Source: Cepaea nemoralis (Eukaryota > Mollusca > Gastropoda > Stylommatophora > Helicidae). Taken from it: 64,000 bases of DNA. Position numbers and translations under genes: made by a program. The notes beneath the pieces were generated by a model. It saw only the letters and a program-made list of their open reading frames with translations, did no database searches and was not told the DNA's origin. Numbering within the stretch: the first letter of the stretch is position 1; each line of letters starts with the position of its first letter. Positions 1 to 64,000 of the stretch are shown here, piece by piece. The DNA is taken from positions 5,001 through 69,000 of the forward strand of contig JACEFZ010017699.1 of NCBI GenBank assembly GCA_014155875.1, written 5' to 3'.

Positions 1-101
1 CAGTGGAAGAATGGTATTGTTAATGTGTGTATGTGTGCGGCCATTGTTTGTGAGTGTCTATGGGTGTGTGTTAGTGAGAAGAGAGCGAGAAAGACAGAGA
101 A

Positions 102-103
<2 letters not shown>

Positions 104-178
<75 letters not shown>
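104..178. repeat. (AG)n microsatellite
   Basis: About 37 uninterrupted AG dinucleotides. Open reading frames across it (Arg-Glu or Ser-Leu repeats) are composition artefacts. Confidence 0.97.
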
Positions 179-185
<7 letters not shown>

Positions 186-326
186 GTACGCATATCATGT
201 AACATGCTATTCCATATATGTTGTGTATTCTCATGTTCATATTACCATTTTGAATGCCAACTGATGTGATAATTTATAACATGAACACATGTACACCACT
301 GTAGAGTGGGTGAGAGAATTAGAGAG

Positions 327-330
<4 letters not shown>

Positions 331-410
<80 letters not shown>
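331..410. repeat. (AG)n microsatellite
   Basis: Forty uninterrupted AG dinucleotides, a second array 150 bp from the first. The DNA between them is unique-looking and shows nothing recognisable. Confidence 0.97.
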
Positions 411-412
<2 letters not shown>

Positions 413-554
413 AGTTGAATTGCATCACTAATTTTTAAGTTACAAAATGTATATGTACAATTTTTCTCCATTTTCTTTACAATTTTGCGACAATGCTCAC
501 GACAATAGTCACTGTATGTGTGTGTAAAATGTGGGAGTTTGATCATAATAGTAG

Positions 555-2228
555 GTTGGGGAATGGGGGGAATGTGTGTGTGGGTGGGCGGGGTGGGATT
601 GTGTGGGTGGGTGGGGGATTTGTGTGTGGGTACGTGCGGGATGTATGGGTTGGCGGGGAGATGTGTGTGTGGGTGGGGATGTGTGTTTGGCTAGATGGTT
701 GTGGGTGAGTGGGTGGAGGAGGATATGTTGGTGGATGATTGATGATGGGTTATGGGATGGGTGGGGGTATATGTATGGGTGGTGAGATGTGGGTGTAGGG
801 ATATGTGGTGGGTGGGAGATATGTGCAGGTGGGGGTGGTTGTGGGTTTGGGGGTGTGGGTGAGGGATGTGTATGGGTGTGGGATGTTTGGGTGGATGGGT
901 GGGGAGTGTGTGTGGGTGAGATATGTGTGGGGGATGTATGTGGGTTGGGGAGGGGTGCATGATGGGTGTGGGTGATGGATTTGGAGATGTGTGTGTGGGT
1001 GGGGGTTTTGTCTGGCTGGGTGGGGGTGTGTGGCTGGATGGAAGATGTATGTGTGGGTAGTGAGGGTGATTGTAGTTGGGGGATGTGTGGATGGGAAGGA
1101 TATGTGCGGGGAGATGTGTGTGTGGGTGAGGGATGTGTCTTTGGGATGTGTGTGGGTGTGGTGTTGTGTGGGAGGGGAGCTGGTTGTGGTTAAATGATGT
1201 GTGTGTGGGTGGGTGAAGGTGTGGTTGGGTTTTCGGGTTGGTGAAGGATGTGTGTGTGGGTGGGGATGTGTGCTTAGATGGGTGGTTGGGGTGTGTGAGT
1301 GTGGGTGGGTAGATAGGAGATGTATGTGTTGATGAGTGGGTAAGGGATGTGTGGGTGTTAGTGGTTGAGGAATAAGTACGTGTGTCTGGGGATGAGTGTA
1401 TGAGTTGGGGATGTGTGTGTGGGTTGTGTGTGCGTGGATGGGAGGTGTGTGTTTGTGAATGGGGGATGTGTTGGTGGGTGGGGATGTGTGGGAGGGATGT
1501 GTGTATGGGTGGGGAGATTGTGCGTGGGTGGGGATGTGTGTGTATATGGGTAGGGGTGTGTGGTTAAGGGATGTGTGGCTGGGGGATGGGTGGATGGAGG
1601 ATGTGTGGTTGGGTAGAGGATGTGTGGGTGGGTGATTGTATTTGAGTAAGGGTGTGTGGTTAAGGGATGTTTGGTTGGGGGAGGGGTGGGTAGAGGATGT
1701 GTGGGTGGGTAGAGGATATGTGGGTGGGTGAGTGTGTGCAGGTTAGGAGATGGTGGGGGATGTTTGTAGGTGTGGGCTCGGGATCTGTGTGTGGGCTGGG
1801 GGAGATGGGAGATTATGTGGGTGGGTGCGGAATTTGTGTGTGGGTAGGTGTGGAATATGTGAGTTGACGGGGAAATGTGTGTGTGTGTGTGGCTGAGGAA
1901 TGTGTGTTTGGCTGGGTGGGTGGAGGTGTGTGGGTGGAGGAGGATATGTGGGTGAGTGATTGTTGGTGGGTAATGGGACGGGTAGAGGATATGTGAGTGG
2001 GTGGGGAGATGTGTGTAGGTGGGGGATGTGTGGGTTATTGAATGTATGTGTGCTTGGGGTGTGGGTGGATGAGATGTGTGGTGGGTGAGAGGTGTGTGTG
2101 GGTGGGGAGATGTGTAGGTGTAGGGATGTGGTGGATGGAAGGGGGAATGTATGTGTGTGTGGGTTATGTGTGTGGTTGGGTGGGGGAGTTGGAGTGAATG
2201 GGGGATGTGTGGGTGGGTGGTGGATGTG
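555..2228 (+). repeat. G-rich degenerate minisatellite (~1.7 kb)
   Basis: The plus strand is almost devoid of C and consists of variations on GATGTGTGTGTGGGTGGG. Words such as GGGGATGTGTG and GTGGGTGGG recur throughout, but unit length drifts, so no single period is fixed. Strand asymmetry is strong from end to end. Frequent GGG/GGGG tracts at short spacing are compatible with G-quadruplex formation. Reading frames on either strand (Cys/Gly/Trp/Val-rich on plus, His/Pro/Thr-rich on minus) come from composition and are not called as genes. Confidence 0.9.
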
Positions 2229-2310
2229 TCTCATAACATAGTAATATGCATTGTTTATGTTTACAAAATTCATGTGACAATGTCTTTTTTCCCTATGCAC
2301 TGTTGATGAA

Positions 2311-2596
2311 AGAAAGCTGAGTGAGTGGAAGGGCCGAATGTAAGACGGGCCTGCGTGCCCAATTTGTTACCCTTTGAAAATAAAGTCTGTTCGTTCGTTC
2401 GTTCGTTCGTTCCCCACTCCGCCGAATATGAATTAAATGATATGCTCCCCACCAGGGACTGGGCGAATCCGGGCCGGGTCGTCATTTTTGGGAACGGGTA
2501 CGGGAGCAGGGGCCGAATATGAATTAAATGAGACGCTCCATTTACCCAAGTTAATTGTTGGGGGAAGATGTAAAGATCTTTCAAGTGCTCTTTCTA

Positions 2597-2663
<67 letters not shown>

Positions 2664-2757
2664 GCTAGTCGGGAACGGGAACTTATATGACTACTTATAT
2701 GAATTAAATGAGATGCTCCCCACCAGGATCTGGGCGAAGCCGGGCCGGGTCAGCTAG
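2311..2757 (+). repeat. Composite interspersed repeat with TTCG and GACA cores
   Basis: Contains three copies of the phrase ATGAATTAAATGAKAYGCTCC (near 2429, 2518 and 2698) and two of CCGGGCCGGGTC (near 2468 and 2739). A run of TTCG units lies at 2388-2412, just after CCTTTGAAAATAAAG. The same AAATAAAG-plus-TTCG block occurs on the opposite strand at 48101-48147, so this is a dispersed family rather than unique DNA. Class is unknown; a truncated retroelement tail is possible. Confidence 0.6.
2600..2664. repeat. (ACAG)16 microsatellite
   Basis: Sixteen perfect tetranucleotide units within the composite repeat. Confidence 0.95.
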
Positions 2758-3519
2758 TTGTTTATAAAAACTCAACGACTATTCAATTGATTATCATCAT
2801 GTGTCATGCCGATGAGCTTGGATAATCACGGTTTGCTATCTCAAACGACCACCAGCGTCTTTGATCGGGTTTGTGTTCTTCTCCCGATTATGCCGCGTGG
2901 CCAAGCCCTACAGATATTTAACTGTCTGCCTTCCCTCTGCTCTTTCCCCATGCACTTCTCCAGCTGTCACTAGGTTTTCTAGTTTGTCTAGGTTTGCCTT
3001 ATGCAGTAATGTGTGGTTGCTGGTTTTCTAGTGACTGCCGCTTCCATCGACGATAAACTGTATTTTTCGTGGCGGACTTTTTGTGTTGGCATTCTGGCAG
3101 CGGCATTATGCATAGTATACCTGTGGGGGGTGTTGGTTTGTCGAGACTCCTATCTGTTCCACTTTTCATATGGGGCAGTGAGAAGCATTTTGTGTGATAT
3201 TCAGTGGCACAGGCAATCCTTTCCTGTGAAGTTTGAACAGCGACTAACCACTAACGACTGTATAGTTTGTTTCTCTTCATAATGCGTTTTAAAAAATCTG
3301 ACTGTCTGCGACTAATTTCTCTAAGCAATTGCCAGTTGTTATTTATTTCTTGTAGAACTGTCCCAGTCTTATTTGTTTTCTGTCCGTCTATGGTGTTCTT
3401 TGCGTTTGTCCCAGAAACCATATTTCCACTGTGATTAGATGGTTCTCATCAAGTGTGCTTATTGTCCATGATTGACATGCATGCAATAGTATAGGTTCTA
3501 TTACACACTCTACCTATGC
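2758..3519. other. Unassigned stretch, no gene recognised
   Basis: No recognisable domain, RNA or repeat match inside the window. A reading frame of 89 codons at 3013-3282 (plus) has a hydrophobic middle but no recognisable motif, and I do not call it a gene. Confidence 0.5.
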
Positions 3520-3885
3520 TACACCGGCTCTGTGGCGAAACAGTTAAGTACACATGGCGTAATTCCGCATATCGCGTTTCGAACGCAGCTGCCGGCGATT
3601 TGGAAGCAGAAGAGCTTGTGATACCCGGGAAGGTTAATCCGGCCAACAAAACACCGCAGAAGACGGATGTGTCGGCCTAAGGCCGCAAATAAACTTGGCA
3701 CAAACGCAATTACATCTGGAAAAAAAAACACCCCCGATGAACTCAGAAGAAGAAGATACAGGTATGATTGCGATCATTCAGAAAGCAATGGCAAACTACT
3801 GAATGTAAACTTGCCATGAAATCACAAACAGCCACAAAATTCTGGGGTTGGCTGCGCTGTACTGTAAAGGGTATGCATCTAACTT
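3520..3885 (+). mobile_element. tRNA-headed SINE (head type a), with an internal insertion
   Basis: The left part (3520-3605) has a tRNA-like promoter: an A-box-like TGGCGAAACAGTTA and a B-box-like GTTTCGAACGC. The right part (3750-3885) carries the shared core AAAGCAATGGCAAACTACTGA and a tail ending with CTGTAAAGG. Relative to the copy at 18775 about 140 bp are inserted between head and core (roughly 3610-3755). Confidence 0.75.
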
Positions 3886-3978
3886 TAACCTATGCTGCAA
3901 TATAGACTTATGCAGTCATAATGAAACGAGTCAACATAATCATGTACCCATTTCCGCCTTTAGGCTCTCCCCCCCCCC

Positions 3979-4040
3979 CACACAACACACACGCACGCAC
4001 GCACGCACGCATGCACGCACGCACACACACACACACACAC
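3979..4040. repeat. (ACGC)n/(AC)n microsatellite
   Basis: A run of ACGC units passing into AC units, preceded by a C homopolymer near 3970. Confidence 0.95.
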
Positions 4041-5205
4041 TAAAAAATAACATCCCCACTGCAGGCGTCTGAAAGTGCCCCTCTGTCTTTGTGTGCATGT
4101 GTATCAATACTAGGTCTGTTAAAATAGTATAGGGCCGTTGGCTTAGACAAATACAACTACACACATGGAGTGTTGTTTCTTCCGCTATCTTTGAACTCAA
4201 GTGTAGTCCATACACGTGCTACGACTTATAGCGCACTGGACTGATATTTGCGTGTGGATTAGCATTCCCTGTTACCAGTGTCCCTCGCCGTCAGTCAAGC
4301 CCACTCCGTCTTCAGAGGTACTTGCAGTTTACATCCTCAAGTCAAGGACGAGAAGTCAACATTGTAGTCTAAATGACCGGTGTAGAGGTTGATCTAACTA
4401 TGTCGGCATTAGCACAATGGAAGTTTAAGAGCGAACGCTCTTATCCATGCGGCAAAGATGAATCCCCTTCAAACTACTCTCTTTGGGACTATACCTTCCT
4501 TACCCTGCCGTAGTGCCATCTTTGGAAGCGATTCAGGAAGTTCTATTTGCGAATGGATTACAGCTTGGCCGCCGTGTTCCGCATATTTTCTCCCGTGACT
4601 CAAACAAGGTTCCTTCAGTGTCATTATCAGTTTTGAGAACAGCTAAAAATCGCAAGGAGCCATGCCGTTAAAGTAGGGAACCTGACCAACAAGAAAAATA
4701 CTGTGGTTGGCCAAGACTAAATAAGATGAGAAAAATGGGCTAGTACGTGGTCATGGTGGAGCTCTGAATTCTTCATACCCCCAGATCGGTTCGTTCGCAT
4801 TCTCCACATGTGATTCAGACTTTCTTGGACAAACACACTATTACTTTAGTTGGTCTGTACAGAACGTGCAGAAAGGATAAAGATGTGTAGAGAGATATCG
4901 GATACAGAAAACTGTACTTTCTAGATGTGGCTGTCGTATAGTTCCTGTGGCCAAAGTTTGCCCATTTCTTCCCCTTATTCTTTGTTCACCTTTCGGAGCG
5001 AGTGCGTCAAACATAGTAATATAAACGCAATGGTCTTTGTACTTTCTGTCGGATGCCAGCGTTTGTATAAGTGACTCATAACCTACGTACAATACCAAGC
5101 TACCACTTATTATTCACTTTCAGTTCTGGTTTACTTTAGCAGAATATCTTCACGATTTACACGCGGTAGCCAAATACAATATGTTGTAGGATTTACTGCC
5201 TGACG
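4041..5205. other. Unassigned stretch, no gene recognised
   Basis: No convincing coding frame or repeat. The only local structure seen is a perfect 8-bp stem with a 2-nt centre, TAAGAGCGAACGCTCTTA, at 4426-4443. Confidence 0.5.
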
Positions 5206-5850
5206 TATCTCGCTGCATCTCGTCAGGTACATGATACATAGTTATATATTATATGTCGCTGCATCTCGTCAGGTACATGATACAGAGTTATATATTATAT
5301 GTCGCTGCATCTCGTCAGGTACATGATACATAGTTATATATTATACCTCACTGCATCTCGTCAGGTACATGATACATAGTTATATATTATATGTCGCTGC
5401 ATCTCGTCAGGTACATGATACATAGTTATATATTATATGTCGCTGCATCTCGTCAGGTACATGCTGCATAGTTATATATTATATGTCGCTGCATCTCGTC
5501 AGGTACATGATACATAGTTATATATTATATGTCGCTGCATCTCGTCAGGTAGATGCTGCACAGTTATATATTATATGTCGCTGCATCTCGTCAGGTACAT
5601 GATACATAGTTATATATTATATGTCACTGCATCTCCTCAGGTACATGATACATAGTTATATATTATATGTCACTGCATCTCGTCAGGTACATGATACATA
5701 GTTATATATTATATGTCGCTGCATCTCGTCAGGTACATGATACATAGTTATATATTATATGTCACTGCATCTCCTCAGGTACATGATACATAGTTATATA
5801 TTATATGTCACTGCATCTCGTCAGGTACATGCTGCATAGTTATATATTAT
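5206..5850. repeat. 46-bp satellite, ~14 units
   Basis: Unit begins CGCTGCATCTCGTCAGGTAC and ends in the AT-rich block AGTTATATATTATAT. The CATCTC word recurs every 46 bp from about 5213 to 5812. Units differ only by a few substitutions (ATGATACAT versus ATGCTGCAT, CTCGTC versus CTCCTC), indicating recent expansion or homogenisation. Confidence 0.95.
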
Positions 5851-6176
5851 ATTATTATATGCAGCCAAATATGCCAGGCAATACACAGTGCAACATATTG
5901 TCTGTGGCTTATGTGTTTACATCACTAAGGGAATATATTGTTTTGAATCTACACGATACTTCGATTTCGATGATACCATTACCCGTATCCGTTCGACCCC
6001 AAAGATAAGTTATATCAGGGTCCATCCCTGGCTCAGGTTAATAATCATGTGAGCGAGCCAGTCACAAATAGCCGCTGATCGCGGTTTTACACATATAGGA
6101 TATTAATTTGAAGGTGATTGTTGTCCAAAGAGGGCAATGGCTCTAACGCTTGACACGATTATTTTCTGAGCACTGG
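5851..6176. other. Unassigned stretch, no gene recognised
   Basis: Unique-looking DNA between two satellite blocks; no coding or RNA signal identified. Confidence 0.45.
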
Positions 6177-6371
6177 TAATATACACCTGTGTGATGAGAG
6201 GTGATGATATACACCTGTGTGATGTGAGGTGATGATATACACCTGTGTGATGAGAGGTGATGATATACACCTGTGTGATGAGAGGTGATGATATACACCT
6301 GTCTGATGAGAGGTGATGATATACACCTGTGTGATGAGAGGTGATAATATACACCTGTGTGATGTGAGGTT
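6177..6371. repeat. 28-bp minisatellite, ~7 units
   Basis: Unit contains ATATACACCTGTGTGATGAG followed by AGGTGATG, with a strict 28-bp step (6183, 6211, 6239 and so on). Units differ by single bases. Because 28 is not a multiple of three, overlapping open frames read the same peptide phases in turn and are not genes. Confidence 0.95.
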
Positions 6372-6649
6372 ACCGCTAGCTGAGATTCTCATAAAAACTA
6401 ACAAAATTGAAACAAAACATTTATAATGTGATGTGTCGAAAAATAAATGTGTTAACGTGTAGAATAATATATATAAAAACTGTATGGTGGTGTTAGGAGA
6501 CAGGATGTAAATATTCAAAACAATGGAGAATCTCCATCAATATTCCTTGCATTGTCGTTGTGAATGTAATGCTTGTTTCAGTTTTGTTGTGTTCAAATTC
6601 AATCAATTTGATTCCTGCAATTAACATCGGACAAAGTTCAAGTGTAGGG
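6372..6649. other. Unassigned stretch, no gene recognised
   Basis: AT-rich DNA with no recognisable element; it ends at the left target-duplication word of the next feature. Confidence 0.45.
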
Positions 6650-6661
6650 TCTTCTTAGATG

Positions 6662-7466
6662 ATTATGTGGTTGAGCACAACCCACTACTGGCAACGCCGA
6701 TCGCATTCTGGTATGAACCTAAGGCCTATCCACGTCAATATGGAAGCACTATACTCGAGTTTCGCCCTCATTTGAGCTCGTCAGTAGTGCATATCCCTGA
6801 CCGGATCCGGAAACAGTCCCGGATCACGCGTGTGAAGCGGGTGTGTAACCACGCGGCACACACTGGACACACCAAATTATCACAACAGAACATCACAATG
6901 CTACCCATCGTTGGCTATGCTCAAGATTGCCCAATCGCCGCGACCGACGTCCGTCAATCGATGGGACCCGAACGATCAGGACTTCTCACTGGCAAGGAAC
7001 ACCAGACCTCCTAAATCCAGTGAGCAATAATCAATTGATTATGTGGTTGTTTCGGGATTTGAAATTTAAATATTGAGCACAACCCACTACTGGCAACGCC
7101 GATCGCATTCTGGTATGAACCTAAGGCCTATCCACGTCAATATGGAAGCACTATACTCGAGTTTCGCCCTCATTTGAGCTCGTCAGTAGTGCATATCCCT
7201 GACCGGATCAGGAAACAGTCCCGGATCACGCGTGTTAAGCGGGTGTGTAACCACGCGGCACACACTGGACACACCAAATTATCACAACAGAACATCACAA
7301 TGCTACCCATCGTTGGCTATGCTCAAGATTGCCCAATCGCCGCGACCGACGTCCGTCAATCGATGGGACCCGAACGATCAGGACTTCTCACTGGCAAGGA
7401 ACACCAGGCCTCCTAAATCCAGTGAGCAATAATCAATTGATTATGTGGTTGTTTCGGGTTTCGGTT
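6662..7466 (+). mobile_element. Head-to-tail dimer of a 402-bp interspersed unit
   Basis: Two copies of the same unit lie in direct orientation: GAGCACAACCCACTACTGG starts near 6673 and again near 7075. Over about 350 compared bases I count only about three differences. The array is flanked by the 12-bp direct repeat TCTTCTTAGATG (6650-6661 and 7467-7478), consistent with a target-site duplication. The right end restarts with the unit's left terminus (ATTATGTGGTTGTTTCGGG). Related fragments occur at 51378-51490 and 54717-54927. The 115- and 80-codon frames inside have no recognised domain. The class is unknown. Confidence 0.75.
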
Positions 7467-7639
7467 TCTTCTTAGATGTCCAAACAATTTGGTTAGTTTC
7501 TCTCCTCTCTCGTATCTATGTCGTATTGCAAAAGGTCTTTACTTCATCTTATGTTCTTTCCGAGATGTTTCCAAGGCACCAAGGCCATGTTTTATACTGG
7601 CCAAGACTACTAACATGTCCTAGTCGTGCGTCCTGGGCA

Positions 7640-9148
7640 ACAGATCCCTTCGGGGTCCTTGAATCAGGAATTAGGTTAGGGTATACTGCCGAGAAACTTT
7701 CAGAATGGGCACAAAAGACGCATTCAGAAAATATTGCACGAGAAGACAGAGCAACGGAAAGAGAAGAGAAAAAGATGCAAGCAGAAAGAGAAGAAAAAAA
7801 AGATGCAGATGCAAATAGAGGCTGAAGCGAAAAAGATGCAAGCGGAAAGAGAAGAGAAAAAGATGCAAGCAGAAAGAGAAGAGAAAAAGATGCAGATGCA
7901 AATAGAGGCTGAAGAGAAAAAGATGCAAGCGGAAAGAGAAGAGAAAAAGATGCAAGCAGAAAGAAAAGAGAAAAAGATGCAGATGCAAATGGAAGCTGAA
8001 GAAAAGAAAATGCAACTGCAGGCTCAAGAGAAGAAGATGCAAATGGAGCTCGAAGCTGCGACCAAGCAAGCCCAATTAACCGCAGACACACAGATAAAAC
8101 TGAAACAAATGGAAATTGACTTAGAAATTTCAGTAAACAAAAGTAAAAGTAAGGGAGAGGAACAAAAATACAACAAATATAAAGGCTTAGTCAAGCCCTT
8201 TTGTTCAGGAGATTCCATAAGCGCATACTTAGAGAACTTCGAGTGTTTGATGACTTACCATAACGTCGCAAAAGTCGACTGGGCATTTATTCTGATGAGA
8301 AATTTAGCATTAGAGCCCTTAAAAGTGATAGAGACAATTCCACAAGACATGAGGAGAGATTACAGCTATTTAAAACAAAGAATACTCCAACATTTTTCAC
8401 TAGATACAGCAGGCTATCAACTACAGTTTTCAAAATTAGCCCCATCACTTAACCAAACGTTCATAGACTACGTGTCCACAGTCCAAGATATTTGTACAAA
8501 ATGGATAACCTCAGCAAAAACAAATAACAGCTATGATAAACTAAAGGAGCTAATTATAATTGATAAAGTCATTAACACAATACCAACCCCTTTCTCTAAA
8601 TTTTTGAGACAAAATGATTGTAAGACTATCCAAGAAATAGAAATTAAGGGGAGCGCATATTTTACAGCTAATCGCGATATTTTTCAGCTAAATATGAGCC
8701 AAAATGAAACAGCAGCAGTTACAAACAACCAAATATTCAAAACCAAATGAAAATAGGTTCAAACAACGCCTTAAGTTCACAAAACCAGTCCTGTGTCAGT
8801 ATTGTCATCTAACACACGAACAGTACGCGATGTGTGATAAATCACCGAATTATCCACATCATCTCCAAATGATGGTGGAAAAACAAAAAAAACAAAACAA
8901 AAGGAACGCATATCAGAGAGCAGTTAAATGTTTTTTTTTGCGCCAGTTATGGGCATTTCTCAGGACGTTGTGAAGGGCGAAAGATAATGAAGCAGGCCAA
9001 TGCCGCATTAATAGATACATCGTCGGACGAAGAAACTGAACAACAGAACGAATGCGACATTCAGAATGAAAGTGCGAGTGAGTTAGGTAATGCGGTAGAT
9101 ATCATTAACACCATCACCGATAACAAATGTAACACCTGCAGAAAATTT
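7640..9148 (+). pseudogene. Gag of element 1 (frameshifted)
   Basis: The structural protein that would form the virus-like particle and bind RNA. An N-terminal segment near 7650-7740 leads into a long charged coiled coil of KKMQAEREE-type repeats (about 7750-8160). A capsid-like helical region follows at about 8170-8660, with LKQRILQHFSLD and an IIIDKVI segment. A zinc knuckle C-x2-C-x4-H-x4-C lies at 8929-8971. The frame shifts in an A8 run near 7792-7800, near 8740-8750, and in a T9 run at 8931-8939 that splits the knuckle. After the knuckle the frame runs on to a TAG at 9149-9151 and continues open beyond it into protease. The coiled-coil repeats are imperfect duplications at DNA level. 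Confidence 0.8.
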
Positions 9149-9151
9149 TAG

Positions 9152-9600
9152 CTTGATACCACTTTGTTATGCGGCCACACAATCCCAGTGTCTAACGAAA
9201 TGGCCAACGCAGCCTTAACATCAACAGGCAAGTTAAAGTTTGCAACAGGTTTTGTTAATAACAAACAATGTACACTAGTACGAGATAGCGGGGCGACTCT
9301 TTGTGGAATCAAAAGAACATTAATTAATGACAAAGACTACACACACAAATACGTAACATGTCGCACATTCGCAGGCACCATCGAAAGATACCCCCTAGCA
9401 CTGGCCGAAATTCGGTCACCTTTTATATCAGGACAAGTGCTATGCGCAGTACTTGAGAATCCTTGCGCGGAAATTATCCTTGGGAATCTTCCTAACATAA
9501 GATCCTGCTCTGAAGAAGAAATCAGAGAATGGGAACAGAAAAACTGTATCCAAAAAGCAAACAGTGGTTCCAGAATTATAATACACACTTGCATGTCTCA
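9152..9600 (+). pseudogene. Retropepsin-like protease domain of element 1
   Basis: An aspartic protease that would cut the polyprotein. The active-site triplet is D-S-G, in LVRDSGATLC, with the Asp codon at 9284-9286. The downstream flap-side motif EIILGNLP lies near 9465-9490. The region is open in the frame that follows the TAG at 9149-9151. The segment after protease (about 9600-9880) is polar, Thr/Asn/Glu-rich and looks like a linker before integrase. Family members usually have D-T-G or D-S-G, so the active site is intact here. Confidence 0.8.
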
Positions 9601-9889
9601 AACTGCCAAAAGCACAAGGGAGACAACCGATGACGGAATTCGAAACGAATTCACAGAGGTGGAGAACACAGCGGCGGTTGAATCGTTCAATGACACCAGA
9701 AAATTAACACCTAGAACTGAGGACGTCACCGAACCACAAAATATTGAGCCTGTAAATGTGCAACAACAGACACAATACGGTAATATAGTGACAAGACAAA
9801 TGACACACAAAACCCACAACGACCAACTTCAGGAGTCGCTACAAATCATTTCACCCAATATTACCACCACCGAGTTTATACAAGAACAA

Positions 9890-11110
9890 AAAGCAGATCC
9901 AACCCTTTCGCAATACTTTCGACTAATAGGATTGAAGCCAAAATTGACGAAAAACGCTTCCTGGACATTCAGACTAAATAACAATATTCTAACGAGGTTA
10001 TACACCAGAGGTCAAACCACGATACAACAAGTGGTTCTACCTCAGTCACATCGGGACAAAGTGCTTCATATAGCCCATGACTCACCTTTCGGAGGTTATA
10101 TGGGTTATGAAAAAACCAGGGCCAGAGTCCTGAGCCAATTTTATTGGCCTAAATTTTGCCAGCACATAAAAAACTATTGCAAATTCTGTGATATCTGTCA
10201 GAAATTAATTAAGAAGGGAAAAAAAAACCTACTGCAGAAATCCAATCAACCACAACGGCCTCAAGACCATTTCAAATAGTTGCGGTTGATTTAGTGGGTC
10301 CTTTAAACCACATTTCAAACAAAGGAAATAGGTACATTTTTACACTCGTGGATCTGTGTTCAAGGTGGGCAGAAATGATTCCGTTAAAATCAATCTCCTC
10401 TAAAGATGTGACGGACGTGTTTTTACAAATATTCTCCCGTTTTGGCTTTCCGGAGAAGATAATATCGGATAGAGGAACGCAGTTCATATCTAATGCCACT
10501 CAATCGGTAACTAAGTTACTCGGCATAAAACAATGTTTTACAAGCCCCTATCGACCGTCCGCGAACGGAATTTGCGAAAAATTGAACGGGGACTTAAAAC
10601 ATATGTTAGCCAAAGTGACACCTGAAAATCCAGCCGATTGGGATATGCTTCTCCCAACGGTGCTGTTCGCCTATAGAGAAGTGCCGCAGTCGAGCACTGG
10701 GTTCTCTCCTTTTGAATTAATATATGGAGCAAATCCAAGAGGACCTCTCTCTATGTACAGAGATATGATATCGCAAACCCGTAAACACCCAATTACCAGT
10801 TTCCACCTATGATTTGGTCACTGACACCAGAGACAAAATCATTAGATCCTGTATACTAGCCAGATCATCTTTGCAGGAGAAAGGTTTTATGTACAGGCAA
10901 TACGCCAACAAGGGTGCAAGAACCATTGTATTACATCCTAATCAAGAGGTGTTGTTATTATTACCTGACAAGAGAAATTTACTTTCAACCTCATGGCAAG
11001 GACCATTTAAAGTTATGAGAAGGATTTCGGAAGTTGACTACGAAATCTCTTTGAATGGCAAGTTGAAAATATTCCATGTAAATATGTTAAAACCTTACTT
11101 TTCTAGGAAT
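9890..11110 (+). pseudogene. Integrase of element 1 (upstream of RT)
   Basis: This enzyme would insert the cDNA into chromosomes. The N-terminal zinc region is at about 10060-10205, with the cysteine pair in FCDICQK. At the position where the related element 2 has G-H-M-G this copy has G-Y-M-G, so one zinc-binding histidine appears lost. Catalytic residues are D at 10288-10290, D at 10468-10470 and E at 10576-10578; the last two are 35 residues apart (DD35E). A GPF module (WQGPFKV) lies near 10996. A frameshift sits in an A9 run near 10220-10228, and another lies between about 10765 and 10805. The following 370 bp encode a Thr/Asn/Asp-rich spacer before RT. Confidence 0.85.
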
Positions 11111-11479
11111 GACAGTGACAGAAGCAATCAGACGGAGAAAACAGGGGACAATAACCAGACTGACAAGAACGACAACCAGAACGAAACGACAACTAGACAA
11201 TTGAACGACACTACTACAAATGAAAATCTAGACGAAGCATCATTAACGACTCATTCTTGTGACAACGAAGACGACGAAAACATGTTCACAGTACCGACAA
11301 TGTGTGATAACGACAAATACGACGAAGTTAACGATACATTAGCAACTATTATTCTGGACGATGACGGCAATGACATTGAAGACAATTTACAAACAGTAGC
11401 GTCAGTAATAAATCAGACGGACGTAGACAATACGGAAATTCCAGTACCAATCATGAACGATGACAGTACAATGAAGGAC

Positions 11480-12418
11480 ATACAAATCTTTGACACTTTG
11501 ACACAACAGCAGCGACAAGACATTTTGTCTCTTCTTAACGACTATAAAACTATCTTCTCAAACAAACCTGGACAGACTGATAAAATAACACATTCTATTA
11601 CTTTGACAGATCTAACACCGATCAAATGTAGACCATATTCAATTCCATTACATTATAGGGCAAATTTGGATAAAGAAATTTTAGACTTAGAAAAAAATAA
11701 AATCATACAGAAATCTGTGTCCCAGTACTCTTCGCCAATTGTTCTGGTGAAAAAGAAGGACCAAACTATTCGTTTATGCATAGATTACAGAAAATTAAAT
11801 ACTATAACAACGACAGATGCTGAGCCAATGTACAGCTGTGAAGACCTCATTTTGAATATGTCTCAATCATCCATTTTTTCTAAACTTGATTTAGTAAAAG
11901 GTTACTGGCAAATACCACTATCTCCCTCTTCAAGGCATATAACCGCATTCTCTACACCGCTTGGTCTGTATGAATGGAAATATCTTCCTTTTGGCCCAAA
12001 GAACGCTCCCGTTACATTTGTCAGATTAACTAGACTTTTATTGCACGGCATCAAGGACGTGCAATCATATATTGATGATATATGTGTCCATTCTTCAAAC
12101 ATGACTTCTCACTTAATTACACTCCGACAAGTCTTTAACCAAATCCTTCTTTTTGGACTTACTATCAAACCTTCCAAGGTGGAAATAGGCTATAAACAAA
12201 TAGACTTCTTAGGTCATAGGATTTCCGAAGGGAAACTATTGACAGATGATAGAATTGTATCAAAAATTCTGAACCTGCAAGTTCCAACTACAAAGAAACA
12301 GGTCAGAAGCCTTTTAGGTCTCATAAACTATTACGCCAAGTTTATACCAAACTGGGCAGAACTCACATCAATTTTTTTCCAACCTGTTGACAAAAGATCA
12401 ACAAGAAAAATTTTGTAA
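11480..12418 (+). pseudogene. Reverse transcriptase of element 1
   Basis: RNA-dependent DNA polymerase of Ty3/Gypsy type. Recognisable blocks in order: a fingers segment with RLCIDYRKLN near 11770, KLDLVKGYWQIPL near 11883, LPFGPKNAPVTF near 11985, the catalytic YIDD at 12068-12079, FLGHRIS near 12210 and a LLGLINYYAKFIPN connection near 12315. The reading frame is open through the whole domain, and all key residues visible to me are present. It ends by running out of frame in a T7 run near 12370, just before RNase H. Confidence 0.88.
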
Positions 12419-12887
12419 GAGTATCCGCTTAGAGGATGTAATGTGCAAATTGAAATCAATTTTTTCTAACCCACCCGTATTAAGATTACCAAACATAGAT
12501 ATACCTTTTATTCTGACCACAGATTCGAGTGCTATCGCAATTGGAGGATGCCTGATGCAGGAATATCAAGGCGTAAGACATCCAATACTCTATGTCAGCC
12601 GCAAGCTTAAAAAGGCAGAAATCCGGTATTCCACAGTTGAGTTGGAGGCATTAAGTCTACTTTTTTGTATGCATCGTTTATCTAAGTTCCTCTTAGGTTC
12701 CCATTTTGTTGTTTTGACCGATAATTCGCCACTGCAGGTACTGAAACAAGGCGTTCCAAAGAATCATCGATTAGCAAGATGGTGTCTTCTACTTCAGGAT
12801 TTCGACTTTGAAATCCGCCACATCAAGGGTACGGATAATATTATTGCTGACATATTATCACGGCAAACTAATGCACCAGCAGACTAA
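12387..12887 (+). pseudogene. RNase H domain of element 1
   Basis: Removes RNA from the cDNA hybrid. Acidic residues fall in TTDSSAIAIGG, STVELEALSLLF, LTDNSPLQVL and KGTDNIIADILSR, matching the four-acid pattern of Gypsy RNase H. The domain is open in its own frame but is offset by one from RT because of the T-run indel near 12370. It ends with a TAA shortly after the last motif, and no further domain follows, so RNase H closes the polyprotein. Confidence 0.87.
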
Positions 12888-12890
12888 CAC

Positions 12891-14425
12891 TATGCACATT
12901 AATTAGTCGCCACATAATAAGCTGTGATATGTTAGTCTGTTGCATAAAACAGTGTACCTCTACACTTACTGTAGAATTGTGATTCAGAAGTATCAACTAC
13001 CAAGTGAATAATCTACTTATAACATTCACGGACAGGAAACTATGACAGCCCTACATTGTATTAAGACATATTAGCAATTGGCAATGCTTTAAAAACAATC
13101 CGAGCGGTATATAATATCTGAGAAGTCATTTTTATCAACCAAGGAACTTAAAGTCATCGTGAAAAGATTAAGAACTCTGCATACTCGCTATTTTAAGAAA
13201 CTTCGCAAACTACCGGAATAGAACTACAACTATTACAACATACAAAAGACAGCTATACAAACTGTTAACATTGATGGAACAACACACGGACAACGGGAGG
13301 ACAACACACACATCGTCGTTGGAGTTAATTAATTTACTATTAGTTAATATGTAGTACACTTGTATTTGATTATATATATAAAATATGTGAACACGTAACT
13401 TGTATATTTTCTACCATAATATATTACAAACATTTTCACTCATAGTTAAAATAGTAGTCCAATACAATTTTTCTTTTTAACTTATAAACCATTTTTTTAA
13501 TTTCAAGTACAAAAAGTACTTTATTTTTGCTACCCTAAAGGGAACATATCGCCTAATCTCTTTGTTTCTAAGGGCAATAAGAATTACCTCAACTTTATTT
13601 GTATATTTTAACAAAATACTATTTTGAATGAAAGATGTACGAATGACGGAGCAAATGAATTAAATGAGAGAGCGATATACTGAGCGGACAAATTGTACGC
13701 AAAACGTATTTATTTTAAATTGTCTGCGTGTTCCATGTAAAAATGTACTATCTGTCTGAATTGTTGATACATGTTTAGTATTAAGTAGAATAAGTCTAAG
13801 AGTCACTGGTGGAATGCCCTGAACATGCATTACACAGTTTCGAGTAATTCATGACAAAGGATATTCCAACTCGTGACGCTTGGAAGTAAACCACACATCA
13901 CATACACACATTAAGCACACACTTTATACAGGAGCTCAGACATACTCAAAACTGAACACTAACAATTAAAACACAGTCAGTTTATTATAGAAAGCAACAT
14001 ACCAGTCAATACACTAACAACCAAACAAGAACATATGTAGTCAGATGTGATAAAACAAGAGCATAAATATATATTCAGCATTATACAACATACGGAAGTA
14101 AAAATGTATCGAAGTACACATGCAGGACAAGATTTGCAAGTGTGCTTAAATAAGCCAAGACAATTTGTCTTGATAAAACTCTCTTACACAGAGTTTTATT
14201 TCTTGGTATCATATGGATACTTGAGAAGGACGCGGTTGCAAAGACAACTGGAAGCGTCACGGAACTTCGGTCGGATAAGCATGTTTAAGGACATAGAAGA
14301 GAGAGGAGACCTCTTCAGCAAACATCTTGAAGTGCTGTATGGGGGAATACATGAGTTGTGGATGCAGATATATAGGTTGCCAAGTTACTATCCACCAAAC
14401 TACAAACACCTACTTCATGTGATCC
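12891..14425. other. Non-coding 3' flank of element 1, AT-rich
   Basis: No domain found. The stretch is rich in A+T and probably contains the 3' untranslated part of element 1, but no terminal repeat matching the 5' side was seen. On the minus strand, TATAATAAACTGAC near 13985 could be a polyadenylation signal of an LTR-like sequence; this is weak. The 127-codon open frame at 14047-14430 has no recognisable motif. Confidence 0.4.
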
Positions 14426-15047
14426 TGTGACAGAATTAGCATAAAACTAATTACCATATAATAACCCATCAAAGCAGGGGGGAGGGGAACTCCTGTCACG
14501 GTCTCACATGGGGGCGGTATTAATAGAAAGATAATAGAAAGTGGAGAAGGGATAGAACTCCAGCAAAAGGGAAAGAACCGAGTCACTCGAGGGCTCGAAT
14601 AACCCAGAGCCTTCTCGAAGGACCGGTCAGCGTGTCCACAGCCCCGTGGACACCGATGGAGCCCGCCGATTGCGGGGTCCACGAGAAACTCGGAGAGAGT
14701 TACCACCCGTGTCGGATTGCGACACGTGTGGAAAGGCAGACACGGACTGGACATCGAAGAAGCAACAGGGCTTACCTTAAGGGGGACTTTATAGATGGAA
14801 ACCCAAGTGTCTTTAGGGGTTTTACGCATACGTTAGATAGCTGATAGAGTTGTTGTAGCGATCATGTATTATTGTTTTATTGTAAACTCCTGTGATACGC
14901 AACTTGAGGGTTGCTGGCTTGTGAAAACCTTACTTCGCCAGCTTACTGTAACATCATATAAATAAATGATGTTAGATTGTATCTGAACGGAGTTTGTTGC
15001 CTGTATGAGCCCGAGTTTCATTCCCCTAGACATCTAGGACGGTGACA
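14426..15047 (+). mobile_element. Candidate solo LTR inside a LINE
   Basis: Starts TGTGACAG and ends GGTGACA, so it has TG...CA termini. It contains AATAAA near 14963 followed by a GT-rich, LTR-like end. Immediately to the right, LINE reverse-transcriptase coding sequence begins mid-domain. I did not find a matching short target duplication, so the left boundary is uncertain. Confidence 0.45.
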
Positions 15048-16701
15048 GTAGTTTTTAGATGTGGCAGTTGGACTTATGAACCAACAACAATATATCCTGG
15101 CCTACCACAGGGATCACCATTATCTCCGGTGCTGTTGAACGCCAACACAGTGAGAATCACCAGCGAGCAGATCACTGGACCGGGGAGGACATTGTCATAT
15201 GCCGACGATGTTTTAGTGCATCGTCAAGGTAAGGATAGAGATCAGGTTGCTGCGGAACTGCAAACCGAACTCAATCGCATAAGTACTTGGTGTGCTGAAG
15301 TTGGGGCAATGGTCAACCCAACAAAGGCAACAGTGACATGGTTCTCTTTTAATAATCATATTGTCATCACTCCAACACCAACTGTTATCTGTGTTCAGAG
15401 ACTGTGGAAAGAACGCAGGCAATAAATTACGTTTTGATCGAAGCCCTGCTTATAATGAGCACATAGACCAGGTGATAACAAAGGCCAAGCGGTGTTTGGC
15501 TGCAATGCGGATGATGGCGGCAGCAAACTGTGAGCAGCGCCATCTATGCCTCCTATGTGAGGGACTGGTCGTGTCTGTTTTTGAGTATGCGATGACAATC
15601 CTGACTCTCAGCCGTAAGCAGATAGAAAGGATGGAAAGGATACAAAACGAAGCTATGCGCATTATTCTTGGATGTACAAAAGATACAGCATGCAGGGCAA
15701 TGCGCTACTTTTTTGATTTTCCAACCATTGAAGACAGACTACAAATTTGCAGAGCACGTGCCTACCTCAGAATTAACGCAAACACACAACATCCACTGCA
15801 TAGTGAAATTTGGAAGGTGAAGGGCAGCAGGTTAAAAAGAGGAAGGTCGTGGATGGGTCAAACCGAAGACATTCTTCAACAGGTGTGTTCACTGGAGGAC
15901 TTAGAACCTGGCGAGGAGTGGGTACAAGTGCCAACAGATTTCTGTACGTCCTTTTCAGTTTGCATCCAACTAGACAGAAAATGCAGACAAGAAAATCCGG
16001 CTGCTGTGGAGGCAGAAGTACAAGAGTTGATTTTCGAGAATTCGTTAGACGGTGATGCTGTCATTACACAGATGGGTCGGTTGTCCGACATGTGAGAAGC
16101 TCATGGGCCTTCACGACGCGGGCCAGAGGGAGAATTGTGAAATAGGACTCTGATGCTTTTGTTGAGACCACAAGTAGCCTGACTATGGAAGTCATGGCAG
16201 TAAGTAAAGCAATAACATGGCTCGAGACGCAGACATTCAATAGGGCATGTTTTCTTAGCGACTCAATGAGCATGCTCAAGAGGATAGAGATGGGGTGGAT
16301 CCGAAGAGAGTGGTTGCTGTCTCTGGAGCGGTCTCGGCCGACAAAGATTAGTTTCATCTTCGTGCCAGGGCATGCGGGAGTACAAGGAAATGAGCGGACT
16401 GACAAGCTCGCAGGTAAGGCTAAGGTGGAGGGCGGACGCGCCATGGACCAGGCTGACATTCTGAATGCTCTACGAGAAGTAAGACTGTTGTGAGAATCAA
16501 GTGATGACTGTGAATCTACAACCATGATCAGACTGCGAGAACTGCAAATTAAAAGAGGGGTCACCAAACAAGAACACTACGCAGGAAGCCAAAGAAGATT
16601 GATAAACCAACACAGAACTGGTGTCGTTATCCGCTATACGCTGCGGGATTTGCTGAGGAGGGGATCCGAGCACTTATGGACTGAATGGTTCGATGTGCAA
16701 T
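15048..16701 (+). pseudogene. LINE fragment with RT and RNase H (I/R1-like group), 5' truncated
   Basis: RT part: GLPQGSPLSPVLLN near 15100, then a YADDVLV catalytic block near 15200. The middle carries the Lys/Arg-rich thumb and connection (EHIDQVITKAKRCL onward). An RNase H domain follows: the first acidic residue falls in a TDGS motif near 16070, then CFLSDSMSML, and finally VPGHAGVQGNERTDKLAGKA near 16360. A one-base frame change near 16064 separates RT-connection from RNase H, and a TAG/TGA-type break occurs near 16143. A tail of AACTAAC repeats ends near 16740. A second fragment of the same family is at 49250-49626. Confidence 0.8.
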
Positions 16702-16744
16702 GATAATGATTTGTTGACTAACAAACTAACTAATAAACTTAAAA

Positions 16745-17830
16745 TGTCTACAGTCATCTATTTCTTACGACCTACTTTCTTTAAGTTTTGGATAGTTGTT
16801 TCTGCAGCAACATTGATTGAATTCTTCAACATTTCCCATTGATTATCGACATCTTGAAATATGATCTCTAGATCAGACAATACATCAAATCTGTTCCTTA
16901 CTTCTATGTTAAAATTGTCTTGTATTTCCTTGTCATTGTTTAATGCACACAAATCATATTTAGTGTTTCCTGGTGTATACTTGACGTTCTTTAACTTTAC
17001 CCTCAATGAGCCTGTAATCAATCTGTGATCACTGTAACAGTCTGCATTTGGAACTGTTTTTGAGACCGTTAACGCATTTCGAAACCTTCTGTTAATCAGG
17101 ATGTAATCGATCTGGTTTCTAATCCTACTGTCACGACTTCTCCATGTCCATAATCTTCTGTGATTTTGCTTAAACCAGGTGTTTCAGACAATCAGTTCAT
17201 GTTCTTTTTCCCATTCTACAATTCTGTATCCTCTCTCGTTTCTGTCTCCCAAACCATGTTTACCTACTTTGCATCCATCACCTTGATTTCCTACTTTCGC
17301 ACTGAAGTCACCCATTGTGATGTTTACTTCTGAATTTTTACATTTCTTCAAAGCATTCTCCATGGTATTATAAAATTCCTCTACACGATCTTCACTGTTT
17401 TCTCCCTTTGGGGTATATATTTGAATGACGTTTATGTTAAAAGGTCTGCCTATTAATTTTACCAACAGAACCCTGTATGGCACTGCCCAATATCCTTTAA
17501 CAGGTTTTGATGTTTTCAGATCTAAGATAATTGCTACACCTCTTTGCCTTTCCTCTCCTCCAGAATATATAATCTTAAAATCATCCCATGTCTTAATCCC
17601 TGTCCCTTTCCATCTCGTCTCACACATTCCTAATATGTTAACATTCTCTCTTTCCATTTCTTGATTGATGTTATCCAGTTTTCCATATACACTCATTGTT
17701 CTAACATTCCAAGTTCCTACTTTCAATGATAGTAATCTTTTGCAACCAGTAGCCTGCTGACGGTCTGGAGTCACCTGGTGCACATGATTATCCCTACCCC
17801 GCGAGGCTGCTCTTATGAAGAGCACCCATT
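16745..17830 (-). pseudogene. LINE endonuclease domain, 3' part missing
   Basis: Minus-strand apurinic-type (EEP) endonuclease that would nick target DNA. Motifs: GTWNVRTM near 17715, LGMCETRWKGTG near 17610 (catalytic Glu), and GDFSAKVGNQ near 17300, where GDFNAKVG is usual. A frame break near 17180 separates this from the distal part (SDHRLITGSL and following, ending near 16760). RT is absent because the element is cut where the plus-strand LINE tail begins. Loss of the 3' half rather than the 5' half is unusual and points to a later insertion or deletion. Confidence 0.8.
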
Positions 17831-18191
17831 TACGCCGTTTCTCTCATTTTCGATGATATCGTAAAACATAATTTTCTTGGAATCTGTAAAGAAAGTAGTT
17901 TACCATTGCTTTTCTTCCTAGCAGTGACCATACTTGTCAATGACCGTAGCCATTGTCCCCCCCCCCCTCCCCCCAAAAAAAAGAGATATCCTTCGCCTAC
18001 GGCCGTGAAGCTGGAGCCATAACCTGCAACTATCTGTCGGCGCTCTTCAACCTCATCCACCACCTGCACCCATGGCTTCACGTAACCCTGATCAGGAGGC
18101 TAAACGGGTACTCCAAGGGTGCCCTGTAGGCTAACGGAGGGAAGGAGGCATCTTACTTCTTTGATAGGGGATACCCCTACCCCGCTACCCG
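17831..18191 (-). other. LINE 5'-like region with a SINE-core remnant
   Basis: Reads as leader DNA upstream of the endonuclease frame on the minus strand. It includes a diverged core word (AAAGCAATGGTAAACTAC) near 17890-17920 and a C8/C5 homopolymer near 17957-17975. No intact coding frame. Confidence 0.4.
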
Positions 18192-18506
18192 CTACCTTTT
18201 CTGGTATAGGATTCTGACATTCCACGTTCCCATCCTGACTTTTGTCTTGAGCCCGATAGCATAGATTTCCATGCTAGCATATTCTAATCGACTGTTGCCA
18301 TCTATACTACCTTTACTGGCTCTGTCATTGGACTTTTCCCCATTTCGAATATTTGGAGGTTTGCCTGGTATTGGAGGACTCACCATCAATCTTTGACCTA
18401 TGTCGTTGGCTACGATGTTGGGTTTTTTGGGGAAGTATAATGTAGTAGTTTTCCCCTTGTTTTCTACATCCGCATGGCTTTGGATCACGTCATCAGCCGT
18501 TAGCAT
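18192..18506 (-). pseudogene. Start of a second LINE endonuclease frame
   Basis: The minus-strand open frame ends with KVRMGTWNVRILYQKR, matching the first endonuclease block (GTWNVRTL type). The frame is closed right after it. The preceding ~85 residues have no recognised domain. Likely the 5' edge of a truncated LINE related to the one at 16745-17830. Confidence 0.5.
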
Positions 18507-18589
18507 CGTTTTAAATTGCTAGACTGAGTGGGTATCCCTTGGCCAACAGCAAAGAGCACCCTCTTGTCCCGGTGGATACTCACGTACCT

Positions 18590-18700
18590 TAAAATTGCAA
18601 GTCCTTTACAGAATGTTGCAATCGACCTCAGGTTAATTTTCTCGACAGGTGTATGTTCAGTTTGTCATTGCTTTCTGAACGACAAGCCAATGTTCAAATC
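18590..18700 (-). mobile_element. SINE remnant (core and tail)
   Basis: Minus strand carries the core GTCGTTCAGAAAGCAATG followed by a diverged tail with CTGTAAAGGAC. The head is not recognisable. Confidence 0.55.
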
Positions 18701-18774
18701 CAACAGACTGGTGAAAGGAATAAACCCATTATCGCGTCAACAAAACACGGGAAGTTTAAGACGTGACTACTCTA

Positions 18775-18985
18775 AGCACTTCGTAATTCCGCATACCCGC
18801 CTTCGAAACACAGCTGCGGGCGATTTGGCAGCAGACCGTCTTGCGTTGGTTTTTATGAAAAGGTATGGGTGCCGGTCGTTCAGAAAGTAATGGCAAACTA
18901 CTGAACGTAAACTTGCCCAGGAATCACGAACAGCCAAACAAATGCTGGGGTTACCTGCTACGTCCTGTAAAGGATATGAAACTAA
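18775..18985 (+). mobile_element. tRNA-headed SINE (head type a)
   Basis: Head with CCTTCGAAACACAGCTGCGG (B-box-like), a linker GCGTTGGTTTTTATGAAAAG, core GTCGTTCAGAAAG...AATGGCAAACTACTGA, and tail ending CGTCCTGTAAAGGATATG. A good reference copy for the family. Confidence 0.8.
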
Positions 18986-19019
18986 TTTTTTTAAATTCTT
19001 CGCTAATATTGGTGTCTAG

Positions 19020-19215
19020 AGTGATAGTTGGCCAAACGTCGATGTACACGTGTTTCTGCAGCGAAGCGCTGTCGTCAGTTGGAGATGACAGGTTCGAATC
19101 CTGGTCGGTAACTATAGCTTTTAATATTTTATATTGCCTAGCACTTCCTCAAGCCTCTACTTCTTTCTTCTACTTCTATGAGAGCCAAACATTACATGTG
19201 TCTTTATTTATGAAG
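19020..19215 (+). mobile_element. tRNA-headed SINE of a second family (copy 1)
   Basis: Contains a clear B box, AGGTTCGAATCCTGGTC (near 19090), after GCTGTCGTCAGTTGG. The 3' part has CTTCTTTCTTCTACTTCTAT. A related copy starts at 20185 in the same orientation. It lacks the AAAGCAATGGCAAAC core of the other SINEs. Confidence 0.65.
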
Positions 19216-19684
19216 TAACCTATTATTGGCACCCGATACTCATAATAGAGAAGATAGAAACAGAATATCATCATTAACCACTTGAACACCTTTCACAATT
19301 ATGCCGTGATCTTTGCCGAGAATCACCAACAACCACGCAGACTTGCAGGAACAAATGTCACTGAATGTACGCAATAAGCACATACATCTATGTGTTCGGA
19401 AATCATCTATTACACTCACGTTAAACCAGCAGTACAATGTCAGTGTATCTTCTCTATAACTTTGTTAACAACAACTCCAACTCTTACGTGTTTGCATATT
19501 TTGATAACAATAAATATACATTGCAGACGTCATAAAAAATATTCTATAACGATGTCAACAATTAACAGAGTAGTCCAAATGTTAGCGAATAATGTCCTGG
19601 GAAGTAAAAGCTACCGCTAAGATACTGAATCGCGTGCCGATTGGTCTCAGAAAATGGAGCTAGCACTATATTAAAAAGTGTAAT
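19216..19684. other. Unassigned stretch
   Basis: No coding, RNA or repeat signal recognised. Confidence 0.4.
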
Positions 19685-20185
19685 TGTTGTATTGTAATTC
19701 TTCCTCAGAGTGGGTCGTAACTGCAGCATCATCTGCAAAAAGCAACTCTCTGATCAGTACCCTCCTAATTTTGGTCTTAGCCTTCAATCTCTGAGCATTG
19801 TAGGGGCCGCCATCTGAGCGTGAGTGAATGTATATACCACCATCCTGATCACGAAAGGCATATTTCAGCAGAAGTGAAAAGTATATTCCAAAGAGGGTGG
19901 GAGCTAGTGCACAATCTTGCTTAACTCCACTCTTGATTTCAAACTCTTCAGAAGTTGCACCATCAAACTTGATTATACCCTTCATGCCTGTGAGGAACGA
20001 TTCCACAATGGACAGAAGAGTTGGTGGGCAGCCAATCTTTTTTTAGTGCCTTGAACAGACCCTCACGACTGATCAAATCAAATGCCTTTGTGAGGTCGAT
20101 GAAGGCAATAAACAGTGGTTGATTCTGTTCACGGCATTTTTCTTGCATTTGTCGCAATAAGACCGGTTCTGCTTGATGGCCGTAC
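19685..20185 (-). pseudogene. LINE reverse-transcriptase fragment
   Basis: Minus-strand copy of the RT palm of the LINE at 20495-26650. The FIDLTKAFDL block, GVKQDCALAPTLFGIYF (usual Gly-Cys-Val changed to Asp-Cys-Ala) and LLFADDAAVTTHSEEEL (F-A-D-D catalytic site) are visible. It matches 25245-25710 at high identity over nearly its whole length. A short deletion near its 5' edge and a frame change near 20040 inactivate it. Both ends stop abruptly, and a second-family SINE lies beyond each side. Confidence 0.85.
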
Positions 20186-20350
20186 ATTAAAGTACACTTG
20201 TTCTTTCAGAGAGGCGCTGTCGTAATTTGAAAACGCCATCTTCTAATCGTTATGTGGTCACTATAGTTTAGAATGTATACATTTTTAGTGTGTCCTTTAA
20301 TTGCTGCTTCTTTCCGCTGCTTCTATGCGTGCCCATCAGTGCGTGCGAAT
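20186..20350 (+). mobile_element. tRNA-headed SINE of a second family (copy 2, diverged)
   Basis: Shares TACACTTGTTCTTTCAGAG, GGCGCTGTCGT, GGTCACTATAG and a TGCTTCTTTCCGCTGCTTCT tail with the copy at 19020. The B box is degraded. Confidence 0.5.
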
Positions 20351-20496
20351 CCATTTCTGATACTATGTTACTTTTTCCTTAAGGTGTGGATAAAGGACCT
20401 ACTTCTGCGATTTCGAATCGTGTCAGTTCTTAGTCAGATATGACTGAACTACCCTATAACAGTAGATGGTACTACCAAACCCAACACCCCACATTG

Positions 20497-21125
20497 TGCC
20501 AACGGCTTCGGGCGGAAGAGCGCAATTGGGAGGTTACAAGCCTTACCCTGGTGCGAGGAAATGCAACCTAAAGACAAAATGCCATGGCAGGGCAGACCAG
20601 GCCCTAAGCCTTGGTTGGCGGCTGGTCTAGGATCGAAGCTCCGACAGGCGGACAGTTAGAGCATTGCTTTGCTGATCCGGCAGCTTCTGCAGTTTGTCTT
20701 GTTCCAGATGTAGAGGTGTTACCTTTCCTCTGGAGTGAACTAGGCAGGCCGAGAGAGGGATCATGCTGCATGGGCAACACATGATCTCTATATTTTAGCC
20801 CAGACTTTGTGCTATGGAGAGGCAATAACTCCATCCCTGGTCTTAACCGGTCTCGGAATCAAAGCGAGGGGCAACTGTTATGGGTTATAAGTCCCTGTCA
20901 ATTAGCGTAGACATGGGGCGCCACGCGTTGCCTCTGACGGTGGGAGACACCTACAGGTGTCACTCATCAGCTACCGCCCGCTCAAGTTGGGCAGCCCCGG
21001 CCAATTGGGTGCTGATATGCCACAGCCTGCCTGCTTCAATGGGTGCTTGGGACTAGGACAAAATCTGAAACGCATTCTGTAAAACCAATGCACCAGGTAC
21101 TAATAAAAAGAACAATAGAAACCTC
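20497..21125 (+). other. 5' leader of the LINE
   Basis: GC-richer non-coding DNA upstream of the endonuclease frame. Its first ~340 bp recur in inverse orientation at about 33695-34019, showing that it belongs to the element and not to the host flank. Confidence 0.65.
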
Positions 21126-22056
21126 ATGCTACGGCATGCAATCTGGATCGTGAGAACCATGTGTCCAGGATTTTCCACTGACTTGACCAATATTGACGAT
21201 GTAAGAAAAACGGCTGTGATTGACCCCTTAACATTGACATTGCTGGCCTGCAGGAGACTCGCCTCGCTGAGGAAAGGTCACTCATGGAAAGCAATTACAC
21301 CTTTGTTTGGAAGGGTAGAGGGCCGGCAGAAAAAAGGCAACACGATGTGGGCCTTGCAGTGAAGAATTCGCTACTGGGAATGATTGAAATTCCAGCTGGA
21401 GGTAATGAAAGACTATTATCCCTGCGTTTGACAACCTCTTGTGGTTTTGCCACCATTATTACTGCATATGCACCCTTACTCGATTCCTCTGATGATGTGA
21501 AGGATTCGTTCTATGAGGAGTTAGACTCCGTGATCAAGGCAGTTCCAAAATCTGACTACATTTATATGCTCGGCGACTTCAATGCTCGTGTGGGCAAGGA
21601 CTCGAGTTCATGGCCAGTGTGCTTTGGAAAATACAACATCGGTCGCATGAATGAAAATGGGCAAAGGCTGCTGGAGCATTGCACCAGAAATGACATATGT
21701 ATTATAAATTCCTTTTTTAAAACAAAAGAGCTGCATAAGGTCACATGGAAACATCCAAGATCCGGCCATTGGCACCAGCTGGACTTCATCATGACACGGA
21801 GACAACATCTGAACCATATATCATTGACTCGAAGTTACCACAGTGCTGACTGTGATACGGATCATTCTTTGGTTGTTGCAAGGGTTAGACTGAGACCAAA
21901 GAGAATCTACACAGCTAAACAAAAATCTAGCCCCAGGATTAATATTATTAACACTCACGATCCTGAAAAGTGCTTTCAGTTTCAACAGCAACTTGAAGAC
22001 GCTTTTACTGATACACCAGAAAATTGTACAGTAAACGAAAAGTGGGGTCAACTTAA
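21126..22056 (+). pseudogene. LINE endonuclease (EEP) domain
   Basis: Nicks target DNA to prime reverse transcription. Motifs in order: a degenerate first block (WIVRTMCPGF, where WNVRT is usual), LQETRLAEE near 21250 with the catalytic Glu, LGDFNARVGKDSSSWP near 21570, HPRSGHWHQLDFIMTRR near 21755, and the terminal SADCDTDHSLVVARV near 21850 with the catalytic Asp-His. A small deletion/frameshift near 21225-21232 offsets the first block from the rest. The frame is cut at TTAA 22053-22056 by piggyBac and resumes in phase after 24377. Confidence 0.87.
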
Positions 22057-22319
22057 CTTTTTCGCTACCAAGGGCCTCTACATCGCCACAATCGACCGAC
22101 TCTGGTGGCAATTGGTTATTCTATAGACACATAATGATTAGTGGTTTATTTGATACATTTCTGCTTCATTTCGGAATTTTAAGTTACAGTAAACTGAAAA
22201 GTCACACAGCCGATACATAGCTACATCATCATTGTGCTGTCAAACATTTGCCAACATTGGATTCTTGTGAATTTTTAAGTTTCAAAGTAGCATTAATTTG
22301 TTTGTTTTGGTTTGTCACA

Positions 22320-23560
22320 ATGGAAACGCCCACGAGTATGCGACCTCGTAGAATGACTTCAGATCAAGCTAGGTTATTGTTTGAAACAGTTTTAAACAAT
22401 AGTGATTCCGATATTAGTAAAGATTCAGAAAGAAGTTTTAGTTGTGATTCTAAAGTTTTAGCACGTAGTGATAAAGAAACCAGTGAAAGTTCGTCAGCAG
22501 CTGAGGTGTCTGACAATGAATGTCCGTCTGACAATGAATGTCAGGATGTCACAATTACTTCTCAGCGCAAAGGAAAGCAAACAGTACAAAATAAGAATAA
22601 AACTGGAAGAAAAAAAAACTCGAATTTACAAGCTTCTGTAGAGCGTGATGCATCTATCCCATCATCTTCAACAGCATCAACATGGCAAAATGTGTCAGAA
22701 GGGGAAACAAAACCGAAGTTTGAGTTTCGTCCTCGAAGATCTCACGTCAACTCTAAACTTTATCAACTTCAATCACCTATGGATTTTCTCAAAGTGTTTT
22801 TTGATGATGACATAGTGGATTGTTTAATTAAAAATGTAAACGAATATGAAGAAACGATTTTGATGCAGAACACTCCTAAAAGAAAACATTCTAGTCTGTT
22901 ATCCTGGACCCCACTCACGAAGCACGAATGGCTGAAGTTTACGTCAGTCATTATTACTATGGGACTTGATCCAAGACCATGTATCAAAGACTATTAGAGT
23001 ACAAGTGCACATTTATATACTCCTTGGTATGCCACTATGTTTCCCAGGAATCGATTTGAATCTATTTATCACACCATGTTTCACGTATGTGAACCAGAGG
23101 CAGCAGGTGCAAAAAAAAATCGATCCTCTTGTTGACATGATTCTGAAGAAATTCCAGGAAGCATTTTACCCATTTGAAAATGTGTCCATTGATGAAATGA
23201 TTATTGGGTGGAAGGGCAGATTTCAGCACAGACAATACAATGCAACAAAGCCTCACAAGTACCACATCAAAACATTTGGCCTTTGTGATTCTGCGACTGG
23301 CTATGTGGTGGATTAAAAAATTTACTATGGAACAAACACCAAATACAGTCCGGATTTAGATCCCACAACTTCTCACGCAGTGAAAGTGTTTGCCACACTA
23401 CTGAATGTTCTCGGAGCTGGCCATCACATCTTTGCTGACAGATTCTACACTTCGAAAGCTCTGATTGATTATCTGCATTCCAACAATTTCAATTATACAG
23501 GGACACTGAATGTCAACCGAGTAGGCTTCCGAACAATAACCTAGCTTGATCTGAAGTCAT
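22320..23560 (+). pseudogene. piggyBac transposase (inactivated)
   Basis: DDE-type transposase that would cut and paste the element. Starts at ATG 22320 with METPTSMRPRRMTSDQ, followed by a Ser/Asp/Glu-rich N-terminus. The core begins near 22740 (FEFRPRRSHVN). First catalytic Asp in VSIDEMIIGWKGR (codon 23191-23193), second in FADRFYTSKAL (codon 23437-23439). In-frame stops: TAG at 22995, TAA at 23314 and TAG near 23541. A one-base slip lies in the A9 run at 23111-23119. The third acidic residue and the C-terminal cysteine-rich finger expected in the family are missing, as recognisable coding ends near 23600. Confidence 0.9.
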
Positions 23561-23607
23561 TCTATGAGGCCGCATACTCGTGGGCGTTTCCATTTCCATT
23601 CCATTTA

Positions 23608-24340
23608 GAAAAGTGGTGTTTATTCAGTAAACTCAACAGGATTAGCAGTGATTTAGCAGTGATCAGGATAACAACGCCCCTTGGTAAGTGCAATGTTTTC
23701 ATCATTTTTACCTCTTTTTGTCAAATTATATTATTATTTTTTATTATATTTACAACCTATAGCAATAATTCCAATACCAACATATTCCTTGTGCAATCCC
23801 CTTTACTTTGATATATAATACGTTTCTGCTACAATTTTAACCATTTTCATAACATTATTGTGACACACCCCTACTTCCAGTTTTCTGCCATTATTTTTTT
23901 TTCCATTTTATGTGAACAAGACATGGTTCAGAATATGCAACAACGCTTCCTTTTGGGTAATTTTAATGAGCAATACTGTTTATATTGTTGAAGACAAGTG
24001 GTGTTTGTTTGATTATTCAGTAAATTAAACATGATTAGCAGTATAGGAGTATAGAAAACACCTTATAAGTGCAATTTTTAAAACAATTTTTACCTCTTTA
24101 ATTTCAGTTGTTATTATTACACCTCTCATTATTGTCATAATATTTGTAACCTATCAATTAATTATTAACACTGTCATGTTCCGTGTGCACTCCTCTTTAA
24201 TTTGATATGTAATACAATAGATCTGCTACCATTTTAACCATTAAAAACTTAAAAAAAATTTTTTTTAATGTTTAAAAAATTTTTAAGCATTATTGTGACA
24301 CACCCTTACTGTAAATTTTCTGCCATGAATTTCTGTTTGG
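23608..24340. repeat. Diverged tandem duplication in the piggyBac 3' region
   Basis: Two blocks (about 23608-23900 and 23995-24330) share in order AAGTGGTGTTT, TTCAGTAAA, GATTAGCAGT, AAGTGCAAT, TTTTTACCTCTTT, TTATTATT, TTTAACCATT, and CATTATTGTGACACACCC with TTTTCTGCCAT. Similarity is clearly lower than for other repeats here, so this duplication is older. Confidence 0.7.
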
Positions 24341-24377
24341 TCAGGACTCAATTTATGTTTGGTAGTGAAAGAGTTAA

Positions 24378-26610
24378 GGAACCTCTTTATAAAACTGCCG
24401 TAGAGGTTTACGGCACTGTGGATCATAAGAGGCAGGACTGGTTTGCGGCAAACAGCCAGACTCTGCAGCCCTTGATTGATAAGAAGAAGATAGCTCTCTT
24501 AAGAAACAAGGAAAGGCCAACGCGTAACACTCTGAGTGAGCTAAAGCAAGCTAGGAAGGATGTGCAAAAGGCTGCCAGGCAGTGTGCAAATGATTATTGG
24601 ATCAAGTTATGTGAGTCCATTCAAATCGCAAGTGATAAGGGAAACATCAGAAGCATGTATGAAGGAATAAAGAAAGCCTGTGGTCCAATGATCAAAAGAA
24701 GTGCACCATTGAAAACCTTGACTGGAGAAATCATCACTGATAAGAAACAGCAGATGGATAGATGGGTAGAGCACTATTTGGAGCTTTACTCAAGTGAGAC
24801 CAAACTAGCGGATGATGCCCTCAACGCCATAGAGGCTCTACCAACTCTTGACCACCTGGACACACTTCCCACCATAACAGAAGTTAAGTGTGCTATAAAT
24901 GAACTTGCATATGGCAAGGCTCCAGGTAAGGATGGGATTCCAATAGAGGTTATCAGGAGTGGGCAATACACACTCACTCTACAGATCCACCAGCTAATAG
25001 AGCTATGCTGACGAGAAGGACAAGTCCCACAGGATTTCAAAGATTCAAGCATCATAACACTGTACAAGAACAAGGGCGATCGGAGCGACTGCAACAACTA
25101 TAGGGGTATCTCACTTCTGTGTATTGTTGGAAAAGTATTTGCCAGAATTGTTCTGCGCAGACTTCAAGTCCTAGGAGATCAAGTCTACCCCGAATCACAG
25201 TGTATCTTTCGACAAAACCGGTCTACCATTGATATGATATTCTCATTGCGACAAATGCAAGAAAAATGCCGCGAACAGAATCAACCACTGTTTATTGCCT
25301 TCATCGACCTCACAAAGGCATTTGATTTGGTCAGTCGTGAGGGTCTGTTCAAGGCACTAAAGAAGATTGGCTGCCCACCAACTCTTCTGTCCATTGTGGA
25401 ATCGTTCCACACAGGCATGAAGGGTATAATCAAGTTTGATGGTGCAACTTCTGAAGAGTTTGAAATCAAGAGTGGAGTTAAGCAAGGTTGTGTACTAGCT
25501 CCCACCCTCTTTGGAATATACTTTTCACTTCTACTGAAATATGCCTTTCGTGATCAGGATGGTGGTATATACATTCACTCACGCTCAGATGGCGGCCTCT
25601 ACAATGCTCAGAGATTGAAGGCCAAGAGCAAAATTAGGAGGGTACTGATCAGAGAGTTGCTTTTTGCAGATGATGCTGCAGTTACGACCCACTCTGAGGA
25701 AGAATTACAATGTCTACTATCTGCATTCTCCAATGCTTGTTCCGAATTTGGTTTGAAAATTAGCAAAAAGAAAGCACAGATTATGTCATAAGGTGCACAT
25801 GGGGTACCATCAATCTTTATTGACGACGCCGAACTAGAGATGGTAGACCATTTTACATATCTAGGATCAGTGGTAAATAGCAAATTATCCCTAGATCAGG
25901 AAATCAACATCCGGATTGGTAAGGCAGCAACAACAATGAACAGGTTAAGAAAAAGAGTCTGGGAGAACAGGAAGCTTACTGTCAAAACAAAAGTCCTTGT
26001 CTATCAAGCCTGTGTCCTTAGTACTCTTCTTTATGGCAGTGAAACCTGGACAACTTACACCAAGAGAAACGTTTAAACAGCTTTCATATGCGGTGTCTGC
26101 GAAGAAGTCGTGGTATTAAATGACAAGACAAAATCACAAATACTGAAGTATTGGAAAGATCAGGTTGTGTGACGGTTTATTCCATGCTCAGTCTTCGTAG
26201 ACTTAGATGGATAGGACATCTTAGGAGGATGGATGATGGTAGAATACCAAAGGACATCTTTTTTGGTGAATTACAGATGGGTAAGAGATCTCAGGGTCGG
26301 CCTCTACTACGATACAAAGATGTGTGTAAGCGGGACATGATTGATACAGGCATTGATAATGCACATTGGGAGCAAGTCGCCGCTGAACGTGTTGCATGGA
26401 GGGCAAACATCAGAAATGGAATAAAGACAAAGGAGAAAATTATTGCAGATAAGTCACACACCGAGCGTGTGAGACGTAAGATGGTGCATGATGGTGGAAA
26501 TAACCACGTGTTCACATGCACCCACTGTGAACGAACATTTACAGCGTGAATTGGCCTTACCAGTCACATTCGCTACCGCCATGGGTAAAAGTTATTATGC
26601 CTTTTTGAAG
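24378..26610 (+). pseudogene. LINE reverse transcriptase and C-terminal finger
   Basis: Continuation of the endonuclease frame. Blocks: NELAYGKAPGKDGIPIEVI near 24900, NNYRGISLL near 25095, FIDLTKAFDLVSREG near 25300, SGVKQGCVLAPTLFG near 25470, and catalytic LLFADDAAV near 25665. Then come FTYLGSVVNSK near 25850, LLYGSETWTTYT near 26030, RLRWIGHLRRMDDGRIPKD near 26195 and a C-x2-C...H-x4-H zinc-finger-like end (CTHCERTF then SHIRYRH) near 26515-26585. Breaks: TGA at 25009-25011, TAA at 25789-25791, frame changes near 26075-26160, and a TGA in the finger near 26547. Most breaks are single substitutions, so the copy is recent. Confidence 0.88.
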
Positions 26611-26639
26611 CACAAACTATCGTCTGTCAAGACGGCAAG

Positions 26640-27160
26640 GTGCCAATGATTGTTTTAACTCCTCTTTCTATATTAAAGTTCAACGTGGCTGAATGGATAA
26701 GAGCGTTCTTTCTCAACCTTCTGTGCCGTAGTGGGATCGATCCCTACACCAGTCGGTCAGTTGGAATGAAAATGTTGAATTCTTGCTCAGAAAGCAATGG
26801 CAAACAACTGAACATAAAATTGCTTAGTAAATCAACCAAGGGTTGGATTGATCGCAAGGTCCTGAAACATTTTGTTTTCTCAACTAGTTGTTGTATTAAC
26901 CAACCAAACCATAACGATTATTCTAACCCCTCCATCTCAACCATGTATTACATTACCACCTCAGTCACAGTGGTTACTGTAGCTTCTCTGTCTTAGCTAG
27001 ATGTTACATTGATTCAATCATAGTGATTATTTTAACGCATCTTCCTGACTAGATGTCAGGTCATCTCACTCTTAGTGATTAATTTACATCCTCTTTCTCA
27101 TTAGATGTCAGATTAACTCAATGCAATGATTATTTGAACTCCTTTTTCTCATGTGAAACG
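26640..27160. repeat. Diverged ~50-bp repeat block with a SINE inside
   Basis: The phrase TGATTATTTTAACTCCTCTTTCTC, with AGATGTCAGAT variants, recurs near 26645, 26915, 27030, 27085 and 27130. It is an old, loosely periodic array. The SINE at 26676 interrupts it. Confidence 0.5.
26676..26865 (+). mobile_element. tRNA-headed SINE (head type d)
   Basis: Head with A-box-like GTGGCTGAATGGATAAGAGC and B-box-like GGGATCGATCCCTACACC. It is joined to the shared core CAGAAAGCAATGGCAAACAA. A distinct tRNA-like head from types a to c. Confidence 0.7.
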
Positions 27161-27169
27161 TTAGAATGT

Positions 27170-27353
27170 ACGTGATGGTGGAAATGACCATGTTTTCCTT
27201 TGTTTTTCCATTTTCGTCTTTGTAGACGAACATTTACCGCGCGAATCGGTATGATCAGTCACAATCACCACTGCCATCGGTTGTAGTTAATATGCATTGT
27301 GAGAAACACAACGTAACAGACTATCATCTGTCAGGACGGCAAGGTGCCAATCA
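27170..27353 (+). pseudogene. LINE 3' end, severely 5' truncated
   Basis: Matches the last ~180 bp of the LINE ending at 26650: GATGGTGGAAATGACCATG, ACGAACATTTACCGCGCGAA, then TGTCAGGACGGCAAGGTGCC. Includes the zinc-finger-like C-terminus in degraded form. Confidence 0.75.
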
Positions 27354-27802
27354 GTACAGAGAGTATTATCTTCGCAGGGCTAGCCGTTACTACGTTAACT
27401 CATACAGGTCACTCTTTACATTTTGTTAGAACATATTGACAAGGACATCCCTGAAACCTGTGGAGGACATATAACGAAACTAGGCCAAATTCCAGCCAGT
27501 CGCTATCGGCTGAGCTGAATCATGGTAACATCATAATATCCAACCCACCTTCCCCTCGCAGATGTGAAGTTCTAGTAACAGTCTTGAACAACCCGCTGGT
27601 TTCTGGGATTGGAGAGGTGAAGGTGAGAACCGCAACGCAGGCCCCGTGGAGATTATGATTTCATTCCGGGTCGGGAGAAAACCGTTCACACCAAGGTCAC
27701 TCCAGTAGATGCAAGCCCTTTGCGAATATCTGACAACTTCAGTGTATCAGGATTAAAAGTTACAACTCATAGCTTTCCAGCGGATTCACAACTATTCAAC
27801 TG
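27354..27802. other. Unassigned stretch
   Basis: Unique-looking DNA with no recognised coding or repeat content. Confidence 0.4.
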
Positions 27803-28787
27803 ATCAACCAACCAACCAACCAACCAACCAACCAACCAACCAACCAACCAGCCAACCAACTCACCAACCAACCAACAAACCTAGCAACCTACCAACGAAC
27901 CAGCCAACAAACCTAGCAGCCAGCCAACCAATCAACCTGCAACCAACCAACAAACAAACAAACCTAGCAACCAACCTGCAACCAATCAATTAACGAGAAA
28001 ACCAACCAACTAACCAACAAACCAACCAAAAAATCAACCAACCAACCAATCAACCAACCAACCAACGAACCAACGAATCAATCAATAAACCATCAAACAA
28101 ACCAACCAACCCACCAACCAACCCACCAACCTACCAACCAACCAACCAACCAACCAACCAATTATCCAGCAAACCAATCAACCAACCAACCAACCAACCA
28201 ATCAATTAACCATCAAACAAACCAACCAACCCACCAACTAACCAACCTACCAACCAACCAACCAACCAATTATCCAGCAAACCAACCAACCAACCAACCA
28301 ACCAACCAACCAACCAATCAACCAACATGCAACCAACCAACAAACAAACCTAGCAACCAACCTACAACCAATCAATTAACCATCCACCCAACCAACCATC
28401 CACCCAACCAACCAATAAACCAATAAACCGACCGACCAACCAACCAAACAACCAGCCAACCAACCTACCAACCAACCAACAAACCTAGAAACCTACCAAC
28501 CAACCAGTCAACAAACCTAGCAACCAACCAACGAACCAACCTGCAACCAACCAACCAACAAACAAACCTAGCAACCAACCTGCAACCAATCACTTAACCA
28601 GCAAACCAACCAACCAACCAACCAACCAACCTACCAACCTTTCCTACCAACCAACCAACCAGCCAACCAACCAACCTGCAACCAACCAACAGACAAACCT
28701 AGCAACCAACCTGCAACAAATAAATTAAATAGCAAACCAACCAACCAACCAATCAATCAACCAATAAACCAACTACATAACCAACCC
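27803..28787. repeat. AACC-type tetranucleotide satellite (~985 bp)
   Basis: Mostly CCAA units with a superimposed longer pattern: phrases like CAAACCTAGCAACCAACCTG and AATCAATTAACCA recur every few hundred bases (near 27955, 28345, 28565 and 28690). One strand is nearly G-free. Confidence 0.93.
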
Positions 28788-29034
28788 TTAGAGAATGTTA
28801 AGTTTTCTCCCAGATTTGGTGAACGATTTGTATGTTTCTTTGAATTGTTCCACCCTTTTAAAGTTACAATTCATGTATAAGCTTATGTCTATAATTATGT
28901 TAGCGCTACAGATGACCATATAGATACTATATACAACTATATGAATATTACATTTGACTATACGAATTCCTTGGACTGCCAGAGTAACTGACGACGATTG
29001 CCCGAAAGAGGCTAATGAAACTTGAACATTTTAT
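28788..29034. other. Short unassigned stretch with 21-bp repeat remnants
   Basis: Near 28920-28970 there are two or three degenerate units like ACTATATGAATATTACATTTG, related to the 21-bp array at 29805. Confidence 0.5.
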
Positions 29035-29280
29035 ACAACAATAAGAAAGACACAAACAGCTTTCTTTGGTCATGTGATGAGAAGAGAACATCGTGACGAC
29101 TGGAAAGATCGAGGGGAAGAGAGGCAGAGGCCGACCAAGAGAAACGACTCTGGATGGATTGAGGCGGTGGCATGGAGGAATATCAGCAGCAGAGTTAATC
29201 CAGAACACCAAAGACCGAGATATGTGGAGAGACATGAATGCCTACGCCAGCTGGCAATGCACTTGATGATGATAATGATA
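29035..29280 (+). pseudogene. LINE 3' end
   Basis: Encodes the FFGHVMRREH block and a Gly/Arg-rich segment found at the C-terminus of EN-RT LINE ORFs, ending in a GATGATGATAATGATA tail. Frame is broken near 29110. Confidence 0.65.
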
Positions 29281-29365
29281 TGTGTGTTACATATTAATAT
29301 ACATGAGTTACATATGACAGTATGAATGCTACATATGAATATGTAGATGTTAAATATGAATATCT

Positions 29366-29775
29366 GGATAGTTTTAGTTTAGTTTAGTCGACGGATCAAC
29401 ATCACGGCACACGGTGTAACCCATACGTTCTACGTTCTACTCCTTACTCAAGCCTGAGTTCGGAGAATCTCAGGTCAGTGCACGAACTCCGTAGCACCGG
29501 CGAGGATCATGAAAATACTTTGTGTAGATTTTTAACTCGAAAGTTTGCTCGGGCAGCGCCGTTAGGCTACACTTTTTCGATTTCCAACTGCCAAGGGATT
29601 TTTTACGTGGGCAACAATACACACGGGCGTCCGATCTCACTACCCAGAGACCAGGGGAAGTTTTATTACTAGAAGTCCACGTGAAAAAATCCCGGCCCTC
29701 ACCGGGGCTTGAACTCGTGACCTCCAGCACTCGAGGCGGACACCAAACCCCGAGACTACTCAGCACCCCCCCCCC
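29366..29775 (-). mobile_element. SINE family C, minus orientation
   Basis: Read on the minus strand: a tRNA-like head with TGGTGTCCGCCT (A box) and GAGTTCAAGCCCCGG (B box), then CACGTGGACTTCTAGTAA, AAAAAATCCCTTGGCAGTTG, and a tail reaching TTGATCCGTCGACTAAACTA. A plus-strand copy lies at 30300-30820. Confidence 0.8.
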
Positions 29776-29804
29776 CCAAAAAAAAAAAAAAAATCTGGCT
29801 GTAA

Positions 29805-29980
29805 AATATGACTATATGGATGCAAAATATAAATATACGAATGGTAAATATGACTATATGGCTGTTAAATACGACTATCTGGATGTTAAATATGATCATA
29901 TGGATGTTAAATATGACTATTTGGATGTTAAATTTGACTACTTGGATGTTAAATATGACTATATGTATGCTTCAGTTAAT
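29805..29980. repeat. 21-bp minisatellite
   Basis: About eight units of the type TATGACTATATGGATGTTAAA. Similar units occur at 28920-28970, 29317-29366, 33180-33207 and 34021-34090, on the outer sides of neighbouring insertions. Confidence 0.85.
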
Positions 29981-30299
29981 ATCTCATCTAATCTCATCAT
30001 GTTCCTCTTGTACCTTGCGGTGTCGAGGTGAAGTATAAACAGCGGGAGAGTGCCCGCTTATTGACTTCATGTATCGATATTCCCATGGACTCTGTTATTC
30101 CCTGCGTCCATCGTTTACGTAGTCGGCCTCTTCCTGTTTCCCTCTGCTTGTTGTGGTATAGTGTTAGTTGGTAACCTACTTGTATGGTCAAACCATTTGA
30201 CTTGCTGCCTTCTAATATAAACTAGTGCAGCTATAACCCCCCACTTTAGTCCTAATTTCTTCACTTCTCATCTTATCTCTTCTTGATACATTGATTATT

Positions 30300-30825
30300 C
30301 TCGAGGTATGGTGTCCGCCTAGGGTGCTGGAGCTCCCGGGTTCAAGTCCGGTGAGAACCCGGATTTTTTCACGTGGACTTCTAGTAACAAAATTTTCCCT
30401 GGTCTCTGGGTAGTAAGATCGGAATCGGACACGCGTGTGTATTATTGCGCATGTAAAAAATCCCTTGGCAGTTGGAAATCGAAAAAGGGTAGCTTAACGG
30501 CGCTGCCCGGGCAAAATTTAGAGTTAAAAATCTACCCAAAGTATTTCAGGGTCCTCGTCGGTGCTACGGAGTTCGTGCACTGAGCTGAGATTGTCCGGAC
30601 TCAGGTTTGAGTTAGGAGTAGAATGGAGCACTTAGAGGTTACACCCGTATGCCGTGATGTTGATCCGTGGACTAAACCAAACTCGGTGCTACGGAGTTCG
30701 TGCACTGAGCTGAGATTCTCCGGACTCAGGTTTGAGTTAGGAGTAGAACGGAGCACTTAGAGGTTACACCCGTATGCCGTGATGTTGATCCGTGGACTAA
30801 ACCAAACTAAACTAAACTAAACGGG
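30300..30825 (+). mobile_element. SINE family C, plus orientation, with duplicated tail
   Basis: Head GGTATGGTGTCCGCCTAGGG with B box CCGGGTTCAAGTCCGG. The body matches the minus copy at 29366-29775. The last ~120 bp (from TCGGTGCTACGGAGTTCG to TGGACTAAACCAAACT) occur twice in tandem, at about 30567 and 30686. Ends in AAACTAAACTAAACTAAAC. Confidence 0.8.
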
Positions 30826-31389
30826 AATCTCATTTCTATTGTTGTGATTTTTCTTTTCTCTTTTTCTGTCATTGTCCAGGTTTGGCATTGGTAACATAGA
30901 GTTGGTAGGAAGATTGTGTTGTAAAGTGCTTTCTTAGTAGTTATTGATGCATGTTTGTTCTTTAGTATTGGTGCCATTTGTCCAATGAGTTGGTATGCCG
31001 TATAGCATCTATTTTCGATTTCGTCTTCTGACTTGCCATTTGATGATATTATACTTCCTAGGTACTTGAAACTCTTTACTTGTTTCAAGGGATGTTCATT
31101 TAGGTGAATCTTTGTTGCTTTTTCTTCATTAGTTATAGTCATTACCTCATTACCTGCGGTCTCTGTTTGGCTGGTTTCTTTACATATGTTGTCTATATAT
31201 GTTATGAACAAGAGAGGAGACAGGACACACCCTTGTCGTACTCCGGATCTTATGGTGAAGGGTTCTGAGTGTCCTCCAATTGCTCTCACTATGCATTAAC
31301 TGTTGATGTGTAAGCTTCTACTTAGGTTTGCTAGACGTGTACTAACTCCATATTGTCTAAAGATTTCCCACAGCTTGTTTATATCTACT

Positions 31390-31735
31390 ATAACAGAGTG
31401 TCTGTCTCTGTTAAGGGAATCTAAGTCGGCGTGCAAGAGAAAAAGGGTCGAAACTTCAGTGCACGCGGGAGCACCCTGGGAAAATGTAAATAACTAGGGA
31501 TGCTCACGCGTGACGGAAAAGATAGCAACGAGTGAGTGATTAGCCAGCAGTCTTAGAGCGAGGTCACGTTTAAGTCACCATCAAGTATTGTCGAAATATC
31601 TGGACCTCTGTTATTTGTCTACGATATTTATAAGAGTATGTAAACCTGAAGCAACTACAATTAAATGTCATACATCAGGAGACTGCTGGAGTTATGTTAT
31701 TTCGGAATTCACCAATTTGCTACACGGTAACACTA
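31390..31735. mobile_element. Unidentified insertion inside the minus-strand LINE
   Basis: LINE coding stops near 31390 and resumes near 31735 at a nearby position in the RT frame. The insert has no recognised ends or coding. It could be a non-autonomous element or a rearrangement. Confidence 0.45.
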
Positions 31736-32447
31736 CTCTATCAAATGCCTTATTTTGGTCGACAAAGGCTAGGTAGAGTGTTTCAATGAATTCGATTGAT
31801 TTTTTCAAGTTGTAAATAGCAAAAATGGCATCAGTGCATCCTTTGTTTTTCCTAAATCCAAGTTGTGTTTCGCTTACGTGGGGTTCTATTGTAGTTCGTA
31901 ATCTTTTCTCAAGAACTTTGCAAAATACTTTCCAAGTATGGCTGAACAGTGAAATGCCTCCGTATTGCGTGCATTCCCTTTTGCAGCCTTTGTTTTTCCA
32001 AATTGGGATAATTATGGCGTTTCCCCAGTCTCGTGGTGTCTGTTGTTCTACCCAAACATGGTTGAATAGTCTAGATAGCCATGCTGTTCCTATCCTCTTG
32101 CTGCTTTCATTGGTTCACTTGGTATTTCATCTTGTCCTGGTGATTTGTTCAATGGGGCTAATCCAACGGCTTCTGTGATTTCTTCTTTCAGTATGTCTGG
32201 TTCTAGTTCTTAGGTGGCATCTGTGTCGGTTTCTTGAATTCCTGTGACATCTGATGGGATGTTGAGAAATTGTTCGAAGTACTGTTTCCATCTTATTAGG
32301 ATTTCTTTTTGTTCGCTTATTGGTTCTCCATTTTCGCTGTTAATTATTTCAGTTGGGTCAAAGGGTTCTCCTCTGATTCTCATTGGCCTTGTCTTTTTAT
32401 GGAAGTTTCTAGTTGCCTCCTTGTAGTTTTTATTTAGGGTTTCTCCA

Positions 32448-32465
32448 TAACCCCCCCCCCCCCCT
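32448..32465. repeat. C homopolymer
   Basis: Run of about 15 C within the LINE, likely to have unstable length. Confidence 0.85.
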
Positions 32466-33207
32466 TTCCCCAGTCATTTTGGTTTGCTCTCTTTACTATT
32501 TTATTCACATGTCTTCTCGCTATTCTATATTCTATGTAATCGCATTCCTGTTTGCTCTTCGACCACTTTTTATATTTTTTCCTTGTTTGTCTTTTACAGC
32601 TTTCTTTACTTCTGCGGTCCACCAACTTGTTATTTTCTTTATCCGTGTTTTGCGTTTTTTCGTGGTTCCACATGTTACTTTTGCAGTATCTAAAATGCTT
32701 GATTTGAACATCTCTCATTCTTCTTCCACTGTCTTTCTTTCTGTAGGTAATTTTACAAAGAATTCAGTTAGTTCTTTCTCATAATTCTCCCACTGCCTCG
32801 TATCTGAGGTTTTTTAAGTTTACTGATTCGCATGGCATGTATTTTCCTGGTCGTTGCTTTCTTCTACTGATGGTTCTTATTGTGGCAAAGACTGCTTTGT
32901 AGTATGTGTTTATACTTAAGTTTGGCACTGCCCTCGCATCTAATTTATTTCTGTTTATGTTATTTCTTGTTAATATAAAATCAATTTGGCTTTTAGTATC
33001 TAGGTCGTTCCATTTATACCAGGTGTATATATGTGAGTCTTTGTGTTTATAGAATGTGTTTGTTATATAGAGGTCGTGTTGGCTGCATAGCTCTATCTGT
33101 CTACTGCCGGTATCATTTCTTTCATTATGTTGGTCTCCAAATGCTCCAAGATGTTTTTCTATGCCCGCTCTGTTGTGTAGTTAAATACTACTATATGAGT
33201 GTTAAAT

Positions 33208-34019
33208 TGCATTGGCACCTTTCAGTCCCGACAGACGATAGTTTGGTACATTGTGCTTTAAAAAGGCTTAATAACTATAACCCATGGCGGTGGAGAGTGT
33301 GGCTGGTAAGGCCAATTCTTGCTGCAAATGTTTGCCCACAGTAGATGCATGTGAAAATATGGTCATTTCCACCATTATGCACCATCTTACATCTCTCACA
33401 CTCTGTGTGTGTTTTATCTGCAATCATTTTCTCTTTTGTCTTTATTCCATTTCTGATAGTTGCTCTCCATACAACACGTTCAGCGGCGACTTGCTCCCAA
33501 TGTGCATTATCAATGCCTGTATCAATCATGTCCCGCTTACACACATCTTTGTATCGTAGTAGAGGCCGACCCTGAGATCTCTTACCCATCTGTAATTCAC
33601 AAAAAAAAGATGTCCTTTGGTATTCTACCATCATCCATCCTCCTAACGTGTCCTATCCATCTAAGTCTACGAAGACTGAACATGGAACACAATTGCCGCT
33701 CCATAGCACAAAGCCTGGGCTGAAATATAGAGATCATGTGTTGCCCATGGAGCATGATCCCTCTCTCCGCCTGCCTAGTTCACTCTAGACGAAAGGAAAC
33801 ACCTATAAATCTGGAACAAGACATGCTGCAGAAGCTGCCGGATCAGCAAAGCAATGCTCTAACTGTCCGCCTGTCGGAGCTTCGATCCTAGACCAGCTCC
33901 TAAGCAAGGCTTAGGGCATGGTCTGCCCTGCCATGACATTTTGTCTTTAGGTTGCATTTACTCGCACCAGGATAAGGCTTGTACCCTCCCAATTGCGCTC
34001 TTCCGCTCGAAGCCGTTGG
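33208..34019 (-). mobile_element. Internally deleted LINE copy (5' leader joined to 3' end)
   Basis: The right part (about 33695-34019, read in reverse) matches the leader of the LINE at 20497-20830. The left part (33208-33690) matches its last ~470 bp, including the CELQMGKRSQGRPLLRYKD segment and the zinc-finger-like C-terminus (CIYCGQTF). About 3 kb of native LINE between them is absent. Flanked by the 9-bp direct repeat GTGTTAAAT (33199-33207 and 34020-34028). Both native termini are present, so it was probably mobilised in its short form. Confidence 0.85.
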
Positions 34020-34020
34020 G

Positions 34021-34090
34021 TGTTAAATATGGATGCTTCATTTGAATATATAGATGTTACATATGAATATATGGATGTTACATATAGCTA
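34021..34090. repeat. 21-bp minisatellite remnant
   Basis: Three units of the type ATATGAATATATGGATGTTAC, continuing the array seen left of 33199. Confidence 0.75.
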
Positions 34091-34249
34091 TGTAAGAGCT
34101 ATTATAAAATTATAGTTTCGCTTGAAGAGGATCACCTTAAATGCACAGGATGAATCCACAAGTGATCCAATCATACCATATCAATGCGCGAACTCCGTAG
34201 CAATGGCAAGATTCAAGTGTATGAATACCAGAATTTAAAAAAGAATAGC

Positions 34250-34440
34250 TGCATGTCCTTCACAGGATGTAATTTTAGCTGTTCGTGATTCCTGGGCATG
34301 TTTTACGTTCAGTAGTTTGCCATTGCTTTCTGAACGACAGGCACCTATACCTTTTTCGAAAAAACCAGCACTGCTGTGTTTCGAACCCGGGTATACGGGA
34401 TTATGAATCGCGTCCGTAAGCTCTTCGCCACGGAGACAAT
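34250..34440 (-). mobile_element. tRNA-headed SINE (head type c), minus orientation
   Basis: The minus strand shows a head with GTGTTTCGAACCCGGG context (B box as TGGGTTCGAAAC type), then CTGGTTTTTTCG, GTCGTTCAGAAAGCAATGGC, and tail CATCCTGTGAAGGACATG. Confidence 0.75.
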
Positions 34441-34929
34441 CTATATTTAATATGCCGGCTTCCTGGCCTAGAGGTTGGCAACTTTTCTCCGTAATCTCGT
34501 ATACTCTCGTAAGTAACGTGACGACGGTGAGAATCAGCAGTGGTTCGAATCGCGTCGGTAACTTACGGGATATGTGAGCCGGCCGCTCAGAAAGCAATGG
34601 CAAACTACTGAGCGTAATCTTGCAAAAGAAATCAACAATCAGCTGAAAGATGCTGTGTTTCGAACCCGGGTATACGGGATTATGAATCGCGTCCGTAAGC
34701 TCTTCGCCACGGAGATAATCTATATTTTATATGCCGGCTTCCTGGCCTAGAGGTTGGCAACTTTTCTCCGTAATCTCGTATACTCTCGTAAGTAACGTGA
34801 CGACGGTGAGAATCAGCAGTGGTTCGAATCGCGTCGGTAACTTACGGGTATGTGAGCCGACCGCTCAGAAAGCAATGGCAAACTACTAAGCGTAATCTTG
34901 CACAAGAAATCAACAATCAGCTGAAAGAT
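34372..34929. repeat. 279-bp tandem duplication of a SINE-SINE junction
   Basis: TGCTGTGTTTCGAACCCGGG begins at 34372 and again at 34651. The duplicated block joins part of a minus SINE head to a plus SINE with a type b head. The copies are almost identical. Confidence 0.85.
34450..34650 (+). mobile_element. tRNA-headed SINE (head type b), tail truncated
   Basis: A box CTGGCCTAGAGGTTGGC, B box GTGGTTCGAATCGCG, shared core CAGAAAGCAATGGCAAAC. The tail is cut at the duplication join after CAGCTGAAAGATGCTG. Confidence 0.8.
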
Positions 34930-34975
34930 GCTGATGTTGACAGCGATGTCCTGTAAAGGATATGCAAACATTTAT
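34729..34975 (+). mobile_element. tRNA-headed SINE (head type b), complete
   Basis: Same head and core as the copy at 34450, with the full tail TGACAGCGATGTCCTGTAAA then GGATATGCAAA. Highly similar to the nested copy at 52785-53034. Confidence 0.85.
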
Positions 34976-36200
34976 TTATTTATATTTAATATATTCTTCT
35001 TTTTTTTTTTGGTGGGTGTTCCAAAATTCAAACCAGCGGGAATTTTTAACTTGCGCAGGATCGTTTCCTTGATTTTTGCCCTTACCAGAGAAGGTTAGAC
35101 ATCGGATCCGCTACCATATATTCAGCGGGAGTTGTATCATTCTGTTTTTATTTTGTAAAAAATGCATAGCGCCCACATCGTAAATCTTGCCTGTCTGCTC
35201 GAGTTGATGACAGATGTATAATATTAAAAATTATAATAAGATAAAAAGATAAAAAACATATTTGATAAAAGCTGTCGGCCACGAATACTGACTTCTCCTA
35301 AATAACTCTTGGAAATATTTGCACACATATCTGGCTTGCCATCATTTGAATGTTAAATTTAAATTTCTCTGGGATAAATATCAAATAAGTCTTCCTAGGA
35401 TTGACACGGAGTACACAATCAACCTGGTATATTTCTAGCTTGCGACACACCTGTATTGATTTTTGTACATTTACTAATACGATTTAATTGTTTACAGCAA
35501 CACCCAAATAACACACATGGTGATAACACAGCTTTAAAAATCTTACAAAATTATCCACCCTGTGATGAATTACACGGCTTGTTGTAAAAAAAAAAAAAAA
35601 ACCCAGTCCTTTTTGTTTTAACGCCGCTTAGTCCCACTAAGTGCCTTTCGGCCCATTGTGGTCCCCAAGTCCCGCCTGCCAGTGGTACAGTGTTATTGGA
35701 CAGCGATTTTAGAGATTCGAGTGTGCAGTTTGAATGAAAATTGGTAATCAACTTGACAAATATATCTCGAATCGTCTCCCCTGTAACATGAAGTTATTCT
35801 TATCCAGTAGCTGCAGTGGTTGTGAACTAATCCAAGGACACAAGTGTGTTTACACATCCGCTTTTTGCAAATGTTTGCAAACGCGCATCTTCCAAGTTCG
35901 TGCTTTACAAATGGATATTTGCAGGCTGAGATGCTTCTTTATTGATAAGAAATATATTCAATACGATATGTGTGTGTCCATAAGATAAAAGCAATGACAA
36001 TAGTTAGGACCCCTCAAGCACCACTGTTCAAACTGGAAGAATAAAACATAGAACAAAATATAATATCTCAACCGTGGAAGTCGGAAAATGTTGACCCATG
36101 TGACACGGGACTAGAAGGCGGACATCCTCGTAATACAATGGATGCTGTGTACCAAGCATAACCAACGTTGAGTAACACATTTACCTATCTGGAAATGCAC
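34976..36200. other. Unassigned stretch
   Basis: T-rich start, an A17-like run near 35586, and otherwise unique-looking DNA. Short open frames (for example 35734-35988) have no recognised motif. Confidence 0.4.
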
Positions 36201-36249
36201 GTATATGTTTCGGGAAAGAAAGAGGTGGACAGAGGGGGATAGGGTCTCT

Positions 36250-36492
36250 CTTGATAAAGAAAGATTCTTTAGCAATTGTTGGATCAGAATCAGTGACCGA
36301 CTTCTCACTATTACACTTGAGATAAAGAAAATGAATATCGCAACTACACTTGTTTATGCAGCAACAACTACATCAGAAGAGGAAGTAATTAGGGAAGTTT
36401 ACAATAGTTTACAAGAGAAGTTGCAGCAGAAAAGAGGAAAGCCAGATGGTTGCAATCATAGAAGATTTAAAAGCAGCGATTTGTATCGATAG
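36250..36492 (+). pseudogene. Possible LINE endonuclease fragment
   Basis: The frame encodes RISDRLLTITLEI...ATTLVYAATTTSEEEV, resembling the middle of EEP endonucleases of LINEs (the strand leading into the Y-A-P-T motif, with A-A-T here). Too short and degraded for a firm call. Confidence 0.4.
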
Positions 36493-36756
36493 AGCTGAAG
36501 AAGAATAAGTCATATACATAAAAGAGAAGAGAAACTATTAAAAGTGTCTTGAGAAAGTAAGTTTTAAACACAAACACCCTAATTAGACAATATTCCAGAA
36601 CTGCTCTACAATGGACATAAATAAATAATCTTACAAAAACTGCATTAAAAAATCAAAAATGCATTACAACTTAAAAAAAAAAAAACAGCTGTCAGAGTAG
36701 CCGATGAAACACCAAACAACGTAGTTTAAGGTGTAAATGGAAGCAAGACAGGATTG

Positions 36757-36760
<4 letters not shown>

Positions 36761-36817
<57 letters not shown>

Positions 36818-36827
36818 CCCCCCCCCC
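36761..36827. repeat. (CT)n followed by a C run
   Basis: About 26 CT units, then ACCCCCCCCCCCC. Confidence 0.95.
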
Positions 36828-37028
36828 ATACGTGTCCAATATCTATGCAGAAAATATACTGAGAAATTTCAGAAATGATTTGGTCTGTTCCAGGTTTGAC
36901 CAATCACAATTATTGGCCATTTCGCAATCACATAAAACAAAATAGGGCAATTCGATCTTAAATGTTGCAGAAAAAGTCTTGGAACACTGTGGATCAATAT
37001 GGTGAAAAATACTTACAGTCTACAAGAC

Positions 37029-37460
37029 GAAACATCGAAGAAAATTGTCTAATAAACAGCATGCAGAAGGAACATCGAAGAAAATTGTCTAATAAACAGT
37101 ATGAAGACAGAACATGGATTAAAATTGTCTAATAAACAGCATGCAGACAGAACATGGATTAAAATTGTCTAATAAACAGCATGCATACAGAACATGGATT
37201 AACATTATATAATAACAGCATGCAGACGGAACATAGAAGACAACTGTCTAATAAACAGCATGCAGACGGAACATAGAAGACAACTGTCTAATAAAAAGCT
37301 TACAGACGGAACATCGAAGACAAGTATATAATAAACAGCATGAAGACGCAACATCGAAGCAAATTATCCAATAAACAGCATTAAGACGCAACATCGAAGC
37401 AAATTATCCAATAAACAGCATGAAGACGGAGCATCGAAGCAAATTGTATAATAAACAGCA
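37029..37460. repeat. 40-bp satellite, ~11 units
   Basis: Unit of the type AAAATTGTCTAATAAACAGC plus ATGCAGACGGAACATCGAAG. Variants (ATGGATT, ATCGAAG, ATAGAAG) are clustered, suggesting stepwise amplification. Confidence 0.92.
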
Positions 37461-37556
37461 ACACGCCTACAAAACCGATATACTCTGGCAATATTAAACG
37501 TCACAGTAGTTTAGAAACAAAATACATCTAAGGTTACTGAAGGAAGAAGTAATATA

Positions 37557-37673
37557 CAGTGGTACCTCAGGTTACTAGCGCCAAAGGTCACGAACAATTC
37601 AGGTTACGAACAACAACTTCGAAAATTTTATGTCTCGAGTAACGAACAGTGCCTCGGGTTACGAACAAAGGCG

Positions 37674-37749
<76 letters not shown>

Positions 37750-38433
37750 AAGGTGTAACGTTGGAGACAAACAGCGCGTACAGTACAAACAGTACTACAG
37801 ATGAGCTTGTGGATCTTCAGAATGAACAGCTAAAGACATTAAAGGAGGATTAGTCGTCCGATGATGAGGAGTCAGTGACCGTTTTAAACTGCCAGGATTA
37901 AAGAAATTTGCAGCAAGTGGGCAGACGTCGAAGACTTCATTGTGAACCATCATCCAAACAAATCTTGTTGCTAACAAGCCCTATGCCCTATATGTGATGA
38001 ATGATAACACAATGGCCCACTTCAGAAAGATTCTCCAGCAAAGGAAGTGACAAATTTCCCTTGATAGTTTCTTGGTACAGAAAGATTCCCAGTCGGCTGC
38101 CAAGAAACAACGACAAGATACTTCTGAAACTAATGATTCAGAATAACAAAGAAAGTGACAAATTTCCCATGATCGTTTTCTTGGTAATAAAGATGGAATA
38201 AATCTCTTTTTATTTTACATTTAATTCATTTTGTTGTTTTCTTTCTCTGTATTAAAACGTGAAGTACACGTAATTCTTTGCATTTTGTCCGGATGTTAAT
38301 AAAAAAAGAACGATTCTTTCATCTTGAAAAGGATTGTCTTTATTTCATTGATTTCAATGTTTCGGGTTACGAACGTTTCGGGTTACTAACCGAGTTCTGG
38401 AACGAATTAAGTTCGTAAACCGAGGTTCCACTG
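37557..38433. mobile_element. Tigger/pogo-like DNA transposon, internally deleted
   Basis: Flanked by TA (37555-37556 and 38434-38435). Inverted ends: CAGTGGTACCTCAGGTTAC at the left and the complement of GTAAACCGAGGTTCCACTG at the right, matching at 16 of 19 positions. Subterminal GGTTACGAAC words repeat on both sides. The middle (about 37790-38150) resembles the C-terminal end of a Tigger-type transposase (DELVDLQNEQLKTLKED, then an acidic DDEES stretch), with several stops. A GA microsatellite sits inside near 37676-37748. The DDE core and DNA-binding part are absent. Confidence 0.85.
37676..37748. repeat. (GA)n microsatellite inside the Tigger-like element
   Basis: About 36 GA units with a GAGGA interruption near 37712. 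Confidence 0.95.
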
Positions 38434-38450
38434 TATTAGATACTCTAGAT

Positions 38451-40914
38451 CAGTGGTTCCCAAGCTTTTCAAGCAGAGGGCCATATCTACTATTTTCGGT
38501 AGTTAAGCGGGCCACAACGTTATAAAATTATAAAAGTCGTGCAATATCATTCTTACCTTTCTTAACGTTTGTCAACAAAATTCTAAAACTTTAAAGGCAG
38601 TCAGTGTCAGTACTGCACTGCGGTCATTTTTTGGTTTAAAATCAAAAGTTCATTTACCAATACATTTTAATCAGTTTCGAAAATCGCTATTAATGTAATT
38701 AATTTACAATTGTAAATGTTCTTCATAACCAGTTACTTAAGTTCAGATGCCAGTTTACCAATGTCTGGGCACAAATCTTCGTGCCCAAAGTCATAAGCGC
38801 AGCTAGGTTACTGTCGGTGAGTCTGGAAGGTGCTTGATTTTTTTTATAACGGTCATTGCGGAAAATGACTGCTCGCATCTGTAAGTCGAACCAAAACGAC
38901 AAATGTATCTCTGGGTGAATAAACGCAAGTGTTCAAATTGTTCGACAGGCAATAGTCGCCAGAATGAAATCATATGATCAGCTGAAGGTGAAGCAGGCAG
39001 CTCCAGAAATTTACATCTCAGTGCAGAATTGCATTTCAAATCAATTACTTCGTGCTGAAGGTTTTGCTGTCATTGACAGAGCTTGGACATCAGGAAATAC
39101 GAACGGATTTATGAAGAGGGCAACATTATCCTCCTCTATTATGAACTCTTGAAATCTCGACTGAAAGATATCCAGAAGACTTTCAACTTTTACTTTGTAC
39201 TGTAACAAGTCACATTTCTTTTCCACCACAAGCGTCTTCAGAGTTGGAAATGCCTCTAAAGTCCCTTCAGTCAGCTGTCCGATAAACAGTCGTAGTCTCA
39301 TTTTAAATGAAGAAATGTCATAGCACAAATGTGTGAATAGTTTGTTTTTTCCCTGGATCCTCGTATTTAAAGAGTTTAAATGAGACGTAATGTCCGCAAA
39401 AAATGCCAGGTCATTAAGCCAGTCATCGTTCAGCAGACATTTCCGTTCTGTAGTAAATTCATTTATTTCAGACAGAAAAAGATAGACACTATTTTTAGTG
39501 CCCAGAAACGTGACAGAACTTTCCTTTAGATAGCCATCTGACATCACAGTGTAACAGTAGCTCACCGTATTTCTCTTTCAGGTCTGATAGAAACTGTCTG
39601 AACTCACGCCTGTTCAGCGCCTTACTTGCGAATTTTATTCACACATCTCAGAACAACATCATGCATGTTCAGAATTTAATGTCTTTCCACGACAGAGCTT
39701 CTTGGTGAATGATAAAATGATATTTTAATATAGTGCGGCCAAGAAACTGTTCCAATGAATGCTAGACATCCAGACTTTTTACCCGTCAAAGTCGGAGCAC
39801 TGTCGGTGCATACACTGTCCAATTTTGGTCCATTCTATGTTGTTTTTCTCTACACACAACTTCAGAGTTGCAAACAGATAGTCCCTTTGGTAGTTGCATG
39901 CATCGATTCAAGGTCCTAGAAGTTCTTCAATGACTTCAAAATTATCGTTTAATTGCTCGAACAAAAACTGCGACCTGAGCTGTGTCAGAAATTCAGTGGA
40001 TTCATCCATTAGCAATGGAAAAAAAATACAATTTTTGATACTTGACGATGAACATCGTTGGCTAAATTTTCAACTCGCCTGGCCATTGTATTACTTAGAC
40101 AAAGGAATCTGTCGAATTTTGTTTCAACACTTTTATCGTCAAGCATTCTAGCAGCAATTTTTAAGGGAAGGCTTGAATTATTTCTTCTGCTCGGTGAACG
40201 GCTTCTTTTTGCGAGCCAACAGAAAGAGCGACTTCGTACGACCAAACAACACCTCTTGCTTCTGTTCGTTAGCCTTGGTGAAAAATGACTGCTGCCTGAT
40301 CAGAGAACTTTCTATTTAGCTATGCAATCTTTCGTAACTCCGAAATTGATACGGATATTGAGCATTATGTCTGAATGTGTAGGTCGTAAAGTGTCGTTCC
40401 AGATTAAATATTTTTGTATACAGAAACACAAAATCCGCAGATTAAGCAAACTGGTTTAACCCTACGCTAGTCATAAAACAAAAATGTATCCGTCCAATCT
40501 TCATTGAATTCCGACAAGCAACATCTTCACATTTTCGCTTTTACCGTTGTTTGATTTAGATTCTTCTCTCATGTTTATAGGCTTTAAACGGTAAATTTTA
40601 TTGAAAAAACAAACAAAACAGTTGTACAGACGACAACATGGCGCCTTGGCCTGCACTACTGATTGGTCGAACAAAGCATGGCATATGGTAATTTCATAAC
40701 ATTTGGTTGCGAACTGAACATGCGCAAGTGGAATAATATTCTGAGCACAACAACTCGAGCAGAGTAAATTATCGCCACGTTTCCGGGGCGCTCCAAGTGC
40801 ATTTTCTTTTAAAAAATAATTAAAATATAGTACATTAAACAACGATTTCCCTCGCGTGCCACATTCTGACAGCTGGCGGGCCACAAGTGGCCCGCAGGCC
40901 GGTTGGGACCTATG
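38451..40914 (-). mobile_element. hAT DNA transposon with transposase remnant
   Basis: Bounded by the 8-bp direct repeat CTCTAGAT (38443-38450 and 40915-40922). Ends: CAGTGGTTCCCAA at the left and the complement of TTGGGACCTATG at the right, the usual short hAT inverted repeats. Subterminal GGGCCACAA words occur inside both ends. The total of 2464 bp is near the size of a complete element. The coding strand is minus. Confidence 0.92.
38803..40560 (-). pseudogene. hAT (ZBED/Charlie-like) transposase, degraded
   Basis: From the N-terminal side (right): a BED-finger-like CLICGF block near 40435, a GTAQVAVFVRAIK-like core segment near 39975, the block WLNDLAFFADITSHLNSLNTRIQGK near 39370-39430, FKMRLRLFIGQLTEGTLEAFPTL near 39260, and the C-terminal dimerisation motif FGSTYRCEQSFSAMTVIKK near 38860. 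These are hallmarks of hAT transposases of the group that also gave rise to ZBED-type host genes. Many stops and frame changes are present, so it is not a domesticated gene. Confidence 0.85.
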
Positions 40915-40974
40915 CTCTAGATGTTGAAATCTTGCATTCACATCTGCTCGTTTTGTGTCGCTCTGGGTCATCGT

Positions 40975-41160
40975 TTGGGAACACCTAGCTAATACCGTGT
41001 TATTAGCAGAAAGTGAGCAAGGCGGGGGAACAGATTGAGATCTATACAATAGGAGTCAGCCACAGAGAGAGTTGCAAGACCTAGTGGAAGAAGTAAACAG
41101 GCACAGTGCAGAATGGCTTGATATTAACATCCAAAAAACAACAACTATGATAATATAGTG
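40975..41160 (+). pseudogene. LINE RT fragment interrupted by one 37-bp satellite-like unit
   Basis: Encodes NTVLLAESEQ, then after an interruption LQDLVEEVNRHSAEW and DINIQKTTTMII. This is the segment downstream of the RT catalytic site, also seen on the minus strand at 53200-53360. Between the two halves (about 41012-41075) lies foreign DNA with TTGAGATCTATACAATAGGA and AGTCAGCCACAGAGAG, the unit of the arrays starting at 41814. Confidence 0.75.
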
Positions 41161-41424
41161 AAAAGTAAAGGTCATCATGTGAACATCAAGTAAATGCAGA
41201 CACCCAGGATTCGAACCTGTAGCCTCCAAATAACAACAGCGCTGAACTAATAAGTTAAGTAGATGTACTGGGCCAACAAGATCCTTCCTAAGAAAGAGTT
41301 TTCATTATCTGGTCTATCATCATACGAACCCACAACTAATTGAATGCGGACATAACGTGTATCCAGCAACCTGAAAATCCATCATAGATTTTATAGATTT
41401 ATTTTAACCAAGTACGTGTTATAT

Positions 41425-41620
41425 GTGGTAGCCGCCTTAGCGCAGCGACTAGCACGCCTGCCTGTCCGCTTGGCTGTTATGTGTTCGAATCCCCCTTCTA
41501 GCAAGGACTGTTTTCCACTGAGTTTTTGCTTCAAGATTGCCTAACCTAAATCCGGGACCAAAGAATTTTCATGCGATGTAAAGACAGCAGGCTGGTATAA
41601 TAATCCATCACCCTAACCAG
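41425..41620 (+). mobile_element. tRNA-like SINE head, separate family
   Basis: A-box-like CCTTAGCGCAGCGACTAGC and B box TGTTCGAATCCCCC, about the right spacing for a tRNA-derived promoter. The rest is unique within the window. A degenerate tRNA pseudogene is the alternative. Confidence 0.5.
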
Positions 41621-41813
41621 TGCCGGTCGTGTTACAATTATTGAGCTAGCACCATATACCCAGAGAGCAGCTAGAGGATTGGCTAGACTCTCGTCTGCTG
41701 ACTCGGTGGTCGGGGTCGATCCGCGTTGGGACGGATTTTGGATTTTAGTAATTGACCTGGACTTCCAGGTCTAACCCAACCTAAAATTAGGAATAATGAA
41801 CGTCTTTTGGAAG

Positions 41814-43005
41814 AAAAGCCACAGAGAGCAGGTTGATCTATACAATAGGAGTCTCACAGACAGCCGGTGATCTATACAATATGAGTCAGCCTCAAGAGCC
41901 GGTTTGATCTATACAACAGGAATCAGCCACAGAGAGCCGGCTGATCTATACAAACAGGAAGTCAGCCACAGGAGAGCCGGCTGATCTATCAACAGGATCA
42001 CCACAGAGAGCCGGTTGATCTATACAATAGATCAGCACAGACAGCCGGTTGATATATACAATATGAGGTCTGCCACAGAGAGCATGTTGATCTATACACT
42101 ATGTGTCTGCCACAGAGAGCATGTTGATCTATACAACTATGTGTCTGCCACGAGAGCCGGTTGATCTATACAATAGGAGTCAGCCACAGAGACGCCGGTT
42201 GATCTATACAATAGGAAGTCAGCCACAGAGAGCCGTTGATCTATACACTATGAGTCTGCCACAGAGAGCATGTTGATCTATACACTATGTGTCTGCCACA
42301 GAGAGCCGGTTGATCTATACAATATGAGTCGGCCACAGATAGCCGGTTGATCTATACAATAGGAGTAAGCCACAGAGAGCCGGTTGATCTATACAATAGA
42401 GTGCATCCACAGAGAGCCGGTTGAGCTATACAATAGGAGTCAGCCACAGAGAGCCGTTGATCTATACAATAGGAGTAGAGCCAGAGAGCCGGTTGATCTA
42501 ACAATAGGAGTTCAGCCACAGAGAGCCGGTTGATCTATACAATATGAGTCAGCCACAGACAGCCGGTTGTCTATAATCTATACAATAGGAGTCAGCCAAG
42601 AGAGCCGGTTGATCTATACAATAGGAGTAAGCCACAGAGAGCCGGTGATCTATATAATAGGAGTCAGCCCGGAGAGGCCGGTTGATCTATACATATGAGT
42701 CAGCCACAGACAGCCGGTGATCTATAATCTATACAATAGGAGTCAGCCACAGTGGCAGGTTGATCTAGAAAATAGGAGTAAGCCACAGAGAGCCGGTTGA
42801 TCTATATAATAGGAGTCAGCCACGGAGAGCCGGTTGAGCTATACAATAGGAGTAAGCCACGAGAGCCGGTTGATCTATACAATAGGAGTCAGCCACAGAG
42901 AGCCGGTTGATATATACAATAGGAGTAAGCACAGAGAGCGTTGATGCTATATAATAGGAGTCGCCACGGAGAGACGGTTGATCTATACAATATGAGTCAG
43001 CCACC
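41814..43005. repeat. 37-bp satellite array A (~32 units)
   Basis: Unit AGCCGGTTGATCTATACAAT plus AGGAGTCAGCCACAGAG. The succession of unit variants (CATGTT, GGCTGAT, CAGACAGCC) is the same as in array B, but many units here carry single-base indels. Confidence 0.93.
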
Positions 43006-43154
43006 GTATGCTCCTTTGACTTAAAGCGCGTAAAAGGGGTCGTATACTTTGTGTATTTGACTATGTACCCAATAGCCTCAAGGGTGAGCATGTTCCATTA
43101 TCTGTTTGTAACAGACCAAACTGCAATACACAAATTAGTCGAGGGTTAAGCTGG

Positions 43155-43770
43155 GTCTAGTATACAAGTAAATGGGAATATTCTTCAACAAGTGAATCGT
43201 ACAATTATCTCGGACAGTCATAACATCTGATGGGAGATGCCTTGAAGAACAAGAATCGCCATGGCGAAAGTAGCCTTTAGTAAGATGAAAAACATTCTGA
43301 CCAATAAAAAGATGTCATTGAAACGAGAAAAAGAGTGGTGGGGATACATAGAGCCTGTTCTTTTGTATGAATGTGAAACTTGGACAATGTGCAGCCAAGC
43401 TGAAAAACATCTGATGGCTGCAGAAATGTGGTTTCTGAGGAAATGCAAAGAATACCATGGACATACAGAAAAACCAATGACCAGTACTACAGGAGACAAA
43501 TGAAATCGTAAATTGATTAGAGAAATTAGACGTAGACAGTCAAAATATGCTTTGGACATGTTATGAGAAGAAATGGATCGGAGAACTTAGTGACAACTGG
43601 CAAGATCGAAGGGAACAGACCAAAGAGGAAGACCGAGAGGAAAATACCTGGATGGCTTGGCCACATGGCATGGACGAGACAGGAACACTGAGCTGATCCG
43701 AGACTCTGGTGATCGGGTGAAATGGGCGAGTCATGACCGCCCACGCTTTCCGGCATGGCACATGATTGAT
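43155..43770 (+). pseudogene. LINE 3' end in copy A
   Basis: Encodes the post-RT region: VNRTIISDSHNI-like start, MAKVAFSKMKNILTNKK, EPVLLYECETWTM, MWFLRKCKEY, and a Gly/Arg-rich segment to the FRHGT-type end. Frame breaks are frequent. The same family is at 45985-46610 and 48150-48735. Confidence 0.8.
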
Positions 43771-43919
43771 TGAATTGAGTATACTGCAACTTCGGGAAAG
43801 TTAACCTGGTCACAAATGCCTGAAGAAGTCGGACGTGTCTCGACCGAGAGGCGTAAATTCTCAGCTCTGCTGATAAGCGTGCACAATGCAGTTACGTCAG
43901 AAGAAAACATCGGACGAAC

Positions 43920-43982
43920 GAAGAGAGAAGAAGAAGAAGAAGAAGAAGAAGAGAAGAAGAAGAAGAGAAGAAGAAGAAGAAA
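43920..43982. repeat. (GAA)n microsatellite, copy A
   Basis: Interrupted GAA run; the equivalent run in copy B is longer and purer. Confidence 0.9.
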
Positions 43983-44624
43983 ATGAGTATATTGCAATCA
44001 CGTCAAGACGAGACCACCGGCTGTTTAGTCCATTAGTTAGTGCGTGATCCTGTAAAGTTTATCAAACAGACTCGATACATACGATGTGATACGGGTATCA
44101 TTATTGGCATGTTGATCTATATCACTGGAGCCTCGATATATGAAGCCCAAAAACGCACACTCCGACTGTTTATTGTTGACATCGACACCTCAAGGTACAA
44201 GAGGAATCTGATGAGATGAGATGAGATCTATATCACATACATGGGGGTGGGCAGGGGGAGGGCAGAGTGGTGTAGGAGATTGGGAGTTAAGAACGCGGTG
44301 TAGCGTAAAGAAAAAAATACCCTTTCTCTCACTATGGACGTGTTTCTGGTTTTGCTGCCCGTGCAATCTTTACGCAGTACACCCTCATCCTAAGTGAAGC
44401 AAAGTTTGTTGCATATCCGTTACGTCTTGGATCTGCAACATTAGTAATGCGGTTGTTTACCCAGTGAGCACTAGGGTGTAACTTAATTGTATGAAGGGCA
44501 AGATAATGGATCCTTTACGGTGGTCGGGGTGACCGCGTTGGGACGGATTTTGATTTTAGTAATTGACCTGGACTTCCAGGTCTAACCCAACCTAAAATTA
44601 GGAATAATGAACGTCTTTGGAAGA

Positions 44625-45838
44625 AAAGCCACAGAGAGCAGGGTTTATCTATACAATAGGAGTCTCCCAAAAGACAGCCGGTTTATCTATACAATATGAT
44701 CAGCCTCAGAGAGCCGGTTGATCTATACAACAGGAGTCAGCCACAGAGAGCCGGCTGATCTATACAACAGGAGTCAGCCACAGAGAGCCGGCTGATCTAT
44801 ACAACAGGAGTCAGCCACAGAGAGCCGGTTGATCTATACAATAGGAGTCAGCCACAGACAGCCGGTTGATCTATACAATATGAGTCTGCCACAGAGAGCA
44901 TGTTGATCTATACACTATGTGTCTGCCACAGAGAGCATGTTGATCTATACACTATGTGTCTGCCACAGAGAGCCGGTTGATCTATACAATAGGAGTCAGC
45001 CACAGACAGCCGGTTGATCTATACAATAGGAGTCAGCCACAGAGAGCCGGTTGATCTATACACTATGAGTCTGCCACAGAGAGCATGTTGATCTATACAC
45101 TATGTGTCTGCCACAGAGAGCCGGTTGATCTATACAATATGAGTCAGCCACAGATAGCCGGTTGATCTATACAATAGGAGTAAGCCACAGAGAGCCGGTT
45201 GATCTATACAATAGGAGTCAGCCACAGAGAGCCGGTTGATCTATACAATAGGAGTCAGCCACAGAGAGCCGGTTGATCTATACAATAGGAGTAAGCCACA
45301 GAGAGCCGGTTGATCTATACAATAGGAGTCAGCCACAGAGAGCCGGTTGATCTATACAATATGAGTCAGCCACAGACAGCCGGTTGATCTATAATCTATA
45401 CAATAGGAGTCAGCCACAGAGAGCCGGTTGATCTATACAATAGGAGTAAGCCACAGAGAGCCGGTTGATCTATATAATAGGAGTCAGCCACGGAGAGCCG
45501 GTTGATCTATACAATATGAGTCAGCCACAGACAGCCGGTTGATCTATAATCTATACAATAGGAGTCAGCCACAGGTGGCAGGTTGATCTATACAATAGGA
45601 GTAAGCCACAGAGAGCCGGTTGATCTATATAATAGGAGTCAGCCACGGAGAGCCGGTTGAGCTATACAATAGGAGTAAGCCACAGAGAGCCGGTTGATCT
45701 ATACAATAGGAGTCAGCCACAGAGAGCCGGTTGATATATACAATAGGAGTAAGCCACAGAGAGCCGGTTGATCTATATAATAGGAGTCAGCCACGGAGAG
45801 ACGGTTGATCTATACAATATGAGTCAGCCACCGTATGC
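44625..45838. repeat. 37-bp satellite array B (~33 units)
   Basis: Regular 37-bp step with few indels. Some units show the insertion ATCTATAATCTATAC, also seen at the corresponding places in array A. Confidence 0.95.
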
Positions 45839-45984
45839 TCCTTGTGCCTTAAAGCGCGTAAAAGGGTCGTATACTTTGTGTATTTGACTATGTACCCAAT
45901 AAGCCTCAAGGGGTGAACATGATTCCATTATCTGTTTGTAACAGACCAAACTGCAAATACACAAATTAGTCAGAGGGTTAAGCT

Positions 45985-46610
45985 GGGTCTTAGTATACAA
46001 GTAAATGGGAATATTCTTCAACAAGTGAATCGGTACAATTATCTCGGAACAGTCATAACATCTGATGGGAGATGCCTTGAAGAACAAGAATCGCCATGGC
46101 GAAAGTAGCCTTTAGTAAGATGAAAACATTCTGACCAATAAAAAGATGTCAATTGAAACGAGAAAAAAGAGTGTTGAGGTGATACATAGAGCCTGTTCTT
46201 TTGTTATGGAATGTGAAACTTGGACAATGATGCAGTCCAAGCTGAAAACATCTGATGGCTGCAGAAATGTGGTTTCTGAGGAAAATGCAAAGAATACCAT
46301 GGACATACAGAAAAAACCAATGACCAAGTACTACAGGAGACAAATGAAAATCGTAAATTTATTAGAGAAATTAGACGTAGACAGTCAAATTTTTTGGGCA
46401 TGTTATGAGAAGAAATGACTTGGAGAACATAGTGACAACTGGCAAGATCGAAGGGAACAGACCAAAGGAAGACCGAGAGGAAAATACCTGGATGGCTTGT
46501 CCACATGGCATGGACGAGACAGGAACACTGAGCTGATCCACGACACTGGTGATCGAGTGAAATGGCGAGTCATGACCGCCCACGCTTTCCGGCATGGCAC
46601 ATGATTGATG
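45985..46610 (+). pseudogene. LINE 3' end in copy B
   Basis: Same family and position as 43155-43770. It includes the ILQQVNRYNYLGTVITSDGRC block near 46010, followed by MAKVAFSKMK. Indel positions differ from copy A in both directions, so neither copy is error-free. Confidence 0.8.
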
Positions 46611-46759
46611 AATTGAGTATACTGCAAATTCGGGAAAGTTAACCTGGTCAACAAATGCCTGAAGAAGTCGGACGTGTCTGACCGAGAGGCGTAAATATCG
46701 CAGCTCTGCTGTAAGCGTGCACAATGCAGTTAACGTCAGAAGAAAACATCGGACGAACG

Positions 46760-46827
46760 AAGAAGAAGAAGAAGAAGAAGAAGAAGAAGAAGAAGAAGAA
46801 GAAGAAGAAGAAGAAGAAGAAGAAGAA
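46760..46827. repeat. (GAA)n microsatellite, copy B
   Basis: About 22 uninterrupted GAA/AAG units. Confidence 0.95.
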
Positions 46828-47263
46828 TGAGTATATTGCAATCACGTCAAGACGAGACATGGCTGGTTTATTCCATTAGTTAGTGCGTGATCCTGTAAAG
46901 TTATCAAACAGACTCGATACAATACGATGTGATACGGGTATCATTATTGGCATGTTGATCTATATCACTGGAGCCTCGATATATGAAGCCCAAAAACGGC
47001 ACACTCCGACTGTTTATTGCTTGACATCGACACCTCAAGGTACAAGAGGAATCTGATGAAGATGAGATGAGATCTATATCACATACATGGGGGTGGGCAA
47101 GGGGAGGGCAGAGTGGTGTAGGAGATTGGGAGTTAAGAACGCGGTGTAGCGTAAAGAAAAAAATACCCTTTCCTTCACTATGGACGTGTTTCTGGTTTTG
47201 CTGCCCGTGCAATTCTTCGGCCGTACACCCTCATCCTAAGTGAAGCAAAGTTTTAGTTGCATA

Positions 47264-48068
47264 TCCTTTACATCTTGGATCTGCAACATTTAGTAGATGC
47301 GGTTGTTGTACCCAGTGAGCAACTAGGGTTAGACTTAAATTGTATGAAGGACAAAGATAATGGATCCTTTACATCTTGGATCTGCAACATTTAGTAGATG
47401 CGGTTGTTGTACCCAGTGAGCAACTAGGGTTAGACTTAAATTGTATGAAGGCAAAGATAATGGATCCTTTACATCTTGGATCTGCAACATTTAGTAGATG
47501 CGGTTGTTGTACCCAGTGAGCAACTAGGGTTTAGACTTAAATTGTATGAAGGCAAAGATAATGGATCCTTTACATCTTGGATCTGCAACATTTAGTAGAT
47601 GCGGTTGTTGTACCCAGTGAGCAACTAGGGTTAGACTTAAATTGTATGAAGGCAAAGATAATGGATCCTTTACATCTTGGATCTGCAACATTTAGTAGAT
47701 GCGGTTGTTGTACCCAGTGAGCAACTAGGGTTAGACTTAAATTGTATGAAGGCAAAGATAATGGATCCTTTACATCTTGGATCTGCAACATTTAGTAGAT
47801 GCGGTTGTTGTACCCAGTGAGCAACTAGGGTTAGACTTAAATTGTATGAAGGCAAAGATAATGGATCCTTTACATCTTGGATCTGCAACATTTAGTAGAT
47901 GCGGTTGTTGTACCCAGTGAGCAACTAGGGTTAGACTTAAATTGTATGAAGGCAAAGATAATGGATCCTTTACATCTTGGATCTGCAACATTTAGTAGAT
48001 GCGGTTGTTGTACCCAGTGAGCAACTAGGGTTAGACTTAAATTGTATGAAGACAGAGATAATGGATGT
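47264..48068. repeat. 100-bp satellite, 8 units
   Basis: Unit starts TTTACATCTTGGATCTGCAA and contains ATGCGGTTGTTGTACCCAGT. Starts at about 47267, 47368, 47468, 47569, 47669, 47769, 47869 and 47969. Units are almost identical. Open frames across it are periodic artefacts. Confidence 0.96.
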
Positions 48069-48100
48069 CTCTGGAAGAAAGAAATAACACAATGTAATAT

Positions 48101-48147
48101 ACGAACGAACGAATGAACGAACGAACACTCTTTATTTTCAAAGGGTA
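48101..48147 (-). repeat. TTCG-tail repeat, inverse copy
   Basis: ACGAACGAACGAATGAACGA followed by CTTTATTTTCAAAGGG is the complement of the block at 2370-2412. Confidence 0.75.
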
Positions 48148-48149
48148 TT

Positions 48150-48735
48150 TTCAAATTGGGTGTAAATGAGGATATTCTTAAACAAGTGAATCGGTACAAC
48201 TATCTCGGAACAGTCATAATATCTGATGGAAGGTGTCTTGAAGAGATTATAATAAGAATAGCTATGGCAAAAGTTGTGTTTTGCAAGATGGAAAACATAC
48301 TGACTTATAAAAAGATGTCAATTGCAAGGAGAAACAGAGTGTTGAAGTGGATTTTTGTAAGGATGTGAAGCGTGGGCAATGAGCAGACAAGCCGAAAACA
48401 TCTAATGATAGTCGAAATGTGTGTTCTGAGGAAAATCCAAAGAATACTAAGGCCAGACAGAAAAATCGATGAGTAAGTTCTACAAGAAGCAATGAAACCC
48501 GTAAACTGATTAGAAAAATTAGAGTAGACACCATTTTTTGGACTCGTTTTGAAAAGACGTAAAATAAAGAACTTGGTGACAACTGGCAAGGGAAGGCAGA
48601 GACGTAAATATCTAGATGGCTTGGCCACGTGGCATGGTCGAGATAAGAACACGGAGCTGATCAACGATTTTGGTGATCTTGTGAGATGGCGAAACATAAC
48701 CGCCCACTCTTATCGGCATGACACGTGATGTTGAT
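48150..48735 (+). pseudogene. LINE 3' end, third copy
   Basis: ILKQVNRYNYLGTVIISDGRCLEE near 48175, MAKVVFCKMENILTYKK near 48265, and a terminal YLDGLATWHGRD-like segment near 48610. Diverged from the copies at 43155 and 45985, so it is an independent insertion of the same family. Confidence 0.78.
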
Positions 48736-48769
48736 ATCATTTACATTAAGTCGCAGTCAATCCCTGCAT

Positions 48770-48945
48770 TGCTTGGCTGTTTGTAAATTCTTGGCATTGC
48801 TTTCGGAACGACTGACACTCATACCATTTTATGAAAACCAACACAAGGCGATGTACAGCCAAATCGCTCGCAGCTGTGTTCCAAACGTGTTATGCGGGAA
48901 TACGAACTGCGCCTGTAAACCCGTCGCCACGGTGCGTAAAAATAA
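48770..48945 (-). mobile_element. tRNA-headed SINE (head type a), minus orientation
   Basis: Minus strand: head with ATTCCCGCATAACACG and GGAACACAGCTGCGAGCG, linker TGTGTTGGTTTTCATAAAAT, then a core variant with AAAGCAATGCCAAG. Confidence 0.7.
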
Positions 48946-49063
48946 ATGACCCTTATTCACACCAAGAGGAAAATTGTTGTATATGGTGCTGGTCCCATAT
49001 TATTTAAACCCAGTCAGTACTGGGTGAATGATGTGGCCGCCTTTACTTCCCAGGAAGTTTCCA

Positions 49064-49178
49064 GGTACCAATTTTTGGCAGGGTCGACATAAGAGCACAC
49101 GTCAATGAAACACAAAATTCGGTACCAATTTTTGGCAGGGTCGACATAAGAGCACACGTCAATGAAACACAAATTCCA
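49064..49178. repeat. 57-bp direct duplication
   Basis: GGTACCAATTTTTGGCAGGG with its following 37 bases occurs at 49064 and again at 49121. Confidence 0.9.
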
Positions 49179-49249
49179 CAGTTCACTTCGTACACTACGG
49201 GCACAAATTCACCATAAATCTGAAGTTCACTGGCAAACCAGCAAGCGTA

Positions 49250-49626
49250 TTGTTGGCTCGGCTGCCACTCATTCATGTCTCTCTGCGGGCTGTGGGGGGT
49301 GGGGTGGGGGATGAACAGGCTGATAGGCTGGCAGGGAATGCACCTCTTGGTGGTAGATTGTCTATGGACAAGGGGGAGGTGGTCATGCGTTTGTGGGACC
49401 AGGTGGAGAAGGCGGGGGAACAGACTGAGAACTCGTATCTGGAAAGAATGAGGTTGCGAGGAATTTATATGGATTCTGGAAGAATCTCAAAACTGAGAGG
49501 GAAGACCAGGAGAACTTTAAATCAGATAGCGGTGGGAACGATAAGTAGTATGACTCTTCGCTGGCTGTTGAACGAGGGGACGGAGCACGTATGGGAATGT
49601 AACGAGTGCAGTGATGTCAGTTCTTA
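49250..49626 (+). pseudogene. LINE RNase H C-terminal fragment
   Basis: Encodes GDEQADRLAGNAPLGG near 49310 (end of RNase H, as in G-N-E-R-x-D-x-L-A-G) and a C-terminus with RGKTRRTLNQIAVGTISSMTL near 49495. Related to the end of the LINE at 15048-16701. Confidence 0.72.
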
Positions 49627-49839
49627 GCTCAACACACAACTCAACTCACGTCCCTAAAATCCGTTGACCGTAGCACACAAGTTGATTTGTTATTATGTCA
49701 TATTGTGCCATTAAAATAACTAGAAAGTGACTAAAACGTGATATACGCTCGTTTCAAGACTTGTAGACAAAGGAAAGAATTGACCAGGAAGGCAGGCTGT
49801 GTGACCTTGTACCATTACTTCGGCACAACACTACACAGA

Positions 49840-50094
49840 GGTTGCCGATCCGTGGTCTGCGTGTTCTGTCGTGCCCACGCAGTTCGTAATCCTGAATACC
49901 GCTTTCGAAACACAACTGCGGGCAATTTGGCAACAGAACGTCTAGCGTTGGTGTTTTATGAAAATTGTAGGAGTGCCGGTGGTTCAGAAAACAATGGCAA
50001 ACTACTGAACGTAAACTTACCAAGAGAAAACGAACAGCCCACAAATGCTGGGGTTGACTGCTACGTCCTGTACAGGATATACAACAACTATTAG
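49840..50094 (+). mobile_element. tRNA-headed SINE (head type a)
   Basis: Head with CTTTCGAAACACAACTGCGG, linker GCGTTGGTGTTTTATGAAAA, core CAGAAAACAATGGCAAACTA and tail TACGTCCTGTACAGGATATA. Confidence 0.8.
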
Positions 50095-50234
50095 TCCCAG
50101 AGTGCCGATCAATACCCGTGGATTCAATTCTCATTATATGTCAGTAGGAAAGCCGAGTCTAGGGGCTAGGTGCTCTGTCGGTCATAAGTACAAAACCATA
50201 TCGTGGCGGGCGGATTGTTAAAATTGCTCTAGAT

Positions 50235-50684
50235 CAGTGATTCTCAGTCGGTGGGGAATTCCCCCCCCCCACCCCAGGGAGGAATTTTAGGGTTTCCAGA
50301 GGGGAATTAAGATTATTTCAAGATCGCGTTAATACAAGAACCGATTACTTGATAATGTTTTTCCCTTCATACTTTACGGTTCTGTACGTCTCACCCCTTC
50401 TAAAGTTCATTTTATAAAGTAAGTGGACCCACAAATCACGTTTTATGTGGACGTCTAGACTTGTTTTAGTATGTGCTTCCATTATTACGTATACTGTGTA
50501 GGGGCAGGAGCGGGAGGGGGAATTTAGGTTGGAAATACGAAGGGGGGAGGGGATGACGTTGTGAAAATATGGTGAAGGGGGGCACGGGCCAAATTTTTAG
50601 GTAGGAAATACGAAAGGGGAGGGGGATGACGTTCTGAAAATATGGTGAACGGGGGCACAGGCCAAAAAAGGTTGAGAACCACTG
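50235..50684. mobile_element. hAT-type MITE (450 bp)
   Basis: Flanked by CTCTAGAT (50227-50234 and 50685-50692). Ends: CAGTGATTCTCA and the complement of TGAGAACCACTG, differing at one position. No coding. The interior holds C and G homopolymers and a two-fold repeat of ~78 bp (AATACGAA...GATGACGTT...AATATGGTGAA). Confidence 0.9.
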
Positions 50685-50692
50685 CTCTAGAT

Positions 50693-51210
50693 CTACCCGG
50701 CCTGAAATGGGTACCTGGAAATGTATTGGGAATAAATCCGGCCGGCGTGGTACTGACTGCATCACCCACCGAGTACTGATTGGTCTATGAAAGTACATGT
50801 CTAGCACCATATTTCCAATGCGCCTTGACGAGTGTAAAAGAGTTATTTGTTGCTTTTGTTTTAAAATAAAAATGTTTCAACAGCTTCATTGACTCCCAAC
50901 CGATTAATTTTATGGGCAACATCCACCACAGTTAGAATCGTTGTAACATACAAGTAAAAGATAGGTCAAGATTCCGTAAAGAAAGAGCTAGCACAAACAC
51001 ACGTACAGGCGCTAGAAGTACCCAGGGCATATAGTGACATCACAGACCACGCTTTAACGTACCCCATCTTATGAATTAATAGGAGAATATATGAGACAAA
51101 TGGTAGTTGAAGAAAGGGTGGGGAGGGGGCGGGGTGGTATAACAACCACTAAGAAAAGCCGGCGTCTGTAGGGAAGGGATACCGAACACGTTTCACAATC
51201 CCTCCCTCTC
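50693..51210. other. Unassigned stretch
   Basis: No recognised coding or repeat content. Confidence 0.4.
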
Positions 51211-51214
51211 AATC

Positions 51215-51345
51215 CCACACAACCCGTTGGAAATCAACTGCGGGTGACTGGAAGCAGATCGCTTTGCGTTGGTTTTTAACAATGAAGTGATTGTTGGTCG
51301 TTCTTAAAGCAATGGTAAAATACTGAACGTACGATTGTCTAGAAA
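51215..51345 (+). mobile_element. SINE (head type a), diverged
   Basis: AACTGCGGGTGACTGGAAGC, GCGTTGGTTTTTAACAATG and the core variant AAAGCAATGGTAAAATACTG. It ends in a C17/A9 run at about 51348-51374. Confidence 0.65.
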
Positions 51346-51377
51346 ATCACCCCCCCCCCCCCCCCAAAAAAAAATGT

Positions 51378-51490
51378 TGATTTATTTGGTTGTTTCGCGA
51401 TTTGAGGTGTAGAGATTGACCACAACACACTACTGGCAACGATGATCGTATTCCGGCACGAACCTTGGCTCTTGTCCACCTCAGATGTGA
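51378..51490 (+). mobile_element. 402-bp family fragment (left part)
   Basis: TTGATTTATTTGGTTGTTTC then CACTACTGGCAACGATGATC, the left terminus of the unit seen at 6662-7466. Confidence 0.65.
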
Positions 51491-51496
51491 AAAATA

Positions 51497-51700
51497 AATT
51501 TGTTGCGTATCCTTTAAAGGACGTCGCAGTAAACCCCATCATTTTTTGACTGTGATTTCTTGGCAAGTTTACGTTCAGTAATGTGCCATTGCTTTCTGAA
51601 CGACCGGCACTCATAACGTTTTATAAACACTAACGCAAGTCGGTTTGCTGCCAAATAGTTGGCACGTGTTTCCAACGCTGTATGCTGGATTACGAGCAAG
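51497..51700 (-). mobile_element. tRNA-headed SINE (head type a), minus orientation
   Basis: Minus strand: linker GCGTTAGTGTTTATAAAACG, core GTCGTTCAGAAAGCAATGGC, tail with GTCCTTTAAAGGATACGCAA. The head is degraded. Confidence 0.75.
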
Positions 51701-52075
51701 TAGAAAATTATAAACAGCCAAAAATGGTGGGGTTGATTGCCTTGCCCTGAAATGAACATGCAACTAACTTTTTTAAGCTAACAAAAGTAACAATGAATAC
51801 CTGAAATCACGCACACATGTCTTAGGTTTTAGGTTATAACAACTTTCGCCAAGAACAATACAAACATGACTTATAAGACAATTATTTTAAATAATAACTT
51901 ACCATATATGAACACCAAACACAACTGATTTTACAAAAAGGAAGTATTAACCTACGTCTTTGCATTTTATATTGTCAAGTTGCAGTCAAGATACTTCTTA
52001 TAAGTGAATCACGTGTTTTGAAAGCACATAAGTTGTCAGCATATCAACATCTGACAATGTGTGAGTACTAAAATT
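51701..52075. other. Unassigned stretch
   Basis: Unique-looking, apart from a fragment near 51700-51775 that again resembles a SINE tail (GCCAAAAATGGTGGGGTTGA). Confidence 0.4.
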
Positions 52076-52316
52076 AGTTGCATTTCCTAAAGAGGAAGTC
52101 GTAGTCAAACCAGGCATTTTTAAAAACTGTTTGTGTTTTCTTTGCAAGTTTACGTTCAGTAGCTTACCATTGCTTTCTGAACGACCGGCACTCACACTAC
52201 TGCATGAAAACCAACGCAAGGCGTCTGCTGCCAAATCACCCGCAGCTATGCTTCGAACGCAATATGCGGAATTACGAATTGTAATCGTAACCCCTTCGCA
52301 ACAGCGCCGGCTACCT
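52076..52316 (-). mobile_element. tRNA-headed SINE (head type a), minus orientation
   Basis: Near complete on the minus strand: head through GCGTTCGAAGCATAGCTGCG, linker GCGTTGGTTTTCATGCAGTA, core GTCGTTCAGAAAGCAATGG, tail TCCTCTTTAGGAAATGC. It abuts a short AATC run and the LINE that follows. Confidence 0.8.
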
Positions 52317-52784
52317 AATCAATCAATCAATCAGGTGCCGTCTCCGCAATGAAGGTTGGCTGCAATGGATCTCCAACACTGTCTGTCTCTCGCCTTAACT
52401 GTACATTCTGTCAGGCTGATGCTCATCCATCTCTTGATGTTATCCTCCCACTTGTATCGTTGTCCACCTCTTGCTCGCTTGCCCTCAACCTTGCCTTCCA
52501 GTATGGTTTTTATAAGAGTACCATGTCTTTTAACGTGGCCAAAATATTTCACTTGTCACCTCTTTATTTCTTTCATCAACTCTCTCTTCATTCCCAGTTT
52601 TTCTAGAACCTCTGCATTTGATTGTTTTTGTTTCCATGAAATACGACCTATTCGTCTGTATATCCACATCTCCAGGGCTTCTATGCGACTTTCTAGTTGC
52701 TTGTTCAATGTCCAGGCTTCCGAGCCATACAGTAGCGTTGAATATACGTAGCATACTCATTTTTAATGCGTTGTTAATCTCTCT

Positions 52785-53034
52785 GCCGGTCTCCCTGGTC
52801 TAGGGGTTATCAGCTTTCTTCGTAACCCCGAATACTCTCGTGGTTGGCGTCAGCGCACGAGAATTGGAAGCGGTTCGAGTCGCGCCAGTGACTTATGAGA
52901 GTATGGAGCCGATCGCCCAAAAAGCAATGGCAAACTACTGAGCGTAATTTTGCTAAGAAATCAACAATCAGCTGAAAGATGCTGATGTTGACAGCGATGT
53001 CCTGTAAAGGATATGCAAAAGATTTTTTTTTTTA
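52785..53034 (+). mobile_element. Complete SINE (head type b) nested in LINE with 11-bp duplication
   Basis: A box TGGTCTAGGGGTTATC, B box CGGTTCGAGTCGCGCC, core AAAAGCAATGGCAAACTACT, tail ATGTCCTGTAAAGGATATGC, then an A/T run. Flanked by TTAATCTCTCT at 52774-52784 and 53035-53045. LINE coding continues on both sides. Confidence 0.92.
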
Positions 53035-53675
53035 TTAATCTCTCTAGATGTTAATACTGATTTCATGCCGTTGAAAGCATTTTTAGCCATTCCTATTCGC
53101 TTTTTGATTTCCATTTTACTTCTGCCATCACCTGTTATATGTCCAAGATAAGAGAAACTTGTTACTTGTTCTAGTATCTGCCCATTTACAGCGATGTTCA
53201 TTGATGGCCTTTCCTTTTCACTGCTAATTATCATAGTTTTTGTTTTTTGGATGTTAATATCTAAGCCACATTCCGCACTGTGCCAGTTTACTTCTTCCAT
53301 TAGGTCTTGCAACTCTTGCTCACTTTCTGCTAGTAACACGGTATCGTCAGCATATCTAAGATTGTTTATTTTTCTTCCATTGATAGTAAGTCCAGGCATT
53401 CCAACGTGTTTAAAATTTTTTTATGTGTATAGGATGAAGAGGCTTGGGGATAGTACACATCCCTGCCGTACTCCTCTTTTATCTCTATAGGCGACGAATA
53501 GTTATTACCGCATCTAATAGACGCCACTTGTTCCCAGTACAAGTTACTAGTAAGTCTGATGTCCTATATCTTGAAGGCACGCAATAAGTCGTTCATGTTG
53601 TACTCTATCAAAAGCTTTCTTGTAGTCTATAAAACAAACATATATACTTTTTTGAACTTCTATATATTATTATTA

Positions 53676-53895
53676 TAGCCGGTCTCTGTGGCTAAGGGCT
53701 TGCGAACGCGGTTTGTGAGTCCGTATACCTGGGTTCGAAACCCAGCGGTGCTGGTTTTTCGGAAAAGGTATAGGGGCCGGTCGTTCAGAAAGCAATGGCA
53801 AACTACTGAACGTAACACTTGCCTAGAACATCAACAGCAGCTGAAAATGCTGGTGTTGACTGCAACGTCCCGTAAGGGATACGCAACAAAATTAA
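53676..53895 (+). mobile_element. Complete SINE (head type c) nested in LINE
   Basis: Best promoter in the window: A box TCTGTGGCTAAGGGC and B box TGGGTTCGAAACCC. Then GGTGCTGGTTTTTCGGAAAA, core GTCGTTCAGAAAGCAATGGC, and tail CGTCCCGTAAGGGATACGC. It interrupts the RT between the FRKN and FIDYKKAFD blocks. A 7-bp ATATATT repeat at the flanks is a possible target duplication. Confidence 0.88.
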
Positions 53896-54239
53896 TTAAG
53901 ATATATTTTTCAATTAACATCCTCAAACAGATGATTACTTCTCTGGTGCTGCTGTTTTTGCGGAACCCAAATTGTTCTTCAGCTACTTCCTCATCTATTT
54001 TATGTTGAATTCTTTCTTGTATGACCTTGAGTAGTATCTTAGTTATGTGGCTCATTAAGCTAATAGTTCTGTAACCCTCACATTCAACAGCTCTTGGCTT
54101 CTTCGGTAGTGTGATGAAAATGGATATTTTCAAATCCTTAGGGATGTACCCAGTATTATATATATCATTACATAATTCTGTGATAGTTTCAATGCCAAAA
54201 AATTACCCATAAAAGAACAGCCATGTTTGTGTTAGATGA

Positions 54240-54966
54240 ATTCTCTAAATTACAAGAACATTGCCAGTAGAAATCCCTGCAATGTGAAAGATAAAAGCTC
54301 TAAATTACAAGAACATTGCCAGTAGAAATCCGCGCAATGAGAAAGATGAAAACTTTAAATTACAAGAACATTGCCAGTAGAAATCCGCGCAATGTGAAAG
54401 ACGAAAGCTCTAAATTAAAAAAAATTTGCCAATGAAATCCCGGCAATGTTGAAGATGAAAACTCTAAATTACAAGAACATTGCCAGTAGAAATCCCTGCA
54501 ATGTGAAAGATAAAAGCTCTAAATTACAAAAACATTGCCACGATAAATCCTTGCAATGAGAAAGATGAAAGCTGTAAATTATCACACCAAAAAAAAAAAA
54601 AAAAATTGCTAGTAGAAATCCCCGCAGTGTGAAAGATAAAGGTTCTAAATTAGACGAACATTGCCAGTAGAAATTCCCGCAATGTGAAAGATAAAAGGTC
54701 TACATTACAAGAACATTGATTTATTTAGTTGGGATTTGAGATTTAAATATTGAGCACAACCCACTACTGGCAACGCTGATCGTATTCTGGTATGAACCTA
54801 AGGCCTATCAACGTCAATGTGGAAGCACTAGACTCGAGTTTCGCTATCGTTTGAGCTCGTCAGTAGTGCATATCCTTGACCGGACCCGGAAACAGACCCT
54901 GGATCACAGACGTGTGAAGCGGGTGTGTACTAGAACATTGCTGGTAGAATTCCCCACAATGTGAAA
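54240..54966. repeat. 55-bp satellite, ~9 units, split by an insertion
   Basis: Unit CTCTAAATTACAAGAACATT plus GCCAGTAGAAATCCCTGCAA and AGTGAAAGAT-type end. Units run to 54716; one more lies at 54928-54966 after the inserted 402-family fragment. Confidence 0.9.
54717..54927 (+). mobile_element. 402-bp family fragment inside the 55-bp satellite
   Basis: TGATTTATTTAGTTGGGATT through GAGCACAACCCACTACTGG to GTGTGAAGCGGGTGTGTACT. About half of the unit at 6662-7466 is present. The satellite word AGAACATTG stands on both sides; in a repeat array this may be coincidence. Confidence 0.8.
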
Positions 54967-55185
54967 GCACCAAAATTACTAACATGGAATCTCCTTGGCC
55001 ATGATTACATCGCCTACCTAGCCATCCGAAGGTTGTGGATTCGACTCAGGGCTAAGTTGTTCGGTTCACTAGCGCATGTTTCTCGGAGACACCTGGGGGT
55101 CGTGGAGCCACGGACACCCCGCGGAAAGAGCAGAGTCAAATGGGATAAAATCCGATGTAATGAAGTCGATCCTCTCGCGTCTTAA
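54967..55185 (+). other. Possible tRNA-like repeat
   Basis: TCCTTGGCCATGATTACATC with GTGGATTCGACTCAGGG could be A and B boxes of a degenerate tRNA-derived element. No second copy is present here, so this is tentative. The 74-codon frame has no recognised domain. Confidence 0.3.
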
Positions 55186-55479
55186 ATCTTTTTTTTTAAA
55201 AATTTTTAGTTACTGGTAACATCACAGTAAAATAATTATTTGACCTAATAATATCTTGAAATAATATCTTGAAATAAACCCTGAAATCAAATATATTTAT
55301 TACAGGTAATTTTATGTGGATGAAGTTCTTTCTACATCTTTGTGGCTCGTGGCATAGTAACAACTTTTTCTAGTTTGCGTTTTTTGCCTTTCATCTTCCA
55401 ATGGAATATGGACCTCCAGGCAACTCACGACAAGCTTTTGTAGACTTTACTGTCGATCGTAGACAATTAATAAACGGGC
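55186..55479. other. Unassigned AT-rich stretch
   Basis: Nothing recognised. Confidence 0.4.
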
Positions 55480-55860
55480 GAAAAAATGCATAAAAGCCTT
55501 GGAGATGTAGTTTAATAGAAGAATGCTGAAAAATGCATTGCACATATGAGCAATACGGACATTTCGAAGGAGGCTAAGTCGCAAAAACAACATATCACAA
55601 ATATCAGAAAGAGACAATCTTCGTCTCTTGGCCACAGAACGAGAAGACAAAAACTGGAACATGTTGTGACAACCGGAAGGGTTTGTGGAAAGAGCGATTG
55701 AGGGAGACAGCGATAGAAAATTCTTGACAGTCTTGCGTTATGGCACGGAAAGGAGTCAACACATGAATTGATTCATGCCGTCGGAGATCGCAATTTGAGG
55801 TGAAACATAATCGCCCACGCCAGCCGGAAAATTACTTGATGATGATGATTCTACCCCGAT
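55480..55860 (+). pseudogene. LINE 3' end
   Basis: Encodes a degraded A-x-E-M-x-F-N-R-R-M-L-K block, an RLLATERED segment and a terminal HASRKIT, then GATGATGATGATT as tail. Multiple stops. Confidence 0.6.
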
Positions 55861-56139
55861 ATCGCAGGGTGATAGAAAAATCTACGCAATATATACTTTT
55901 CAGGCAAGGTGTATTAAGTGTACATGTACAATTCACATTTGTTGTTGGCTTGTGTATTCATAACAATGAGAAAAGTCCAGTAAGCTAGCCCTTTCCACGT
56001 CTCATAGGCTTATTTGGTAAATGCTATTGAAGCAACATTTTAGACATATCCAGATTAGATGGTCATGCTTTCAACATCTTACCCGCTGTCTTTATTTTCA
56101 AGTGAATACATAGAGCCAGGTGTAATATACATCTGCGTG

Positions 56140-56215
56140 TAAAGAGGAGGAAAACTCTACGGAAGCCTTTGAGATGTGGTTTTATAAAAGAAAGCTAAAA
56201 ATTAATTTGGACATC
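56140..56215 (+). pseudogene. LINE fragment cut by an LTR insertion
   Basis: TEAFEMWFYKRKLKINLDI is a typical post-RT LINE segment. It stops exactly where the TGTGGC terminus of the LTR begins. Confidence 0.6.
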
Positions 56216-56888
56216 TGTGGCATAACCACTAACCACCATTATTCAGTTACCAAGAATTCACGCAAAAGAGAGGGGAAAATATAAAACAATTGACTACACA
56301 AACTCAAACTGAAACCAAAAGTTAAAAACTAACGCAACATCCAAACGGAAACTGAACAAGTGACAAATGACGTCAATTCTAGGAAATATTTCATCAGCCA
56401 AAACTCAGGAGATCATTGGATAAAAACAGACACGTGACAACGCCTCCATTCGAAAGCCCGCTTAGAATATGTTAATCGCGCACTTCTACTGCAACCCGCC
56501 TGACGAACAGACGTGAAAAGCTGGGGTGACCAAATTTTCAAACAGGGACAGCAGAATGTCTAGATCCGAGGTAGGCTTGTGAATCCTTAGATTAAATTGA
56601 TGACCAGATGTATCAAGCATCAAGTAATGGTATCCAGTGTTTGTAATGTCAATTGAAATGTATTATTATAAATTAAAACCTCTGAAATGTAAAATGCTCG
56701 ACTATTAGATTCTAACGACGCAGAGCCGATTCCCGGGCAGACTGACACTCTAATACTCTCTTCGAATACTGCAATCTCTGATATTCTTAAAGATAGTTAT
56801 CAACTTTAAGAAGTGCTTAATAATACTACATTCTATTCTGGACAACTGTACGAAATGATGATTCTAAGGCAATCTTGTGCATTTCCTC
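56216..56888 (+). repeat. 5' LTR of element 2 (confirmed part)
   Basis: The extent given is what can be matched to the window's last 673 bp. The true LTR is longer. A primer-site-like TGGTGGCAACCCATTGG at 57661 suggests that it may end near 57650, but this is not proven. Confidence 0.9.
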
Positions 56889-59198
56889 TGAACCACTGCT
56901 TAAAATGCTGTCACTATCTACAGCTAATAAGACAGTTCGTATACTAGAACAAGTGCCTCGTTTTAAAACAGACATATCTATGTCTATTTACAATCTAGAA
57001 AGCTGAAAAAGAAATCAAATCTTTCCTTTCTCCTTTATCTATTGAATAAATAGGATTTGATGGAATAAATATTTATATTTCTGTCAGATGTTAATTAGAT
57101 AAGGGCACTTATGAACTGCATTACATTAGAAAAGTTATGCTTCGCGGAACTCCACCACCAGAAGTTGACTTAACTCATTACTCAACATAACTTAACAAAC
57201 ACAACCACACACAACTCAACACTCAACACCACAACAACAACAGGAAATGGGAGAGAAGTTATTATACACAGAAGAAGGAAGAGTTGGTTAATTATGAAAA
57301 CACAGAGAACCATTTATACACACTACAAACCCAATTGAGTGATAGAAATGTTATAAATGTATGTCATTTATTCATATTCATTTTGACACCCCCTCACTCT
57401 TGTCACTGTCTTACTGTACACGTCTCACTGACTCCAGGTCCAAGGAGAACTTACATACAGCAGGAACCAGTTGATACAAGGCGTACACAGTGTGATAAAC
57501 TCTGACCACCCCAAATTAACCCAACACTAGATTAGAGAAAAGAAGAGGGGGGGGGGGGACTAAGTCCTACTTCAGGAATTTAGGTTTCTTCCGACCTACT
57601 TCTAGAATATTGCATTGGTAGGATTGTATATGTTTATGTGAATTTTACACAGTGAATTCTTGGTGGCAACCCATTGGCAACCAATTGGCATCCAACTGGC
57701 AACCAACTGGCCAACCAACCAAACCAGACCCGAGAGAGAAAGAGATGAACTACACTTGAGATGGAAGATGACTAAGCCATGAGCAGAGTATGGGAAGTCT
57801 TCAGAGAAGTTACACGGGCAGACCTGAAGTGGATCCATCAGACAATGGACCGAGGCTTATCCTAATCTCCCAATCACAAGGGTACTTTTCTCTAAGGAAC
57901 ACACAACACCCATTTCAGGAACAGATACCTAAATGTTGATTTAACATCTCCACACTTATAATGTACAACATTTAAATGTTTACAATGTTTCCACCCTTGT
58001 TGACATAGTATTCATTGATGTTTATTTGTTGATGGACTGTAAACTTGGGCCTATATGCCATTTTCTATGTTATCCTGTCTAAACCACAACAGAAAATGTA
58101 TGTCAAAGGCCAGAGGACACAGACCAGTCAATAAATAATTAACTTTAACTGATCTTATGTTGATTTGTCAGTTCACCCTATCTGTTGATTCTCCATCTTA
58201 TGTGTGTAAACCATGTCGTCAAGGTCTACTGGAATATGTTAAATGTTTAATTGTTAAAAAACACATCTACTCATGATGAATTACTAAATTTGGGAAAGAA
58301 GACTCTAGATCTATCAACTGCTCAACATCCATGATTTCTTAACATAAATCAGGCTGAGAGAATTCTCCAGACTTTCCACAGATTTGATAAACAAAAGGGG
58401 GGCTCAAAAGCTAAAAGAATCCCAGGAGAAGGGGCAGAATCCCAGTTAGTATATTTTATTCTCACCAGGGCCATAATCAATATCTCCTAGACTAAATTAA
58501 TAAGACGAGGCATGCAGATAACTCGAGGGTCAAATTCTGGGGTTATTGAAGATAGAAGAGGATGGGGCCCAATTTCTTTTGTTAGAAATGGGGCATGCAC
58601 TACAGTGATGTCCCACTCCCTTCAGAATATATGACATATTGGGAAGGCTGCGCCCTGGATGGTTCCCAGGGAATACATTAAACAATTACATAAAACATTG
58701 TATTACATAAAACATTAACACAAACATCTTTAGATCAAGTATTGTCATCTTTTGATAAACGTAATTAATTAACAACATGTTGGTTGTAAAACATCCATCA
58801 CACATAGAATCTGTATTGCCTGAATAATGTGCTTTCAGGTTAATTAAATATAGAGTGTGAATCTACTATCCAAACACTACTTCTCTTCCAGAGAAGGTGT
58901 TCTTTTCCTAAGAAGTCTGATCTTACAGCATTTCATCAACCACCGGAAAATCTTATCCGGAGGGAAATCACTGTCTAATTTCAGATTCTTTTCTTTTATT
59001 AGGGATAAATTCTGGTTACTTCAATGCCTGCTGCCGTTGGCTTTTCCAGCATTGGCAGACAGACATAACATAAAGTGTTTAATATTGTGCATGCTTTGCT
59101 GTATATTTGCAGATCAGGGACTGACAAGCTTACTCGGATCAGACCACACTGCATTTATATTTTTTTAGGCAAGGCACATAAAGCAATAAATTCTAGGC
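56889..59198 (+). other. Remainder of 5' LTR plus leader of element 2
   Basis: Non-coding. Includes CAAC-rich DNA near 57200-57250, a G11 run near 57550, and the candidate primer-binding site at 57661. No domain found. Confidence 0.6.
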
Positions 59199-60360
59199 AT
59201 GGCGGAAACTGCTAAGTTTCGGGCCCAAATAACAGAAACAGGTAGGGAATGCGGGTTAGATGGCCCTGAGCTAGCTAACTATATTTCAGAGGCATTCGAC
59301 AAAAGAGAAAGGACGCCTACAAGCATACGAGTTGGAACAAAGGAGACTTCAAGCAGAAATAGAGGAGAAAGAGAAACGATTTCAAGCAGAATTGGAGGAG
59401 AAAGAGAGAAGACTACAGGCTGAAATGGAAGATAAGGAGAGAGAGCGTCAACACCAACTGGAGTTGAAGAGAATGGAGACTGAATTGGAGATCCGAAGAC
59501 TAGGGGGAGGGAGTGGTCCGACACCCTCAAGCTCATCAGGATTGCCAGTGACAGAACCACATTCTCATGTCTCCTACCTTAATTCTGGAGCTATGTCATC
59601 CTCTGGAACCCTTCAATGACCAGACTGACAACATCGAAGGACTTTTATCACACTTCGAGGCAATGGCTGTCAGCTGTGGGCATGAAGAAGGGAGATGGGC
59701 AACGAAGTTAGCGCAAGCTTTAAGATCTACCGCGTATGACGTGTTCTCGAGGCTCACTCGTGAGGAACAACAGGAATACGAAACACTCAAAAAGGCACTC
59801 TTGAGTCGATTCGAAGTGGACGGGGATTCTTACAAAGTTCGTTTCAAAACCGCAAGGAAAGAACCGGGTGAGAGTTATGCGCAACTAAGTGAAAGGCTAA
59901 AGTCATACATCAAACGATGGACTTGCTTAGGAGGGTTTGAGGAGAGTTTTGAGGGACTCCGTGAAATGATCATCATTGATCAGCTAAAGGGGAAGATGTC
60001 AAATGAAATGAAAGCATTCTTAACCCAAAACGGGGCTGACCGCCTAGAAACAATAATCATCCTGGCAGAGAGATTTGAAAAATCTCAGAAGGAGATGGGA
60101 GGTAAGGGACGTTCGAACAACACCCCCTCTCAAAACAAATCTCCAAAGCCAAAAGAGGGTGAAAACACTTTAGCCACCAAGAAAAATGGGAAATCCCAGA
60201 AAAACACTCAAAACACAGCCCAAACAGCGCCGAAGGAGGATAAACCATTCTGCACCCATTGCAAAATTAGAGGTCACACATTTCAGAATTGCAGGAAGAA
60301 GCCACCTCCACACACAGCGGCCTGTTTGGCCAACCGAAAAGAGAAAAAAGTGAGCACTGG
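59199..60360 (+). pseudogene. Gag of element 2
   Basis: Starts at ATG 59199 (MAETAKFRAQITETGREC), homologous in position and style to the start of gag in element 1. A coiled coil of LQAEIEEKEKRFQAE type spans about 59335-59500. A capsid-like region (about 59620-60080) has LLSHFEAMAVSCG, LKKALLSRFEVDG and EMIIIDQLKGK. The zinc knuckle CTHCKIRGHTFQNC lies at about 60250-60291 and is intact. Two frame changes, near 59330 and near 59570-59615, separate the three parts. Confidence 0.87.
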
Positions 60361-60399
60361 TGAAACGTCCAAACAATCACCTCATCAAGACACATCATC

Positions 60400-60853
60400 T
60401 CGTATTCCGGTTGTAGAATCCATCTTGTTAAATGGATTCAAAACGACCTGTCTATATGATACTGGATTATCGTATGACCGTGTTGTTTCATCATCCTTAG
60501 TTCACCCTGAACAGGTGACAGAGGAAATAGTGGAATTGCAGGGACCACTGAAGAGTTCAACGAATATGTCTCTTCCAGTGGCAAAAGTGAACATAGCCTC
60601 GCGGTATGTCACTGGGACAATCAAGGCAGCAGTCTTGGACGATCCGATATATCCTGTAATCCTCGGCTGTAGATTTATCGTTCTAGGAGAACCTGTTCTA
60701 CCTGTGGCGATGGCGACAATGACCACTCGATCCCAGGCGAAAAAGACTCCAGAAACAACTACGCCAATCCCTCGAAAGGAGGAACTGAAGAGGGCCCAAG
60801 AGGCCGACAGCACCTTGGATCCCTGCTTCAGAAAACTGCCAAAATCACATTAA
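60400..60853 (+). pseudogene. Protease domain of element 2
   Basis: Aspartic protease with D-T-G in CLYDTGLSYD near 60455 and a VILGCRFI block near 60657. Same frame as the end of gag, so no separate start is needed. A linker with MTTRSQAKK follows, and the frame closes with TAA at 60851-60853, which in this otherwise continuous frame looks like a nonsense mutation. Confidence 0.8.
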
Positions 60854-60877
60854 CCTCTACGTAAAGGTGATCTGTTC

Positions 60878-61960
60878 ATGAAGTCAGCACTTCTTTACAG
60901 AAAAGCAGGACGAGCTGGACAAGAGTTTAATCAACTTGTTGTACCAACTCCATACAGGACTCAGATCTTGGAAATGGCTCATAATCTACCATTCAGTGGG
61001 CATATGGGTATCAACGCTACTACACAGCGGATTACAACTCACTACTTTTGGCCAGGGATGAACTCAGACATACAACGGTTTGTAAAATCATGCCCACAGT
61101 GTCAGAAAGTATCATCAAAACACCGGACACCACCGGCAATGTTGGGTGAATAGCCCATCACTGGAATTCCATTTGAGAAAGTGGCGGTAGACACAGTCGG
61201 ACCTCTCTCAGCAACGAAGAGGCGAAACCGATTCATATTAACGCTTGTGGACACAACAACCATGTGGGCCGAAGCGGTTCCTATGCCCAGCTGTGACTCC
61301 AAACACGTCGCTGATGCATTATTAGGAATATTCACACGTCTAGGATCCCCACAGAGGATCTTGACGGACAACGGTTCACAGTTTCGTGGTAAGCTCATGG
61401 AAGAGACCTTAAGACTTTTTCATGCACGCCATATCTTCACTTCACCATATCACCCTCAGTCAAATGGACTTGTGGAAAGGTGGAACGGTACATTGATTAG
61501 TATCCTGCGCAAAATTGCCCAGGAGAAGACAGAGGATTGGGACTTGTATTTACCCGCAGCTTTATTCGCTTACAGGGAAGTACCCCATCACTCAACAGGT
61601 TTTGCTCCAGCCACACTGTTGTTTGGACGACCGATCAAAGGACCACTTGAGGCGTTACTTCGAACCTGGACTGATAATACTACAGATGATACAGTCATGA
61701 CTGCATCTACACATGTTGCCGAGTTGAAAAATCGTTTACAACACAGTTGAAAACAAGCGAATGTCAATCTACGTCACGCCAGACGAAGAATTGCTCGTAA
61801 TTTCAACCGCAAGGCAAAGGATAGAGAGTTAGAGGTAGGAGAGAAGGTGATGTTACTGCTTCCAACCAATCAGAATAAGCTGCAAATCGGAAGGAGAGGA
61901 CCTTATGTAGTGACGTAGAAGATCTACGTACCAACTACAGAATTTCAGTCAAAGGCAAGA
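60878..61960 (+). pseudogene. Integrase of element 2 (upstream of RT)
   Basis: The zinc domain is intact: AHNLPFSGHMG with CPQCQK further on (about 60975-61110). Catalytic D at 61190-61192, D at 61367-61369, E at 61475-61477 (DD35E). The SPYHPQSNGLVERWNG block is near 61440-61490. The C-terminal GPY motif (GRRGPYVV) lies near 61890. Breaks: TAG 61151-61153, TGA 61748-61750, TAG near 61916, and a frame change at about 61915-61930. Confidence 0.88.
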
Positions 61961-63230
61961 TGAAAGTAATTCACATAAACCTCTTGAAGAAATATCATGA
62001 AAGACCCTCAACCACCGAACCTGCACATCTGATGGCCATGAGTGTGGCTACTGAAGTCGTAGAAGGATCAACAATGGGAGTCGAGTACCCACTGAAAGCC
62101 AAAGAGACCTTTAAGGATGTGGAAATCAATCCCAACTTAACAAAGGATCAGCAAAAGCAGATTAGGGAACTTATGGCAAAATATGCAGAAGTACTTACTG
62201 ATAAGCCAGGAAAAACTGATTTGGAGGAATTTAACATGAAGTTAAATGACACAGTGCCTGTGCGAGTCAAGACTTACCCAGTTCCTTATGCAAAGCAAAA
62301 GACTTTAGAGGAAGAAATACAACAGCTGCTCACCACAGGAATAATATCACCATCTGAATCACCTTACAGTGCCAGCGTCGTTTTATTGAGAAAGCCAAGT
62401 GGAGAACATAGATTGTGCATCGATTATCGACAGCTCAATGCTATTACTGAATTCTAAGCAGAACCTCTGCCAGATCAAAATAAACTCTTCACATCACTCA
62501 ACCGAGCTAAGTACTTTACTAGGATTGATCTCAGTAAGGGATATTATCAGATTCCTGTAAAACCGGAAGATAGACCATGATTAGCTTTCAGCACTCCTGG
62601 AGGACACTATGAGTTCAACGTTCTTCCATTCGGAATAAGTAATGCTCCCAGCGTTTTTACACATATGATGAGAAAATTACTTGACCCACTACAGCATCCA
62701 TACATCAGTCACTTCATGGATGACATCCTGATCGCAACTGAAACATTTAAAGAGCATGTAGAAACACTGCATCTTTTGTTCAGGCGCTTCAGAGAAACTG
62801 GATTGACGGCTAGACCAAAGAAGTGTCAAATAGGATTCCAAGAATTGGACTTTCTAGGTCATAAGATATCTCATGGACTGATCACTCCACAAGAGGGAAA
62901 TGTGGACAAACTCCAGAGAGCACCTCGTCCAAAAACAAAGAAGGATGTAAGATCATTTGTATCCTTATGTGGATTCTATCAAAAATACATCAATGACTTC
63001 AACACTCTGCCAGCACCTTTAACGGATCTTACCAAAAAGTGGAAACCAGAGAAAGTCACTTGGTCAGCTGACTGTGAGAGAGCATTCACAGCACTAAAGC
63101 AGGCATTAACTGCTCATCCAGTCTTACATCTACCAGACCTCGACCAACCATTCGTGCTGTGCACCGATGCCAGTAACATAGGAATTGGGGCAACGTTGTT
63201 GCAGAGAAAGGGAGATGTACAATCAGATGC
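61960..63230 (+). pseudogene. Reverse transcriptase and start of RNase H of element 2
   Basis: RT blocks: HRLCIDYRQLNAIT near 62410, RIDLSKGYYQIPV near 62522, LPFGISNAPSVF near 62625, catalytic FMDD at 62713-62724 (YxDD or FxDD in the family), FLGHKIS near 62850, FVSLCGFYQKYINDF near 62955. Stops: TAA 62455-62457 and TGA 62578-62580. RNase H begins with CTDASNIGIGATLLQ near 63160 but the other three acidic motifs are missing. The sequence reaches the polypurine tract within ~100 bp, so most of RNase H is deleted. Confidence 0.88.
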
Positions 63231-63312
63231 AGAAGAGAATACAAGGGAGGAAAACACAGGAACAGCTTGATAACTGAAAATGTTGGAAACATAGTTCCAT
63301 ACCGTAGAACAA

Positions 63313-63327
63313 TCTGGGGTGGGGCCA
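63313..63327 (+). promoter_or_regulatory. Polypurine tract of element 2
   Basis: TCTGGGGTGGGGCCA directly abuts the 3' LTR start TGTGGC at 63328. Such G-rich tracts prime plus-strand DNA synthesis in LTR elements. Confidence 0.75.
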
Positions 63328-64000
63328 TGTGGCATAACCACTAACCACCATTATTCAGTTACCAAGAGTGCACGCCATAGAGAGGGGAAAATATAAAACA
63401 ATTGACTACACAAACTCAAACTGAAACCAAAACTTAAAAACTAACGCAACATCCAAACTGAAACTGAACAAGTGACAGATGACGTCAATTCTAGGAAATA
63501 TTTCATCAGCCAAAACTCAGGAGATCATTGGATAAAAACAGACACGTGACAACGCCTCCATTCGAAAGCCCGCTTAGAATATGTTAATCGCGCACTTCTA
63601 CTGCAACCCGCCTGACGAACAGACGTGAAAAGCTGGGGTGACCAAATTTTCAAACAGGGACAGCAGAATGTCTAGATCCGAGGTAGGCTTGTGAATCCTT
63701 AGATTAAATTGATGACCAGATGTATCAAGTATCAAGTAATGGTATCCAGTGTTTGTAATGTCAATTGAAATGTATTATTATAAATTAAAACCTCTGAAAT
63801 GTAAAATGCTCGACTGTTAGATTCTGACGACGCAGAGCCGATTCCCGGGCAGACTGACACTCTAATACTCTCTTCGAATACTGCAATCTCTGATATTCTT
63901 AAAGATAGTTATTAACTTTAAGAAGTGCATAATAATACTACATTCTATTCTGGACAACTGTACGAAGTGATGATTCTAAGGCAATCTTGTGCATTTCCTC
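63328..64000 (+). repeat. 3' LTR of element 2 (cut by window end)
   Basis: Matches 56216-56888 at about 98%. Four of the roughly 13 differences cluster in the first 50 bp. Confidence 0.93.

Follow-up and report, generated by a model that had tools for sequence, protein, structure and literature searches.

Where does the short core come from that recurs on both strands of this 64,000-nucleotide stretch of the Cepaea nemoralis genome (the window)? The initial annotation had counted about 15 cores, joined to at least four tRNA-like promoter heads and sharing a tail, and had treated the core as an independent SINE domain.

SINE copies and their heads

A search allowing up to 3 mismatches detected 13 core matches in the window, somewhat fewer than first counted, compared to 0 in 100 shuffles. 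The repeats are real and lie on both strands, in agreement with a SINE superfamily with a common body and tail. Copies with head type a were located at 3520..3884 (forward strand; extra sequence separates the head from the core at 3782-3802, and the tail is at 3861-3876), 18775..18992 (forward), 48721..48925 (reverse; part of the core is deleted), 49840..50094 (forward), 51158..51370 (forward; diverged), 51490..51695 (reverse) and 52067..52312 (reverse). Head type b was observed on the forward strand at 34450..34650, which has lost its 3' end through a tandem duplication, at 34729..34970, which is unit 2 of that duplication, and at 52785..53030, within an RTE LINE fragment. Type c copies were found at 34238..34450 (reverse) and 53676..53895 (forward), and a type d copy with the same core as the others at 26676..26887 (forward). 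A diverged copy consisting of core and tail (18587..18693, reverse) and a partial body with tail (51697..51776, forward) were also present. A scripted search for target-site duplications gave one of at least 10 bp in 1 of 9 elements (the 11-bp TTAATCTCTCT at 52774..52784, with its partner at 53035-53045, flanking the copy at 52785), duplications of 8-9 bp in 2 more and none in the other 6. A 12-bp repeat, TATATTTAATAT, flanking the type b pair at 34442 and 34982, was read directly. Six-frame translations of the SINEs returned 0 matches in a protein search.

The SINE head is tRNA-derived and carries pol III boxes, as expected of a Bov-tA-type SINE; the Rfam tRNA model had no match anywhere in the window. 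Types a, b and c are a single diverged head, since they are joined by intermediate copies, and four separate heads were rejected on this basis. Type d is a second, rarer head that was also found on another SINE family. The proposal of at least four heads on one core is therefore retained only as far as d is distinct and exchanged, and the alternative raised with it, that all heads derive from one diverged tRNA, holds for a, b and c and fails for d. A comparison with the CORE domain, which the initial annotation had recommended, gave no match: local alignment of the body with a MIR CORE sequence scored 14, which was equalled by 168 of 500 shuffles (154 of 500 for the reverse strand).

The core ahead of RTE-type LINE genes

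The core was also found outside SINEs: RTE/Bov-B-type LINEs of this genome have it just ahead of their start codon. In one such family, LINE A, the 17-nt loop of the core, with one letter different, preceded the ATG in all nine 5' ends fetched (profile scores of 9.4-13.0 bits). For a second family, LINE T, 8 stretches were fetched, of which 4 reach the gene start, and each of these 4 has the core at 17.5-26.6 bits. The distance from the end of the core to the start codon was 9-17 nt across the two families. On contigs C541 and C984 the LINE T core lay ~3.1 kb upstream of a match to the LINE T C-terminus and on the same strand, indicating that both ends belong to one LINE. The window itself contains a further case at 17868..17926 (reverse), where the core, in the form AGGAAGA-loop-CTTTCTT with 9 nt from TTCC to an ATG, belongs not to a SINE but to a decayed RTE LINE, in its 5' UTR. 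Immediately behind it is a broken ORF of the RTE endonuclease type (17184..17843, reverse), which had no Pfam match and is 75% identical to a protein of Bradybaena similaris. Because this best endonuclease match is a land snail's, the hosts of Pln-SINEs (polyneopterans) and of Ceph-SINEs (cephalopods) were discarded as possible sources. Taken singly, the core of this LINE was not significant (11.3 bits, E 0.013), with 1 match in 100 shuffled windows scoring higher (11.9 bits). Since it precedes the start codon of both LINE A and LINE T, the core is a 5'-UTR element of RTE-type LINEs and not, as had been assumed, a free-standing SINE domain.

In the window's 3.47-Gb genome we counted 295,498 near-core matches, SINE and LINE copies pooled, against 30 in a reversed control, and an unselected 200 kb of the genome contained 35 SINE body matches. 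The SINE thus numbers in the hundreds of thousands in this large, snail-like genome. A search for the LINE T core together with its stem, letter for letter, gave 1,032 copies in the genome (control 0). The near matches far outnumber these, albeit in searches of different strictness and with LINE copies included, which would suit a core that began as a SINE domain in its own right, comparable to CORE, V, Nin or MESC (a mollusc SINE superfamily), and was acquired by LINEs from SINEs. The stems of SINE and LINE are also unlike, as that origin would allow. We nevertheless consider it improbable, because LINE A and LINE T are distinct RTE families that both have the core before the ATG, as does the decayed third LINE copy of the window, and because a similar motif appears in the motif table of a goat-related paper and SINEs with RTE 5' ends are already tabulated (in PMC3747384). 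Under the LINE origin of the core that we prefer, the difference between the SINE stem and those of LINE A and LINE T points to a third LINE as a possible direct donor.

Viral contigs contained 0 matches to the core 21-mer, 0 to a Bov-like pattern and 0 endonuclease relatives; a looser core pattern gave 3 matches, which had no visible SINE or LINE context and were taken as chance. A first scan of prokaryote contigs gave 0 matches, and 2 RTE-like contaminants found later (L004 and L005) had no core by eye in their upstream bases, of which L004 has only 79.

A covarying stem around a fixed loop

Comparison of the SINE with LINE T revealed a loop identical at 17 of 17 positions within a stem identical at only 4 of 14, and 5 of the 7 stem pairs were preserved through two-sided changes. 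This covariation of the stem around an unchanged loop is new. In the 53676 copy, stem 1 pairs 53782-53788 with 53806-53812 around the loop at 53789-53805, with GGCAA at 53797-53801 and TTGCC at 53819-53823. Over five families 32 of 35 pairs were formed, a total that only the true assignment of strands attained among 120; strands swapped between families formed 2-6 of 7 pairs, compared to 6-7 of 7 for the true ones. In an alignment of 14 copies, 90.4% of cells were paired with 7 two-sided pair changes (2 of which depend on the LINE row only), a result reached by 0 of 500 shuffles, and controls in which the strands were slid dropped to 24-42%. The behaviour of the slid and swapped strands is difficult to explain if the pairing is an effect of alignment or ancestry and the core is conserved as sequence alone. 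Such an effect is thus unlikely, even though kinship of sequences can beat shuffles in the absence of structure and the folding energies of single sequences were ordinary (z from -1.54 to +0.47; of 7 valid sequences, 4 had stem 1 in their minimum-energy structure). Support for a second, pseudoknot helix, of GGCAA with TTGCC, consisted of a single two-sided pair change, and this helix was imperfect in the LINE at 17892.

Judged from these sequences, the covarying stem and fixed loop suggest a selected RNA fold, and the core has probably been kept because its RNA folds into this stem. As to function, we infer that the fold is perhaps a recognition element for reverse transcriptase. A ribozyme was rejected, there being no Rfam match at the core. 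The fold might instead work in translation of the LINE, through start-site selection or internal entry, and be an inherited passenger in the SINE. In favour of such a role, the fold ends 9-17 nt ahead of the LINE A and LINE T start codons, and 9 nt before an ATG in the LINE of the window. However, the SINEs have no reading frame and still show paired changes in stem 1 (at 3782, in the b copies and at 26791), some of them in copies with mismatches at other pairs, and the stems of SINE and LINE T differ by five two-sided changes. A role in translation is conceivable, though we do not favour it over reverse-transcriptase recognition.

The 3' tail and a bipartite origin

The 3' tail holds a small hairpin. 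Nine window tails were compared with four LINE T ends, and of these 36 comparisons 16 were equalled by 0 of 1000 shuffles and 22 by at most 10. The match was short (~24-26 nt) and uneven: for 6 comparisons the shuffles that did as well exceeded 50 in 1000, including 4 of 4 for the type c copy at 53789, for which a tail from LINE T was not found. A model of the tail run on the LINE T ends gave E values of only 0.0035-0.26, and in a separate 500-shuffle test one of nine results of 0/500 (53789 with L033) fell outside the tail. Most of the SINE tails tested, but not all, are thus similar in sequence to the LINE T 3' end. Self-comparison of the window at E 1e-6 revealed no candidate partner LINE, one bearing the tail of the SINE.

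Together, the core at RTE LINE gene starts and a tail resembling the LINE T 3' end suggest that the repeats are very probably tRNA-headed bipartite RTE-derived SINEs of the known Bov-tA type, that is, three-part non-autonomous retrotransposons mobilised by LINEs. A tRNA-derived pol III head (a/b/c), or the rarer exchanged head d, forms the first part; the second is the core, which RTE/Bov-B-type LINEs have in their 5' UTR, just ahead of the start codon; and the short hairpin-bearing tail, like the LINE T 3' end, is the third. Transcription would start from the head, and the reverse transcriptase of the LINE, presumably LINE T, would recognise the tail and copy the SINE RNA. The RNA of the core, a stem and possibly a pseudoknot, may also be bound and used by the LINE protein, comparable to the proposed 5' protein-binding motif of R2. 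Descent of these parts from LINE to SINE would explain the origin of one "mystery" SINE core and support the view, already published, that SINE middle bodies originate as LINE 5' ends.

The motif of the goat-related paper, which we take to be Bov-A/Bov-B sequence, was identical to the snail element at 7 of 14 stem and 13 of 17 loop positions. Its similarity to the SINE body, the sole comparison outside the phylum, was equalled by 8 of 2000 shuffles; the Bov-B comparison covered two published 30-mers. When the core and tail strings were searched in literature text, only the Bov string matched. Bov-tA, Bov-A2 and Bov-B of ruminants resemble the snail SINE in the tRNA head (Bov-tA) and the body related to an RTE-clade LINE, but differ in which head and host are involved; Table 1 of PMC3747384 lists tRNA-Glu and Bov-B for Bov-tA, and "5'-end of BovB" for Bov-A2. 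The same table gives RTESINE1 and MAR4 of opossum and wallaby and RTE1-N1_LA of elephant with an RTE 5' end as body, like the snail SINE, but without its tRNA head (PMC3747384). Hagfish SINE2-9_EBu and SINE2-10_EBu, grouped with UCON3-domain SINEs, are described as similar to the 5' UTR and 3' UTR of one RTE LINE (PMC7245038), and by that description carry both LINE ends, as the snail SINE does. Superfamilies named as sharing a central domain include V, Deu, Nin, Ceph, Meta, Inv, Pln and Snail (PMC8010984). MESC, Snail, Ceph-SINEs and MetaSINEs resemble the snail set, by description only, in having one central domain across several SINEs.

More tentatively, RTE/Bov-B-type LINEs from molluscs to ruminants may have in common a 5'-UTR RNA knot, its loop fixed and its paired stem free to change, as the recognition element of their own reverse transcriptase. 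SINEs with knot and tail would spread by satisfying recognition at both ends, and the stem might be a family tag. A 5' motif of the R2 kind would bind the LINE protein and thereby steer second-strand steps. In R2, structured RNA near the 5' and 3' ends of the LINE is described as guiding integration (PMC6895275), and compensatory rescue is reported for the 3' pseudoknot (PMC12180492), although the R2 protein may do without the 5' UTR according to PMC12222951. R2 belongs to another LINE group with another endonuclease, and its likeness to the snail fold would be one of analogy only. The fold described here is a specific RNA that can be tested for LINE protein binding outside the R2 group.

SINE copies in the window and the genome

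The 21-mer AAAGCAATGGCAAACTACTGA, with up to three mismatches allowed, gave 13 matches on both strands of the window and none in 100 shuffles. A profile built from all 13 matches detected 16 window stretches at E<1e-7. Because this profile included all 13 matches, a second one was made from 10 SINE copies, and it recovered the held-out copies at 51306 (38.8 bits), 26791 (34.8), 18689 (29.2) and 48823 (22.0). The minus-strand site at 17912 scored 11.3 bits with the 10-copy profile (E 0.013), the top score among 100 shuffled windows being 11.9. In fuller copies, a linker joins the head to the core (a stem-loop-stem element also found in RTE LINE 5' UTRs), which is followed by a middle part, a tail containing a TCCTGTAAAGGA-like hairpin, and a terminus rich in A or T. 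The copy at 52785, which has head type b, is flanked by an 11-bp target-site duplication, TTAATCTCTCT, consistent with target-primed insertion.

The genome comprises 26,579 contigs totalling 3,472,891,610 bases, and the core had 147,296 + 148,202 near matches in it, compared to 30 for a reversed-pattern control; at the three mismatches allowed, this count takes in LINE cores of the family LINE T along with SINEs. In an unselected sample, comprising the first 10 kb from each of 20 contigs, the SINE body had 35 matches at E<1e-3, partial ones counted, or ~1 per 5.7 kb. In Table 2 ('major types') of the genome paper presumed to treat this genome, 'Penelope' is the sole SINE entry. The decayed RTE LINE of the window retains an endonuclease-type ORF (17843-17184, minus strand) with 75% identity to a protein of the land snail Bradybaena similaris; the next named match was a sea-slug protein at 51%.

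Core and tail compared with the ends of RTE LINEs

We consider it probable, at a confidence lowered slightly because of a re-check of the tail comparison, that these are tRNA-headed SINEs whose core and tail match RTE LINE ends and which would be copied by the LINE reverse transcriptase. A tail-model search of the sample and the window (E<1) returned 13 matches that lacked a core nearby. Four of these (L010, L025, L027 and L033; E 0.0035-0.26) were the 3' end of LINE T, an RTE/Bov-B-type family whose gene terminates in ...GARFCKGHATE, followed by TGAA repeats. The LINE T end, e.g. GGTCCTGCAAAGGACATGCTAC, was alignable to SINE tails. In a first test with 500 shuffles, 9 of 20 comparisons were reached by none (one of the nine falling outside the tail); between 1 and 41 shuffles reached a further 7, and between 237 and 411 reached the other 4. 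A cleaner test with 1000 shuffles compared 9 window tails with 4 LINE ends trimmed at the repeat; 16 of the 36 comparisons were reached by no shuffle, 22/36 by 10 or fewer and 6/36 by more than 50. The tail of the type c copy 53789 (53676..53895) failed against all four LINE T ends in the cleaner test.

Eight stretches were fetched to capture LINE T 5' ends, of which two were N, one held another LINE and one was without an endonuclease frame. The core was present in all four informative stretches at 17.5-26.6 bits, and the exact LINE T core plus stem occurred 1,032 times in the genome (control 0). On contigs C541 and C984, the LINE T core and C-terminal match share a strand, with the core ~3.1 kb upstream. 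The core in the 5' stretches, the SINE-like 3' end and this same-strand spacing therefore match both SINE parts to the two ends of one LINE. In G000:C2007:289118-322564, the LINE T core recurs on one strand every ~2.7 kb after a 6-kb first gap, as if the copies there were arranged as a tandem array.

A second RTE family, LINE A, is represented by numerous open frames of 962 aa; a first look gave 105,927 candidates, of which 125 were scored. AAAGCAACGGCAAACTA was found shortly 5' of the ATG in 9/9 fetched 5' ends, with AGAGG on one side (one copy has GGAGG) and CCTCT on the other, and the SINE profile scored these ends at only 9.4-13.0 bits. The LINE A 3' end, a stop codon and then TGAT repeats, showed no resemblance to the SINE tail. 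Both families have almost no 3' UTR (L035, L025), the stop codon running into the TGAT or TGAA repeat.

The standard model for such SINEs combines a Pol III head with copying by a partner LINE via a shared tail. Here, the tRNA-type head would drive Pol III transcription, and the LINE T reverse transcriptase would copy the SINE RNA starting from the common tail. Bov-A2, RTESINE1, MAR4 and RTE1-N1_LA are tabulated as SINEs with RTE 5' ends in a list that also includes Bov-tA (PMC3747384), both RTE-4 UTR-like parts are present in hagfish SINE2-9/10_EBu (PMC7245038), and the idea that SINE bodies derive from LINE 5' regions is cited in PMC8010984. By analogy, the core may have a parallel in the R2 model, in which RNA motifs close to each end serve as binding sites for the LINE protein and order cutting and synthesis (PMC6895275). 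Mutation of the R2 3' pseudoknot abolishes function and compensatory changes restore it (PMC12180492); in a contrary case, the 5' UTR may be dispensable for one R2 protein (PMC12222951). The main rival explanation, that the core has a role in translation, is favoured by the core ending 9-17 nt upstream of the start codon.

Ruminant likeness and the RNA fold

We took the promoters carrying AGGAAATGGCAACCCACTCCAGTATTCTTG and TTGCCATTTCCTTCTCCAGGGGATCTTCCT to be goat, and the two motifs to be Bov-A/Bov-B sequence. Both appear in a goat and sheep virus vaccine paper (PMC4337102) and were merged at their overlap into one query. Its alignment score against the SINE body was reached by 8/2000 shuffles and against LINE T by 9/2000; there was no match to LINE A (315/2000 shuffles as high). 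This likeness between snail and ruminant is suggestive, not proof, of a very old RTE element.

The LINE T core reads CAGAAGG-AAAGCAATGGCAAACTA-CCTTCTG and the SINE core CGTTCAG-AAAGCAATGGCAAACTA-CTGAACG. Their loops are identical at 17/17 positions and their stems at 4/14, and two-sided changes preserve 5/7 pairs. The goat-paper motif has 6/7 stem pairs. Across SINE, LINE T, LINE A, the window LINE and this motif, 32/35 stem positions pair, a value that only the true one of 120 arrangements attained when 3' strands were exchanged among the five families. A four-helix structure over 14 aligned copies (13 SINE, 1 LINE) had 90.4% of cells paired and 7 two-sided pairs, 2 of which depend on the LINE row alone; 0/500 shuffles were as high, and slid alignments gave 24-42%. 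Its GGCAA/TTGCC second helix, with one two-sided pair, would make a pseudoknot, and was fully paired in 26/33 copies from a regex survey whose own pattern picks out copies with the partner box. Counting against the fold, free energies of core sequences were ordinary, and stem 1 was in the predicted structure of 4/7 valid sequences, one further segment without a 5' strand being omitted. Among 12 of 17 matching papers in a largely non-subscription collection, the two that mention a pseudoknot contain no Bov-B term.

Other repeats and elements

A 402-bp tandem dimer (6671-7458, with further stretches at 54731-54929 and 51377-51465) contains a pair of hammerhead type I matches at 31.7 bits and E 0.0006, the curated cut-off being 34 bits. 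It has the look of a retrozyme-type element. At 54879-54808, a related repeat resembled another hammerhead family (E 0.55). Two Ty3/gypsy-like elements were recognised by eye at 7680-12887 and 59552-63270; the 59552 ORF matched the SCAN domain a little under cut-off. A tandem duplication of ~2.9 kb (41704-44518 and 44518-47372) has 94.6% identity. A 37-bp minisatellite occupies 41817-43004 and 44627-45831, with a single unit at 41039-41069. The first 16 bases of the SINE head recur within its unit as the reverse complement (~15/16 by eye), which suggests that a SINE 5' end gave rise to the minisatellite. Another tRNA-like head at 41430-41560, with B box GTTCGAATCCC, is apparently a further SINE family. 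A second SINE family, joining the rarer head d to another body, was found in the fetched sample at L025:8922 and 9427, L020:4261, L028:5798, L021:3265 (minus), L029:2168 and L031:3960.
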